A stretch of 64,000 nucleotides of DNA. Origin: Lucinisca nassula (Eukaryota > Mollusca > Bivalvia > Lucinida > Lucinidae). Position numbers and translations under genes: made by a program. Below are positions 1 to 64,000 of the stretch, in pieces (position 1 is the stretch's first letter; every line of letters starts with the position of its first letter). The notes below the pieces were generated by a model. That model was not told the DNA's origin and ran no database searches. It saw only the letters and a list, made by a program, of their open reading frames with translations. The stretch spans positions 113,726,527 to 113,790,526 of the forward strand of contig OY757017.1 of the NCBI GenBank assembly GCA_963580285.1, written 5' to 3'.

Positions 1-612
1 ACCACTGCTACCCATTTACACCTTGGTGGAATGAGGCAGTGTCTTTACATGTCTTGCCCAAGGGGATAATAAGTTTGATGATGTTTGGACCAAAACTCTT
101 AGTGTTCACAAGGTTTTTCTATGATTTGACCTACTGACCTTCTTTTTGATCCGACATGACCCATATTCGAATCTGACCCAGATAGTGTCAAGATGATTAT
201 TCTGAGCAAGTTTCTTCAAGATTGGACCAAAACTATGGCCTCTTTTGTGTTTGCAACGTTTTTCTAAGATTTGACCTATTGACCTACCTTTTGAGCCAAC
301 ATTACCCACTTTCAAACTTTACCCAGATATTGTCAAGATGGTCATTCTGAGCAAGCTTTATGAAGATTGGACCAAAACTGTGGCTTCTATAGTGTTCACA
401 AGTTTTTTCTATAATTTGACCTACTGACCTACCATTTCACCTGACATGTCCCATATTCGAGCTTGACCCAAATATTGTCAAGATGATCATTCTGAGCCAA
501 TTTTATGAAGATTGGACCAAAACTGTGGCCTCTAGAGTGTTCACAAGGTTTTTCAAAGATTTGACCTACTGACCTACCCTTTGACCCGACATGACCCATA
601 TTCAAACTTGAC
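1..612. repeat. Tandem array, family B (about 145-bp units), partial
   Basis: About four diverged units, each containing a GTTCACAAGGTTTTTC block, a TTTGACCTACTGACCTAC block and a GACATGACCCATATT block. The same unit forms the second half of the array at 21169-23575. It is the core of a HINE/pearl-like element whose left end lies outside the window. The array stops near 612, where mariner-derived sequence begins. Short open frames on the minus strand are by-products of the repeat and not genes. Confidence 0.85.
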
Positions 613-614
613 CA

Positions 615-1581
615 TCCATAATGATATGGTAGCAACACTAAGGAAAGATGCCCTTTCATATGCTACAGTGAAAAGGTGGTGGTGGAATTTAAGCACAGCA
701 GACAGAGCCTTGAGGATGACCCCCATCCTGGAAGGTCTGTCAATGTTGCAACCCCAGAAATGGTCAATAAAGTCCATGATATTGTTATGACTGACAGGCA
801 AGTCACAGAAAAATACATGTTATAGCCAGCAGATTTGGCATTTCACAGGAAAGAGTAAATCCCATTCTGACAGAGGATCTTGAAATGAGAAAGCTTTCGG
901 CCCGATGGGTACCAAGACTTCCGGCAGTTGATCAGAAGCACACCAGGTGCACATTGTCACATGCTAATCTTAACCGTTATGAGGAAGATCCTGCCAACTT
1001 TCTTCAGAGATTTGTCACTATGGATGAAACATGTGTCCATCATTTTACCCCAGAGGCCAAACAATGGAAGCAACCTGGCTCACCCCTGCCAAAGAAGGCA
1101 AAGACTGTTCCATCAGCTGGGAAGGCTATGGCCTCGGTTTTCTAAAATGCAGATGGTATTCTGCCAATACATTATCTCCACAAGGGACAAACAATCAATG
1201 GCACATACTATGCTTCACTTCTGATGCATTTACGGGAAAATATTAAACTTAAGCGACAGAAAGCTCACTGAAGGTGTGTTGTTCCATTAGGACATATATG
1301 CTCCTGTTCACAAGTCTGTCAGTGCTATGGCTGCCATTTATGAATGTGGCTTTAAATTGATTCAGCCTCCGCCTTATTCACCTGATCTCACTCCATCAGA
1401 CTTTCATCTATTTCCAAAACTGAAAACAGCTATTTTAGGCAACCACTTTCGTCATTTAATTATGCAGTGGATGACTTTCTGAAACAGCCAAGAAAAGGAG
1501 TTCTATAAAAGTGGCATTGAGGCCCTTAAACACCGCTGGCAAAAGTGTATAGATACTGAAGGGGGTTATGTTGAAAAATAA
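615..1581 (+). pseudogene. Decayed mariner transposase
   Basis: Mariner-family (DD34D) cut-and-paste transposase relic. Conceptual translation in shifting frames shows a helix-turn-helix region with a KRWWWN block near 670, then RKLSARWVPRL near 885, the first catalytic motif (MDET, about 1020) and the third catalytic region (YSPDL..SDFHLFPKL, about 1375-1410). The middle catalytic motif region near 1288 carries an in-frame stop and substitutions, and there are several other frameshifts. The N-terminal third is missing, so the copy is 5'-truncated where it abuts the tandem array. No terminal inverted repeats were found. It cannot make an active enzyme. Confidence 0.88.
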
Positions 1582-1938
1582 TACAATATGTCCAACAAAA
1601 TTCAAATCCTTCAATATGAGGCTCACAACATATCAATCAGCCCTCATCTTTGGATGTTGATGATGATGTAAGGAAAATAATGTTTAATTTTTCCCTTTAT
1701 AAAGAAGTGTTTAGTACTTTTCAGGGGTGTTCCTTTCAATGACTTAATTGTTAACATGTTGTGTGTGTATGTTTTCCTAATGGTGTATAAACCTACCTAA
1801 GATCACAATGTTCATATCCAGGTACTGTTTGAATTCCTTCAATAACTCTACAGTTAGTGACCCCTGCATCAGGTTTTTATACAGTAGCATCTGTATAGCT
1901 CTCACCTCTGTAGAATAAATAAAAATACTTTATTTACA
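1582..1938. other. No recognisable feature
   Basis: AT-rich sequence after the mariner relic. It may include the mariner 3' untranslated end, but no inverted repeat pairs with sequence upstream of 615. No coding signal is visible. Confidence 0.5.
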
Positions 1939-2162
1939 TTAACCCATTTCAGCTCTAAAGTAGGTACACTGGCAAACAGTGAAACTCAGATTCTGCAAAA
2001 TGCGAAATCTGATCAGTGTCTTTACTGTTTGCAAAATACTCGAACATTTTCTAACTGAATTTCTGAAACCAACTCAATCAGACACCCCTCAATTTCAAAA
2101 TGGACTCCTCCTATAGATATATATACATGTAATAACAGGAGTCGATCCATTCAGTTGAATAA
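1939..2162. mobile_element. TTAA-type MITE with AAACAGTG hairpin core
   Basis: Starts TTAACCCATTTCAGC and carries the internal inverted pair GGCAAACAGTG / CACTGTTTGC-like (here TTTACTGTTTGC) around 1975-2030. The far end near 2162 is degraded. The organisation matches the better-preserved copies at 12728-13192 and 55072-55298: TTAA duplication, CCC start, hairpin, and a GACACCCCT..AATTT block. A non-autonomous piggyBac-type element is inferred from TTAA plus CCC. Boundaries are approximate on the right. Confidence 0.6.
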
Positions 2163-2227
2163 AGGTCAAAGGAAATTAATGGATACATTTTTATAAAGGG
2201 AGGCATGTTTCATGAATTACACACAAG

Positions 2228-2440
2228 GGCCCAGTTGTTCAAAGCATCGTTAGCTTAACGAGCTCGTTAGTGGTCATATTGTTAACTGTTCTAGCAAGTT
2301 TTATATTCAAAATTTTGGTATTTTTGCTGAAAAAATGTGAGCAGCTTTCAGCAAAAATATTAGCATATTTGCCATATTAAATGATCAAAGTTTTAACGGT
2401 ACGTTAACTAATGACGTCATTAGTTTTGAACAACTGGGCC
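2228..2440. mobile_element. MITE with GGCCCAGTTGTTC termini
   Basis: Terminal inverted repeats GGCCCAGTTGTTCAAA and TTTTGAACAACTGGGCC bound a 213-bp AT-rich segment with a second inner inverted pair (CGTTAGCTTAACGAGC..., ACGTTAACTAATGACG). It has no coding capacity. The superfamily is undetermined; no convincing target duplication is visible. Confidence 0.75.
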
Positions 2441-2620
2441 TAGGATAACAAGTCTTGGAATGATTCAAACATCCCACTTTATAAAGATGAATAAAGATTT
2501 ATGAAGAGATGAGTGGGGTTTATGGGGGTATGCATTATTTCCCTTACTTCTTGACTAGACATAGATTGTCTGTACTTGTAAGAACAGCCCTATGAGAGAG
2601 CACCCACAACCTATGTTTGG

Positions 2621-2786
2621 GGTGAGTGAGTGAGTTTTAGTTTTACGTCCCACCAACAGCTAAGGTCATACGGAGACGGGACCTCGGTTTAAAGACTCAT
2701 CCGAAAGTCTGGAGAAGCCCGGGATCGATCCTGCGATCCCTGGTTTACAAGGCGAGTAGCGTAACCACTGCACCACGAAGGCTTCT
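2621..2786 (-). mobile_element. tRNA-derived SINE with 14-bp TSD
   Basis: Flanked by perfect direct repeats CAACCTATGTTTGG at 2607-2620 and 2787-2800. Read on the minus strand it has a tRNA-like head (A-box-like GTGCAGTGGTTACG, B-box-like GGATCGATCCCGG) and ends in the TTTTACGTCCCACC-type tail followed by a simple repeat. A second copy is at 30505-30662 on the plus strand. The matching target duplication shows it moved as a retroposon and is not a tRNA gene. Confidence 0.9.
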
Positions 2787-2800
2787 CAACCTATGTTTGG

Positions 2801-3304
2801 AGCATAAATAATAATAATAATAATATCATAATTTTTCATCAGAAAACTAACAGGTTTGGGGATATAAAGGAATGCACTATTCCGCACGGTTGTGTTATCA
2901 TAATGGGTATATTTTGCTTTCAATAAACTGTGTGGAAAAGACCTGGTCTTAGCTTAACAATGACTGACTAATTGTTTCAAAGCTTATCCCAGTCTATACT
3001 GTTTTAGGTTGCATGGAACTGGCTAATTTATCCAACTCACTGTTCCTGTGCAAGCAGCATGCTTAGATTTAAGCAGTATTTTCTCAAGGAAGACACAGCT
3101 GCCCTTCTTGAACCAGTGACAGAGGGAGAAAGATCACTGAAAGAATTTCATAATCAATCTCCATGTTCTAATGTAGCCAGAACCATTGGGGATTCCACAG
3201 GTATATCAGGAATATCAGGATTGGACCCACAAGCCCAACTATTTTCTAACTAAGCCACTGGGACACCAGCATTAACAATGTTACATGCAACAGACTCCAG
3301 TCCT
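2801..3304. other. No recognisable feature
   Basis: Begins with a short TAA microsatellite (ATAATAATAATAATAAT near 2806). The remainder shows neither convincing coding potential nor a repeat shared with the rest of the window. Confidence 0.5.
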
Positions 3305-3518
3305 GTAAACACTTCTCTTGCTGAATATTCAGTTTAGCCACACCCATTAATGACCTTGAACCAATCAGATTGCTTGATGTAATTTATTCCTACAAATTAA
3401 TAAATTGAATGTCAAACAGTGTATATCCTAATCAGATGGCTTTTTCAGAAGCCATCTGATCTGGATCTACAGTGTTTGCAAAGAAAAGGGTAGTCGTGAA
3501 TAGCATGATAATAGTTAA
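3305..3518. mobile_element. MITE related to the 11421-11633 copy
   Basis: Diverged copy of the element at 11421-11633. It shares CTCTTGCTGAATATTCA, the GCCACACCCATT block, and a hairpin CAAACAGTGTA..GATGGCTTTTTCAGAAGCCATC..CAGTGTTTGCAAAG at 3415-3483. Both termini are degraded: the right end is AGTTAA and the left end has lost the CCC motif. Confidence 0.7.
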
Positions 3519-3521
3519 TAA

Positions 3522-3936
3522 TTAACCCACTGTAGGCGGGAAACCACTTGGCAAACAGTGCAGGCCCAGATCAGATGCTGCACAGCCTGCTAACAGAATT
3601 TTCCATTAAAAATAGAATAAAGATGAAAATATAGGCCTACTACCCCTTACATGACAAATGGACTTATCGAACATATAGCAATAGAAGAGTCCACTAGCAT
3701 ACAATGGGATAATCCATTCTTACCTGGAGACCTGTAAAAGGGACACAGACAAACAGTGCAGACCCTGATTAGATGCTGCACGATATGGCATCTGATCAGG
3801 GTCTACACTGTTTGCGTACAGGATTTTCCATCTAAAATAGAACAAAATAGAAAAATAGACCTGAAACCTCTTAAATTACAAGTGGACTTGTCCAACATAT
3901 AACAATGGAAGAGTCCACCAGTATACAATGGGTTAA
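3522..3936. mobile_element. Two adjacent TTAA-type MITEs with AAACAGTG cores
   Basis: The first unit runs 3522-3712 (TTAACCCACTGTAGGCGGG ... ACAATGGGATAA). The second runs to 3936 and ends ACAATGGGTTAA. Each has an AGAGTCCAC..ATACAATGGG right end and an internal CAAACAGTGCAG motif. The second has a complete hairpin at 3751-3815, while the first has only one arm. CCC..GGG termini with TTAA suggest a non-autonomous piggyBac-type family. Confidence 0.7.
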
Positions 3937-3994
3937 TAAGGGAACAAAACCAAAACACTTTTGAAAGAGTTGCCCGGTTCTGAAGTATCTAAAT

Positions 3995-4167
3995 CCTATT
4001 CACCTTATTTGCATTATCTGCTGGTTCCTAGTCTGAAGATTATCAGCATTGGGAAAACAGGTAACCAGACCCCCCTGACCTTTCAAGGTCAGAGGGTCTG
4101 GTTACCTGTTTTTCCAATATTGATAAAGTGTAAGCTGGGAGCCAGCAGATAAGGCAAAAATGGTGAA
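3995..4167. repeat. Foldback (long hairpin) element
   Basis: Two arms of about 80 bp are near-complementary around a centre at 4083. The inner arms are GTAACCAGACCCCCCTGACC and GGTCAGAGGGTCTGGTTAC. The outer arms continue through CAGCATTGGGAAAACAG / CTGTTTTTCCAATATTG and out to TTCACC.TTATTTGC / GCAAAAATGGTGAA. A foldback MITE is likely. Confidence 0.75.
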
Positions 4168-4193
4168 TAAGTACTGGGGGCATTACCTGATGG

Positions 4194-4671
4194 GAGCTTA
4201 CCACCAAATATTTTCCATAGGCGACAATAGTAACCTTTTACATGCTCCCACAAAAACTACACATACAAAACTTTTCAAACCTCACTCATTTATAGAGCCA
4301 TCCTAGCTCAACAAGTTGATGAGAAAAAATCCACATGTTGCCCGTCTCCTTTTCAAGTTATGGTCCGCCTTGTTTGTTTACATGCAGATTCGCAGTGAAT
4401 ACAAGCCGGCTTTTTAAAGGAGAGGTGACAATATAAAATCAGCAACAATTTCTTTGAGCTTGCAGATATAATTATAAAACACACATCATTTTATTTCCTT
4501 ATAACTATCCTTTTCTCACATTGAAATGAAACATGGGATATTTATCCAATGGAAGCCTGCCTGGTATTTAGACTGCAACTAAAAGCTCTGTCCCAAAGTG
4601 ATCTGTCCCAAAGTGATCTGTCCCAAAGTGATAAAATCCAGTACCTCCCGTATTTAGTGCAAAGCTACCTA
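4194..4671. repeat. Dispersed or duplicated 480-bp segment, copy 1 (empty site)
   Basis: Nearly identical to 6818-7085 joined to 9912-10081. At 4470/4471 it is uninterrupted, whereas copy 2 carries a 2.8-kb HINE-like element at the corresponding point. Copy 1 has a 15-bp unit (TGTCCCAAAGTGATC) three times near 4590-4632 where copy 2 has one. Whether this is a segmental duplication or an unnamed dispersed repeat cannot be told here. Confidence 0.85.
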
Positions 4672-5340
4672 TACCAAACCCTTATTGTCTTTATGATCCA
4701 TCAAAAGCATTGTCAAATACAAATTTAGATCATATCTAATAATTTAAGTATGCATAATAAATGTTCAGTGGCAAAGAATCTTTGAAAGTTGCGAAAAAGT
4801 TATCGCTTTCAGATTCTACAATGAAAGCCGGACAAACCATATTTTGTGAAACAGCGCAAATTTTACCTCTTTCAGGAATGGAACCCAGACACCGGCTTGC
4901 ATCAGTGGTTCTTCTCCTATGTTTTTGGAACACTTCAATCCTAAAATGCACTAAATTATCCCTTAATAGCATACCAACTGGTATTTATGGCTGATTTCAC
5001 ACCTATACCCCCTATTTTATGCAAAAATGGCATTTTGAGGATATTTTGATGATAAAACTTTGACAAAAATGATTATAAATGCCTTAATATCATATGAAAC
5101 AGTGGAAACATATCTGTTCAGATCCTTTAACATGATTTAATCAATTAGAACCAATACAGGATGAGAAAACTTATCGCGATATTGCAGCAGAGACAATTTT
5201 GAAGTTTTGCTTTGGCTAGAGACCAAGGCCACAAACTATGTAACCTTACTGTTAAAATCCCAGATGAAGTAGATTCTTTCTCTTGTGTATCCGGTTATAC
5301 ACTTACTGTAAGCTTTTTTCCAAGACAAACCCAATAACAA
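4672..5340. other. No recognisable feature
   Basis: Overlapping open frames on opposite strands at 4736-4994 lack recognisable motifs and are probably chance. No repeat shared with the rest of the window was seen. Confidence 0.45.
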
Positions 5341-5370
5341 TTAATTAACATGGCTTTAAAGTAACCCCGC

Positions 5371-5390
5371 CCCCCCCCCCCCCCCCCCCC
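5371..5390. repeat. Poly-C tract (20 bp)
   Basis: Uninterrupted cytosine run directly upstream of the left end of the HINE-like element at 5417. It is prone to length error in sequencing. Confidence 0.9.
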
Positions 5391-5416
5391 ACCCCCAATG
5401 CACAGATCAGAAGCAA

Positions 5417-6628
5417 CAAGATGTGTTTGTGAAACGCCGATGCCCCCGGACAGCGCCTGTGCAATATGAAAGCCCCATCACTAAAGTATGTCATGGTTGA
5501 GGCCACAAGGTCACGAGGTAAAAAATTGTGGTACCACTGGAAAGGTCTTGTGAGAAAGAATACACATGTGAAATATGAAAGCTCTATCACTTACCAATCA
5601 AAAGTTATGGACTATATTAAAGTTTTTAAAAAGTAGGTCAAACATCAAGGTCAAAGTCACAAGGTCAAAAATTATGGTACCACTAGAAAGGTCTTGTGAC
5701 AAGGAATGCACATGTGAAATATGAAAGCCCTACCATTTACCAATCAAAAGTTATGGCCAATGTTAAAGTTTTTAAAAAGTAGGTCAAACATCAAGGTCAA
5801 GGTCATGAGGTCAAAAATTATGGTACCATTAGAAAGGTCTTGTGACAAGGAATGCACGTGAAATATGAAAGCTCTACCATTTACCAATCAAACGTTACGG
5901 CCAATGTTAAAGTTTTTAAAAAGTAGGTCAAATGCCAAGGTCAAGGTCATCAGGTCAAAAATTATAGAACCAATAGAAAGGTCTTGTGACAAGGAATGCA
6001 CATGTGAAATATGAAAGCTCTATCACTTACCAATCAAAAGTTATGGCCAATGTTAAAGTTTTTAAAAAAGTAGGTCATATGCCAAGGTCAAGGTCATGAG
6101 GTCAAAAATTATAGTACCAATAGAAAGGTCTTGTGACAAGGAATGCACATGTGAAATATGAAAGCTCTATCACTTACCAATCAAAAGTTATGGCCAATGT
6201 TAAAGTTTTTAAAAAAGTAGGTCATATGCCAAGGTCAAGGTCATGAGGTCAAAAATTATAGTACCAATAGAAAGGTCTTGTGACAAGGAATGCACATGTG
6301 AAATATGAAAGCTCTATCACTTACCAATCAAAAGTTATGGCCAATGTTAAAGTTTTTAAAAATGAGGCCAAAAGTAGGTCAAATGTCAAGGTCCAAGGTC
6401 ACGAGGTCAAAATTTATGGTACCTCTTGAAAGGTCTTGTGACAAGGAATGCACATGTGAAATATGAAAGCTGTATCACTTACCATTCAAAAGTTATGCCC
6501 AATGTTAAAGTTTTTGCAGACGGACAAACGGACAAACGGACAAACAGACAAACGGACAAACGGACAAACAGACGGACAGACCAAAAACTATATGCCCCCC
6601 AGAATCTTAGATTCCGGGGGCATAAAAA
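5417..6628 (+). mobile_element. HINE/pearl-like element with 150-bp tandem core (AAGGTCTTGTGACAAGG family)
   Basis: The left end AACAAGATGTGTTTGTGAAAC is followed by about six to seven units with AAAGGTCTTGTGACAAGGAA, GTGAAATATGAAAGCTCTA and CCAATCAAAAGTTATGGCC blocks. A (GGACAAAC)n minisatellite follows at 6524-6583. The right end is a hairpin, ATGCCCCCCAGAAT ... ATTCCGGGGGCAT, then A residues. Left flank, tandem core, short minisatellite and terminal hairpin in that order is the layout of bivalve pearl/CvA elements, regarded as non-autonomous Helitron/Helentron relatives. That assignment is from architecture only. It has no coding capacity. Confidence 0.8.
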
Positions 6629-6817
6629 ATGATCAAATACACCCAGTTAGACTTAAATACCAGTAACCTTACACATTTTTACAGTTTCTGTGGCAAACCA
6701 CATGCCAGGAATATCCATTTTATGATACAGAATTGGATAGAACCTACCAATGTGTGAAAATATGATGTAATGACTGAAAACTGGAGTGTGGGGTTAATTT
6801 TTCAACTTTTGGTATAG

Positions 6818-7085
6818 GGAGCTTACCACCAAATATTTTCCATAGGCGACAATAGTTACCTTTTACATGCTCCCACAAAAACTCCACATACAAAACTTTT
6901 CAAACCTTACTCATTTATAGAGCCATCCTAGCTCAACAAGTTGATGAGAAAAAATCCACATGTTGCCTGTCTCCTTTTCAAGTTATGGTCCACCATGTTT
7001 GTTTACATGCAGATTCCCAGTGAATACAAGCCGGCTTTTTAAAAGAGAGGTGACAATATAAAATCAGCAACAATTTCTTTGAGCT
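6818..7085. repeat. Duplicated 480-bp segment, copy 2, left part
   Basis: Matches 4194-4470, from GGGAGCTTACCACCAAATAT to CTTGCAGATATA. It is split from its right part (9912-10081) by the inserted element at 7086-9911. Confidence 0.85.
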
Positions 7086-9911
7086 TGCAGATATAACAAG
7101 AGGGCCCAGAGGGCCCTGGTTAGCTCACCTGATCCAAAGCATAACAAGTGGGCCCCGGGCAGCGTCAATTTTGGCCCCAGGGCTAAAATTTGAACAATCT
7201 TGGTAGAGGTCCACAAGATGAAGCTTCATATCTAATATGAAAGACCTGGGCTTTCTGGTTTCAGAAAAGAAGATTTTAAAGGTTTACCCTGCATATAGAA
7301 GTCTATGTAAAACAAGATTTTCCCTATATAAGTCTATGTAAAACCAAAGGGCCCCGGAGCGGGGGCATTTTTGGCCCCAGGGCTATAATTTGAACAATCT
7401 TGGTAGAGGTCCACTAGCTGAAGCTTCATAACAAATATCAAAGACCTAAGCCTTGTGTTTCAGAGAAGATGATTTTTAAAGATTTTCCCTATATAAGTCT
7501 ATGTAAAACCAAAGGGCCACATGGCGGGGGCATTTTTGGTCTCAGGCCTATAATTTGAACAATCTTTATAGAGGTCCACTAGCTGAAGCGTCATAACAAA
7601 TATCGAAGACCTAAGCCTTGTGGTTTCAGAGAAGAAGATTTTTCAAGATTTTCCCTATATAAGTCTATGTAAAACCAAAGGGCCCCGGAGTGGGGGCATT
7701 TTTGGCCACAGGGCTATAATTTGAACAATCTTGGTAGAGGTCCACAAGATGAAGCTTCATACCAAATATCAAAGACCTGGGCCTTGCAGTTTCAGAGAAG
7801 AAGATTTTTCAAGATTTTCCCTATATAAGCCTATGTAAAACAAAAGGGCCCTGGTGCGGGGGCATTTTTGGCCCCAGCACTATAATTTGAACAATCTTGG
7901 TAGGGGTCTACTAGATGAAGCTTCATACCAAATATCAAAGACCTGGGCCTTGCGGTTTCAGAAAAGAAGATTTTTCAAGATTTTCCCTATATAAGCCCAT
8001 GTAAAACCAAAGGACCCCCGTGCAGGGGGCATTTTTAGCTCCTGCACTATAATTTGAACAATCTTGGTAGGGGTCCACTAGATGAAGCTTCATACCAAAT
8101 ATCAAATACCTGGGCCTTGCGGTTTCAGAGAAGAAGATTTTTAAAGATTTTCCCTATATAAGCCCATGTAAAACCAAAGGGCCCCCTTGCGGGGGCATTT
8201 TTAGCTCCAGCACTATAATTTGAACAATCTTGGTAGGGGTCCACTAGATAAAGTTTCATACCAAATATCAAAGACCTGGGCCTTGCGGTTTCAGAGAAGA
8301 AGATTTTTCAAGATTTTCCCTATATAAGCCCATGTAAAACCAAAGGGCCCCCTTGCGGGGGCATTTTTAGCTCCAGCACTATAATTTGAACAATCTTGGT
8401 AGGGGTCCACTAGATGAAGCTTCATACCAAATATCAAAGATCTGGGCCTTGAGGTTTCAGAGAAGAAGATTTTTAAAGATTTTCCCTATATAAGTCCATG
8501 CAAAACCAAAGGGCCCCCATGCGGGGGCATTTTTGGCCCCAGCACTATAATTTGAACAATCTTGGTAGGGGTCCACTAGATGAAGGTTCATACCAAATAT
8601 CAAAGATCTGGGCCTTGCGGTTTCAGAGAAGAAGATTTTTCAAGATTTTCCCAATATAAGCCCATGTAAAACCAAAGGGCCCCCGTGTGGGGGCATTTTT
8701 AGCTTCAGCACTATAATTTGAACAATCTTGGTAGGGGTTCACTAGATAAAGCTTCATTACTAATATCAAAGACCTGGGCCTTGCGGTTTCAGAGAAGAAG
8801 AGTTTTAAAGATTTTCCCTATATAAGTCCTTGTAAAACCAAAGGGCCCCCGTGCGGGGGCATTTTTGGCCCCAGCACTATAATTTGAACAATCATGGTAG
8901 GGGTCCACTAGATGAAGGTTCATACCAAATAACAAAGACCTGGGCCTTGCGGTTTCAGAGAAGAAGATTTTTCAAGATTTTCCCTATATAAGCCCATGTA
9001 AAACCAAAGGGCCCCAATGCGGGGGCATTTTTAGCTCCAGCACTATAATTTGAACAATCTTGGTAGGGGTCCACTAGATGAAGCTTCATACCAAATATCA
9101 AAGATCTGGGCCTTGCGGTTTCAGAGAAGAAGATTTTTAAAGATTTTCCCTATATAAGCCCATGTAAAACCAAAGGGCCCCCTGTGCGGGGGCATTTTTG
9201 GCCCTAGCACTATAGTTTGAACAATCTTAGTAGGGGTCCACTAGATGAAGCTTCATACCAAATATCAAAGACCTGGGCCTTGCTGTTTCAGAGAAGAAGA
9301 TTTTTCAAGATTTTCCCTATATAAGCCCATGTAAAACCAAAGGGCCCCCATGCGGGGGCATTTTTAGCTCCAGCACTATAATTTGAACAATCTTGGTAGG
9401 GGTCCACTAGATGAAGCTTCATACCAAATATCAAAGATCTGGGCCTTGCGGTTTTAGAGAAGAAGATTTTTTAAGATTTTCCCCATATAAGCCCATGCAA
9501 AACCAAAGGGCCCCCGTGCGGGGGCATTTTTGGCCCCAGCACTATAATTTGAACAATCTTGGTAGGGGTCCACTAGATGAAGCTTCATACCAAATATCAA
9601 AGACCTGGGCCTTGCGGTTTCAGAGAAGAAGATTTTTTAAGTTTTCGGTGAAAAAAATCTATTTTTGGCTCCTGTGACCTATATAAGCAATGGACCGGAA
9701 CCATTTGAACAACTTTGAAAGGGGACCACCTAAGGATCATTCCTGTGAAGTTTGGTCAAAATCCGATCAGTGGTTTAGGAGGAGATGTCGTTTGAAGAAA
9801 AGTTTACGGACGCACGGACGCACGCACGCACGCACGGACGCACAGACGGACGCACGACGGGCAAAAAGTGATCCCAAAAGCTCACCTTGTCACTACGTGA
9901 CAGGTGAGCTA
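7086..9911 (+). mobile_element. HINE/pearl-like element, ACAAGAGGGCC type, with 165-bp tandem core (family A)
   Basis: The left end is ACAAGAGGGCCCAGAGGGCC..GCTCACCTGA. The core holds about fourteen units of roughly 165-170 bp, each with GGGGGCATTTTTGGCCCCAG, CTATAATTTGAACAATCTTG, AGATGAAGCTTCATACC and TTTTCCCTATATAAG blocks. A GACGCACG minisatellite follows at 9805-9860. The right end is a hairpin, AAAGCTCACC..GTCAC / GTGACAGGTGAGCT. Comparison with the uninterrupted copy at 4194-4671 defines the ends exactly and shows no target-site duplication beyond a possible single A, as expected for Helitron-like insertion. It has no protein-coding capacity; frames inside follow the repeat. Confidence 0.88.
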
Positions 9912-10081
9912 ATTACAAAACACACATCATTTTATTTCCTTATAACTATCCTTTTCTCACATTGAAATGAAACATGGGATATTTATCCAATGGAAGCCTG
10001 CCTGGTATTTTGACTGCAACTGAAAGCTCTGTCCCAAAGTGATAAAATCCAGTACCTCCTGTATTTAGTGCAAAGCTACCT
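9912..10081. repeat. Duplicated 480-bp segment, copy 2, right part
   Basis: Resumes the 4194-4671 sequence at ATTACAAAACACACATC and ends at GCAAAGCTACCT. It differs from copy 1 by a single rather than triple TGTCCCAAAGTGATC unit. Confidence 0.85.
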
Positions 10082-10215
10082 GATTACATACTAGGCTAAG
10101 TAATGGTTCAATATGCATTTCCTTCCTACTGTAATGGCAGAATGCCAAGGAATGTAGACTTTGCCTGATCTGTTTGGTAAGCAGATCTTGGTCTCTGGTT
10201 TGTGTTTGCTGCATT

Positions 10216-10523
10216 ACGAAAACACGCCTATACAAATACATTGCCACCTTTATCGCCGAAAAAATGAAAATTTTAAGATGAAAAATTGTGATATTTTTCT
10301 TATTTCTGCTAAAAATTTAGACCTAACGAGTACCCACAATCTATAGCTCAAAATATAGACTGTGGGTACTCGTCAGAACTGCCTCATCGAGGCGGTTCTA
10401 ACGAGTACCCACAATCTATATTTTAGAGCAGAAATAAGAAAAATAAGTTTTATCCCTGCAAACCCCAGTTTTACTATATAAAAGTGGGGTTCAAGGGGTC
10501 AAAATTATATTGGCGTGTTTTCG
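10216..10523. mobile_element. Palindromic MITE between 32-bp direct repeats
   Basis: Ends in ACGAAAACACGCC and GGCGTGTTTTCGT. Inside are nested inverted pairs: TTCTTATTTCTGC / GCAGAAATAAGAA, and repeated GAGTACCCACAATCTATA with its complement. Directly outside, AGCAGATCTTGGTCTCTGGT..TGTGTTTGCTG is present at 10180-10211 and again at 10529-10560 with one mismatch. Related palindromic fragments are at 54055-54135, 54735-54800 and 56100-56160. Confidence 0.75.
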
Positions 10524-10793
10524 TGATGAGCAGATCTTGGTCTCTGGTATGTGTTTGCTGAATGCTCAGACATTACTGTGCTTATATCCAGCACATCAAA
10601 CACAAATCTCTTTATAGACCTATATTTTATAACACATTTTTGGATAACACACATTTTAATCATACATTCAAATATATATATATGGACATATAAATGACAA
10701 TTTTTCTGTAAAAATCTATAAAATTATGTTCTCATTGGGATATAAGGTAATCTGAGACTTCTCTGATAAAAAACGCCTCTTTTATATTGACAA

Positions 10794-11128
10794 TGTGTGT
10801 GTGTGTGTGAATTCGGATTTAACGTCGCTTTCAACAATTTTTCAGTCATATCACGACGGTGTCTGGTTGCAACAGGGAGCTCAATGCTTACTTTTATAGT
10901 GCTGCCTCACTGAAGTATCATGTCCCTGACACATTACATGATACCACACCCAGTCACATTATCCTGACACTGGGTCGACCAGTCCTAGCTCTACCCCGTA
11001 AATCTGAGTACCAAGCGAGGAGCAGCTAGTACCATTCTTAACGTCTTTGGTATGTCGCGGCCCGGGATCGAACCCGTGACCTCCTGTTCCCCGCAGCAGA
11101 CACTCTACCAACTGAGCTATCGGGGCTG
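10794..11128 (-). mobile_element. tRNA-derived SINE with GT microsatellite tail
   Basis: On the minus strand the first 75 bases resemble a tRNA: A-box TAGCTCAGTTGG, B-box GGTTCGATCCC. A 230-bp body follows, ending in TTTAACGTCG-type sequence and a (GT)n tract at 10794-10810. The acceptor stem does not pair, so this is a SINE head and not a functional tRNA gene. Confidence 0.8.
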
Positions 11129-11239
11129 GTCTCTGACTAGGTGACTTTCACTAGTACCTACAATATATATCGTATGTTTCCAAAAAGATATAGATTAAGA
11201 AAAAATTTAATGATACATTAAGTTTCCTTATTTAATAAT

Positions 11240-11335
11240 ACAGTAAAATTTCTATATTAAGACCACCTTTGGGACTTTTCAAAAGTGGACTTTAAGACCA
11301 CTTTTGAACAGTCCCAAAGGTGGTCTCTGACCGGT
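11240..11335. mobile_element. Pogo/Tigger-type MITE fragment
   Basis: Begins TACAGTAAAATTTC..TATTAAGACCACCTTTGGGA and folds back with AGTCCCAAAGGTGGTC. The same termini are complete in the copies at 55848-56042 and 58310-58520, where TACAGTAAAA and TTTTACTGT(A) face each other. TA plus CAGT termini suggest a Tc1/pogo relative. Confidence 0.65.
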
Positions 11336-11420
11336 GGATAATGCATGCAGAAAACACAAAGAAAGAATAACTACAACCTACTAAGTAAGTTTTTTATAGC
11401 AGATTTAGTCTTAATTAGTC

Positions 11421-11633
11421 TTAACCCTTATCTTGCTGAATATTCATTTAAGCCACACCCATTTTTGTTTATCAACCAATCAAATGACTTGATGTAATTT
11501 ATTGCTACAAATTCATAAACTGAATGCCAAACAGTGTAGATCCTGATCAGATGGCTTCTTCAGAAGCCATCTGATCTGGATCTACACTGTTTGCAAAGAC
11601 AGGGGTTTTCGTGAACAGCAAGATAAGGGTTAA
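11421..11633. mobile_element. TTAA-type MITE, well preserved
   Basis: Perfect terminal inverted repeats CCCTTATCTTGCTG and CAGCAAGATAAGGG lie directly inside TTAA on both sides. The centre is a hairpin, CCAAACAGTGTAGATCCTGA ... TCTACACTGTTTGC, with a GATGGCTTCTTCAGAAGCCATC stem-loop. TTAA duplication and CCC termini are the piggyBac signature, so a non-autonomous piggyBac-type family is inferred. A diverged copy is at 3305-3518. Confidence 0.85.
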
Positions 11634-11811
11634 TAGCTGACTTTTACTGTACTACTTATCTGACGCAATGGTCTTGAAATATTACCTTTGCTTGGTAGGA
11701 GGGATTCTAGTGTCTGTTCCTCAGCCATTTCTGACCTAAAAAACCAAAAGCATTATGATTAACTGTGTCATTAGGAAAAACAAACCCAGGTGACTGAGGT
11801 GAGATTATAAG

Positions 11812-11978
11812 AATCTGATATGGGGTTCTGTTGTAGGTGAGCATTTCCAACCCAAGGGATGACCGTGCTGAGCGGAACCGAGGCTACGCCGAGGTACGCC
11901 GAGGTTCCGCTCAGCATGGTCATCCTGAGGGTTGGAAACGCCCATCTACAACAGAACCCCATATTGGATTCTTTTTCT
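11812..11978. repeat. Foldback element
   Basis: Near-perfect 75-bp arms face each other around a centre near 11893. Outer arms are ATATGGGGTTCTGTTGTAG / CTACAACAGAACCCCATAT. Inner arms are GCTGAGCGGAACC / GGTTCCGCTCAGC, with a small internal (GTACGCCGAG) repeat in the loop. Open frames read on both strands are a product of the palindrome. Confidence 0.85.
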
Positions 11979-12198
11979 TGCACAACACCTCCTGTTAGTT
12001 TTGACAGCTCGTACATGTATATTGTTTACAAAATAAAAATAGTGCGGAAGTAGTTCCGGCAGTTGAATAGAATTGAAGCGCATTTATGTTAGTTGCCTGG
12101 ATCGGAACACCAGGGTCAGAACATAAATTTCTATCCCAGGGTAAAATCGCAGATTTCCTTGTCTGGTGTGCAAGAAATTGTTATCTTACATTTCTCCA

Positions 12199-12435
12199 TT
12201 AACCCATTTTGTACTGAATGGAATCTTCCACATTGTATATAGAGGAGTCCACTTCAAAATTTAGGGGTGCCAGACTGAGATGATTTTAGAAGTTGATTCA
12301 AAAATGGCTGAACTTTAAGCAAACAATGAAACCTCTGATCAGACGCCACCTTCGTTCAGCAGTGTTCGGTCTGGGCCTACATTGTTTGCCATTGAACCCT
12401 TTTCAGGTATACATATCCTGTATAATACAGGTTAA
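12199..12435. mobile_element. TTAA-type MITE with AAACA.TG hairpin
   Basis: The left end is TTAACCCATTTTGTACTG; the right end is CAGGTTAA. The internal arms are AAGCAAACAATG and CATTGTTTGCC. It contains the GGAGTCCACTTC..AAATTTAGGGGTGCCAGACTG block, in the reverse orientation to the copy at 55072-55298. Confidence 0.7.
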
Positions 12436-12727
12436 AATGATCCTTTTCTAGTTAGAAAAGTTGAAATATTTTTTATATTATGCACTGATAAAGATTGTGG
12501 ATGTTTGTTAAAAAAAATCATTCCTAATGCAGATGCACAGTTTATGTTTTTGAGCAGAAATAAGAATATATACATGCCCTTGCAAAATGTAAATCCCACT
12601 TGACTTTTCCCTTCAAAAATGGGGTTTAGCACATACTTAATGTTATGTTATGATCATTGAATATTGGGATCAAACGGGTTTCTGATGGAGGAGTGCCCAT
12701 TAACCATAATGCTCATGAAATGGTGCC

Positions 12728-13192
12728 TTAACCCATTGGTACCTGAAACCCCAAAACAGGTAATTGGCAAATAGTGCAGGCCCAGATAAGACACCACAGA
12801 AGGCAGCGTATGATCAGGACCTACACTGTTTGCAAAAAGTTCAGCCATTTTCCAAATGAGCCCCATCAAGCGATTTTGGTACTTATCGCCTATGCGAGCA
12901 GCAAAGGTTCAGGCGAGCCTGCGCATCTGCGCAGTCTTGCCAGAACCTTCGCTGCTCGCTCATACAAGCAGTGAATCAAGAGGAACCTTCTGACAGAAAG
13001 CCATATCCTTGGCCTCTCTGAATGGCTGGGCATGCGCAGTTAAAATTTGTTATGACGGAATGCTCGAAGACACAAATTCGCTTGACGTGGCTCAAATAAA
13101 GTTTGAAGATCAGAACCTTGAACCCCTAAATTTTGAAATAGACTTGCGCTATATAAAAGGAGGAAGATTCCATTTGGTACAAAATGGGTTAA
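12728..13192. mobile_element. TTAA-type MITE carrying an internal insertion
   Basis: Ends TTAACCCATTGGTACCTG and GGTACAAAATGGGTTAA. The hairpin core AAATAGTGCAGGCCCAGAT..CAGGACCTACACTGTTTGC is at 12767-12835. About 240 bp between 12860 and 13100 are absent from related copies. This extra segment includes a hairpin, GCGAGCAGCAAAGGTTC / GAACCTTCGCTGCTCGC, at 12894-12960 and looks like a second nested MITE. Confidence 0.75.
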
Positions 13193-13621
13193 TAATGGAT
13201 ATACATGTACTTAGAGAGATGGTACTCTTAAAACAAGAGGGCCATGATGGTCCTGGATCGCTCACTTGATTCATAGTGTAACAAGTGGGCCCCCAGGAGG
13301 GGAATTATTGGTCCCAAGGCTATAATTTGCATAATCTTGATGGAGGTCTAAAAGTTGAAGCTTCATACCAACTATCAAAGTATGGAGCCTTCTGGTTTCA
13401 AACAAGAAGATTTTTAAAGGCATTTTGGCCTCAGAGCTATAATTTGAACAATCTTGTTAGAGGTCCACTAGATACGATGAAGTTTCACACCAAATATCAA
13501 AGACCTAGGCCTTGCAGTTTCAGAGAAGTAGATTTTTTAAAATATTTTTCCTATATAAGTCAATGTAAAATCAAAAAGGGCACCGGGTCGGGGGCATTTT
13601 TGGCACAAGGGCTATAATTTG

Positions 13622-13919
13622 TTTTTGTTTGATTTGAGGTTTAAAGTCCCCGTCAACACTGTAAAGGTCATTTTGGAGACGTTGCTTCAAATTTTGTGGG
13701 ACTTTTACCCGACATTGAGATGAAATGACATCTCAAGCCATGTCGCCCTTTATCAATGAAATCCAATAGGGTTTATTAACATGGACGGTCCGCCTCACAC
13801 CGCGGTTCCTGGCCAGGCTTAGATCCACTAAGCCGTTTACCCGTACTAGTATGCGGGCCGGATTCAGCTCTGCATGGAAGCATTATGCAGCCCATATATT
13901 TCTTCAAGCCCCTATGGGT
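13622..13919. mobile_element. SINE (GTTTGATTTGAGG type) with 12-bp TSD
   Basis: Flanked by GGCTATAATTTG at 13610-13621 and 13920-13931, a duplication of the surrounding tandem unit. The left end is TTTTTGTTTGATTTGAGG..CCCCGTCAACACTGTAAAGG. Full-length minus-strand relative at 30837-31129 and partial copy at 60668-60822. No tRNA box is certain; family membership rests on the shared sequence and target duplications. Confidence 0.88.
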
Positions 13920-14736
13920 GGCTATAATTTGAACAATCTTGGTAGAGGTCCACTAGATGATGATACTCACTAAATATCAAAGACCTGAGCCTTGCGGTTT
14001 CAGAAGAGAAGAATTTTTCAGATTTTTCCTATACATGTATAAGTCAATGTAAAACTAAAGGGGCCCTGGGCGGGGGCATTTTTGGCTCCAGGGCTATAAT
14101 TTGAACAATCTTGATAGAGGTCCACAAGACGAAGTTTCATACTAAATATCAAACACCTGAACCTTCTGGTCTCAGACAAGAAGATTTTTAAAGGTTTTCC
14201 CTATATAAATCTATGTAATAACAAAGGGCCCCGGGGCAGGGGCATTTTTGGCCCCAGGGCTATAATTTGGACAATCTTGGTAGAGGTCCACTAGATGAAG
14301 CTACACATCAAATATTAGAGACCTGGGCCTTACGGTTTCAGAGGAGAAGATTTTTAAAGATTTTTCCTATATAAGTCAATGTAAAACCAAAGAGGCCTGC
14401 GGCGGGGGCATTTTTAGCCCCAGGGCTATAATTTGAACAATCTTGATAGAGGCCCACAAGATGAAGCTTCATACCATATAGCAAACACCTGAGCCTTCTG
14501 GTTTCAGACAAGAAGATTTTTAAAGGTTTTCTCTATACAAGTCTATATGTAAAACCAAAGGGCCCCGAAGTGGGGTTATTTTTGGCCCCAGTGCTATAAT
14601 TTGAACAATCTTGGTTGATAAAGGTCAACAAGACGAAGCTTCATATCAAATATCAAACACCTGAGCCTTCTGGTTTCAGACAAGAAGATTTTTAAAGCTT
14701 TTCCCTATGTAAGTCTATGTAAAACCAAAGGGTCCT

Positions 14737-14754
14737 GGGGGGGGGGGGGGGGGG
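14737..14754. repeat. Poly-G tract (18 bp) inside tandem unit
   Basis: Expansion of the GGGCCCCGGGG segment of a family-A unit. A similar expansion of 22 G residues is at 20072-20093. Confidence 0.85.
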
Positions 14755-15114
14755 CATTTTTGGCCCCAGGGCTATAATTTGAACAATCTTGGTAGAGGTC
14801 CACTAAATGAAGCTACAGGTATACACCAAATATCAAAGACCTTGGCCTTGCGGTTTCTGAGGAGAAGATTTTTTAAGTTTTTATTAAAAAATCCATTTTT
14901 GGCTCCCGTGACCTTGATGTGCAATGGACCGGAACCATTTGAACAACTTCAAAAGGGGACCACTTAAGGATCATTCCTGTGAAGTTTGGTCAAAATCCGA
15001 TCAGTGGTTTAAGAGGAGATGCCGTTTGAAGAAATTGTTTACACACGCACGGACGAACAATGGACGAAAAGTGATCCCAAAAGCTCACCTCATCGTTATA
15101 TGACAGGTGAGCTA

Positions 15115-15639
15115 AAAACAAACAAACAATGCTTGTCTCCTTTGTCAAATCTTTGCTTGACATATTTTTTACCATTATAATGCTCTTGATACATGTTTTA
15201 GCCCTCACATTACCATGGAAAGCACTACATTCCTATATATCTTCGATCTTCATATACTGCCAGAATCAGAAATGTTACTCGTGACACCACAGGGACATGG
15301 TTCAAACTGATTTTGCTCTTCTAGAATGAAATATAAGCGCAATAGTACATACACCACAACCTCATTATAACACAGTTTGGATATAACACCGTTTCAAGAT
15401 GGATCCCAAAAATGTATGTATAGACTATATGGAAAAATGACCATAAATGGTCATTTTAATTCTATATAATCTATATAATTTCTATATAAATAGCATAAAT
15501 GTTATTTGCAAACTTTTTAATCTTACATTATCCCATTATCCTGTTCTCTAAGTAGTACATGTGTATATCACATATGATATTCGCAAAAATTTTATCTTAG
15601 ATATTCTCATAATTTAAAATAAAGTTATAAGCTTTTTAG
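15115..15639. other. Intergenic; LINE 3'-tail scrap
   Basis: Contains a minus-orientation scrap of a CR1-like LINE 3' end near 15260-15300 (CAGAATCAGAAATGTTACTC) and a CTCATTATAACACAGTTTGG stretch near 15361. No coding signal is visible. Confidence 0.45.
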
Positions 15640-17606
15640 ACTACTTGTGCCTGAGAAATTATTCTTGTCAATATTTGGTCCATGACTTCCATTATGTCCC
15701 AGCCTCTCATGCATGTATAAAAATAGCCATCGGAAGAGATGGCAAATCCCCCGACCAAAAGCCAATATGGCCTTCAGAAGATTGTTCACCAATAGAAAGT
15801 GCACCAGAATTTAACCAGCAATATATCACAAAAGTATTGCAGTTATGGCCATCACAAGATTATACTTCAGGAGAGATAACTAAAAAACCAGGGTACTCAG
15901 AACTGTGGTTCTTGCGCATGACATGCCTGCTTAAGCTCATGCATATCTGTACAAAGTACCATCAATATGTCTTAAAGGGTGTTGGAGATCACAAGCTGGT
16001 CATACTGTTATATTGGAAGGGTAGATAACTCAAATATTTATCATAGTACCCAGAATTGTGGTACTTTGGCATGAAGTGCCATCTCAACCTTGTATACAAT
16101 TGTGCCAAGTACCATCAATATATCTCAAAGGGTATTGGAGTTATGGCCATCAAAAGGTTATATTGTCAGGGGAGATAATTAAAAAACCAGGGCACCCAGA
16201 GTTGTGGTTCTTGCACGTGACACACCTACTTAACCTCATGTACAACTGTACCAAGTACCATCAATATATCTCAAAGAGTATTGGAGATGTGGCCATCACA
16301 AGGTAGTGATTCTATATTATTGGAAGGGGAGATAACTCAAAGGGGAGATAACTCAAAAACCATGGTTCTTGTACATGACACACCGTCTCAGCCTTGTGAA
16401 CAACTGTGCCAGGTATCATCAATATATCTTAAAGGGTACTGGAGTTATGGCCATCACAAGGTAGTCACTATATTTTATTGGAAGGGAAGATAACTCAAAA
16501 ACAAGGGCAGCCAGAGTTGTGATTCTTGTGCATGACACACCGTCTCGGCCTTGTGAAGAACTGTGCCAGGTATCATCAATATATCTTAAAGGGTATTGGA
16601 GTTTTTTTTGTTTTTTGTTTTTTGGTTTTACGGCCCTTTCAAGATTATTTCACTCATATCGAGCCGATCGTTAATCAGAGGTGGGCAAAAACCGGAGTAC
16701 CGGAGAAAAACCACCTGACCTTCCGTTTCAGAACTTGGCATCTCCCATATGACCCGAGGAGGGTATTGGAGTTATGGCCATCACAAGGTAGTCACTCTAT
16801 TTTATTGGAAGGGGAGATAACTCAAAAACCATGGCAGCCAGAGTTGTGGTTATTGTGCATGACACGCTGTCTCAGCCTTGTGAACAACTGTGCCAGGTAC
16901 CATCAATATATCTCAAAGGGTATTGGAGTTATGGCCATCACAAAGTAGTCATTCTATTTTATTAAAAGGGGAGATAACTAAAAAAGTATGGCATCCAGAG
17001 TTCTGGTTCTTGCGCATGACACACAGCCTCGGCCTTGTGACAACTGTGCCAGGTATCATCAATATATCTTAAAGGCTATTGGGTTATAACTCAAAAACCA
17101 TGGTAGCTAATGTTGTGGTTCTTGTGCATGAAACACCATCTCGGCCTTGTGAACAAATGTGCCAGGTATCATCAATATATCTGAAAGGGTATTGGAGTTA
17201 TGGCCATCACAAGGCAGTCACCCTATTTTATTGGAAGGGGAGATAACTCAAAAACCATGGCAGCCAGAGTTGTGGTTCTTGTGCATGACACACTGTCTCA
17301 GCCTTGTGAACACCTGTGCCAGGTACCATCAATATATCTGAAAGGGTATTGGAATTATGGAAATCACAAAGTAGTCATTCTATTTTATTAAAAGGGGAGA
17401 TAACTAAAAAAGTATGGCATCCAGAGTTCTGGTTCTTGTGCATGACACACCGTCTCAGCCTTGTGAACAATTGTGCCAAGAACTATCAATGAATCTCAAA
17501 GGGTATAGGAGTTATGGCCATCATAAGGTTGCGTCTACGAACGGACAGACGGACGCCAGGCTAATCGCTATATCCCCCGAACCTATTTGGTCGGGGGATA
17601 AAAAAT
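15640..17606 (+). mobile_element. HINE/pearl-like element with 150-bp core (GGGTATTGGAGTTATGGCC family)
   Basis: About twelve units, with GTATTGGAGTTATGGCCATC, GGAAGGGGAGATAACTC, CATGACACACCGTCTCAGCC and AACTGTGCCAGGTATCATC blocks. A short ACGGACAGACGGACG minisatellite follows at 17539-17553. The terminal hairpin is TATCCCCCGAACC..GGTCGGGGGATA, then A residues. The left end is less clear but includes a matching AAATCCCCCGACC near 15745. Architecture equals that of the 5417-6628 and ACAAGAGGGCC elements with a different sequence. Confidence 0.8.
16602..16756. mobile_element. SINE fragment inserted in the tandem core
   Basis: The 13-base GGGTATTGGAGTT stands on both sides (16589-16601 and 16757-16769). 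It is tandem-unit sequence and acts as the target duplication. The insert starts with T-rich sequence and the TTTTACGGCCC tail of a molluscan SINE, so it lies in minus orientation. It is only about 155 bp, hence truncated. Confidence 0.75.
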
Positions 17607-17756
17607 GATTTAATCGCATCGAAATATATCAGAATATGTTTAAATTATCAATTTAAATTATAAATATTTTATAATAAATAGGTAAAAAAAAAGGTTCTTG
17701 TCGGTTCTTGACTGTTCTTGTCTGCAAATAGGGGGACCCATGCCGGTTAAAGATCA

Positions 17757-18156
17757 ATCAGAATCAGAATTGTTACTGGTGACACGTCAAATGACATTCA
17801 TACACCAGGACCTGTGATGTGGTAAGTTAGTCCCTATACTGTAACCAAAGAGGTAAATTTAGCTACACAATCCTCAGCACCTTCAGCTGTCGAAGTAATC
17901 AAATCGGGAAGAGCATTCCAATCTCTAATGGTTCTGGGGAAGAACAACTCTTTATAAATGTCAGTTCTTGCAGTAAGGGTCTGAAACGCCAGCGAATGGT
18001 GATTTCTACAATGTCTAGTTTGGGGAACAAGGTCATCTGTTGGAATGCTGGCAGCATCCTTTAGACCTTTGTATAAAAGGATTAGCCTACTGTCTTTTCT
18101 CCTTTTCTTGAGAGACTCCCATTTTAATTTTCCAAGTATTCCAGTCATGCTCCCAG
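17757..18156 (-). pseudogene. CR1/jockey-like LINE reverse transcriptase, 3' end (segment 3)
   Basis: The minus strand encodes the C-terminal part of a LINE RT ORF: a KLKWESLKKRRKDSRLILLYK block, then FFPRTIRDWNALPD near the end. The 3' untranslated tail carries TGACACGTCAAATGACATTC and ends in a GATTCTGATTCTG-type repeat (17757-17775 region). It continues upstream at 24137-24358 after removal of the transposon at 18157-24128, and then at 25970-26000. Frameshifts and an internal deletion show it is dead. Confidence 0.85.
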
Positions 18157-18639
18157 CAAGGTTGGCAAAGTATTGACCGTCCGGGAAAACCTGCCTGTCC
18201 CGGGCTGGGCAATACTCCCTCAACTGGGCAATACTGGGTAATATGGTTTTGGGATGGGTTTACTGAAAAGAACCTGTGTGTTTTATTGTATTATTGCTCA
18301 TTTAAGTTTTCTAAATTCTTAAATGCATTGTAGAGCCATATATCAGTCATATATTGAAGAGGGCATTATATCAGACTCAGATACATTGGTAGTATATAAA
18401 TGCAAATTTTACTTTTATTTACAGAAATATGTTATCATGATTATTTTTTTATTTCACAGGTGATGCATATGAATATAAATTATGAACATCAAAACATCAA
18501 CGCAGTCAGCATCATCTGCATGAGTCACCATTCCACCTCCTCCTTTCCTCTAAGCATCCTATAACAGAAGACTAATTTGGCACACTTTTGCATTCCAAGT
18601 TTATTTCTCAGCTTTGTTGAGATCAAACCAAAGTTGGAA

Positions 18640-21600
18640 CAAGAGGGCCATGATGGCCCTGGATCGCTCACCTGACCCATATGATAGAGTAACAAGTGGG
18701 CCTCGGGGAGGGCCATTATTGACCCCAGGGCTACAATGTGCATAATGTTGAGGGAGGTCTAAAAAGGTGAAGCTTCATACCAAATATCAACAAAGCTTAT
18801 AATTTGAACAATCTTGGCAAAGGTCCACTAGATGAAGCTACACACCAAATATCCAAGACCTGGGCCTTGGGGTTTCAGAGAAAAAGATTTTTTAAAGATA
18901 TTCCCTACATTAGCCTATGTAAAACCAAATGGCCCCGGGGCGGGGGCATTTTTGGCCTCAGGGCTATAACTTAAACAATCTCGATAGAGGTCCACTAGAT
19001 GAAGCTTCACACCAAATATCAAAGACCTGGGCCTTGCTGTTTCAGAGAAGAAGATTTTCAAAGATTATCTCTATATATAAAACTATGCAAAACCAAAGGG
19101 CCGCGGGGCAGGGGCTATAATTTGAACAATCTTGGTAGAGGTCCACTAGATGAAGCTCCATACCAAATATCAAAGACATGGGCCTTGTGGTTTCAGAGAA
19201 GATTTTTAAAGATTTCCCTATATAAGTCTATGAAAAACCAAAGGGTCTCGAGGTAGGGGCATTTTTGGCCCCAGGGCTATAATTTGAACAATCTTGATAG
19301 AGGTCCACTAGATGAAATTTCACACCAAATATCAAAGACCTAGGCCTTGTGGTTTCACAGAAGAAGATTTTTAAAGATATTCCCTATATAAGTCTATGTA
19401 AAACCAAAGGGCCGCCGAGACAGGGGTGTTTTTGGTCTCAGGGCTACAATTTGAACAATCTTGGTAGAAGTCCACTAGATGAAGCTTCATACCAAATATC
19501 AAAGACCTAGGTCTTCTGGTTTCAGAGAAGAATATTTTTCAAGATTTTCCCTATATATAAGTCTATGTAATACCAAAGGGCCCAAGTGGGGGCATTTTTG
19601 GCCCAAGGGCTATAATTTGAACAATCTTGGTAGGGGTCCACAAGATTAAGCTTCATACCAAATATCAAAGACCTAGCCCTTGTGGTTTCAGAGAAAAAGA
19701 TTTTTCAAGATTTTCCCTAAATAAGTCTATGTAAAACCAAAGGGCCCTGGAGCGGGAGCATTTTTGTCCCCAGGGCTATAATTTGAACAATCTTAGTAGG
19801 GGTCCACTAGGTGAAGCTTCATACCAAATATCAAAGACCTGGGCCTTGTGGTTTCAGGGAAGAAGATTTTTAAAGATTTTCCCTATAGAAGCCTATGTAA
19901 AACCAAAGGGTCCCAGAGCGGGGGCATTTCTGGCCCCAGCACTATAATTTGAACAATCTTGGTAGGAGTCCACTAGGTGAAGCTTCATACTAAATATCAA
20001 AGACCTGGGCCTTGCGGTTTCAGAGAAGATTTTTAAAGATTTTCCCTATATAAGCCTATGTAAAACCAAAAGGGGGGGGGGGGGGGGGGGGGGACCTGGG
20101 CCTTGTGGGGTGAAGCTTCATACCAAATATCAAAGACATGGGCCTTACAGTTTCAGGGAAGAAAATTTTTAAAGATTGTCCCTATATAAGCCCATGTAAA
20201 ACCAAAGGGCCCCGGAACGGGGGCATATTTGACCCCAGCACTATAATTTGAACAATCTTGGTAGGGGTCCACTAGATGAAGCTTCATACCAAATATCAAA
20301 GACCTGGGCCGTGTGGTTTCAGAGAAGATTTTTAAAGATTTTCCCTATATACGCCAATGTAAAACCAAAGGGCCCCCTGGCGGGGGCATTTTTTGTCCCA
20401 GCATTAAAATTTGAACAATCTTGGTAGGGGTCCACTAGATGAAGCTTCAGACCAAATATCAAAGTCCTGGGCCTTGTGGTTTCAGAGAAGAAGATTTTTA
20501 AAGATTTTTTACTATATAAGCCTATGTAAAACAAAAGGGCCCCGGGGCGGGGGCATTTTTGGCCCCAGCACTATAATTTGAACAATCTTGGTAGGGGTCC
20601 ACTAGATGAAGCTTCATACCACATATCAAAGACCTGGGCCTTGCGGTTTCAGACAAGAAGATTTTTAAAGATTTTCCCTATATGAGCCCATGTAAAACCA
20701 AAGGGCCCCGGGATGGGGGCATTTTTGGCCCAAGCACTATAATTTGAACAATCTTGGTAGGGGTCCCCTAGATGAAGCTTCATACCAAATAACAAAGACC
20801 TGGGTCTTACGGTTTCAGAGAAGAAGATTTTTAAAGCTCTTCCCTATATACATGTAAGCCCATGCAAAACCAAAGGGCCCCGGAGCGGGGGCATTTTTGG
20901 CCCCAGCACTATAATTTGAACAATCTCTGTAGGGGTCCACTAGATGAAGCTTCATACCAAATATCAAAGACCTGGGCCTTGTGGTTTCAGAGAAGAAGAT
21001 TTTATTTTTAAAGATTTTCCTTATATAAGCCTATGTAAAACCAAAGGGCCCCGGGGCGGGGGCTTTTTTGGCCCCAGCACTATAATTTGAACAATCTTGG
21101 TAGGGGTCCACTAGATGAAGCTTCATACCAAATATCAAAGTCCTGGGCCTTGTGGTTTCAGAGAAGTTTGATCATGATTGGTCTAACGCTGTGGCGTCTA
21201 GAGTGTTCACAAGGTTCGTATATAATTTGACCTACTAACCTACTTTTTGACCTGATATGACCCATATTCAAACTTGACCGAGATATTGTCATGATGATCA
21301 TTCTGAGCAAGTTTGATTATGACTGGACCAAAATTGTGGCCTCTTGAGTGTTCACAAGGTTTTTCTATGATTTGACCGGCTGACCTACTTTTTAACCTGA
21401 CATAACCTATATTCGAACCTGACCAGATATTGTCACAATGACCATTCTGAGCAAGATTAATGATGATTGGACCAAAACTGTGGCCTTCAGAGTGTTCACA
21501 AGGTTTTTCTATGATTTGACCTACTGGCCTACTTTTTGACCTGACATGACCCATATTCAAACTTGACCGAGATATGTCATGATGATCATTCTGAGTAAGT

Positions 21601-23669
21601 TTGATTATAATTGGACAAAATTGTGTCAGGATGATCATTCTGAGCAAGTTTGATTATAATTTGACCAAAATTGTGGCCTCTAAGGTGTTCACAAGGTTTT
21701 TCTATGATTTGACCTGCTGAACTACTTTTTAACCCTACATGACCCATATTCAAACCTGAATGAGATATTGACACAATGATCAAACTGAGCAAAGTTGATG
21801 ATGATTGGATCAAAAGTGTTGCCTCTAGTGTTCACAAAGTTTTTCTATGATTTGAACTACTGACCTATTTTTGACTCGAATTGACCCATATTCGAACTTG
21901 ACCGAGATATTGTCATGATGATCATTCTGAGCAAGTTTAATTATGATTGGATAAAAAATTGTGGCCTCTTGAGTGTTCACAAGATTTTTCTACGATTTGA
22001 CCGGCTGACCTACTTTTTTACCCGACATGGCCCCTATTCGAATTTGACTGAGACATTGTCACAATGACCATTGTGAGCAAGATTAATGATGATTGGACCA
22101 AAACTGTGGCCTTCTGAGTGTTCACAAGGTTCTTATATGATTTGACCTACTGACCTACTTTTTGACCTGACATGACCCATATTCAACCATGACCGAGATA
22201 TTGTCAGGATGATCATTTCTGAGCATGTTTGATTATGATTGGACCAAAAATGTGGCCTCTAGGGGGTTCACAAGGTTTTTCTATGATTTGACTCGCTGAC
22301 CTACTTTTTAACCCGACATGACCCATATTCCAACTTGACTGAAATATTGTCGCAATGATAATTCTGAGCAAGTTTGATCATGATTGGACCAAAACTGTGG
22401 CATCCAGAGTGTTCACAAGGTTTTTCTATGCTTTGACCTACTGACCTACTTTTTGACCCGACATGACCCATATTAAAACTTGACCAAGATATTGTCATGA
22501 TGATCATTCTTAGCAAGTTTGTTTATAATTGGACCAAAACTGGCCTCTAGTGTTCACAAGGTTTTTCAATGATTGACCTACTGACCTACTTTTGGACCCG
22601 ACATGAGTCATATTCAAACTTGACTGAGATATTGTCATGATGATCATTCTTAGCAAATTTTATGATGATCGGATCAAACCTGTGGCCTCTAAAGTGTTCA
22701 CAAGGTTTTTCTATGATTTGACCTACTGACCTACTTTTTGATACCACATGACCCATATTCGCACTTGACTGAGATATTGTCACAATGATCATTCTGAGCA
22801 AGATTGATGATGATTGGACCAAAAATGTGGCCTTTAGAGTGTTCACAAGGTTTTTCCATGATTTGACCTACTGACCTACATTTGACCCGACATGACCAAT
22901 ATTCAAATTTGACCGAGATATTGTCATGACAATCATTCTGAGCAAGTTTAATGATGATTGGACCATAACTGTGCCCTCTAGTGTGTTCACAAGGTTTTTC
23001 TATGATTTGACCTACTGACCTACTTTTTGACCCAACATGACCCATATTCAAACTTGACTGAGATATTGTCAGGATGATTATTCTGAGCAAGTTTGATGAT
23101 GATTGGACCATAACTGTGCCCTCTAGAGTGTTCACAAGGTTTTTCTATGAATTGACCTACTGACCTACTTTTTGACCCGACATGACCCATATTCAAACTT
23201 GACCGAGATATTGTCACAATGATCATTCTGAGCAAGTTTGATGATAATTGAACCATAACTGTGCCCTCTAGAGTGTTCACAAGGACTATCTATGGTTTGA
23301 CCTACTGACCTACTTTTTGACCCTACATGATCCATATTCGAACCTGACCGAGATATTGTCATGATAATTATTCTGAGCAAGTTTGATGATGATTGGACCA
23401 AAACTGTGCCCTCTAGAGTGTTCACAAGGTTTTACTATGATTTGACCTACTGACCTACTTTTTCACCCGACATGACCCATATTCGAACTTGACCGAGATA
23501 TTGTCATGATGATCATTCTGAGCAAGTTTGATGATGATTGGACCAAAACTGTGGCCTCTAGTTTGTTCACAAGAAAAAGTTTACGCACGACGGACGACGG
23601 ACGACGGACGACGACGCCGGACATCTTACGGTCACAAAAGCTCACCATGACCTTCGGTCAGGTGAGCTA
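18640..23669 (+). mobile_element. Chimeric HINE/pearl-like element with two different tandem cores
   Basis: The left end is ACAAGAGGGCCATGATGGCC..GCTCACCTGA; the right end is AAAGCTCACCATGACC..GGTCAGGTGAGCT. The core is family A (165 bp, about fourteen units, 18780-21168), then switches abruptly to family B (about 145 bp, sixteen or so units, 21169-23575). An (ACGACGG)n minisatellite follows at 23584-23618. The family-B part matches the array at 1-612. The junction near 21168 lies between TTTCAGAGAAG and TTTGATCATGATTGG. It has no coding capacity. Confidence 0.87.
20072..20093. repeat. Poly-G tract (22 bp)
   Basis: Replaces the GGGCCCC segment of a family-A unit. The following unit is rearranged (GACCTGGGCCTTGTGGGG), suggesting slippage or local deletion here. 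Confidence 0.85.
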
Positions 23670-24136
23670 AAAAAGTAATGCCAAAAAAATTCCAAATAGG
23701 ATCCTTAGGTTTCATGTTTGACAGAGAGAATGACAAAAATTACTGTTTTCCCTGAAGATAAGATTTTTGTGAAAACTGCTCACCAACAGGTATATTAGGT
23801 TTATATAGGTATCATTACAGGTAATCCCTGGCTGTAGGTGCATGATCACAGCCTTTGCAAATGTTAGTATTATACTTTTATACTTTAATATACTCTTTTC
23901 AGAAGTTTCACTTTAAGTTTTGAACTGGATAGAATAATTTGGGACTTTTGAATTTATTAGCAATTGATACTTAAGTCCTGATTCATATTATTTTCAGGTC
24001 AAACTAATACATTTTTTATCACCCTGACAAATGTGACACCAGTATTGCCCAGTATTACCCGGGTTTTCCCAGTATTACCCGCCGGGCTGGGCAATACTCA
24101 TAAAACCCAGGGGTTTTTGCCAACCTTGGCTCCCAG

Positions 24137-24358
24137 TTTCAAAGCAGTAATTACCTGTTACAAATCTAGCAGCTCTGTTCTGAACTTTCTCAATTTCTTC
24201 ATTAACGACCACTCCACTGGGGTCCCAGATACAACTACCATATTCCAAGATTGGTCTGCAAACAGTCTTATTTCTGAGTCAATATCAGTCATTGATGTAC
24301 AGCGAGAACAATAGTGGACCAAGAACAGTCCCTTGCGGGACTCCAGACAAAACTGGAG
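24137..24358 (-). pseudogene. CR1/jockey-like LINE reverse transcriptase (segment 2)
   Basis: The minus strand reads SGVPQGTVLGPLLFSLYIND, the RT motif 4-5 region, immediately followed, after an internal deletion that removes the catalytic Y.DD box, by LEYGSCIWDP and an IEKVQNRAARFVTGNY block. It continues downstream at 18148-17757. The upstream continuation is at 25970. The TGGAG at 24354-24358 is one arm of the target duplication of the next transposon. Confidence 0.85.
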
Positions 24359-25964
24359 TAGTGTTTCCCCAAGCCCTATTTAGCATGGTGCGCCGCCATG
24401 CCCCTTTTCTCTAGCGCCATGCCCTTTTTCCCAGCGCTATGCCTTTGACAGATAGAGAAAATTATGCCCTACATTTTGGTACAAAAATCACTGAAATTGA
24501 TCAAAAATTAACAAAGTTATGCCTGTTTAAATATGCATATTTCAGACAAGTGTTGCCTATTGGACAGTCCACCTTTATGGTTGACTGCTAATTACGGAAT
24601 CAAGACAGTTCCCCGACATGACAGTTCCCCGACACGGTTTTTGGAGACAGTTCCCCGACACATTTGAAGACAGTTCCCCAACACTTTTGAAGACAGTTCC
24701 CCGACACAATTGTTCAAAGTCAAATGACCTGTGACTGATCATGATGATTATCATAACTGATAGTTGTTATGTGTTCATCAATATTTTGAAGACAATTGAC
24801 CGACAGACGTTTAGAAATATTAAATTATGGGTTCATCGACATTTTTGAAGACAGTTCCCCGACAGACTTTTACATGTATACAATAAAAGCTTACACTTGA
24901 TACCATTTTCAATAAGTTTAATGAATACATGTGTGTTTTGGGGAGATTGCGAGCATTAAAGACCATCCACATTTAAATTGCATCTTGACGAATGCTGACT
25001 GACAAAGAAATTCCACATTACCTCTCCTCTGGCTTAGACTTCCAGACAGATCATCGTCAGAACAAATGTCTGCGAACTGTCTTGAAATCAACGAGGAAAT
25101 TTCAGGCAACTCTTTAATATAGTTGCCATAGCAAGAAACGTCCAAATTATAACTAATATATCCCAATTCCCCGACACAGAAAGACATTGCCTCTCCAAAT
25201 CACAGGTATACTTAATCTATTCACAATGATCACTTGGCCTTTATTATCCTCAATTATCCCTAATTGCCAATTAGGTCATTAAGACTTTGAACAATAGTGT
25301 CGGGGAACTGTCTTCAAAAGTGTCTGGGAACTAATTGCCGAGTCATGATTATCAGTCACAGGTCATTTAACTATGAACAATAGTGTCGGGGAACTGTCTT
25401 CAAAAGTGTTGGGGAACTGTCTTCAAATGTGTCGGGGAACTGTCTCCAAAAACCGTGTCGGGGAACTGTCTTGTCGGGGAACTGTCTTGTTCCCCTAATT
25501 ACCCTGTTAATTGTACTTAATTATAACTGTGTTTTGATAAACAAAGGTGATTGACACAAATTAAACAAATGAAGTGTTAAAGTGTGCCTGACCAGTGTCA
25601 TGTCAGTGTTTGTTTGTATTAGAGAATGGAAGTTGTAGCCAAAACATGTACCAAACTTTAAAACTTGTTTGTATCAGTGATCAGCTTGCTTGCAAAACTT
25701 AACCTTCTTGTCACCAATGGTAAATGTAACATATGTCTTCACTTTGCATAAAAAACAGGCAGTATACTTTAGCACTGAAGACAAAGGGTAAAAGAAGGAT
25801 TTTTTTATTTCAAGTTGAGAGATGTGCCCTTTTAGCAAGGTGCTGCATGTGAATGAGCCCTTTTGTTCGTAATTAAAGTGCCCTTTTTAGATCATTTTGC
25901 ATGCCGAAAGTGCCCTTTTTCCTGACAAGCACCTTACCTTTTTTAGAAGCTGGGGCAAACACTA
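24359..25964. mobile_element. Non-autonomous DNA transposon, 5-bp TSD, TGCCCTTTTT subterminal motifs
   Basis: TGGAG at 24354-24358 and 25965-25969 is a duplication of LINE coding sequence; removing the element restores an uninterrupted LINE frame. Termini are TAGTGTTTCCCCAAGC and GCTGGGGCAAACACTA. ATGCCCCTTTT / GCCATGCCCTTTTT motifs lie in tandem inside the left end (24398-24450) and in mirror orientation inside the right end (25826-25920). A second transposon is nested at 24596-25494. No transposase is present and the superfamily is unassigned. Confidence 0.85.
24596..25494. mobile_element. GACAGTTCCCCGACA transposon, copy 1 (899 bp, 8-bp TSD)
   Basis: CTAATTAC is duplicated at 24588-24595 and 25495-25502. 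Ends are GGAATCAAGACAG and CTGTCTTGTTCCC. The motif GACAGTTCCCCGACA repeats five or more times inside the left end and in mirror orientation inside the right end. The interior is unique, with no ORF of note. Copy 2 (32836-51726) lies in reverse orientation and contains the Polinton. GG start with 8-bp duplication is compatible with several superfamilies (Merlin, MULE, Zisupton), so it is left unassigned. Confidence 0.9.
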
Positions 25965-25969
25965 TGGAG

Positions 25970-26000
25970 CCCACTCTGAAGATTCACCATTAACAACAAA
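25970..26000 (-). pseudogene. LINE reverse transcriptase scrap (segment 1)
   Basis: The minus strand reads VNGESSEWA, which runs directly into the PVLSGVPQG block of segment 2 once the transposon at 24359-25964 is removed. It is cut off at 26001, where a SINE fragment starts. Confidence 0.75.
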
Positions 26001-26125
26001 CCCCTACCATAATTACATGATTACTGTGTAGGCTTTCATCCTGCAAACCTGTAGTGTATATAATGAAGACCTGCGGTAATGGTCAATTGTGACCAACACA
26101 GTATTAATAGAAAGAAAGAAGGATC
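26001..26125 (+). mobile_element. SINE-A fragment (3' half)
   Basis: Matches the 3' half of the SINE at 27706-28044: CCCTACCATAATTACATGAT, GGCTTTCATCCTGCAAACC, CCTGCGGTAATGGTCAA, followed by a degenerate GAAAGAAAGAAGGATCGATA tail. The tRNA-like head is missing. Confidence 0.82.
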
Positions 26126-26129
26126 GATA

Positions 26130-26200
26130 GTCCTGGTGTATGGATGATATTTGACGTGTCACCAGTAACAATTCTGATTCTGATAGATGGTCCTGGTGAA
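26130..26200 (+). pseudogene. LINE 3' tail, plus orientation
   Basis: GTGTATGGATGATATTTGAC..GTGTCACCAGTAAC..ATTCTGATTCTGA is the reverse complement of the LINE 3' end at 17757-17810. It is the target of the transposon starting at 26201. Confidence 0.65.
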
Positions 26201-26639
26201 GGGTGTCAAGAGGTTTCGCCACTTTGCATGTTCGCCACCAGAGGTTTCGCCACCTCCGTGAGAGGGTTCGCCACTTTTCCGATTTTTGCTTTTGAAGGGT
26301 TCGCCACTTTTTATATATTTTTCTTATAACTATTTGATTTTGTGCAGGGTTTAATAAAAAGAAATAAATAAAGGCTGTTTATAATTTTAAACATCGGTTT
26401 TTATTGTTTTTATTATTTCCTACTTGAAAATAGACAAAACACGTCTTCTCAGAATAGATGCCCGTTTGTAGTTTTTGGATGTCTTTTGCGTTCTAATCAT
26501 GCTAAACAGAAGAACTGTGGTATCCCTGAAGTTCATCATAATGGCATAGTCCATACATTTCAAAATACTACTTATTACTCGTTATCATTTTTGCCCTTGA
26601 TACCAATGTTGATAGTCAACACGTTTCGGAAATAACATC

Positions 26640-27156
26640 AAAAGCAACTAGGACTTTAGGATTTCTTAGACGGAACTTGGCTTTTGCACCTAGGCAGACA
26701 AAGGGTGTTGCGTGTGGGCATTGGTTCGCCCTCAGCTGGAATATGCGTCGCCCGTTTGGCATCCCTATGTTGGGGCTCGGATTCGGCGGGTGGAGAGGGT
26801 GCGGGGGACGGCTGCTCGGTGGACCTGCCTGCGGTGGCGCAATAGAAGCAGCGTCGGTGACGTGCTTAACGAGCTAGAATGGCCGTCCCTGGGGGCAGTC
26901 CTCTTTAGCCTTCTTCTATAAGATACATTCAGGCACAGTGGCCGTTAATAAAGATAAATACTTGACCCCTGTGGCGGTTTCGGCTCGAGCAGGGGCATCG
27001 GAGGTGGACGGCTCACGGTGTCGCAGGTACCAGTCCTACAGTGATGCCCTGAAAAATTCCTTCTTCCCTAGGACTATTCCCCAGTGGAATAGTCTTCCCT
27101 CTTCTGTGGTGAATGCTAAGACTGCAGAGGAGTTCAAAGCCCATACAGTGTAAGAT
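26640..27156 (+). pseudogene. LINE reverse transcriptase C-terminus, decayed
   Basis: Two frames together show TLGFLRRNLAFAPRQTK, LVRPQLEYASPVWHP, IRRVERVRGTAARW, LNELEWPSL and FFPRTIPQWNSLPSSVV, the standard order of the region downstream of the RT catalytic core in CR1/jockey-like LINEs. Frameshifts occur near 26712 and between 26900 and 26935. It terminates at 27153. It is more GC-rich than its surroundings and diverged from the 17757-26000 relic, so probably a different LINE subfamily. Confidence 0.85.
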
Positions 27157-27283
27157 TGAGACTCAGAGGTATGCGTTTTAGTATACCTCTGTTATTCAGA
27201 TTGTAAATAGTTTTAAGGACTCATCCAGTGACTTCTCTCTTTTTTTCTTTTTTTTTTAAGCTAAATTCTAAATTTAGCTACGC

Positions 27284-27345
27284 ACCCAACTGAGGTAATG
27301 GCCAAATATGACCGACTCAGTATAAGAAGATAGATAGATAGAATG
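27284..27345 (+). mobile_element. SINE-A tail scrap
   Basis: GAGGTAATGGCCAAATATGA..CCGACTCAGTATAAGAAGATAG followed by (ATAG)n matches the last 60 bases of SINE-A. The head is lost. Confidence 0.65.
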
Positions 27346-27589
27346 CCTAAAGTAGTCATTTTTTATTTTGGCCAAAAATCGATGTCCTTTCTTAGAGTGC
27401 TAAACATTGTGAGATTTTTTTTTCCTGTATTTGTATAGATATATTGCTGCAAAAAGTTTGCTTTATTTTAATTAACATGCTTAGCTAATACTTGAAAGTG
27501 GTTTTTCTTTATTTAGTTTGATTTCATTTTTTCGTTGAAAATGTCCTGAATTTCGTAGTAAGCTACGTTACACTGGTTATGATTCAGAA

Positions 27590-27705
27590 TCAGAATTGTT
27601 ACTGGTGACACGTCAAATGACATTCATACACCAGGACCTGTGATGTGGGAAGTTAGTCCCTAGCTCTAACCAAAGAGGTAAATTTAGCTACACAATCATC
27701 ATCAT
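27590..27705 (-). pseudogene. LINE 3' untranslated end, interrupted by SINE-A
   Basis: TCAGAATCAGAATTGTTACT..GGTGACACGTCAAATGACAT..CCAAAGAGGTAAATTTAGCT is a second copy of the 17757-17870 LINE end. It resumes at 28045-28115 with CACCTTCAGCTGTCGAAATA beyond the inserted SINE. Confidence 0.8.
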
Positions 27706-28044
27706 GGAGCGTGATAGCTCAGTGGTTAGTGCACTTGCCTCTGATGCTAGAGGTCCCGGGTTCGATCCCCGGCAGCGGCGATAAAATTTCGGTGTCCGAA
27801 CACGCTCCATTGGCATCATTTGCAGGGATGAATGTCATTAAGTGCACCGTCCTTCGGATCGGGACGTTAACTGGAGGCCCCCTGTGCAGGGAGAACCATC
27901 CCCTGTGCAGGTTAAAGATCCCTACCGTAATTACATGATTACTGTGTAGGCTTTCATCCTGCAAAACTGGAGTGTATGTAATATACACCTGCGGTAATGG
28001 TCAAATGTGACCGACGCAGTATCAGAAGATAGATAGATAGATAG
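27706..28044 (+). mobile_element. SINE-A, full length, tRNA-derived with GATA tail
   Basis: The head GGAGCGTGATAGCTCAGTGG (A box) and GGTTCGATCCCCGG (B box) is followed by a 250-bp body (CACCGTCCTTCGGATCGGGA, CCTGTGCAGGTTAAAGATCC, ACCTGCGGTAATGGTCAAAT) and an (AGAT)n tail. A minus-strand full copy is at 57402-57737; tail scraps are at 26001, 27284 and 54180. Inserted into a LINE 3' end. Confidence 0.9.
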
Positions 28045-28115
28045 CACCTTCAGCTGTCGAAATAATCGAATCAGGAAGGGCATTCCAATCTCTAATGGTT
28101 CTGGGGAAGAACGAC
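28045..28115 (-). pseudogene. LINE 3' coding end, continuation
   Basis: The minus strand encodes the same FF.RTIRDWNAL.D block as the 17834-18148 fragment and is continuous with 27590-27705 when SINE-A is removed. Confidence 0.75.
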
Positions 28116-28288
28116 TCGAAGAATGATTATAAATGAGTGAAGGCATAGTTTGTTATTTCGACTCAAATATCCATTTTCGGTGGCGAAACCTCCCGTGGGG
28201 CGAAACCTCCTGGTGGCGAAGCCTCTTGGTGGCGAAACCTCCGATGGCGAACTTGTTGGGTGGCGAAACCTCTGTAAACCCTGGTGAA

Positions 28289-28812
28289 TGTCATTTGATC
28301 CTGATTCGACCACTTCGTGAAAAAGCCAACCTCCTCAGGACTTACATCTCTCTACAGTGGCCACAGTTTTTGCTTCAGCCAGCCAGTTTGATTGTAACTC
28401 TTAATAAAACGTAAAGGTATTTCATAATCGGCGGTTTGCGAAATCGTTGTCGTTACTCATTTCGGAATCACTATCCATTTTACAATTTCCGGTGATTCCG
28501 AATTGTTTCGCTCAATTTTAATCAAAGCGCCAAAGGCACTGAAATGACAGATTCTATGAGAAAATCAAAACACTGTGAAACCGTACAGACAACCTTTCTA
28601 AAAAGATCTTAAAATTTCGAAAAGTAGTACTGCAAATTCCATTGTATGATATGTTTGCAGATCGCTATACACCGGTGGTATTATGAAACGCCATTCGATG
28701 TTTCAGATTTTGGAAAGAAACTATTTACGTTTCCGAACGAAACATAAAAATTCAAGTTTTAACAATGCTACTGTCAATAAGTAACATTTTTGTCTGGTCG
28801 GTTGTGGATACC

Positions 28813-28845
<33 letters not shown>

Positions 28846-29165
28846 AAAAAGATACTCTATGGGAAAGAGATCGGAGGATAAAGGCTGGCCAGTCCAGTAC
28901 ATGAATTCCATTGGCTTGAAGACATTTTTGAGTAAGAACAGCACTATAAACCCGCGCGTAATCCTGCTGGATTAGATATCCCGGATTCTGAGCGTAAACA
29001 AATAAATGGAACCACGTGATGCCGACGCACTTGATTGATGTAACGTCTCGCAGTTCAGTTAACGTCTCAGCCATGATCTTGAATGTTCTTAATGTCGCTA
29101 GCTACATGCAATAGCTCGACATACCATTTCGCTTATTCCATCCGATATGTCATGCTCCATTACGC
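28289..29165. other. Unassigned sequence with a poly-C/poly-A junction
   Basis: Contains a run of C (about 20) directly followed by about 15 A residues at 28816-28849. No convincing gene was seen; frames reading through the homopolymer are not credible. A short AATGACAGA..TCTATGAGAAAATC motif near 28543 may be a MITE end. Confidence 0.5.
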
Positions 29166-29357
29166 ACGCGTCGCCTCGGCATACCTTACACCTATATGTC
29201 GAAACATCCCGAAACGACAATCGGCGTGATTCGCGCTGAAGTGCGATGTGTCACTGAAACGCATATCACGCCAGTGGCTTAGACGCCAATATACATGTAC
29301 GTATTTCATGCACCAGCGTAAGTGTTCCGTACTGTGTCGATGTCTTAATTTTGGTCA
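29166..29357 (-). repeat. Dispersed 190-bp repeat
   Basis: Reverse complement of most of 60480-60663: shared blocks CGACACAGTACGGAACACTT, CATGAAATACGTA, CGTTTC..GTGTTTCGAC and GGTGTAAGGTATGCC. Function and class unknown. It is moderately diverged between the two copies. Confidence 0.75.
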
Positions 29358-29679
29358 CGACAGGAACCTCTAGCCCTCAAAAGTGCATCGCATAAGAGCG
29401 ACGTACAGTGTCAGTGCTTATTAGTCGGTAGTTGAAACCCTTTGTTTATCTACAGGTACAGTGTAGCAGATGCGGGCGGAAATCTGCTTCGCATATGCTT
29501 CTGTCGGATGAATCGATCTTGACGTACTGACGTCGGTCTTCCGCTAGGTCGACGTCCACCAGCGTCTTCTGTTGATAGTAAGATGTCGCTCCAACAGACA
29601 AATAGATCACACACATGTGGCACCCAAAATCAGAGTCAACGCCATCCGCTTTCCGACCAGCTTCTAACTGTCCATTAGA
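29358..29679. other. Unassigned
   Basis: No shared repeat or convincing coding sequence. A minus-strand frame at 29446-29697 lacks recognisable motifs and runs into the retroelement end. Confidence 0.4.
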
Positions 29680-30508
29680 AAAATAGAAGTAAAACAAAGA
29701 TCAGGAATTGATACAATTAACTTACTCCATCCATAAAAGACACCAAAGGGGAAAGAAATACAAACATTAAGCGACCAGACCATAATGGAAACCTAAACAA
29801 AGGAAGGCCATATGGACAGTTACTTTCCCACAAAATGGCCATATGGCCATCCAAAATTAAAAGACACAAGTGATACACACAGTAAGTGACAAACAACAAC
29901 ATAAATAAATCGCCACGGAAGAGCCGCCTTGGAACGGTCAGTGGAAGATTTCCACTGGGGGGCTTAAATCGATTTTACGTGGCCACAATCCTCGCCCTTA
30001 CTTCCGTCGCGATTTAGACAAATAATTTGTTCAGTCCGCATGAAGGCCTCCTAACTCATCAGTGCAACATCTCCGTAAACACAGAAATCAAAGAACCACA
30101 GAGGTGAGACAACGATGAGGACTCGACAGCAAGAAACCACTGAAATGCTGGAGCAAAAGAAAACCAACAGTTAGACTCCGATGAGCCCGACGAGAGACAG
30201 AGCATCAGGCACCAACCGACATTATCTCTTTAATTTTCAATAAGCCTTTACGTTGGAGCCGTCATAGAATCTGAGGCCTGACCCACCGGCGTGCAATTAA
30301 AGAGGGAAGCAAAGTTGCCAACCGTGATTGGGTTAACTACCATGCATGCAGTCTGTCGTATAATATCCATGTTGTACCCAATCTTTTTATATCGAAGAAT
30401 GATTTTACGAAATTGGGTGCTGAAGTCATTGCGGTTATATATTTTTCTGAATTTATATACTAAGTCACCATAAAATTCGGGTTCCGATAGACCTTGTTGC
30501 AGAAGAGC
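29680..30508 (-). mobile_element. 5'-truncated reverse-transcriptase element, inverted copy
   Basis: Reverse complement of 34615-35445, covering the last quarter of the RT open frame and the whole 3' untranslated region of the element nested in the Polinton. The break at 30508 falls in the coding sequence, at LLQQGL. The other end stops at the same 3' point (TAGAAGTAAAACAAAGATC) as the Polinton copy. Truncation at the 5' side with a fixed 3' end is typical of target-primed retrotransposition. Confidence 0.88.
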
Positions 30509-30662
30509 CTCCGTGTAGTGGTTATGCTACTCGCCTTGTAAACCAGGGATAGCAGGATCGATCCCGGACTTCTCCAGACTTTCGGATGAGTCTTTAAACC
30601 GAGGTATCGTCTCCGTATGACCTTAGCTTTTGGTGGGACGTAAAACTCAAACACTCACTCAC
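30505..30662 (+). mobile_element. tRNA-derived SINE, same family as 2621-2786
   Basis: Head AGCCTCCGTGTAGTGGTTAT, B-box-like GGATCGATCCCGG, TTTGGTGGGACGTAAAACTC tail and (CACT)n end. It abuts the truncated end of the retroelement fragment with no spacer. Confidence 0.85.
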
Positions 30663-30836
30663 TCTAACTGTCCAGGGTTTAATGAAAAATGTTGCAATAC
30701 GTTCTCACTTGATGCTTTTTGAGAACAAAATACAATTACTTCTTTTCTAGGCACGACCTTACATCACACATCAAAAAATTGATCCTGAACATGTGGTTTC
30801 TATCAGTGCTTGTGTGAAGGTGGTACACAGGATCGT

Positions 30837-31129
30837 TGGCCCCCGCCCATCGGGGCTTAAAGAAATAGATGGGCTGCATGATGCTTCCACGCAGAGCTGA
30901 AACCGACCCGCACACGAGTTCTGGTAATCTGCTTAGAGGATCTATGCCTGCCCAGGCGAAACGATGCGAGTCCATGCATATAAACCCTATTGGTTTCATT
31001 GGGCGGCAGGGCTTGAGATGTCCTTTCATCTCAGTGTCGGGTAAAAGTCCTACAAAATTGGAAGCAACGTCTCCAAAATGACCTATACAGTGTTGACGGG
31101 GACATTACCTCAAATCAAACAAAACAAAT
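30837..31129 (-). mobile_element. SINE (GTTTGATTTGAGG type), 11-bp TSD
   Basis: CACAGGATCGT is duplicated at 30826-30836 and 31130-31140. The minus strand reads GTTTGATTTGAGGTAATGTC..CCCGTCAACACTG and continues with the body shared with 13622-13919. Confidence 0.88.
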
Positions 31130-31140
31130 CACAGGATCGT

Positions 31141-32827
31141 GGCCGGACTGGTAACCATACGTCACGGTTGATGGATTTAACCTTTTTAGCTTAAGGGCAT
31201 GGTGCCTAAGCGTCTTGTAATCATGCAATCGTTTGGTTTCAGAATCAAAGCACCGAAAGTGTTGGTGGGATTTAGTTTGGGGTAAAAGTCCTGGGCTGAG
31301 ATTTAAACTGTTTAATTTAACTCTGAAATTCCAAACAAATAATGAAGATTTTGTTAAGAAGTGCGTTCTGCAGCGTCCGAACTTGGTCTAAACTGTTTGC
31401 CAAGCTCACCCTGTGATTCCTGGATGACCCTCTTCAATCTTATGAAATACCCTGATCTCACTGCGGCTATTTTCTGCAAGAAAACGGTTATTCTGAGAAG
31501 TCAGTGATAGTCGCGTAGACGTAAGCTCTGAATCGCTTTTCTTATTAGTAACTCCGGGTCGAATGCCAAACAAGCAACTCAAACATAGACAGGGCGTGTG
31601 TCAGTCTAGGGTACATGTAAGCGTTATCTGTAAAATCTGCACTTGAATCAAATGTTCGATCTGGCAAACAATGTAGACTAAGATCAAACGCCACAGAACA
31701 CGGAACTGATCTTGTTCTACATTTTTGTATCAGCTACTAACATCTTAAGTTTAAACGGATCAGTCCAAGTCCTCGTTCATGACCAGCCTGCATTTAGAGA
31801 CAATCGGCATGAGTGTTGTCAGTGCTTTGATTTATTCACTGTCTTGAGTTTCTGGAGTGTACTCTTCCATCACTGAAGTTGTGCTCGTTTATTCTGCTAA
31901 ATATGGCGCCTAGAGTTATATAACAGGACCTACACTGTTTGCATAGGTATCTGTACCATATTCCAGGGTTGAAAGGGACAGCCTTTCTCGCAAAGTCTGA
32001 TATACACCTGGTTGTAACTGACCTAGACTTGACCTCAAATGTCGTAAATCCATTAATATTCTGGTCTGCAGTTGACCGGCTGGTCTTTAAGGATTAAATA
32101 TTGACAGCACTGCTATAAAACAGTGTAAAACCTGAGCAGACGTCTGAGCAGAGCCGCATTGATCTGGGTATACAGTCCCGCATGATGCAGCTGATGCATA
32201 TGAAATGCCGAATCTATTCTCTGAAAGGTAAGATAAAATCGTCAAGTCGTCTGCTTCAAAAGTTTGTATTGCGATTATAGGATGTACAATTTTGATAACT
32301 GCGCCAAACCAGACTACATTTTGTGCGGACTCATATTTCTTTGGCGGTCAAAGCCGGAAGAAAGTCGTAAGAAAGCATGAACTACTTTACAACACGCAGG
32401 ATAGCTAGAAATGACAGAGTGAATCTGTCATTAAAAATCGATCGTCACTTCCTGTGACTGAGCTTCCGGTCGGCTGGAGAAGTGACACTTTGAAAGCAGA
32501 CAACCAAGTGTCAACATGGATAATTGGGAGTGAGCGTTTAATCATTGGTGTAAAGAAACTAACTCTGCAGTGACATTAGCCTATTTCGGGCAAGTGATTA
32601 ACTTCTTATTAACAGGCATTTTACCGGAAGAGTTTCAGACCGATTGCAAAGGGCAAGTTTAAGCACAAGGTGCTGTACTTTTCTAACTATCAAATGTCAG
32701 TGGAATTATTATTTAAATTCATTGTTATAATATTATTTTGAATTAATTGTTATATAATCATAGATTTATAGCATCACTTGTTATGCCCTACATATTTCAC
32801 AACATTTCGGCAACAGCCTTCCTACAA
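31141..32827. other. Unassigned region with degraded MITE pieces
   Basis: Degenerate GCAAACAATGTAGACTAAG / CACTGTTTGC-type hairpin remnants occur near 31663-31730 and 31922-31945. A small inverted pair AATGACAGA..TCTGTCATT is at 32410-32434. No gene was recognised. The last 8 bases (32828-32835) are the GTACAAGG target duplication. Confidence 0.45.
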
Positions 32828-32835
32828 GTACAAGG

Positions 32836-33113
32836 GGGAACAAGACAGTTCCCCGACAAGACAGTTCCCCGACACGGTTTTTGGAGACAGTTCTCGACAC
32901 ATTTGAAGACAGTTCCCCGACACTATTGTTCATAGTTAAATGACCTGTGACTGATAATTATAATTGGCAATTAGTTCCCAGACACTTTTGATGGGAGTTC
33001 CCCGACACTATTGTTCATAGTCTTAATGACCTAATTGGCAATTAGGGATAATTGGGGATAATTAAGGCTAAGTAACAATTCTGATTCTGAAGTGATCATT
33101 GTGAATAGATTAA
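32836..33113. mobile_element. GACAGTTCCCCGACA transposon copy 2, left part
   Basis: Begins GGGAACAAGACAGTTCCCCG after the duplication GTACAAGG (32828-32835). It follows the reverse complement of 25494-25200 through GTGATCATTGTGAATAGATT, where the Polinton is inserted. It also carries a roughly 20-bp extra piece, TAACAATTCTGATTCTGAAG, at 33073-33092 that is absent from copy 1. Confidence 0.9.
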
Positions 33114-33254
33114 ATATATATAGATTATGCTCCAACGGCGATATATTCATTGTCCGTATAGACATACCTCACTTTCTTCCGCTATATCATCAATTGGAGC
33201 ATATATTATTATACCACAATTTTCCGACGGCGATACAAACTATATCGCCGACTT
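33114..33254 (+). repeat. Polinton left terminal inverted repeat (141 bp)
   Basis: Starts ATATATATAGATTATGCTCC and ends TATATCGCCGACTT. No mismatch to the right TIR was found by eye. It contains two inverted motif pairs: ATGCTCCAA with TTGGAGCAT, and GGCGATA with TATCGCC. These are plausible integrase or terminal-protein recognition sites (inference). Confidence 0.95.
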
Positions 33255-33363
33255 GAGCATAAAAAAATTAAATTATCGCCCTCTCAATAACACCTGAATC
33301 ATCCTCAACACTCTATCATACACAATCTTGCAATTTCCTGCTTAAAACGTCGTCGTTGTGTGA
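33255..33363. other. Polinton leader fragment left of the nested retroelement
   Basis: About 110 bp of AT-rich Polinton sequence between the TIR and the truncated retroelement start. Nothing coding is seen. The original spacer to the first gene resumes near 35446. Confidence 0.6.
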
Positions 33364-34863
33364 CGGCTCCACTATGTTAACACGCTTAAGCAGGAGCTTG
33401 GTGGTACTAAGGCCTATGAACTTCAGCCTTTAGCTGAAGAGAGAGCTATAGTAGATAAACATGTTTGTCTTTCAGCCACCAAGTTTGCTGTGTGTGTTAA
33501 CGAAGGCCAAGACAAGCTTCCTACGCTATACTGGTTACCAAAACTTCATAAAAAACCTTACAAAGCACGGTTTATTGCAAATTCTAGCTCTTGCACTACC
33601 ACTGAACTTTCTAAATTATTAACTTCCTGTCTTACTGCTATTAAAACGCATGTAATTAAATATTGTGATAAAGTCTTTGAAAGATCAGGAAGAAATCTGT
33701 TTTGGTCTATAAAAAATTCGAATGATGTTTTAAATAAATTGAAATCTAGACAGTTTCGTGCTTCTAGTCTGTCTACCTACGATTTTTCCACTCTTTACAC
33801 TACACTTCCTCATAATTTTATAAAAGAAAAGCTTAATGATTTAATTGAATGGGCTTTTCACAGAGAAGATTCTCTCTATCTTGCATGTAATGTCAGAAAT
33901 GCATTTTTCACTTCTAAAGAGCATAAGAATTATACACTTTGGTCATGTCAGAAAGTGTGTGATGCCCTCACCTTTCTACTTGACAATATTTATATTAGAT
34001 TCGGTACTAAGTTATTTAGACAAATTGTGGGTATTCCGATGGGTACTAATTGCGCACCTCTTGTGGCTGATCTGTTCTTGTATTGTTATGAAAGAGACTT
34101 CATTTTGTCGCTTTCCATTGATAACCAATCTGAAATTATTGAAGCTTTTAGCTCTACTTCTAGATATTTAGATGATTTATTAAATATTGATAATACCTAT
34201 TTTGATGGTTTGATCAGTCAGATTTACCCCCTAGAACTTCAGTTAAATAAAGCAAATTCTTCTGATACCGAGGCCCCGTTTTTGGATTTACATCTATCTA
34301 TTGTAGATGGATTTGTTTCGTGCAAAATTTATGATAAACGCGATGACTTTGATTTTGAGATTGTAAATTTTCCTTTTTTGGATGGTGATGTTCCTCGTGC
34401 GCCATCCTATGGCGTTTATATTTCGCAATTAATTCGATTTGCTAGAGTGTGTAGTCATGTAACTGACTTCAACACTCGTAATAAATTATTAACGGCTAAA
34501 CTCCTTAATCAGGGTTATCGGTACCATAAACTACGCAAAGCCTTTTCAAAATTTTATAGACGCCATTCTGATTTAATTTCAAAATTCAATATTGGACTTA
34601 AATCTCTTCTGCAACAAGGTCTATCGGAACCCGAATTTTATGGTGACTTAGTATTTAAATTCAGAAAAATATATAACCGCAATGACTTCAGTACCCAATT
34701 TCGTAAAATCATTCTTCGATATAAAAAGATTGGGTACAACATGGATATTATACGACAGACTGCATGCATGGTAGTTAACCCAATCACGGTTGGCAACTTT
34801 GCTTCCCTCTTTAATTGCACGCCGGTGGGTCAGGCCTCAGATTCTATGACGGCTCCAACGTAA
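33364..34863 (+). CDS. Reverse transcriptase ORF of nested Penelope-like retroelement, 5'-truncated
   Basis: An open frame follows the TGA at 33361; the first 42 codons have no initiator, so the true start is lost. The encoded RT copies RNA into DNA. Visible motifs: LYWLPKLHK (template-grip region, 33526), YDFSTLYT with the first catalytic aspartate (33778), GIPMGTNCAPL (34030), and the catalytic YLDD box (34165), then PFLDLHLSI and SQLIRFARVC. The LPKLHK block and YxDD context resemble Penelope-like elements, although no GIY-YIG endonuclease follows the RT. The frame is intact to its stop. Codon use and base composition differ from the Polinton genes around it. A second, inverted fragment lies outside the Polinton at 29680-30508, showing it is an independent element. 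Confidence 0.85.
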   Translation, partial: RLHYVNTLKQELGGTKAYELQPLAEERAIVDKHVCLSATKFAVCVNEGQDKLPTLYWLPKLHKKPYKARFIANSSSCTTTELSKLLTSCLTAIKTHVIKYCDKVFERSGRNLFWSIKNSNDVLNKLKSRQFRASSLSTYDFSTLYTTLPHNFIKEKLNDLIEWAFHREDSLYLACNVRNAFFTSKEHKNYTLWSCQKVCDALTFLLDNIYIRFGTKLFRQIVGIPMGTNCAPLVADLFLYCYERDFILSLSIDNQSEIIEAFSSTSRYLDDLLNIDNTYFDGLISQIYPLELQLNKANSSDTEAPFLDLHLSIVDGFVSCKIYDKRDDFDFEIVNFPFLDGDVPRAPSYGVYISQLIRFARVCSHVTDFNTRNKLLTAKLLNQGYRYHKLRKAFSKFYRRHSDLISKFNIGLKSLLQQGLSEPEFYGDLVFKFRKIYNRNDFSTQFRKIILRYKKIGYNMDIIRQTACMVVNPITVGNFASLFNCTPVGQASDSMTAPT

Positions 34864-35445
34864 AGGCTTATTGAGAATTAGAGAGATCTAATTCAAGGTA
34901 ATGTTGGTTGGTGCCTGATGCTCTGTCTCTGGTCGGGCTCATCGGAGTCTAACTGTTGGTTTTCTTTTGCTCCAGCATTTCAGTGGTTTCTTGCTGTCGA
35001 GTCCTCACCGTTGTCTCACCTCTGTGGTTCTTTGATTTTTGTGTTCACGGAGATGTTGCACTGATGAGTTAGGAGGCCTTCATGCGGACTGAACAAATTA
35101 TTTGTCTAAATCGCGACGGAAGTAAGGGCGAGGATTGTGGCCACGTAAAATCGATTTAAGCCCCCCAGTGGAAATCTTCCACTGACCGTTCCAAGGCGGC
35201 TCTTCTGTGGCGATTTATTTTATGTTGTTGTTTGTTACTTACTGTGTGTATCACTTGTGTCTTTTAGTTTCGGATGACCATATGGCCATTTTGTGGGAAA
35301 GTAACTGTCCTTATGGCCTTCCTTTGTTTAGGTTTCCATTATGGTCTGGTCGCTTAATGTTTGTATTTCTTTCCCTTTGGTGTCTTTTATGGGTGGAGTA
35401 AGTTAATTGTATCAATTCCTGATCTTTGTTTTACTTCTACTTTTT
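34864..35445 (+). mobile_element. 3' untranslated region of nested RT element
   Basis: Shared with the inverted copy at 29680-30290. The right boundary (ACTTCTA, about 35443-35446) is where both copies stop matching. It includes a CTGATGAG (35061-35068) and a small AC-AAA/TTT-GT hairpin (35093-35105) arranged like part of a hammerhead ribozyme, but with a changed core. The element spans about 33364-35445. Confidence 0.75.
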
Positions 35446-35693
35446 ATAGAGTTAAAATATCTCTGTTTTTCTCTAAAATTCTTTCCACCACACTTATCAC
35501 AGATTTGATATTTTGCTGTAGTACCTTTACCACATTGCAAACATTTCACTACTTTACTTTTGTTATGTTTTATAATAAAATTATGAGCCTTGCAGTATAT
35601 AGAATGCTTTACTGATTTGTTTTTACATGGTTTATTTGAACCTAACGGCAACATAGCACATATATTTTGCATCTTTGCTTTTTCTATATCCAT
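35412..35693 (-). CDS. Small zinc-binding Polinton protein with retroelement-derived C-terminus
   Basis: 93 residues. Two cysteine clusters suggest metal binding: C13, C23 and C34 with H38 in the first half, and a CxxC-x(n)-CxxC zinc ribbon at residues 51-68 (CLQC..CDKC). The start is supported by the upstream AATAATAAAAATG context shared by other Polinton genes. It is divergent from polymerase B (51-bp gap). The final eight or nine residues are encoded by the 3' end of the nested retroelement, so the native C-terminus has been cut off or replaced. Function unknown; a nucleic-acid-binding role is a guess. Confidence 0.65.
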   Translation of the reverse strand: MDIEKAKMQNICAMLPLGSNKPCKNKSVKHSIYCKAHNFIIKHNKSKVVKCLQCGKGTTAKYQICDKCGGKNFREKQRYFNSIKSRSKTKIRN

Positions 35694-35744
35694 TTTTATT
35701 ATTAAATTTAAAAAAAATTTTTATAGTTTAAAAGAAAACAAAAA

Positions 35745-38700
35745 ATGAGTTCTGTAGAGAGACTAATACAATTGCATAGTGAAGGAAGAATCAGTGATGA
35801 GGCTTTAGACAAGGGTCTTAAATCCTTAGATATTGAGAAACAGAAGAGTGATGCACCACAACAAACTTCTGCATTAGATAATCTGCGTAAAAGACGTAGA
35901 AATAAAAAGATAAGAAAACGACAGCAACAAAATGCTGTTAAAACAAGTGAAAAAATTAATGATGAAGATACTAAAGAAGAGAAAAATGCTCTGAAACTGG
36001 TTGATAAACCATTATGCAATTACTTCAAAGCGTATGAAATAGATGCTCATAAATATAAAGACCCAAATATTTTGTTTAATGATAAAAAATCTGTCATTAT
36101 AGATAAAATTAATGAAAACATTAAAGAATACAATGGTATTAAATTTTCAATTGGGTTATCTATAAAGTTTTTTAAAGATGAACTTAATGGTGAAAGAAAA
36201 GAAGTTATCGGTGCATCACACGGAGAACAATGTGCAGTTCTTAATGAAAATAATTTAGATGAAAACTATAACAAACAAACAGCTTATATACAAACATGGA
36301 TTGAAAAATTCACAAATACCGCAACAGGTTTAGAAATTGACCATTGTATCAAACTCTATATTAACATAGCAAAATATGAACCACTCAAAGGTTCTTCATA
36401 TATTCCTCTTCCAAAAGTAATAGCAAACAAACAAGCAATAATTAATATGAAAAACAATGATAATAGATGTTTAGAATGGTCATTGAAATCTGCTTTATAT
36501 CCAGCAAAGAATAACTTAAATAATGTATATAGTTATAAAAAATGTCCTAATCTGAATATGGAAGGAATTGACTTTCCCACACCAATCTCACAAATACCAA
36601 AAGTTGAGAAACAAAACAATATAGCAATCAATGTTTATGGATATACAATCACAAAAAGACAGAGAAACTAACTGTATTTCCATATCATATTTCAAATCAA
36701 TCAAATGATAAAGAAAGAATTAACCTGCTTTTGATAACAGAAGTTGAAGAGGAAATTGATGATAATGAAGAAGGAGAAATAGATGAAAATTATAATCCAG
36801 ATGAAAAACCACAAAAGGAAACAAAATATCACTACTGTTGGATTAAAAGTCTAAATAGATTACTTCGTAATCAGAATAACAAACACGGAGCTACTTACTT
36901 TTGTGAAAGATGTCTTCACGGTTTTTCAAGAGAAGATTTACTAACCGAACATAAAGAAGACTGTGAAGGCATAAATAAATCTCCAATGCGAATAGAAATG
37001 CCATCAAAAGGTCTTATCAAGTTTAAAAACCATCAAAATCAAATGCCCGTTCCCTATGTCATTTATGCCGACTTTGAAAGTATTATCAAACCTAAAACAG
37101 AACAAAAAGGAGATAAATCAGAAATAACAAGCGAACACGAAGCGTGTGGATTCGGTTATCAAGTTGTTAGATATGATGGTAAAGCTAAAAAACCGGTAAT
37201 CTACAGAGGTGAAGATACAGCTGAAGTTTTTTTAAATCACTTAGAACGCGAAGTAAAAAATATTAACAACGTTTTTAAACATCCTAAAAAAATAATAAAA
37301 ATGACAGAACAGAACATACAAGATTATGAAGAGGCTACTCATTGTTGGATATGTGAAAAAGAAATTAATGAAAAGAATCCAAAAGTAAAAGACCACTGTC
37401 ATTTCACAGGAGAATATAGAGGACCAGCACACAAATCCTGTAATCTCAAACTTGCAATCAAACCATATAGAACCAAAATTCCAGTTATCTTCCACAACTT
37501 AAAAGGTTATGATAGCCATCTAATAATGCAGAAAATACACAAAGCATGTGGAAACATTACTTGTATTGCAAATAATTCAGAGAAATTCATCTCATTCAGT
37601 ATTGGACAACTGAAATTCTTAGACAGTTTTCAATTTATGGCTTCCTCTCTTGAAAAGTTGGTAGATGGAGCAATTGGTGTAAAGACAGAATGTGAAAAAT
37701 GTAAAGGTACAGAAGAAATAAACATCAATGAAAATTGGTTATTAACAGCAAAATGTAAAAAATGTCACAATACAAGATATAAAAAACTCAACAAATCAGA
37801 CTTACCATTAACTGTAAAACATACAACTAACTCACATCTTCTTGCTCGTAAAGGTATCTATCCATATGAATACATTGATAGGTTTGATAGATTTGATGAA
37901 ACACAACTACCACCCATAGACAAATTCTACAGCAGTCTTACAGATGAAAGTATCAAACAAAAAGACTATGAACACGCTCAAAAAGTATGGAAACAATTTA
38001 ACTGTAAAACACTTGGTGATTATCATGATTTATATCTCAAAACAGATGTTCTCTTACTTGCAGATGTTTTTCAAAAGTTTAGAGAAACCTGTATGAATAA
38101 CTATAAACTTGACCCTCTACATTACTACACTGCACCTGGTCTATCTTGGGATGCTCTTCTAAAATACACAGAAATAGAATTGCAACTTCTATCAGATTTG
38201 GATATGCATCTTTTCATTGAAAAAGGAATGAGAGGTGGAATAAGTATGGTTTCTAAAAGACACGCAAAAGCAAACAATAAATATGTCGCAGATTATAATC
38301 CAGATGAAGAAGACAATTACATAATGTATTTAGATGAAAATAATTTATATGGTCATTCAATGAGCCAACCACTTCCATTTGGTGGTTTCAAATGGATAAC
38401 TAATAAAGATTTAATAGATGGAAAACTTCCAAAATTACAAAAAGGTAAAGGAAGAATATATGAAGTAGATTTAGAATACCCCAAACATTTACATAAACTA
38501 CATAATGACTATCCACTTGCACCTGAAAAATTAGCAATTAAAAAAGAATGGTTATCCGACTATCAAAATGAACTAATTGAAAATAGTATGTTAAAAACAG
38601 AAAAACTTGTCCCCAATCTAATGGATAAGAAGAAATATGTAGTACATTACAAGAACTTGAGACTATACAAACAACTTGGTATGAAAATAACAAAAATACA

Positions 38701-39589
38701 CAGAATATTAGAATTTGATGAGAAACCTTGGATGGAACCTTACATACGTCTGAATACAGAATTACGTAAAAAAGCAAAGACTACATTTGAAAAAGATTTC
38801 TTTAAACTTATGAACAACTCAGTATTTGGCAAAACAATGGAAAACATACGTAAAAGAGTTGATATTAAATTAGTCAAAACAGATGGCAGTGAAAATGAAA
38901 AAATCCGCAAGATAATAGCCAAACCAAACTTCAATCGTAGAATAAAGTTCTCTAATGAGTTATCTGCAATTCAAGTGAATAAAACAAGATTAACTCTCAA
39001 TAAACCAATATATGTTGGCTTCTCTGTTCTAGATTTATCAAAACATCTCATGTATGATTGGTATTATAATACATTGAAAAAGAGGTACGGCGAAAACTGC
39101 ACCTTGTTGTACACCGACACAGACAGTTTATTAGTAGATATCAAAACCAAAGATGCTTACAAAGATATGTCTGAAATGAAAGATGAATATGATTTCTCCG
39201 ATTATCCAAAAGAACATCCACTATACGATGAAACAAACAAGAAGGTCATAGGTAAGATGAAGGATGAATGTGCTGGTGTTCCAATATCAGAATATATTGG
39301 TCTTCGTCCTAAATTATATTCAGTATTAAGAGCAGATGAACAAGTCATCAAAAAAGCGAAAGGAACAAAAAAATATGTAATCAAAAAACAAATCAATTTT
39401 GAAAACTATAGAGATGCATTATTCAACAAAAAGAAATACACACACTCAATGAACATGCTACGCTCAATGCATCACAACATATATGGATTAAAAGTAAATA
39501 AGACTACACTTTCTCCTTTAGACACAAAAAGATACATAACTGACGATGGCATTACGACATACGCGTATGGGTATCAGCCGGAACAATAA
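35745..39589 (+). pseudogene. Protein-primed type DNA polymerase B, one frameshift
   Basis: Replicates the linear element. The N-terminal part (35745-36671, 308 residues) has a lysine/arginine-rich stretch and the SYIPLPKVIANKQAIINMKN block seen before the exonuclease domain in Polinton polymerases. Near the A5 run at 36653-36657 the frame shifts by one base and continues to 39589 as a 952-residue frame. In the latter: C2HC finger (about 56-78), exonuclease I YADFES (112-117), an HNH-like zinc module (C205, C208, DHCH 221-224, C237), exonuclease II HNLKGYD (255-261), paired CxxC (321-345), exonuclease III YLKTD (435-439), motif A around D535 (LDENNLYG), motif B KLMNNSVFGKT (692-702) and motif C YTDTDS (794-799). 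All catalytic residues are present. The stop overlaps the integrase 3' end by 38 bp, tail to tail. The single shift may be an assembly error or early decay. Confidence 0.93.
36653..36661 (+). other. Frameshift point in polymerase B
   Basis: An A5 run followed by GACAG. Downstream homology-like reading continues in the -1 frame, consistent with loss of one base here. The codon phasing (ACA AAA AGA) does not form a standard slippery heptamer, so programmed frameshifting is unlikely. Confidence 0.8.
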
Positions 39590-40451
39590 GTAATTCCTCT
39601 TTGACAAACCCTCTCTTAGGTGCAGGAGATTTCAAATAATAAACTCTTATTCCCTGCGTTATAATATGATAGTCAATCTTATGAATATCAACAGACCATA
39701 CTGGGTCAGTAGCCCTTCTCTTTCCACCACCTTCTAATTCTCCAGGTTGATACAAATATCTAACATTTACATAAGGACAAATTTCAGCATCAACTTTTCT
39801 TGTTATAATTGGAGGAGGTTTTTTCGTCTCCTTATTTAATGCTTTAATAACATCAGATAATCTCTTAACCCATTCTCTGTTTCTTTTTTTAGTATCAATC
39901 TCTTTAGCATACTGATAACCAAACAATCTTTCTGCTAAGGTTCTATTAAATCTTTCTACTATTCCTTGGTCTCTGTGTATTTCTTTTCTACCTCTTCTTA
40001 TTTTGGTATTATGCTTTTCCATCAAAGTTGAAACGGAACTCATAAATTCTCTACCAGGGTCAACTTGCAATAGTTTAGGATACTTCAAATGTCTTTTATA
40101 AATCTTCTCAAAAGCATTTGCAACTTCTTTACTATCTTTCGACGTCAAAGGTTCGGCTTCTTTATATCTTGTTCCAACATCAACCACTGTCAATGCATAC
40201 TTGTATGTTTTTCTACCAATAGTGTCATGAGGTAAAAACAATAAATCAGCCTGATGAACTTCATTCTCTGCAGACACATCAAATTTTGGTCTTATTATTC
40301 TCTTAGGTGCAGGTAAATATATTTGCCAAATTGCTTGTTTCTTTAAGAACTCTAATGCTTGTTTCTGACTAACCTTTGCTTCTTTTGCTAATTTACTAAC
40401 TGCTGAGTGTCCTTTCCAGAAACCTTTTGGACTATAGTATATCTTCTCCAT
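39552..40451 (-). CDS. Retrovirus-type (RVE) integrase
   Basis: Joins the element ends to target DNA, producing the short target duplication. 299 residues: an N-terminal helical region with AKEAKVSQKQALEFLKKQ (22-39), then the RNase H-like core with catalytic D69 (HQADLLFLP), D131 (QVDPGREF) and E166 (GIVERFNRTL), about 34 residues between the last two as in D,D35E enzymes. The C-terminal part (230-299) has a PVWSVDIHKI..YYLKSPAPKRGFVKEELL block resembling the SH3/chromo-like tail of Polinton integrases. No HHCC finger is visible at the N-terminus. It is head-to-head with the 113-residue gene at 40488, 36 bp apart. It appears intact. Confidence 0.93.
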   Translation of the reverse strand: MEKIYYSPKGFWKGHSAVSKLAKEAKVSQKQALEFLKKQAIWQIYLPAPKRIIRPKFDVSAENEVHQADLLFLPHDTIGRKTYKYALTVVDVGTRYKEAEPLTSKDSKEVANAFEKIYKRHLKYPKLLQVDPGREFMSSVSTLMEKHNTKIRRGRKEIHRDQGIVERFNRTLAERLFGYQYAKEIDTKKRNREWVKRLSDVIKALNKETKKPPPIITRKVDAEICPYVNVRYLYQPGELEGGGKRRATDPVWSVDIHKIDYHIITQGIRVYYLKSPAPKRGFVKEELLIVPADTHTRMS

Positions 40452-40487
40452 TTATTTATATTTAAGAAAATTTTATAAACATAAAAA
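40452..40487. promoter_or_regulatory. Divergent intergenic region, integrase / small OB-like gene
   Basis: 36-bp AT-only-rich spacer serving two opposite genes. Each ATG is preceded by an A-rich TAAA(A)ATG-like context. No TATA box is separable from the composition. Confidence 0.4.
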
Positions 40488-40829
40488 ATGTCAAACAACA
40501 ATATTCAAAATATCTCAACTGATGAATTTGAAGCGTTGTTAAAGGAACAAAGTCAATTTGACACAAAGAAATGGACTGATTTAGAAATCAACAACATTTA
40601 TACAATCACTGACTACAGAGAAATTAACACAGACAATGGTGTGAGTGTAATTTTAACTCTCAAAGACAACGGTGAAGTATGGAGTCCTGCACATCTCACA
40701 AAGAAGATAGAAGGTAAAGAACCACCATTTTATGTAAGACCACTTGGTTTGAAACCATGTAAGAATAATAAAAAAAATAAATATCATGCTTATGATTTAG
40801 TTTTTCCAAAGAAAGAATTACATGCATAA
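40488..40829 (+). CDS. Small Polinton protein, possible OB-fold (ssDNA-binding?)
   Basis: 113 residues. No membrane segment. The predicted pattern is several short beta strands: IYTITDYREIN, GVSVILTLKDNG, EVWSPAHLTKKI, PFYVRPLGLK, YHAYDLVFP. The G-x-x-IILTL-x-D-x-G-x-VW-x-P arrangement recalls OB-fold DNA-binding proteins, but there is no diagnostic motif, so this is inference. Start context ACATAAAAAATG. It is the only plus-strand gene in an otherwise minus-strand block from 39552 to 44594, next to the integrase. Confidence 0.7.
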   Translation: MSNNNIQNISTDEFEALLKEQSQFDTKKWTDLEINNIYTITDYREINTDNGVSVILTLKDNGEVWSPAHLTKKIEGKEPPFYVRPLGLKPCKNNKKNKYHAYDLVFPKKELHA

Positions 40830-40857
40830 AGATTATGTCAAAAAATTTTTTTTTTAC

Positions 40858-41292
40858 CTACATCAACTTCCAAGCAACAAATCCTGTCAATGCCATACCA
40901 CCAACAACAAATGCAATCTCTCTATTTTTCTGGTCTTCTGATGGAGTGTAAAAATCATTTAATGTAGGTTTTTGTGGTAATGGTGTGGATAAATTATCTG
41001 GCAATTGTTTTCCTGTAATATAGTAATACTGTCTCATAGCAGTATCAGCATCACTGAACTCATTCAAAGCATGATGTTCCTTCTTCAGTTGTTCGTTAAT
41101 AAAATCCAATCTTTCTGTTCTCTTCTCATTCCACGCAGTTGTTGCTGATTCTAATTGTTCCATCGCTTTATCATGCCTCTTTCTCTCTTCGTCACTATTG
41201 CTACCCATATGTGAAAATAAATAATTACTACCTGAAAAGGCTAAGGCGTTTGTAATTGCTCCTCCAACCATTAATGCTACTGCACTTGCCAT
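40858..41292 (-). CDS. Conserved Polinton membrane protein, 144 residues
   Basis: An N-terminal hydrophobic glycine/alanine-rich segment (about 5-27) and a C-terminal hydrophobic segment (126-143, FVVGGMALTGFVAWKL) flank a charged helical middle (35-80, with EERKRHDKAMEQLE and RLDFINEQLKKEH). The LNDFYTPSEDQKNREIAF block precedes the second segment. I recognise it as a recurring companion in this Polinton lineage but know no function. Its place between integrase and the capsid genes suggests a minor virion or membrane-remodelling role (inference). Start context TATATAAAAATG. Confidence 0.8.
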   Translation of the reverse strand: MASAVALMVGGAITNALAFSGSNYLFSHMGSNSDEERKRHDKAMEQLESATTAWNEKRTERLDFINEQLKKEHHALNEFSDADTAMRQYYYITGKQLPDNLSTPLPQKPTLNDFYTPSEDQKNREIAFVVGGMALTGFVAWKLM

Positions 41293-41323
41293 TTTTATAT
41301 AATGGAAAAAAAAAATATTAAAA

Positions 41324-41560
41324 TTACTTCATAATATCTGCAGGAATAATACCTTGCTTAACAAGCATATCCTTTGTTGCCATTGCAAGTAATATATCAA
41401 TGGACAACATACCAATATCTGTCATATTAAAATCTACTTTTGGTGCTGGTCTTTTCAATAGTTTTCTACCTAATTCTGAATATCCAACAGTTAATACAGT
41501 TTCCACTCCAGCATGATATAACATGTTTGCAATTTGTTTTCCGTCTATTGAGGTTGTCAT
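41324..41560 (-). CDS. Small conserved Polinton protein, 78 residues
   Basis: Weakly hydrophobic helical protein. It contains LYHAGVETVLTVGYSELGRK near the N-terminus and IDILLAMATKDMLVKQGI near the C-terminus, a block that recurs in related elements. No signal peptide and no metal site. The start has a CATTAAAAAATG context. It is part of the minus-strand run of small genes upstream of the capsid module. Function unknown. Confidence 0.8.
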   Translation of the reverse strand: MTTSIDGKQIANMLYHAGVETVLTVGYSELGRKLLKRPAPKVDFNMTDIGMLSIDILLAMATKDMLVKQGIIPADIMK

Positions 41561-41589
41561 TTTTTAATGAGAATATTATTTTTTTTAAA

Positions 41590-41964
41590 TTAATTAAATT
41601 CAAATGGGTCAATTTCTTTTTGCATATGAGTCTCTACAGGAGGTGTATAAGTCTGAATTGGTTTATTACTAGTTGATTTGTACATATACAATCCTATTCC
41701 AACAACTCCAATTGTTATACATAATGGTATATAATTTTTGTATATATTTATATTCTGTGAATTGTTTGTTTGCACATCATCATCATCTCTTGTTATAGAT
41801 TTTAATTCCATGTTTTCTTTCTTTATAGTTTCAGCCTCCTTTCTTCTTAATTCTGCATTTCTTTTTCTTGCTTCTGCACCTTTCTTACCAGCAGATACTC
41901 GTCTTGGGTCTTTTGTTTTAACAGTTTCATTAACTTCACTCATCGTTTCATTAACTTCACTCAT
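41590..41964 (-). CDS. Basic, single-pass membrane protein, 124 residues
   Basis: The N-terminus is a seven-residue unit repeated twice (MSEVNET), from a 21-bp tandem duplication, so initiation could be at 41964 or 41943; the first has the A-rich context. Residues 18-50 are highly basic with DPRRVSAGKKGAEARKRNAE, similar in style to KGG-type nucleic-acid-binding segments. A membrane segment follows at about 80-96 (YIPLCITIGVVGIGLYMY), then a short tail. The first 8 bases overlap the preceding gene. Packaging or DNA condensation is possible but unproven. Confidence 0.78.
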   Translation of the reverse strand: MSEVNETMSEVNETVKTKDPRRVSAGKKGAEARKRNAELRRKEAETIKKENMELKSITRDDDDVQTNNSQNINIYKNYIPLCITIGVVGIGLYMYKSTSNKPIQTYTPPVETHMQKEIDPFEFN

Positions 41965-42433
41965 CTTTTTCTAAGGAAATATTTTCTTTTTTATTAAAAT
42001 CAATATGTCTTGCTGTTGTTAGCATTGCAGTTAATGGAGCAAGATACATTCCATATCTATAGTACAATTCACAACATGAACTTGTCAAAGCGTGATTGAT
42101 AAAAGGGTCTTCCTCTAAGTCTTGTATCAGTTTAGGTGGATTAACAACATTGAAATACTTTGATACACCCATCACGTATAAGCTAATGAAAGAATTACCC
42201 AATGTCTTAGTCATACTTGCTCCCAATCTTGCTTCATATCTGCAGTAAAGTTTGTTTATTTGTTCTGCTGTCATTGTATCAATGTCTGATAGTTGTAAGT
42301 CTTTACCAAGATACTGCTTACTACCACCACCAGCAACAATGGCTGATAATCGCTCACGTTTTGTTTCTTGTTCATTATTTTCTACATAAGTGCTTTCACA
42401 TTCAATGTCTTGTAATAATTCTTCAGCATTCAT
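41957..42433 (-). CDS. Conserved Polinton protein, about 158 residues
   Basis: The start is placed at MNAEELLQDIE (ATG at 42433) because it follows the AAAATAAAAATG context shared by the other genes. A longer frame to 42562 would add a hydrophobic stretch of low-complexity AT-rich origin. The middle has a YLGKDLQLSDIDTMTAEQINKLYCRYEARLG block (rough residues 40-70), then a mildly hydrophobic C-terminal half ending near DFNKKENISLEKDE. The motif recurs in related Polintons. Function unknown. Confidence 0.75.
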   Translation of the reverse strand: MNAEELLQDIECESTYVENNEQETKRERLSAIVAGGGSKQYLGKDLQLSDIDTMTAEQINKLYCRYEARLGASMTKTLGNSFISLYVMGVSKYFNVVNPPKLIQDLEEDPFINHALTSSCCELYYRYGMYLAPLTAMLTTARHIDFNKKENISLEKDE

Positions 42434-42677
42434 TTTTATTTTATGTAATTTATTTTTTATTTTTAAAAAATAAAACATCGCATATCCGACTATTAATAAG
42501 ATTGCAGTGTTTGTTATGATTATTGATAAGATTGCAGTGATTGATAATATTTCTAACAGCATTGTTTTTTAGTATTGCTATTTTACTTAAAACATTACTT
42601 AAGATTTGCTATAGCATTACTTAAGATTTTGCTATAGCATTGCATAAACATTACTTAATCATTGCTAAAAAAAATAA
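42434..42677. other. AT-rich spacer upstream of the 158-residue gene
   Basis: Contains repeated ATTACTTAAGATTTGCTATAG-like 20-25-bp units at 42575-42665 (GCATTACTTA motif at least four times). The largest gap among the Polinton genes on this side, so it may hold regulatory sequence. Confidence 0.5.
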
Positions 42678-43307
42678 TCAATCAACCAACCAATAATCAG
42701 TAGGCTGGTCAGTCTTCAAAATTAACTTACGATGCTTCTTTTTTTTCAGTTCTTCTTTTATTCTCTGTCGTTCTTCCAAAGTAGGAATAACATCATTCTC
42801 TCTTAAACAATTTTCAAAACTATCTCTATCTTTTGTGTAGAACATGCATAGCCATTTTGTTTGTTCTCTTAAATCTTTTAACACAGAATTATATCTCTGC
42901 GAAATAACCCACACTGATTGTTCTGCATGCCTACCAGAAAATGCTAATTCTGATAACATATCTTTTTTCTTTGTTAGTTCTTTCGTTGCACTGCAATCAT
43001 CAATAATGTAGAGAGTAGAATGACCAGCATATTTATTAAAGAACATTCTTAGTAGTTCTTGTAGTTTTTCTTCTCCATTAACAACAGGATTAACAATTGT
43101 TATATTTTTTGTTTTAGGCTTTCTAACATCACCAATCCACCCACGATTTTTATAAGCCTTGTTCCATTGAATGGTTGGGCAAAGTATAACAATATGTTTA
43201 AATACTTGACGATATTCCTCTTCCAAAAGGTCAAGGACAAACTCTGTTTTCCCGCATCCAGTTTGACCACATATAATAGCACAATGAGGATATTTTGGTA
43301 GTTCCAT
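42678..43307 (-). CDS. A32/FtsK-HerA-type genome-packaging ATPase
   Basis: Motor that would pump the linear genome into the capsid. 209 residues with Walker A GQTGCGKT (14-21), Walker B LYIIDD (99-104) and a downstream VISQRYNSV sensor-like motif (134-142), the order and spacing of A32-like packaging ATPases. The C-terminus is lysine-rich and ends DYWLVD. Start context AAATAAAAATG. Directly downstream in the same direction as the major capsid gene (21-bp gap), as expected of a morphogenesis module. Intact. Confidence 0.92.
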   Translation of the reverse strand: MELPKYPHCAIICGQTGCGKTEFVLDLLEEEYRQVFKHIVILCPTIQWNKAYKNRGWIGDVRKPKTKNITIVNPVVNGEEKLQELLRMFFNKYAGHSTLYIIDDCSATKELTKKKDMLSELAFSGRHAEQSVWVISQRYNSVLKDLREQTKWLCMFYTKDRDSFENCLRENDVIPTLEERQRIKEELKKKKHRKLILKTDQPTDYWLVD

Positions 43308-43328
43308 TTTTATTTGTAAAAAAAAATA

Positions 43329-44594
43329 TTAATAACTGACTTCTTTAAATCTACCATCTTCAAAGTTGATTTGTGCATCTTGTATAACAAACAAATAAAG
43401 ATTGATTGGTTCATCTGCTCCTGCTTCTTTCGTTATTTGTATTGTGATACCTTCTGATGCATTTTCAATTCTTCTTCCAGAACCATGAAGTGTATTATCA
43501 TCAGTTGAACGTAAATCCAACCATAAAGCATACCTGTTCGTTAGATATTTCTCTATTGTTGTATCAGTAAAATATAAATCTTTAATGACCATACTTGTTG
43601 CTTTGTTTCTTTTTGAATTCAAAGCAAAGAATTTATTTATTTCGTCCCAGTGTTGGTGGGACTTCATTCCTTGACTATACAATTGATTCGGAATCCCTTC
43701 TATTGTCATTTCCACTTTTGTAATTTCTGGATTATAATATTCTTCTGTGCTGGCCCTTTCAGGATCTTCGAATAGCATAAGAATTCCTTTCATACTTCTT
43801 GCAGGAACATTTAGATTGATATTCCATAGTGTATCAGATTTGTTTTTAGTTATTTTTCTGTGTCTTAGTATTCTGTCATACAAAATAACCATTTTACCAT
43901 CAACTTGCTGTCTTATTTGTCTTGCTAATTCAGTATCAGAAACAATATCAAATTCCAAACAAATATTTTTGATTGTATAAGATGAAGTTGCATCGCCTGA
44001 TTTAATTACTTTATTATAATCATTGAATGTAAGTTCATATTCAAGTCTATCTCCTAATCCAGCTTGATAAAAAGGCATATGGGTTTCCAATAATTCAAAA
44101 TCAAGTGGGATGCAAAACCTGTTTCCATATGCTTTTGCGATGGCTTGATCTTCTTTATCTGCTGTTGCGTTTCCTGCACCCACTCTATGTTTCAACATGT
44201 TCTCTTTGCCAATGCCTTGGTATGCCATATTTACACGTTCTGTAATAGTCTTCCATAAATCAATATAACAATGATAGATGTCACTATCATCAATGGACAT
44301 AACTTCATTTCCACTAATTCTAATTGTTGTTTTCTTAATTATTGCTCTTCCTATGTTTTGAAATATAGTTGCATTTGCATCTTTAGAGTTTAGTTCAATT
44401 TCAAATGCTAATCTGACTGTTCCGGGAACAATAACATCATTACCACTTAGATTAGGAAATCTCACTAACAATTGTTGATTTTGGTCAATAGTTGATGGAT
44501 TATTGGTTATTACTACACTTTGGCGGATGCCTCTCACACCTCGTGGTTCTCTTAATTTTCTGTAAGGGTTTAGTTTATCTCCGTAGGCTGACAT
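43329..44594 (-). CDS. Putative major capsid protein (jelly-roll type)
   Basis: 421 residues from ATG 44594 (MSAYGDKLNPY); a longer upstream frame is dropped because the A-rich start context (TTTTAAAAAAAATG) sits here and upstream residues are low-complexity. Mostly predicted beta structure: LLVRFPNLSGNDVIVPGTVRLAFEI near residues 40-65, NIGRAIIKKTTIRISGNEV (85-105), YELTFNDYNKVI mid-protein and IQITKEAGADEPINLYLFVIQDAQINF at the C-terminus. Position beside the packaging ATPase and divergent from the membrane protein supports a capsid role. It is shorter than many Polinton double-jelly-roll capsid proteins, so structure prediction is needed to tell double from single jelly roll. Confidence 0.78.
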   Translation of the reverse strand: MSAYGDKLNPYRKLREPRGVRGIRQSVVITNNPSTIDQNQQLLVRFPNLSGNDVIVPGTVRLAFEIELNSKDANATIFQNIGRAIIKKTTIRISGNEVMSIDDSDIYHCYIDLWKTITERVNMAYQGIGKENMLKHRVGAGNATADKEDQAIAKAYGNRFCIPLDFELLETHMPFYQAGLGDRLEYELTFNDYNKVIKSGDATSSYTIKNICLEFDIVSDTELARQIRQQVDGKMVILYDRILRHRKITKNKSDTLWNINLNVPARSMKGILMLFEDPERASTEEYYNPEITKVEMTIEGIPNQLYSQGMKSHQHWDEINKFFALNSKRNKATSMVIKDLYFTDTTIEKYLTNRYALWLDLRSTDDNTLHGSGRRIENASEGITIQITKEAGADEPINLYLFVIQDAQINFEDGRFKEVSY

Positions 44595-44638
44595 TTTTTT
44601 TAAAAGATAAAAAAATATTTTTAAATAATAAATAAATA
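44595..44638. promoter_or_regulatory. Divergent promoter region, capsid / coiled-coil membrane protein
   Basis: 44 bp of nearly pure A/T between two ATGs pointing outward. Both have TAAA or AATAAATA-like sequence abutting the start codon. Confidence 0.45.
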
Positions 44639-45985
44639 ATGGCTGAATATGAAAATCCTGAGTATGATAGGGAGGATTATGATGAAGAAGCAGAAACATC
44701 TTTTACAGATGAAGAAGAGTTTCAGAGAACATTAAATAGTCAGTTTGCTGGTTTGAATGATTTAACTGGTAATGATAGGAAAACTCTGCGTAATAGCATA
44801 GGTCAAAAAATGATAGATAGATTTTACGAAAGGAATGAAGAACCTAAACGTAAAATCAAAGGTTTGTCTCTCAAGAAAGATGATTTTGGAAGACCAATGT
44901 TATATGTTAAAGATGAAGGTGGAAAGGATATTGCATTAACATATTATCGTTCCAATGCACCAGATGAAATAGCAACATTTTTATCATTTAATACTTTACA
45001 AAGGAAATATGGTGTTGATTTTGTTAGGAATGTATTAGGTGTAGATGATTTTAAACCATCTGCTACAAGACTTAGAGAAGGTAGAGCCGAGTTTACAACT
45101 TTAATAGAAAACCATTTGAGAGAGACACAATCTGATTTATTATCAGAAAAATTCAAGAATCTTGATAATGATGTATCATCACAACAAGAAGCACAAGAAC
45201 TATTAGAAACTGCAAATAATGCAGAAACATCTGTGAAAACATTAGAGACATCATTCATTGAAAATGTTAATAGTGAAGCAGGAACACAAACAGATTGGAC
45301 AAAAAGAGAGATTGATGGAATAGCAAATGCAATGACAACAGTCAAAGAAGAGATAGCAAATGAATTGGCTAAACTAAATGAAACAAATAAAGAGTTAGCA
45401 AAAGAAAATACCAAATTAGAACAAGCCAAAGCAGACAATGATGAATTTCAAATAGAAAGGATAAGTAGTCGAATCAAAGAGTTAGAAAGTGAGAGAAGTG
45501 CAAGATTGGAAGTTATTAATGTTAATAAAGATAAACTACGTAGTCAGGTAAATAGAATCAAGGAAACTATAAACAAAGTATTAAAAGAAGACACTACATT
45601 GGGTGAGAGAATTAGAACATTATTCAGAGAACAAGGAATTACAATAGTTAGTGTTTTAACTGCTTTTGGAATGATAATTGCTGTTATTGTTGAGGCTGTT
45701 ATTCCTACAACTGGTGGTGGAACTACACCAAAGCCTCCTCCTAAAGATGGTGTAAAAGATTGGGTTAAGAAACAATTATCAAATCTTGGTAAATTACTTT
45801 CTACCCTTGCAGGAAAAGTAGCAGCAGCATTACCAGGTATTATTGGTTCTATTGTGTCTTGGTTGTTGTCTTCTGCGGGTAAAGTTGTTAATTGGTTTGG
45901 AGAACATCTATGGGCATTAGTTGTATTGGTTGCTGGATTGTTATATGCATCTGCAAGAGAGTTTATAAGAAAAAAAAGAACTTAA
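44639..45985 (+). CDS. Coiled-coil membrane protein of Polinton, 448 residues
   Basis: Acidic N-terminus (1-30). A folded region to about 190, then a long coiled coil with heptad-like KEEIANELAKLNETNKELAK..KLEQAK..RISSRIKELESE (about 240-325). Membrane segment 1 at 333-356 (ITIVSVLTAFGMIIAVIVEA), a Gly/Pro-rich hinge (TTGGGTTPKPPPK), an amphipathic stretch (382-420, LLSTLAGKVAAALPG..IVSWLL) and a final membrane segment (424-437) with a basic tail. The amphipathic-plus-membrane design resembles a membrane-penetration or minor virion protein (inference). Divergent from the capsid gene and tail-to-tail with the next gene. Confidence 0.82.
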   Translation: MAEYENPEYDREDYDEEAETSFTDEEEFQRTLNSQFAGLNDLTGNDRKTLRNSIGQKMIDRFYERNEEPKRKIKGLSLKKDDFGRPMLYVKDEGGKDIALTYYRSNAPDEIATFLSFNTLQRKYGVDFVRNVLGVDDFKPSATRLREGRAEFTTLIENHLRETQSDLLSEKFKNLDNDVSSQQEAQELLETANNAETSVKTLETSFIENVNSEAGTQTDWTKREIDGIANAMTTVKEEIANELAKLNETNKELAKENTKLEQAKADNDEFQIERISSRIKELESERSARLEVINVNKDKLRSQVNRIKETINKVLKEDTTLGERIRTLFREQGITIVSVLTAFGMIIAVIVEAVIPTTGGGTTPKPPPKDGVKDWVKKQLSNLGKLLSTLAGKVAAALPGIIGSIVSWLLSSAGKVVNWFGEHLWALVVLVAGLLYASAREFIRKKRT

Positions 45986-47260
45986 TAAATTTCATACATA
46001 ATTAATAGTCCAATTGCAATACTACCAACTATTAATGCTGTTTTGTTGTCTTCGTGTTGTATTGCTTCTTTTTTTTTCAACGGGTTCTTGTAGAGATTTG
46101 ATTTTTGTTTCCTGATGTAATGGTTCTGGTAGAGATTTCTTTGTTTCCTGATGTTTTGGTTCTGGTAGAGATTTCTTTGTTGGTGTGCCTTGTATAGTTG
46201 CAGGTTGTGTAGTAGGTGCAACAGGTTTAACATTTACATCACTATTGAAACCAAGTGTTTGATTTTCTGTTGCAATTACAATTTTATTATTATATCCAGC
46301 GATAGTGCCAATTTGTAAAATCATATCACTGGGAGACATATATAATCCAATACCATAAACAAAATCTACTTTACTTCTTGCATATTTGAGTGTGTTTTGA
46401 TATCTTTGTATTTGACTTGGTAAATCAACTGGACTATTAATAGCGTCTTCAATGTTAGCAAGAAATTGTTTCTGAGCATCAAATCCTGTGCCTATTTTTA
46501 GTATTTCTACACGTGTTTGAGATTGTGCTCCTAATAGAGCCCATACAAACATTCTAATACTTTCGTTAATTCGTTCAATACCTGTTTTTGTTAAGCCTTC
46601 TGATTTGTCTAATATAAACATTGTCCAGGCGTCACTTATATCTACTGTATGTTCTATTTTATCATTTGGATTAAAGAATGGACCTTCACTTCGATGTTCT
46701 TGTCTATATTTTCCACTTGGTTTAAAATATTGTGTGTAACTCCCTAGACCACTGCATTTAGAACTACTTTCTAATTTTTGACGCCAATCTGTATTAGGTG
46801 AAACATTGAATTCATTGCATAACTTTTGATAGGTTGCTTTGTCGTATGGGTTTTTGTAATAACAAAATGATTCATCTGTTGGTAAAGGTGTTTTAAGTTC
46901 TTTCAAAATACGAGCAATACAATAATAAACATGAAATGTATATACTGTTTTAGTTAGTCCTGAAGTGTTTTGCAAATGGTCTTGATAACTTACTCCACAT
47001 CCTGCAGTGGCACACCAGACAGCAAAATTTAATTGACATTGCCACCAGTCAAATGATGAATGATGCCATGTATTCCACGGTTCATTGGTGTGTAATGTTG
47101 GATTTTGATAGTTTTGAAATAAGTCGGGAAACGTTACTGGAAAATGGTCGTCTTTATTAACATAAATCGTTTGTTTTATAAGTTCAATATTCTTTTCGGT
47201 ATATTTAGTATTGGGGTTATATAATGCATTGGGATTGTACTTGAATTCTTTAGATATCAT
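45982..47260 (-). pseudogene. Conserved 412-residue Polinton protein, C-terminal anchor displaced by a frameshift
   Basis: The main frame runs 47260-46022. The N-terminal half contains a tryptophan/cysteine-rich block WHHSSFDWWQCQLNFAVWC.. (about 66-90, with GCGVSYQDHL) and a helical region with FHVYYCIARILKELKTPLP. The later part has DAWTMFILDKSEGLTKTGIERINESIR..WALLGAQSQTR and a conserved KVDFVYGIGLYMSPSDM block. Residues about 355-395 hold three degenerate KSLPEPxHQET units, a likely stalk. A T9 run at 46069-46077 then shifts the frame: the following 25 codons in the other frame encode a membrane segment (ALIVGSIAIGLLIMYEIY) and stop at 45982. One-base indel in the run is the simplest reading. 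Function unknown; structural role inferred from position. Confidence 0.8.
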
Positions 47261-47291
47261 TTTTATTATTGATTATATATAAAAAATAAAA
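47261..47291. promoter_or_regulatory. Divergent promoter region, 412-residue protein / penton-like gene
   Basis: 31-bp A/T-rich spacer with ATAATAAAAATG on one side and AAAATAAAAATG on the other, a near mirror image of the shared start motif. Confidence 0.45.
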
Positions 47292-47933
47292 ATGTATCAT
47301 ACAATTTCGAATATTGACAAGACAATAAACTTGCAACAATACATTGATAACAGAGATGGGAATAAACGTATTGGTTTGAAATCTATAACATATGGTGTTG
47401 GATGGTATAATGTTGTTGATGAATATTTGCAGAAGACTGGAGAGAGACCTCATAAGATTATAGATGGTTATTATAGTTTCCAACAAATAGCAGATTTATT
47501 TCAAAGTAATAATATTACATTATCTGTAAATGAAACAAATGGAATTGCTTCTTTAATCACACCGGATGAATTGAAGATAAACAAGGGCTTAAAACAAATG
47601 TTGGGGTTTGGAAATAAGCGAAAGTTTGCTGTTAATGAAACTCATTATGGTGAGAGAGCTGCAGATTTTGCTGTTTATAAATCATTGTATGTTCATTTGG
47701 AACAGATTAATACTTCAAATAATTATTTAGATGGTATGCCGAGTACTGTGTTGGCTGTTGTTCCAGTGGAAAATAAAGAGTTTGGAGAGATAACAACAGT
47801 GAGATTTGAGCATCCAGAATATAAGTGTTTGGTGAATGATGCTATAGCAGAATTGAAATTAGAAATCAGGGATGAAAATAACAACAAGGCAATTAATCAT
47901 CTACCAATTAATTGCGTTTTGGAAATTATATAA
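47292..47933 (+). CDS. Penton-like minor capsid candidate, 213 residues
   Basis: No membrane segment. The C-terminal two thirds look like a beta-sandwich: KSLYVHLEQINTSNNYLDG, STVLAVVPV, EFGEITTVRFEHPEYKCLV and IAELKLEIRDENNNKAINH, the last matching the final strands typical of single-jelly-roll virion proteins in this lineage. An N-terminal part precedes it with GYYSFQQIADLFQSNNITLS. Tightly followed by the fibre-like gene (14-bp gap). Assignment as penton is inference from fold pattern and neighbours. Confidence 0.65.
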   Translation: MYHTISNIDKTINLQQYIDNRDGNKRIGLKSITYGVGWYNVVDEYLQKTGERPHKIIDGYYSFQQIADLFQSNNITLSVNETNGIASLITPDELKINKGLKQMLGFGNKRKFAVNETHYGERAADFAVYKSLYVHLEQINTSNNYLDGMPSTVLAVVPVENKEFGEITTVRFEHPEYKCLVNDAIAELKLEIRDENNNKAINHLPINCVLEII

Positions 47934-47947
47934 TTATAATAAAAAAA

Positions 47948-48501
47948 TGAGTATATTTGGTGCTAAGAGAAAACACGTAGATGCATTGGGGCTGAAACAA
48001 GAAATATTTAATATGAGAAGTCAAGCATTTACACAAATAAATACATTGAATGATAGACATACAGGACTTCAAAATAGAGTTCGGGATATACATGTCAATC
48101 ATCAGTTGTTATACAATAAAGTTGAAAATATGTCAGACAAAAAATTGATAAGCATCTGTGCAGAGAGTAAAGGATCATTGCAGGAGAATGAAGTGTTTAG
48201 TTTTGGTAATGGTGGTAGAGAGGTAGGTTGTGGATATGTGATGAACTTTCCAGGTCAAATATTGGGTGTGGGGTTATCGAGTAAAAGAACAAAAGGTGAT
48301 GTATCTGTTGTTGTTTCTATAAATGGAAATCCACAAGCAGGATATGGTATATTATTGAATAATATTTTAAGGAAACACGATAACTTTGATACACCGTTAA
48401 AGGTTGAAGCTGGTGATGCAATTGATTTTGTTTGCCAGACTAATAATGCTACATGTGTTAATACTGTGGCTTCGATGATAATTGAATTATTTATTGAATA
48501 A
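47948..48501 (+). CDS. Spike/fibre-like protein, 184 residues
   Basis: Starts at ATG 47948 (MSIFGAKRKHVDALG) behind ATAATAAAAAA. The upstream frame start overlapping the penton-like gene is not used. Residues 15-65 are helical and coiled-coil-like (LKQEIFNMRSQAFTQINTLN..LQNRVRDIH). Residues 70-184 are beta-rich with glycine turns (FGNGGREVGCGYVMNFPGQI, GDVSVVVSINGNPQAGYGI, GDAIDFVCQTNNATCVNTVA). Coiled coil followed by a compact beta head is the plan of trimeric attachment fibres (inference). No membrane segment. Confidence 0.65.
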
Positions 48502-48528
48502 AAAAAAATATATGTTATCAAGAAAAAA

Positions 48529-49104
48529 ATGAAACAACCTACTGCACCGCTATATCCAGAGTTGCCTGTTGAAGATGGGCAAAATTATAGATTACAGAAG
48601 ATATCTGAGATAGAGAAGACATTAATTAATGAGAGAGATGTGAGAAAAGCATTATACAAGAAATATAAGCGTGGAATAAATATTACTGACGGTGTTGATA
48701 CAGGTTTGATATCAACAAGTGTTATTTTGGCAGGTGTTGGATTAACTGTTCCAATTATGTTGCCTTTAGAGTTTGTTGCAATTGTGTGTGGAAGTTTGGG
48801 TATTTTTGTAAAGTTAGTAAGACGTAGATTACATACAAAAGCACAGAAACATTATGAGATTAAAACTATTGCTGATAGTAAGTTGAATAGTATAAAGGAT
48901 TTGATTTCTAAGGCTTTGACAGACGGACAGATATCTGAGAATGAATTTAAACTTGTGTTGGATGAGTTGGACAAATATAATAAAATTAAAGACAATATAC
49001 ATTCAAAACAAACAGGATTGAGTGAAAGTGAGAGAAAGAAACTTATTGAGGAAGGCAAGGCTCAAGCAAAGAATGAAATGAAAAAAAAGATAGAAAATGC
49101 TTGA
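48529..49104 (+). CDS. Polinton membrane protein with helical tail, 191 residues
   Basis: Proline-rich start (KQPTAPLYPELPVEDG), a helical segment (25-60), a long hydrophobic hairpin (about 62-105: GLISTSVILAGVGLTVPIML and LEFVAIVCGSLGIFVKLV), then a charged helical tail (120-191) with KLVLDELDKYNKIKDNI and a lysine-rich end. Start context TCAAGAAAAAAATG. Last gene before the gene-poor right arm. Function unknown. Confidence 0.78.
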   Translation: MKQPTAPLYPELPVEDGQNYRLQKISEIEKTLINERDVRKALYKKYKRGINITDGVDTGLISTSVILAGVGLTVPIMLPLEFVAIVCGSLGIFVKLVRRRLHTKAQKHYEIKTIADSKLNSIKDLISKALTDGQISENEFKLVLDELDKYNKIKDNIHSKQTGLSESERKKLIEEGKAQAKNEMKKKIENA

Positions 49105-49189
49105 TTTTATTCAATAAAATTACAATAGTAAATGACCCACCACCGAAATATGAAAGTTAATATTTTTTGCTTCGCTTCCGATTGACCTA
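49105..49189. terminator. 3' processing region of last plus-strand Polinton gene
   Basis: ATTCAATAAAATTAC (AATAAA at 49112-49117) directly follows the stop codon and fits a poly(A) signal for the penton/fibre/membrane gene run. Confidence 0.5.
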
Positions 49190-49575
49190 CAATGTTGAAA
49201 ATTTATAAGAATGTGCATTTTGTATGTTGAAACATATGTACAAAGTTTGGTGGTAATTGGTTGAACCAATGTTATTTTACAACAATTCAAAGACTTGCAG
49301 GAAATTCCAAAATGATGCTAGAACTTTGAAATTTTGTGATAATATGTATATATACAACCCAAATACATATGCAAAAACTGGGACTAATCGGTTGATGGGA
49401 TTCCACTTTTAGGAAGACTCAAAGACTTTCTGAAATTCCAAAAGTTGCCGTAGGAACTTGGAATTTTAATATGTTATACAGCCTTAAAGTCTTGTTATAT
49501 GTGCAAAATCTGGTGGTCATTGGATTATGTAAAGGCACTTTCAGGAGGGGCTAAAGTTTTTGCCCCAAAGTGGAA
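49190..49575 (+). repeat. Three degenerate tandem units in Polinton right arm
   Basis: Units of about 150 bp with CAAAGTTTGGTGGTAATTGG / CAAAAACTGGGACTAATCGG / CAAAATCTGGTGGTCATTGG and GACTT.C.GAAATTCCAAAA blocks. Resembles the core of a HINE-like element. No terminal hairpin was found, so it is a fragment. Confidence 0.65.
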
Positions 49576-50025
49576 TTTTCAAAATTCTTTTTAATATGTT
49601 TCTATATAGTGTCTATCTGCGACTTTTGTCGGAGCAGATTTTTAATATCACCTCTAATTATTGTTATCTGAACACTGACTGAGACGCATCACACCTTGTG
49701 ATAAGGGTTTATCAGTTGTTGACCTATGCGATATCGTTTTGGGGTACACAGCTTATATATAGTTATGTACAAATGCAAGTTTGTACAAAAGCTTCATTCG
49801 AAGGTATCGCCAATAGATTCAGACCAGAATACTCTACCCCTCACCAAGCTATTCTCACCACAGGCTCTCAGGTAGGGATTTTCTTTAGTCTCATCTCATG
49901 AATCTGTTTTTCAGACCTTATAGTCAACATTTTTAGAAAATCATACATTTTTTACCGCCAATTGTTCAAGCCCCACCTCCCCTCCCCCCCCCCCCCCACG
50001 AAAAAAAAAATAGCAAAAGCCGTGA
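49576..50025. other. Unassigned right-arm sequence
   Basis: Contains a short frame at 49698-49901 that ends at a CAG/GTAGGG donor-like site, and a C-run/A-run (49984-50010). No recognisable protein; a captured exon is possible but unsupported. Confidence 0.4.
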
Positions 50026-50029
50026 CTGG

Positions 50030-50300
50030 TACAGCACTTTTAACCACCCGGCACTGGGCAGAATTCTTTACACACACACCCCAGCACCGGGTAGTGGCTG
50101 CCAGCCCCCTTTCTTAAGAACTCCTGCCTGTAGGCTCACGACAAGCTCTCCGCCCCAGGGTCACCTTTAACCCCATATTCCCAGCCTAGCCGAAACGAAA
50201 CACTAGACCGGTCTGAGGTAAGGTGAGCACAATGCAGGTGAATGGCAACTTCGACAGGGAGAATTCTATTAGTGCGCGCGCAACCCATCAAAGTCACCAT
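50030..50300. other. GC-rich insert in AT-rich Polinton arm
   Basis: Base composition jumps relative to both sides (CCCCAGCACCGGGTAGTGGC, GGTCACCTTTAACCCCATAT, TAGTGCGCGCGCAACCC). It carries no ORF and no identified SINE boxes. Probably an inserted repeat of unknown class. Confidence 0.5.
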
Positions 50301-50328
50301 TCACCATACATGGCATCCAGCAAGCCAT

Positions 50329-50690
50329 TTACCCTTAAACAGACAGGTGAACGTCATACTCAGAGACAGACAACCATGCTCTAACAGACACGACCAATTA
50401 CTATAAAAAATCGAAATGTATATATACTAACACTTTTTACAAATCACAAACTTATGGTTTTAAAATTTGCATATTTTCAAGGGAATCAATCCAGATATAA
50501 ACGGGGAGATATTTACCCTTAAACAGACAGATGAACGTCATACGAAGGGACAGACAACCGTTCATTAACAGACACAACCAAATATTTAATGTGAGCCTCT
50601 AATATTCCAATCACTTTTGAAAATTATTGAAAAAAATGCATTAAAAAATTTGCATATTTTCAAGGGAAGCAATCCAGTTTAATCTAAAAA
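50329..50690 (+). repeat. Two-copy direct repeat (about 180 bp)
   Basis: ATTTACCCTTAAACAGACAG..GAACGTCATAC and AATTTGCATATTTTCAAGGG occur in both halves (50329-50508 and 50509-50690) with moderate divergence. Confidence 0.8.
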
Positions 50691-50699
50691 TAAAAAGGG

Positions 50700-50865
50700 A
50701 TTTCCAGGAAAAACTAAAAATAGAAAATAGATATGGGGATTCCTAGAAAGCTAAAAATAGATATGGGGGATTCCTAGAAAGCTTAAACTATGGGGATTCC
50801 TAGAAAGCTAAAATAGTTATGGAGGATTCCTAGGAAGCTAAAAATAGATATGGGGATTTTTATGA
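50700..50865 (+). repeat. Minisatellite, about 30-bp unit
   Basis: Five imperfect units with GATATGGGGATTCCTAGAAA and GCTAAAAATA. No coding. Confidence 0.85.
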
Positions 50866-51189
50866 AAAATGGTTGAGGCGGGAAATTTAAATTTTACAAT
50901 GGATATCCCGGCGGTGGTTCATACTCAGAAAAACTGCTACAGCAGTTGAACACGTACTTTTTATGTTCTTTTGAATGACAGCAAGAGCCTCTTGCCTCCC
51001 CTGTTCTATTAGCTGTTTTTTTTTGGTCACTGTTTATCTCTGACTTTTTTTCTTTGATGTCATGTTTTAAAGTGATATATTTATCTAGCTCACACAAAAC
51101 CATTGTTGTTTTGTTCTGCGGTAAAATATATATGTGGTAAGATGTGTCTATATATAGATAGTACTGGTTTTTGGGTATGTCGCCGTTGG

Positions 51190-51330
51190 AAGTCGGCGAT
51201 ATAGTTTGTATCGCCGTCGGAAAATTGTGGTATAATAATATATGCTCCAATTGATGATATAGCGGAAGAAAGTGAGGTATGTCTATACGGACAATGAATA
51301 TATCGCCGTTGGAGCATAATCTATATATAT
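51190..51330 (-). repeat. Polinton right terminal inverted repeat (141 bp)
   Basis: Reverse complement of 33114-33254 with no mismatch seen. Just inside it, at 51181-51190, an extra CGCCGTTGGA repeats the outer-end motif. Confidence 0.95.
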
Positions 51331-51335
51331 ATTAA

Positions 51336-51726
51336 GTATACCTGTGATTTGGAGAGGCAATGTCTTTCTGTGTCGGGGAATTGTCTTAAGATATATTAGT
51401 TATAATTTGGACGTTTCCTGTTATGGCAACTATATTAATGAGTTGTCTGAAATTTTCTCGTTGGAAGTATAAGCTTTTATTTTTTACATGTAAAAGTCTC
51501 TCGAGGAACTGTCTACAAAAATGTCGATGAACTCATAATTTAATATTTCTAAACGTCTGTCGGTGAATTGTCTTCAAAATATTGATGAACACATAATAAC
51601 TATCAATTATGATAATCATCATGATCAGTCACATGTCATTTGACTTTGAACAATAGTGTTGGGGAACTGTCTTCAAAAGTGTCGGGGAACTGTCTTCAAA
51701 TGTGTCGGGGGAACTGTCTCGATTCC
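51336..51726. mobile_element. GACAGTTCCCCGACA transposon copy 2, right part
   Basis: Continues copy 2 from GTATACCTGTGATTTGGAGA to the end CTGTCTCGATTCC, followed by the 8-bp duplication GTACAAGG (51727-51734). Copy 2 without the Polinton is about 670 bp against 899 bp for copy 1, so it has internal deletions. Confidence 0.9.
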
Positions 51727-52269
51727 GTACAAGGAACCCTTGGAAAATATATTTACCATGGACCAGCATTCTGAGGTCGGGTATAAAAGCCAAGGCCGGG
51801 CCGAGCCGCCGAGCCTGCCGAAAATTTTATTTTTAGTCTCTAGATACAAGTTAGATATATATTTTGGTGAATGTGGGATTAAATTATTATAAATTAGATA
51901 TGTTATAACTACAAGTAGTTTCACGTATCTACATTGCTTATTTATCTTTTAATCATTGTTTTCCGAAATCCAGGGGTATAAAAGCCAAGGCGGCGAAAGA
52001 GAATTGACAAGTCCGAATTTCTTTCAAATTCATCGGTTAAATTACTTCTTTTTGGCCTAATGATATTCGAATTTGATTATACTTATTATGTGTTCGTGAT
52101 AAAATTAAATATACTCACCAGAATCACCTTAATTGAACGAATTTCTTATTTTATTTTTGTTTCTATTTTTAGAATTACCTTATTACAGGAAACGACCGAA
52201 AAGGACCGAAAGGGAAGGCACACAGTGACCGAAATGATCCGAATCTAATGACGACCCATTAGACTGTTA

Positions 52270-52373
52270 TCCCAGTGGACAAAGTTTGTATATGCGACGT
52301 TGTTTTAATGATTGGTCAAGGACTTCAGAGTTTTACAACGTTGATTCGACGTCATTAAAACGGCACTGGGATA
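52270..52373. mobile_element. Small MITE, ATCCCAGTG termini
   Basis: ATCCCAGTG and CACTGGGAT in inverted orientation flank about 85 bp including GCGACGTTGTTTTAATGA and its near-complement TCGACGTCATTAAAACG. Confidence 0.65.
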
Positions 52374-52535
52374 CTTTGTAAGGGAAATAAACAATCTTGT
52401 CCAACAAACTTTTTTTCAGAAAAAAAAAGTTAAAAAAATGTTCCCAGCAGGCACTCCACGTTGAATCAACGTTGAAACAAAGTTGGTTCAATGTTGTGTG
52501 CCTGCAGGGTTCTGTTTTCTGTTTACTGCCAGTGG

Positions 52536-52755
52536 GAGCTGTTTACTGCCTGAGGATCAGGAGGATGCGGGTTCGATACCTGCTGAGGTCGGCAGCATTC
52601 TTTCTTGGAGATTGAACGTGTATATTTTCTTCAGTCATTCTCTCCCTTCCACTGATTCAAGAAGGGCAGTTGTCAGTTTTTGGCGAAAGAATGTGCACTA
52701 TAGTGGTTTACCGCTTACGTATAAGTCTGTTCATGGAAATGTGGATAGGTAAAAT
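52536..52755 (+). mobile_element. SINE-C fragment
   Basis: B-box-like GGTTCGATACC, then GGTCGGCAGCATTCTTTCTT, CCACTGATTCAAGAAGGGCA and TGGCGAAAGAATGTGCACTA. Same family as 62226-62515. The 3' tail is cut. Confidence 0.8.
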
Positions 52756-53563
52756 TTATTATTCGGCAATACACGCCAAATGCGTTTAGTCTTCGCCGAG
52801 GCATTATCTTTGACTTTTGGCGAGTTATCTGCAGGTATGCAAATTGCATCATTTTTGTTGCAACCTTTTCTTTTTAAACTGACAGGCTGAGAGCTAAAAC
52901 AATTAGATGAGTCAGTTGTTTTAGTGCATTAATTAGATGAGTCAGTTAATGCACTAATCACTTGCTGACTGAAGCATATTAATAAGCAATAATAATACAA
53001 TAGGTAAGTATCAAAACATAATTAATATGTCTAAAACATGATTAAGAAATATGATGCGTTTCATAAAGCTCTATATTTAGTTTCTACCATTCAGATAGTA
53101 TATTTAAATGCCTTTATCATTTAACTGACATTGTCGTCCGTTGCGGTTCATTACGACGTGGCCTACACAAAACCACCAACAATACGGTTATTACAGATAC
53201 TAAAAGGAATTGACTTGAATTATTACAATAAAAGGTTTAGAAAATACTTATTTGGGGTTGTCATGTACATTTTTTCACACATCCATGTCTATTTCATTCA
53301 AATTCGATCAAAACGTACGATAAAAACTGCCTTGGCTTTTATACCCCTAAAAATTTGAAAAATTGCAATAAAACAAAAATTAGGGCACCAAATAGAACAA
53401 AAATGTTGCTGAGTATCACATTTGAAACAATTAACATTATCATATTAAAATTTACCACTAACATTTCTTCTTCGGTTAGAATTCCGAAAAATGAAATCCT
53501 CGGATTGGCAATTTTTGGCTCGGCCCGGCGCGGCCTTGGCTTTTATACCCGACCGCATTCTGA

Positions 53564-54174
53564 TCTTCACAAGGTTTTGTTGTTTTTTTGCCTAGAATTC
53601 CGAATTCTATTACGAAACAACATTAATCTGAAAGTTTTTGATTGTTGTTTTTTGTGTATGCATATTTCCATATTCCCTGCATATCCCTGCATATAATATG
53701 TTGTTGTGACATTTATTTTAGAGATATTTTATACCATATTATGTTTTCACTTGTCTAATCACTATTAGCTACATACCCTAAATAAACACATCACACATTT
53801 AAATTAGGTTGTTACCGCTGGAAGAATAAAAAAAATGCAAACCTGGTTATGCATGCCGTGTGGGCCAAAATTATAATTTGTGACCAGTATATCAAGTACA
53901 AAGAATATGTAGAGATAACTCATGGATACCCAAAATTATTTAGTACAATTAGACCAAAATTATTGTCCTAGTGAGTGAGTCTCTTCTGATGAGGGACGTA
54001 TCACATGTATATATTGTACTCGAAAGTTCGGTTGTGGGTGCTCATTTTGACCACTTTTATGAGGCGGTTCTAATGAGTATCCACAATGTTTGTCTTGTAG
54101 AAGTAAATACGAACATGATGAATCTCACCGACACCAGTTTTCTCTAAGAATGGTGGGGTTTAGTGAGATGTGTT
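53564..54174. other. Unassigned
   Basis: AT-rich with no repeat shared elsewhere until a palindromic GGTGCTCATTTTGACC..GAGGCGGTTCTAATGAG fragment near 54048-54085 that resembles the MITE at 10216. No gene. Confidence 0.45.
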
Positions 54175-54216
54175 TAGTGTGACCGACGCGGTATCAGAAG
54201 ATAGATAGATAGATGC
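54175..54216 (+). mobile_element. SINE-A tail scrap
   Basis: GTGTGACCGACGCGGTATCA followed by GAAGATAGATAGATAGAT. Only the last 40 bases of SINE-A. Confidence 0.75.
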
Positions 54217-54319
54217 TCACAACATTTTTTAATATGATTGGGAGGATTTTCCATCTTGCATGCTTTTTCCTTAAATGAATAGTTGGTTGCTTAAAGGCTT
54301 AACATCCCCGGGTTGTTGG

Positions 54320-54615
54320 GGCTGAGCAAACATTACAGTCCCAGATCAGACAACTGGAAGAGTAGACATGATAAGGGGTTTGCACTGTTTGCAATTCCAT
54401 CTGCACAGTTTGGCTTCTTGCTCGAGTGTGAAATGAATTTGCTAAGCTTTCAGGAGAATTACTGGTACTGGCCGAGAATTCCAACCAGTCTTTATGACTT
54501 GTTCTCCTTCCATGTCTTTTGATTTACCATATGTATTTGAGCAAACAGTGTAGACACAGATGAGACAATGCAGAATGTGTTGTCTCATCAGGGTCTGCAC
54601 TGTTTGTCACTCATC
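54320..54615. mobile_element. Two MITE hairpin cores (AAACA.TG type)
   Basis: GAGCAAACATTACAGTCCCA..GTTTGCACTGTTTGCAATTC at 54325-54395, and GAGCAAACAGTGTAGACACA..GGGTCTGCACTGTTTGTC at 54540-54608. Termini are degraded. Confidence 0.65.
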
Positions 54616-54732
54616 AAGCAACTTTAGGCACAACTTTGGGTAGTATGTTGTACTTACTAATTAATCAGTTACAAGCAAATCAGTAATGTGTTAAGGTCTG
54701 AAGCTTATTTTTCCTCTAAAGTATTAATTGTG

Positions 54733-54820
54733 AGTACTCGTTAGAACTGCCTCAATGAGGCAGTTCTCATCGATACCTACTTTCTATGTTTTTGAGCAGA
54801 AATAAGAAATATAACACTTA
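54733..54820. mobile_element. Palindromic MITE fragment related to 10216-10523
   Basis: GAGTACTCGTTAGAACTGCC..GAGGCAGTTCTCATCGATAC, followed by TTTTTGAGCAGAAATAAGAA, which also ends the inner arm of the 10216 element. Confidence 0.65.
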
Positions 54821-55071
54821 TTGTCATCTTCAAATATTCATTTTTAGGCTGTGAAATTTACAATGCATTTTATGAGCACCTGAGTATATGCAAGTATGTG
54901 AAATTGGTTGTGCATAACTGAAACTCCTTTAAACCATTTTATATCAAATGATTGCAATTGGTAGTTAAATGCTGATCATCATGTGTTTTAGTTTATAGTA
55001 TATTGTTGAGGTTTGGAGGTATTCTCAATATTCTATATATAAAATTAATTTGCTTATCAGTTTGATAGTCT

Positions 55072-55298
55072 CTAACCCATTTGGTACCGGAAACTCCAAA
55101 AGGGTAACTGGCAAACAGTGCAGGCCCAGATCAGATGCTGCAGCAGGCGTCATCTGATCAGGGCCTCCACTGTTTGCTATAAGTTCAGTCATTTTTTAAA
55201 TAAATTCAGAAGAAAGCACAGTCTGACACCCCTAAATTCTGAAATGGACTCCTTCTATATATAAGGAGGAAGTTTCCATTTGGTACAAAAAGGGTTAA
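55072..55298. mobile_element. TTAA-type MITE, complete
   Basis: Ends CTAACCCATTTGGTACCGG and GGTACAAAAAGGGTTAA (one base of the left TTAA changed). Hairpin core GGCAAACAGTGCAGGCCCAG ... CAGGGCCTCCACTGTTTGC at 55111-55178. A GACACCCCTAAATTCTGAAA block is shared with 12728-13192. Confidence 0.82.
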
Positions 55299-55847
55299 TG
55301 ATGTATTTTATTTTTTAAATTGCAATAATCTCTTTAATGAATTAAATGCAGGAAATAACTTAGATAAGGTCACTTAGATCAGAGGTGTTAAATTTAATCC
55401 CTTAAGGTATTGTTAAACAGGTGTCATAAACTGGGCAATTTCCTGTCCAGTAATTATGGGTTATAAATGTGAGGGAGGTGTGATATATTGTGTTTACAAA
55501 TTGTTTAATATGTCCAGAGTTGTTTAATATGTCCAGAGTTGAGACAGAATATAAAAACAATCTGTCATGTAATTTCGTTTTTGCCGTCCTTTAGCTCCTC
55601 AACAGAAATGGAATCAAGACAAAATCACTTCATCTTCTTGGGTACACGCAGATAAAATCCTTACTCAAGATCTTAAAGATGAACCCCTTGGGTGACAGTT
55701 AATAATTGGAGAAAAGCCCTCTAAACTCCCTCCCTGGGTTAGATAAAATCCCCATAGGTCGCATCACCACTGAACTGACTGATCAGGGTGCTACAGTCAT
55801 AATTTGTAGTTTTCATAGAATAAATCATGAGTCGGTTGAGAGAAAGT
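55299..55847. other. Unassigned
   Basis: Contains a tandem pair TGTTTAATATGTCCAGAGTT at 55502-55541. A short frame at 55706-55903 has no recognisable motif and runs into a MITE. Confidence 0.45.
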
Positions 55848-56042
55848 ACAGTAAAATGTCGCTATTAAGACCACCTAAAGTTAAAACCGATTCTGCTTTT
55901 TAAAAAGCTAATTTAGACGGTTTCAGATATCCTATCTATGTGTTTTCACACCCCGTGTCCTCTAATCAGTGACAACCTTTAGGAGTGTATAAAAGTGGTC
56001 TTACAGGCCCAAAGGTGGTCTTAATATAGGAGTTTTACTGTT
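55848..56042. mobile_element. Pogo/Tigger-type MITE
   Basis: TACAGTAAAATGTCGCTATT..AAGACCACCT and AAAGGTGGTCTTAATATAGG..AGTTTTACTGT face each other. TA at the left border. Further degraded pieces continue to about 56300 (GGGACTGTTCAATAGTGGTC). Confidence 0.75.
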
Positions 56043-56317
56043 GTTTATACAAAATTTCTTTTGCATACATGTACATATTCCCCCAAAAACGTAGATTGAG
56101 GGTACGAGCGAGATCCGTCCAAATGAGACGGTTCTAATGAGCACCCACATATTGTTTTTTAGCATGGCGCCATATAGGAGCCCAGTTTTTCACCCGTCAT
56201 GTCAACAATAGCTTTCACACTAATCTATTAGTCCATTTCTCAATAAGTCCATTTTTGGGACTGTTCAATAGTGGTCTTTAAGACCAATTTTTGAACAATG
56301 CAATTGCTCACCAGAGC

Positions 56318-57118
56318 CGAAGGCTTCAGGGGAACTTATAGGATAGGTCGTGTCAGTCATCGTCTGACGTCAACACTTTCAAACAACACCTCCTCTGAAG
56401 CCACTGGGCTGATTCAGCCCAAATTTCATCTGTACAGAGATACAGACTAAGCATTTTGCTTTAGGCGCCCAGATTGCCTTATATCCAAATTTTACAGTAA
56501 GTTAATAGGCATTTTTATTCGATACTTAGGCGCCCAGGCCAAAACATAGGCATCTTGGGCAACTGTTAGTCTGTATCTCTGCTGTAGCATCCATGGGCTG
56601 GGGGATTGAAAGTTTGTGTTTTTAATGAAAATCGGCTCATTAATTTGGTTACTATGGCAGCTTAGAGTTTCCATAGACTTTTAATGCGGAAAATTGCAAA
56701 AATGGCATTTACTGCCAAGCCTCTGCAGATATTTTGACAAAACTTTCATAGAAATGTGTCCTAGGCAATCTACTATCTGCCATATGATTTTAGGCCTACT
56801 GCTCATTTCTATTGGTTGCCATTGAAACCAATATGTAAAAAATAGAAAAAAAAATCATCTCCTCAGAAACCGTATGCTCTATGAAGCTGAGAGTTTTTGG
56901 GAAATATTCACTATATTTGCCAATGCCTTTACAAGTTTTGTGTTTTTTATGTAATTTGGCTCTTTAGTTTGTTTGCTATGGCAACTTAGATTTTCCATAG
57001 ACTTATAATGGGGAAAATTGAAAAATGGTATTTGCTGCCAAGTCATTGCAGATATTTTGACAAAACTTTAATAGAAATGTTCCTTGAGTAAACCTCTCTC
57101 AGCCATATGCTTTTATGC
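56318..57118 (-). repeat. HINE-like element piece with about 320-bp tandem units, minus orientation
   Basis: Starts with a terminal hairpin-like GCTCACCAGAGCC..GGCTTCAGGGGAACTTATAG. Two units share TTTTGTGTTTTT, TTGCTATGGCAACTTAGATT, CCATAGACTTATAATGGGGA and GCAGATATTTTGACAAAACT (copies near 56600-56760 and 56935-57095, period about 323). No coding. Confidence 0.65.
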
Positions 57119-57119
57119 C

Positions 57120-57222
57120 AACATGTGGTCCCCCAGGTCATGCCAGAGACATGCCCCACCCCCTTCACTTCATAAAAGGCCATATAACTGAGAAACAGAC
57201 AATTCAGATCCCCGACCCAAAA

Positions 57223-57272
<50 letters not shown>

Positions 57273-58018
57273 TTGTTCCTTATGATAAGACGCATTCAGT
57301 GACACCAACTTGGGGGTCCCCCGGGGATGTGCCGGGGCCATGTCCCACCCCTCCATTCCATAAAAGACCCAAATTTCTTGGAAACCTTACAGGTCCCTTT
57401 ATATCTATCTATCAACTGATACTGCGTCGGTCACATTTGACCATTACCGCAGGTGTACATTACATACACTCCAGGTTTGCAGGATGAAAGCCTACGCAGT
57501 AATCGTGTAATTACGGTAGGGATCTTTAATCTACACAGATGATGGTTCTCCCTGCACAGGGGGCCTCCAGTTAACGTCCCGATCCGAAGGATGGTTCACT
57601 TAATGACATTCATCCCTGAAAATGATGCCAATGAAGCGTGTTCGGACACCAAAATTTAATCGCCGCTGCCGGGGATCGAACCCGGGACCTCTAGCATCAG
57701 AGGCAAGTGCACTATCCACTGAGCTATCACATTCCCACCCCTAAAAAAAGATACATTCATTGACAACAACTTGGGGGTCTCCTGTGGTGTGCCGGGGCTT
57801 TGCCCCACCCCTCCACTTCACAAAAGGCCATTTATCTCAGAAACCATTCAAATCCCCATCCCAAAATCATTTACATTCTTGTTCCTTAGGGTAATACGCA
57901 ATTAGTGACACAAACCTGGGGTCCCCAGGGATGCACCAAGGGTCATGCCCCAACCCCTGCATTTCCTAAAAGGCCCAATATCTTGGAAACCTTACAGATC
58001 CCAACCCCTAAACTATAT
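57120..58018 (+). repeat. Tandem array, CATTCAGTGACACCAAC family, left part
   Basis: Units with GACACCAACTTGGGGGTCCC, TGTGCCGGGGC..TGCCCCACCCC, CTTCATAAAAGGCC and AACCATATATAT blocks. An (AT)n tract at 57226-57270 is an expansion of the ATATAT end of one unit. Interrupted by SINE-A (57402-57737) and by the transposon at 58019-60023. It resumes at 60024. Confidence 0.82.
57402..57737 (-). mobile_element. SINE-A, full length, minus strand
   Basis: ATCTATCTATC tail at the left, CACATTTGACCATTACCGCA body, and tRNA-like head at the right (GGGATCGAACCCGGGACC B box, CACTGAGCTATCAC A box). Inserted in the tandem array. Confidence 0.9.
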
Positions 58019-58309
58019 GAATGTAGGACAAAACGTCCCATGGACAAAACGTCCCATGCCATTTTTGACCAAGTGGACAAAACGTCCCACATCATTTTTT
58101 CAGGGTGGACAAAACGCCCCATATCATTTTGTCAGGGTGGACAAAAGGTCCCACATCATTTTTTCAGGGTGGACAAAACGTCCCACACAGTTTTGACAGG
58201 GTGGACAAAACGTCCCATGCTATTTTGACAGGGTGGACAAAACGTCCCACATTCTTGAGGTGGTGTAAGGGAGGGGGAAGGGATTTGGAAGGGTATGTGA
58301 CAATATAGA

Positions 58310-58520
58310 GTAAAAATTCACTATTAAGACCACCTTAAATTAAGACAAATTATGCTTTTAAAAGCATATTTAGAAGGTTTTAGGTACATTTTCTTTTTGT
58401 TTGCAGTGTCCAGTCTGCTCTAGTTGGAGCCCACCCTTGGAACTGTTCAAAAGTGGTCTTTTAGGCCACTACTGAACAGTCCCAAGGGTGGTCTTAATAT
58501 ATGAATTTTACTGTACTAAC
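58310..58520. mobile_element. Pogo/Tigger-type MITE
   Basis: AGAGTAAAAATTCACTATTA..AGACCACCTT and CAAGGGTGGTCTTAATATAT..AATTTTACTGTA. Inner pair GGAACTGTTCAAAAGTGGTC / GCCACTACTGAACAGTCCC. Confidence 0.75.
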
Positions 58521-58724
58521 ATGAACACTACAAAAATGAATGTGGAAATATAGTTAGATGCTTTTATTTACAGATCATGAATATGCAAACACAATCATTA
58601 AAGATCACATGGTTAAGAGCACTTTTTTTACATAAAAGAAATTTTTTTATGATAGCACATATAAGAAAATGTGTACAACTTATCTTATTCTGTTGAAAAA
58701 AAAATAATAGTATCAGTGGGTAAT

Positions 58725-58802
58725 TGGCAAACAGTGCAGGCTAAGATCAGATGCCTCAGACCACGAGGTCTTATCAGGGCCTACACTGTTTGCAAAACCA
58801 TA
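58725..58802. mobile_element. MITE hairpin core (AAACAGTG type)
   Basis: TTGGCAAACAGTGCAGGCTA ... CAGGGCCTACACTGTTTGC. Outer ends are degraded. Confidence 0.65.
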
Positions 58803-60023
58803 AGCCACTTTATAAATTAATTTTAAACAAAACACAACCTGATATCCCTATCTGAAACACAGTTTTCACCTATTATTTCATTACTGGATATATCTTGCAT
58901 AAAAATACTAAAAGGTATCTTGTATAAAATACTGAAAGCATCACGAAAAACATGCCTTTATAATTTTGACCCCCTTAAAACCCACTTTACGAGTATGCCT
59001 GGAACTACTGATCATGTAATATAATCCTAATGGGTTGAGAGGTCCATAAAACCCCTAAGCACACATGTATAATTATAAAAAGTTATTACAAGTAATTATG
59101 CCCTTTTCACTTTAATCTAACAAAGGTTTTTCTTTGATTAGCTGCTAATTACAGAATTAATTTGTTGATAGCAAAATGTATAACTTTTGAAGATTCTGAT
59201 TGATTTTTGTGAAGAGGCTTTATAATCTGTATGATGTAAATTAATGGTAATGATCAAATTGATCATAATTGAACAAACATTATTAAGTCAGTTCATTGAA
59301 TTTAATCTAAGGTTGTACTTTTCTTATTCATTGTTAGAATTTTTGCATTGATTTCACTGTTATACATTTTTTCACCTTTTGTACATGTGCAATACTACCT
59401 GCTTGTTGCAATAATTTCTCCACGGGCACCAAAATAGCTTTGACAGTATTGAAATCTACAGTTTTCAACACATGTATATACAGACTGATTTTCCAAAATC
59501 AGTAATTGTGCATGTGGAGGTGTGGGGGATATTGTCAGCCTTTACAAAAAGAGGGGATTTTGTCCGGGGGTGGGGGGATTATGTTTGGGGCGTCTGATCA
59601 GGACCTACATTATTTGCAAAAAGTTCAGTTATTGCTCACCGAGATAAGAGATATACATGTGGGTCCCGAGGTGGGGCGAAATGCATGACACTAGAGGGCA
59701 GTTACATCATTTAAACAAACAACAATTAGTAATTTATTAGATAGATTAGATTAGAGTAGATTAGGTATAATGGTTCCCTTTGAATTGAATATGGGACGTT
59801 TTGTCCACCCTGTCGAAATAGCATGGGACGTTTTGTCCACCCTGTCAAAACCGTGTGGGACGTTTTGTCCACCATGTCAAAATGATGTGGGACGTTTTGT
59901 CCACCCTGCAAAAATGATGTGGGACGTTTTGTCCACCCTGACAAAATGATGTGGGACGTTTTGTCCACCTGGTCAAAAATGGCATGGGACGTTTTGTCCA
60001 TGGGACGTTTTGTCCGGCTCCCC

Positions 60024-60476
60024 AACTATATATATTGTTATTCCTTATGAAGAGACGCATTCATTGACACCAATTCGGGGCTCTTCCTGGGTGCACCGGG
60101 GCCTTTCCCCGCCCCTTCACTTCACAAAAGGCCATATATCTCAGAAACCATTCAGATCCCCGCCCCTAAACCATATATATTCTTGTTTCTTATGTTAAGA
60201 CACATTCAGTGACACTAACCTGGGGGTCCCCTGGGATGTGCCAGGTTCGTGCCCCACCCCTTCATTTCATACAAGACCCAATATCTCGGAAACCTTGCAG
60301 ATCCCCACCCGTAAACCATATATATTGTTGTTCTGTATGATAAGACAAATTCATTGACACCAACCTGGAGGTCTCCTGGGTCAAGCCAGGGCCTTGCCCC
60401 ATCCGACCACTTCACTAAAGGCCATTTTTCTCAGAAACTGTTCAGATCCCCACCCCTAAACCATATATATTCATCT
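60024..60476 (+). repeat. Tandem array, CATTCAGTGACACCAAC family, right part
   Basis: Three more units of the 57120-58018 array, ending after CCCCTAAACCATATATATTC near 60470. Confidence 0.82.
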
Positions 60477-60479
60477 TTG

Positions 60480-60663
60480 TGACCAAAGTTAACGCGTCGA
60501 CACAGTACGGAACACTTACACTTGTGCATGAAATACGTAAACTGGCATCTAAGCGACTGACATATGCGTTTTAGTGACAGATCCCACTTCAGCGTGAATC
60601 ATGCCAAATGTCGTTTCCGGGTGTTTCGACTTACAGGTGTAAGGTATGCCAAGGCGACATGTG
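60480..60663 (+). repeat. Dispersed 190-bp repeat, second copy
   Basis: Reverse complement of 29166-29357 with moderate divergence. Confidence 0.75.
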
Positions 60664-60667
60664 CGTT

Positions 60668-60822
60668 TGTTTGATTTGAGGTTTAACGTCCCCGTCAACA
60701 CTTTAAAGGTCATTTTGGAGACCTTGCTTCCAATTTTGTGGGACTTTTACCCGACATTGAGATGAAATGACAGCTCAAGCCCTGTCGCCCAATGAAACCA
60801 ATAGGGTTTATTAGCATGGATG
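60668..60822 (+). mobile_element. SINE fragment (GTTTGATTTGAGG type)
   Basis: GTTTGATTTGAGGTTTAACG..CCCGTCAACACTTTAAAGGT through GGTTTATTAGCATGGATGGT. The rest is absent; it joins directly to SINE-C sequence at 60823. Confidence 0.8.
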
Positions 60823-61013
60823 GTAATTCTCTCACTTCCACTGATTCAAGAAGGGCTGATTGTCTGTTTCTGGTGAAAGAATGTGCACTGAACTGGTTAA
60901 CCGCTTACATATAAGCCTGCCCAGGAAAAGTGTGGATAGGTAAACTGACTGGCTCAAGAATGACCTTAAATAGTGTTGTCTGGGCCGTCTAACTCCAATA
61001 CAAACAAAAAACA
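60823..61013 (+). mobile_element. SINE-C fragment (3' part)
   Basis: ATTCTCTCACTTCCACTGAT..GAAAGAATGTGCACTGAACT..CTCCAATACAAACAAAAAAC, matching the last 190 bases of 62226-62515. The fusion with the preceding SINE could be recombination or an insertion with lost duplication. Confidence 0.8.
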
Positions 61014-61132
61014 GTACATAAATGTTTGTCTTTTCTGATTTTCTAATAATTGATTATTTTATAGGTACAAGTCTTTATATACATGTAGTTCAAACAATTT
61101 GACATGACACTGACCTTTATGCAAGGAATGAT

Positions 61133-61324
61133 TTAGTCAATGTTATCCCAAAATACATCAGTTTTCGTAAACTTCTTGTGGATTTTCAGCATCTCTTGAA
61201 TTGGGACCCATTCACAGACCTCGATGTATTGAATAACAATATCGCGATCTTTGGGAGACAGCGAAGATAAATACATGCATTCAGTCAGGTGCAAAATTAT
61301 GGTAATAGAATTCACCAGTCTCAT
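61133..61324 (-). CDS. Candidate host coding segment (unrecognised, 63 codons)
   Basis: Minus-strand frame from ATG 61324 to TAA with balanced codon use unlike the repeat-derived frames. It includes LHLTECMYLSSLSPKDRDIV and VCEWVPIQEMLKIHKKFTK. It may extend upstream to a possible splice acceptor after TATAG near 61340. It looks like a terminal exon or a short gene; no family was recognised. Not repeated elsewhere in the window. Low confidence. Confidence 0.3.
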   Translation of the reverse strand: MRLVNSITIILHLTECMYLSSLSPKDRDIVIQYIEVCEWVPIQEMLKIHKKFTKTDVFWDNID

Positions 61325-61374
61325 GTCAATTTGTTCGAACTATACCCAATAGTGTGTTTAAAATAGCTTGTTTC

Positions 61375-62190
61375 ATACGTGGTGAACCGGATAGAAGACA
61401 AAGCTATCATCATAGAAGCATCAAACCATTCACAGATGTTTCCCATGGACCCTTTCGATTTTCGTGGTCAAGGGTCAAATGTCAAGGTCACAATGGACTT
61501 GATGTTAAAAACCTTGGGAACAGGAAAAAAGGGCAAAAAAATAAACATTGAAGCATCAAGCCTGCCAAAAATAATAAAAACAATAATGATAATAATAATA
61601 GCAATAATAATGTTTCCCATGAAGTGAGAATGAAACCTTTTTATTTTCAAGGTCAAAGGTCAAGGCCACAATGGACTTGACATTAAAAAGCTTGTGAACA
61701 GGACAGAAGACAAAGCTATCATCACATAAGTATCAAATCTTCCCCAAATGTTCCCCATTGAGAAAGGATGACCCCTATTGATTTTCAAGGTCAAGGGTCA
61801 GTGTCTCGTGGTCACAATGGACTTTAAATTTAAAACCTTGTGAACAGGACAGAAGATTAAGCAATTATCACAGCTCTAGGTATAAAATCTAATTTCTTCC
61901 ACAAATGTTTCCCTAGGAGAGAGAATGAATCCTATTGATTTTTAAGGTCAATGGGTCAAAGGTCTAGGTCACAATATAATTGATAATTAAAACCTTGTGA
62001 ACAGGATAGAAGACAAAGCAATTATCTTTGGATAGTCAAACCGTCCACAAATGCACCCCATGGAGAAAGAGTGAACCCTATTGATTTTCAAGGTCAAGGT
62101 CACAATGGATTTGACATTAAAACCTTGTGAATAGGTTAGAACTTAGAAGACAAAGAAATCATCACATAAGCATCAAAGGTATTTAGGTAA
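61375..62190 (+). repeat. Tandem array, about 150-bp units (GATTTTCAAGGTCAAGG family)
   Basis: Five to six diverged units with GATTTTCAAGGTCAAGGGTC, CACAATGGACTTGA, AAACCTTGTGAACAGGACAG and AAGACAAAGC.ATCATCACA blocks. Likely the core of another HINE-like element, but no terminal hairpin or minisatellite was found. Confidence 0.8.
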
Positions 62191-62225
62191 TCTGTAATGC
62201 TTTATAGGTCTAGCATTTTCCGCCA

Positions 62226-62515
62226 GCCTCAGTGGCTCAGTCGGACTGGTTATCAGGAGGACGCGGATTCACCTCCCGCCGGGGTCGGCAACATTCTCTC
62301 GTGGAGATTGATCATGAAATCTTTTCTACGGTCATTCTCTCCCTTCCGCTGATTCAAGAAGGGCAGTTGTCAGTTTCTGGCGAAAGAAGGTGCACTGTAC
62401 TGGTTAACCGCTTACGTATAAGCCTGCCCAGGAAAGTGTTGAGAGGTAAACTGACCGGCTAAAAAATGACCTAAATAGTGTTGACTGGACCGTAAAACTC
62501 CAATACAAACAAACA
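62226..62515 (+). mobile_element. SINE-C, nearly full length
   Basis: tRNA-like head with CAGTGGCTCAGTCGGACTGG (A box) and a GATTCACCTCC (B box-like), then CGGGGTCGGCAACATTCTCT, CCGCTGATTCAAGAAGGGCA and a CTCCAATACAAACAAACAAA tail. Confidence 0.85.
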
Positions 62516-62925
62516 AATCTAACATTTTCCAACTGGATTTAGATGTTGATGTTGTATGCAGTTGCTTGCATTGTTTTGTGTAATGAGGATTCAAAAGAAT
62601 ACCATAATTATATACATTTTGTAGAAGAGAGAATGTTTCAAAGGGGTGGTGAGTGATTGTGTCAGTGCAGTGTCTGTAATGGATATATACATCAGACTCA
62701 CATTGACAGCTTCATTCACTATCTCATAATCTTCATTCCGACTGAACTCTTGATTGATTAAATGTGGGATTTTAAATGTTTTAATACTAAATACAAAGGC
62801 ATTTAGAGCCACAGGAGTATATGTCTGCCTATAGAGTCTTCATGGATTCTTCTAAAAGGAGCAGCACTTAAAGGTAGATCTTTTGAGGAGGACAAAAACA
62901 GCACGGTATTAATTTGTTTCTCAAG
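62516..62925. other. Unassigned
   Basis: No repeat or gene recognised. It precedes the exon candidate and ends in a pyrimidine-containing TTTGTTTCTCAAG acceptor-like sequence. Confidence 0.4.
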
Positions 62926-63135
62926 GGCATGGCTCAAATTCTTACTATTTTGGAATCATTCCTTGAAAACACAGGAGCCGTAGATAGCATCAATACATGC
63001 CTAAATAGGCTACCGTTCAATAAGTCACCTTCTGGTTGCCCATTGAAGACAAAACAAAAAGGATCAATGTTTAGACCCGGAAGGCCTAAACAGAAACCCT
63101 CTCCTCAAAATGAAACAGAATATCTACATGTCAGA
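62926..63135 (+). CDS. Candidate host internal exon (unrecognised, 70 codons)
   Basis: 210 bp, an exact multiple of three, between an acceptor-like TTTCTCAAG and a donor-like AGA/GTAAGG. The frame is open throughout and encodes MAQILTILESFLENTGAVD near the start and a basic proline-containing end (RPGRPKQKPSPQNE). Not repeated in the window. No family recognised. Confidence 0.35.
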
Positions 63136-63225
63136 GTAAGGGAATGCTTGTTAAGTTGCTGTTCATTTACTTAAATAGATCCTTCATCCAAAAAGTGATA
63201 TCAACCATTGTTTATTGTTTGTTTT

Positions 63226-64000
63226 TAGCTCACCTGAGCATGAAGTGCTCAAGATGAGCCATTGTGATCACTATGTGACGTTTGTCGTCTGTCTGTCCTT
63301 CCACAATTTCTACTTAGCCAATTTCAGAATTATTTCACACAAATGTTGTAGGTCATATAATGGTCTTGTGCCAAACTTATGAACAGCAGAGGTCCGGTTT
63401 ATATGCTCTGCAGGTTGTCTCATGGTGCTCTACATATCTGGGAAGTTCAAAGAAAATATCTCAAATGGTATCAAAATTATGGAGCGGACGTGCAGATGGG
63501 CACGAAAATGTCGGAGGAATATAACAAAATATTCCGCCACTTTTTGAGTGACAGGGCATAAAAAGGATTACTACTGAACATTTGTTCAACTTATTTATCA
63601 TAGAACGCAAGAAAATGTTTGCGCTATAAAATTTCAAATTTCACTGTCGACCCTTTCTCAAATATTAAAGGAATTGCCTTTTTGTCAACCATCTACGAAC
63701 TAACACCAATATGGTGTTACATTGCAAAAAGGCAATATTATTCGACTTGTAGCTAGGCGGTTGCTAGGCTAGACCATCAGAACAATATCCGCTCCGTATC
63801 TCCTGAACCCTTTGATAGATTTTTATTAAACTTTGGTCAAATATTTCTTTCAGTGAGCTGATGTGCAAAACCCATAAATGAACCATGCCAACTCAAGGTC
63901 AAGGACACATTTGGAGGTCAAGTGCTTAAAACTTTGAATTTTGTGTCCGTTCCATATCTCCTTTACCCCTGCTAGGATTCACTATAAACTTTGGTCAATT
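63226..64000 (-). mobile_element. HINE/pearl-like element, minus orientation, cut by window end
   Basis: Begins with the reverse complement of a terminal hairpin (TTTTAGCTCACCTGAGC..GCTCAAGATGAGCC) and a GACGTTTGTCGTCTGTCTGT minisatellite remnant. Then come tandem units containing CCGTATCTCCTGAACCCTTT / CCATATCTCCTTTACCCCTG and ATTAAACTTTGGTCAA. A 63540-63760 stretch with TTGCCTTTTTG..CAAAAAGGCAA arms may be a nested MITE. Confidence 0.65.

What the first reader, a model, noticed from the sequence alone, without database searches (positions are those of the whole stretch)
33114..51330. Near-complete Polinton/adintovirus-like element with exact ends
Sequence shows 141-bp TIRs with no mismatch found, a target duplication, and polymerase B, integrase, packaging ATPase and capsid-type genes plus nine small or uncharacterised proteins. 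Identical TIRs and 13 of 15 open genes point to a recent insertion or an active lineage in a bivalve. Polinton hallmarks (polymerase B, RVE integrase, A32-type ATPase, jelly-roll capsid) are established knowledge; recency is inference.
Basis: partly seen in the sequence, partly recalled or inferred. Interest (0 to 1): 0.88.

Follow-up and report, generated by a model that had tools for sequence, protein, structure and literature searches.

The report
Young, gene-swapping Polinton-like element family
This 18,217-base virus-like element has perfectly matching ends and 39 other two-ended relatives in the same (probably clam) genome, some of which have evidently swapped a gene, and it likely spread recently with its own predicted polymerase, integrase and capsid, although in this copy the predicted polymerase gene is split between two frames and a likely retrotransposon fragment is inserted.

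Summary
Window 33114-51330 is a polinton-like element: 141-bp inverted ends without mismatch, a 5-bp target duplication (ATTAA), family-B polymerase, RVE integrase, A32-type packaging ATPase and a capsid protein that looks like a double jelly roll. The host genome (2.93 Gb) holds 40 two-ended copies with this end on 17 contigs, and at least 150 ATPase genes without stops. The nearest copy differs by about 0.1% over 6 kb, so activity is recent. This copy is itself damaged: the polymerase lies in two frames, and a 2.1-kb reverse-transcriptase fragment, absent from 4 of 4 sister copies examined, sits inside it. The target duplication is 5 bp (27 of 36 pairs exact) and the ends are (AT)4AG, not the 6 bp and AG/AGT ends published for vertebrate Mavericks. 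The capsid gene and two others are under purifying selection (dN/dS 0.14-0.16). One 552-bp gene has two alleles, 43-49 differences apart, found on interchangeable backbones, so lineages recombine. Particle formation is inferred; no maturation protease was found; adintovirus membership could not be settled. New variant of a known kind.

The parts
33109..33113 (.). left target duplication ATTAA
33114..33254 (+). left terminal inverted repeat, 141 bp, begins (AT)4AG
33351..35441 (+). nested retroelement fragment (start uncertain by about 3 bp) with a 499-aa stop-to-stop frame 33364-34863, Penelope-like by recalled motifs; not an element gene
   Evidence: absent from 4 of 4 sister copies; its core found in at least 40 places; RVT_1 E 0.084
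35412..35693 (-). 93-aa frame, zinc-ribbon-like; overlaps the insert edge
   Evidence: weak matches, all below cut-off
35727..39589 (+). family-B DNA polymerase, lying in two overlapping frames (35727-36671 and 36608-39589) in this copy
   Evidence: sister stretches
39552..40451 (-). RVE integrase, 299 aa
   Evidence: PF00665 E 6.9e-8 above cut-off; sister copies
40488..40829 (+). 113-aa protein, function unknown
40858..41292 (-). 144-aa protein, function unknown
41590..41964 (-). 124-aa protein, function unknown
41957..42562 (-). 201-aa protein, function unknown
42678..43307 (-). A32/FtsK-type packaging ATPase, 209 aa
   Evidence: PF04665 E 2.5e-14 above cut-off; 150 copies without stops
43329..44594 (-). 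major capsid protein candidate, 421 aa (a longer frame starts at 44699; the homologs seen are about 421 aa)
44639..45985 (+). 448-aa protein, coiled-coil and membrane-like stretches by eye; three alleles among copies
46022..47260 (-). 412-aa protein, function unknown, variable C-terminal part
47292..47933 (+). 213-aa protein, penton candidate (inferred from size, order and recalled features)
   Evidence: no database match
47947..48501 (+). 184-aa protein, fibre candidate (inferred); two interchangeable alleles
   Evidence: no database match
48529..49104 (+). 191-aa protein, function unknown; several alleles
51190..51330 (-). right terminal inverted repeat, 141 bp
51331..51335 (.). right target duplication ATTAA

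Best explanation
This is a polinton-like element with matching ends, a 5-bp target duplication, many near-identical sister copies and evident gene swapping among them, and it was likely inserted as linear DNA by its own predicted RVE integrase during a recent burst of a virus-like lineage. Inferred cycle: the family-B polymerase copies the linear element from protein-primed ends, where the (AT)4 repeat would let the start slide back; the ATPase packs the DNA into double-jelly-roll capsids; capsid and neighbouring genes stay under selection because particles are needed to reach new cells or hosts; different lineages meet in one nucleus and recombine, exchanging the fibre-candidate gene as a cassette; the integrase cuts the target with a 5-base stagger. 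This copy was later or concurrently damaged: the polymerase lies in two frames and a retroelement fragment landed near the left end. Shown: anatomy, ends, copies, selection on several genes, recombination. Inferred: priming, packaging, particles, route between hosts.
For: Ends and target duplication. Gene set. 40 inverted pairs and 9 single ends with the outer 42 bp, 22 of 40 pairs spanning 15.9-16.6 kb. At least 150 ATPase genes, each printed at 99-100% identity without stops (150 scored of 2502 candidates). Nearest copy: 0 of 3627, 1 of 2958, 5 of 1628 and 7 of 6050 mismatches in four stretches, the first and last overlapping. Purifying selection in 14 copies chosen by their ends: MCP 0.14, fibre candidate 0.145, 191-aa gene 0.155. 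Two fibre alleles on interchangeable backbones.
Against: No particle or transcript was seen. The capsid model is poor (pLDDT 51) and its fold matches have TM-scores of only 0.2-0.3; Capsid_N matches lie below the curated cut-off in the window's protein. Penton and fibre names have no database support. No maturation protease in the frames scanned. dN/dS is 0.50, 0.56 and 0.77 for the 448-aa, 412-aa and penton-candidate genes (the last rests on at most 7 differences). Recombination could be conversion between integrated copies instead of co-infection. 9 of 36 pairs lack an exact adjacent 5-bp duplication. No relatives in IMG/VR.
Confidence: 0.74

Rival explanations
1. It is a pure self-synthesizing transposon: copies spread inside germ-line nuclei with polymerase and integrase alone, and the capsid genes are passengers without a present role.
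For: Many copies in one genome; no relatives in the viral contig collection; no protease found.
Against: MCP, fibre candidate and 191-aa gene show dN/dS 0.14-0.16 among copies not chosen for coding, and MCP frames are open over at least 95% in 12 of 14 sister copies; passengers should drift. Selection could, however, date from earlier exogenous ancestors of each lineage.
Confidence: 0.17
2. It is a fossil provirus whose identical ends are kept alike by gene conversion, so that matching ends do not show youth.
For: The 133-bp end is identical in copies whose 448-aa genes differ by dS up to 0.20, so ends may be exchanged or constrained.
Against: Near-identity extends far beyond the ends: 7 of 6050 and 0 of 3627 mismatches to the nearest copy, and 0.05-0.16% among seven copies of another lineage; 27 of 36 pairs keep exact 5-bp duplications.
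Confidence: 0.06
3. The reverse transcriptase inside the ends is an element gene, making this a reverse-transcribing hybrid polinton.
For: A 499-aa frame with a weak RVT_1 match lies inside the inverted ends.
Against: The stretch is absent from 4 of 4 sister copies with both sides aligned, and its core occurs in at least 39 other places, four pairs of them 4158 bp apart in tandem.
Confidence: 0.01

Closest known systems
Polintons / Mavericks of animals (vertebrate Mavericks, PMC8097293; Polinton capsid proteins, PMC4028283; passages seen)
   Same: Size class, inverted ends, family-B polymerase with many animal homologs, RVE integrase, packaging ATPase, capsid gene, purifying selection on core genes; Mavericks are reported in all mollusc genomes surveyed in PMC10294476 (passage).
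   Different: 5-bp instead of 6-bp duplication; (AT)4AG ends instead of (AG)3 or (AGT)2; no protease found; different gene order (integrase next to the polymerase end, several strand switches); more two-ended copies than the maximum of 38 intact elements reported in a vertebrate, although mine are counted by ends, not by intact genes.
Adintoviruses (definition in passages of PMC11071296)
   Same: Polymerase, RVE integrase, hexon-like capsid; a capsid entry labelled Adintovirus sp. is rank 10 in the viral fold search.
   Different: No adintovirus capsid sequence was at hand for the defining reciprocal BLAST; OTU-like domain and integrase chromodomain were not detected by Pfam.
Polinton-like viruses and mavirus-type virophages (PMC12220804, passages)
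   Same: Capsid model matches mavirus capsid protein among the best; PLVs are said to have 5-6 bp duplications at times and to expand in bursts.
   Different: Animal host and a polymerase whose homologs are from animals where named, with an Endonuclease VII insert.
Ginger2/TDD transposons (PMC2836005, passages)
   Same: Related integrase class; TDD-4 and TDD-5 make 5-bp duplications.
   Different: They lack polymerase, ATPase and capsid genes (recalled).

Membership tests
Polinton/Maverick | family-B DNA polymerase | tested here: met
   Homologs: by my count 70 of the 120 listed carry PF03175, and four Elysia crispata rows are named DNA polymerase; the 12 closest and the window's own piece have no reported PF03175 match. 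Conserved motif columns, recalled, in 9 sequences.
Polinton/Maverick | protein-primed replication | not testable with these tools
   inferred from the polymerase type and repeat ends
Polinton/Maverick | RVE integrase | tested here: met
   PF00665, E 6.9e-8, 33.1 bits against 32.6
Polinton/Maverick | packaging ATPase | tested here: met
   PF04665, E 2.5e-14
Polinton/Maverick | double-jelly-roll major capsid protein | tested here: inconclusive
   Capsid_N in 22 of 22 homologs, best E 5.2e-5; all 50 listed PDB fold matches are capsid proteins of this class or poxvirus D13, but the model has pLDDT 51 and TM-scores are about 0.2-0.3
Polinton/Maverick | single-jelly-roll penton | tested here: inconclusive
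   213-aa candidate without database match
Polinton/Maverick | adenovirus-like maturation protease | tested here: inconclusive
   none among the frames scanned with Pfam; identifiable in 74% of Polintons according to PMC4028283 (passage)
Polinton/Maverick | terminal inverted repeats | tested here: met
   141 of 141
Polinton/Maverick | 6-bp target duplication | tested here: not met
   27 of 36 pairs exactly 5 bp, 1 of 36 6 bp, 5 of 36 5 bp with one or two extra bases, 3 of 36 none
Polinton/Maverick | AG or AGT repeat ends (vertebrate Mavericks) | tested here: not met
   ATATATAT in all 32 ends (window included) and all 40 ends; AG follows inside in all but the 4 ends that read GT
Adintovirus | hexon recognizable by reciprocal BLAST | not testable with these tools
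   no adintovirus hexon sequence was at hand
Adintovirus | OTU-like domain in the polymerase N-terminal part | tested here: inconclusive
   no match for the N-terminal piece in Pfam or NCBIfam; PMC11071308 finds the domain by structure (passages)
Adintovirus | integrase with C-terminal chromodomain | tested here: inconclusive
   Pfam lists rve and a weak DUF6140 only
Penelope-like element (nested fragment) | reverse transcriptase of the Penelope type, tandem copies | tested here: inconclusive
   RVT_1 E 0.084; four tandem pairs at 4158 bp; the type rests on recalled motifs

The most novel reading that the evidence does not exclude
A still-infectious virus lineage of molluscs: a separate polinton clade with (AT)n slide-back ends and a 5-base integrase stagger, whose genomes meet in co-infected cells, swap a fibre gene like a serotype cassette, and reinsert in bursts that have seeded at least 40, perhaps hundreds, of copies in one host genome.
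Probability: 0.35. Interest if true: 0.78.

Novelty: new variant of a known kind. Interest (0 to 1): 0.52.

Why it matters
Polintons are believed to be viruses, but PMC8097293 notes that particles of Mavericks have not been observed. A host with many near-identical copies, a capsid gene under selection and recombination between lineages makes the question directly testable in living animals by looking for protected DNA and capsids. The 5-bp duplication and (AT)4 ends show that the textbook end signature is not universal, so surveys that filter on 6-bp duplications and AG ends would miss this family.

Tried and rejected
Rejected: the reverse transcriptase as an element gene. Rejected: AG at 33122 as the element end with ATATAT as a 6-bp duplication; sister copies with unrelated flanks place the end at 33114. 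Led nowhere: viral contig scans with the ATPase, polymerase and capsid alignment and a bacterial/archaeal contig scan with the capsid alignment; solved-structure sequence searches for capsid profile, polymerase, fibre, penton, 412-aa, ATPase and integrase proteins, with no hit below E 0.04; the first capsid model (pLDDT 48). PHROGs and NCBIfam gave only endonuclease VII for the polymerase and a terminase match for the ATPase beyond weak hits. Never answered: a search for paralogous empty sites, a count with the polymerase region, and a count with the penton candidate.

Rows dropped before counts: of 17 loci, L084 and L092 (second guesses at the orientation of two copies) and L085 (no match at the chosen offset) were left out, so 14 of 15 sister copies entered; frames covering under 95% were left out of dN/dS. 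The 28 loci were picked by ATPase score, which biases the ATPase ratio of 0.094 downwards; the 14 were picked by end identity only. Four of the 40 pairs were not checked for duplications.
Full report
What is there. The element spans 33114-51330 (18,217 bp), of which about 2.09 kb is a nested retroelement fragment. Its ends are inverted repeats of 141 bp without mismatch: 133 bp identical plus ATATATAT outside on both sides. The flanking duplication is ATTAA. GC content is 30-34% in the 2-kb bins from 36 to 50 kb, against 37-43% in the bins to the left and 35-42% to the right.

Genes. Polymerase: the longer piece has an Endonuclease_7 domain (E 5e-6). Its own DNA_pol_B_2 match is not reported, nor that of the 12 closest homologs, but by my count 70 of the 120 listed homologs (50-96% identical) carry PF03175, and four Elysia crispata rows are named DNA polymerase. 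In an alignment of 9 sequences the columns that I recall as exonuclease and polymerase motifs of family B are invariant or nearly so. Integrase PF00665 and ATPase PF04665 pass their cut-offs. The 421-aa protein has 4062 homologs at E<=0.001 among the 7998 candidates scored; of the 120 listed, one is named Mactra antiquata and one comes from a Thiodiazotropha bin. Pfam Capsid_N matches 22 of 22 aligned members, best E 5e-5; for the window's own protein it is below the cut-off. The AlphaFold2 model is poor (pLDDT 51), yet all 50 listed PDB matches are capsid proteins of iridovirus, mavirus, PBCV-1 and EhV or poxvirus D13, and the viral library gives mostly capsid proteins of the same class among its named top hits, along with some unnamed or otherwise named entries; TM-scores are only 0.16-0.30. 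Penton and fibre are my names for candidates by size, order and recalled sequence features; database searches gave nothing significant.

Sister copies. The window lies in a 2.93-Gb assembly of 696 contigs. ATPase search: 150 scored of 2502 candidates, all printed at 99-100% identity and without stops. End search: 40 of 464 candidates scored; 40 matches are 133 of 133 and two further matches are partial. The outer 42 bp, up to 2 mismatches, occur 89 times (47 and 42 by strand; reversed control 0), forming 40 inverted pairs and 9 single ends; 22 of 40 pairs span 15.9-16.6 kb, the full range is 14.4-25.0 kb, and pairs lie on 17 contigs. Flanks differ among the copies that I read, so these are separate insertions.

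End signature. Of 36 pairs examined (16 with the window, 20; 4 of the 40 not examined): 27 have an exact 5-bp duplication right at (AT)4, 1 has 6 bp, 5 have a 5-bp duplication offset by one or two extra bases, 3 have none. Chance would give about 0.04 exact 5-bp matches. Vertebrate Mavericks have 6-bp duplications and (AG)3 or (AGT)2 ends, thought to serve slide-back priming (PMC8097293, passages); some polinton-like viruses are said to have 5-6 bp (PMC12220804, passages). Stagger and end sequence set this family apart, while the repeat character of the ends fits the same priming idea.

This copy is damaged. Its polymerase lies in two overlapping frames, 35727-36671 and 36608-39589. Of 9 sister stretches, 7 have the two pieces in one frame as far as the stretch reaches (only 18-43 residues into the second piece in most, 154 and 572 in two); in the other two the first piece itself is split, and one of these does not reach the second piece. 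So copies without this break exist; I did not check the whole gene in any copy. The reverse-transcriptase stretch is absent from 4 of 4 sister copies, which run from 33347 or 33350 straight to 35442. Its 1901-bp core occurs in at least 40 places (40 scored of 1712 candidates), all printed at 100% identity, four pairs of them 4158 bp apart. It is thus a young retroelement of its own, Penelope-like by recalled motifs.

Youth. Against the nearest copy, separate stretches differ by 0 of 3627, 1 of 2958 and 5 of 1628 bases and 7 of 6050 (overlaps the first), apart from a few gaps. Seven copies of another lineage differ by 0.05-0.16% over 6.1 kb. Other lineages are further off (about 1-6%). I give no date, as no rate was tested.

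Selection. In 14 sister copies chosen only for their ends, frames open over at least 95%: MCP 12, 448-aa 13, 412-aa 7 (six others at 90%, one at 73%), penton candidate 14, fibre candidate 14, 191-aa 12 of 14. Mean dN/dS, same order: 0.14, 0.50, 0.56, 0.77, 0.145, 0.155. The penton value rests on at most 7 differences in 639 bases. Fisher tests between alleles: fibre candidate 1e-11, 191-aa 4e-11, 448-aa 1e-4 (with site counts). In the 28 loci picked by ATPase score, the ATPase was full length in 28 of 28, MCP full and ungapped in 23 of 28, two of these with a stop. Integrase: matched in 5 of 5 stretches, one frame over the whole protein in 3, cut by the end of the stretch in 1, split in 1.

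Recombination. The fibre candidate has two alleles: 1-7 differences within one (five copies), up to 7 within the other (nine copies and the window), 43-49 between them in 552 bases; in one comparison 28 of 113 silent and 14 of 439 replacement sites differ. One copy (L079) differs from the window by 64 of 6050 bases, 47 of them in the three 200-bp bins 47901-48500. Across copies all four combinations of fibre allele and window-type or other 448-aa allele occur. Recurrent mutation is not a plausible source; exchange between lineages is. Whether it happens between replicating genomes or by conversion between integrated copies is open.

Host. Cytochrome oxidase I on contig 696 has an unnamed 92% match; the best named matches are the clams Novaculina, Ensis and Laternula at 65-67%, but an annelid and insects score nearly as well. 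With Mactra among the named capsid homologs, a bivalve is likely, not proven.

Literature. The searches listed no paper whose title or abstract start describes a bivalve polinton family with these features; most subscription papers are not held, Starrett et al. on adintoviruses was not held, and I saw only passages of the papers cited. Mavericks as such are reported across mollusc genomes (PMC10294476, passage). Largest number of intact elements in a vertebrate: 38 (PMC8097293, passage); my 40 pairs are counted by ends, not by intact genes.

Noticed in passing
33351-35441 and G000-wide: A retroelement family with at least 40 copies printed as 100% identical over 1901 bp, four pairs in tandem at 4158 bp: a second, very young mobile family in the same genome.
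   Followed up: partly
32895-32998 and 51614-51707: An inverted pair of host repeats (88-89% complementary, with a recurring CCCCGACAC motif) lies just outside the element on both sides; the element seems to have landed in an older palindromic repeat.
   Followed up: partly
P0002: A bacterial genome bin named Candidatus Thiodiazotropha endolucinida holds a 95% identical capsid protein on a 1.9-kb contig, probably host DNA left in a symbiont bin.
   Followed up: no
L100 (contig 696): Host cytochrome oxidase I is unusually divergent: at most 67% identical to any named species listed, 92% to one unnamed contig.
   Followed up: no
G000 C9:105006212-105006335 and C2:176502174-176502260: Two copies carry a second, partial copy of the end repeat directly inside the first, a possible trace of end replication slips or end exchange.
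   Followed up: no
50327-50846: The right non-coding part holds 74-bp, 33-bp and 37-bp direct repeats, two of them spaced 183-184 bp.
   Followed up: no
L137-L140 (G000 C4:142.6 Mb, C20:97.5 Mb): A minor end variant reads (AT)4GT instead of (AT)4AG at both ends.
   Followed up: no
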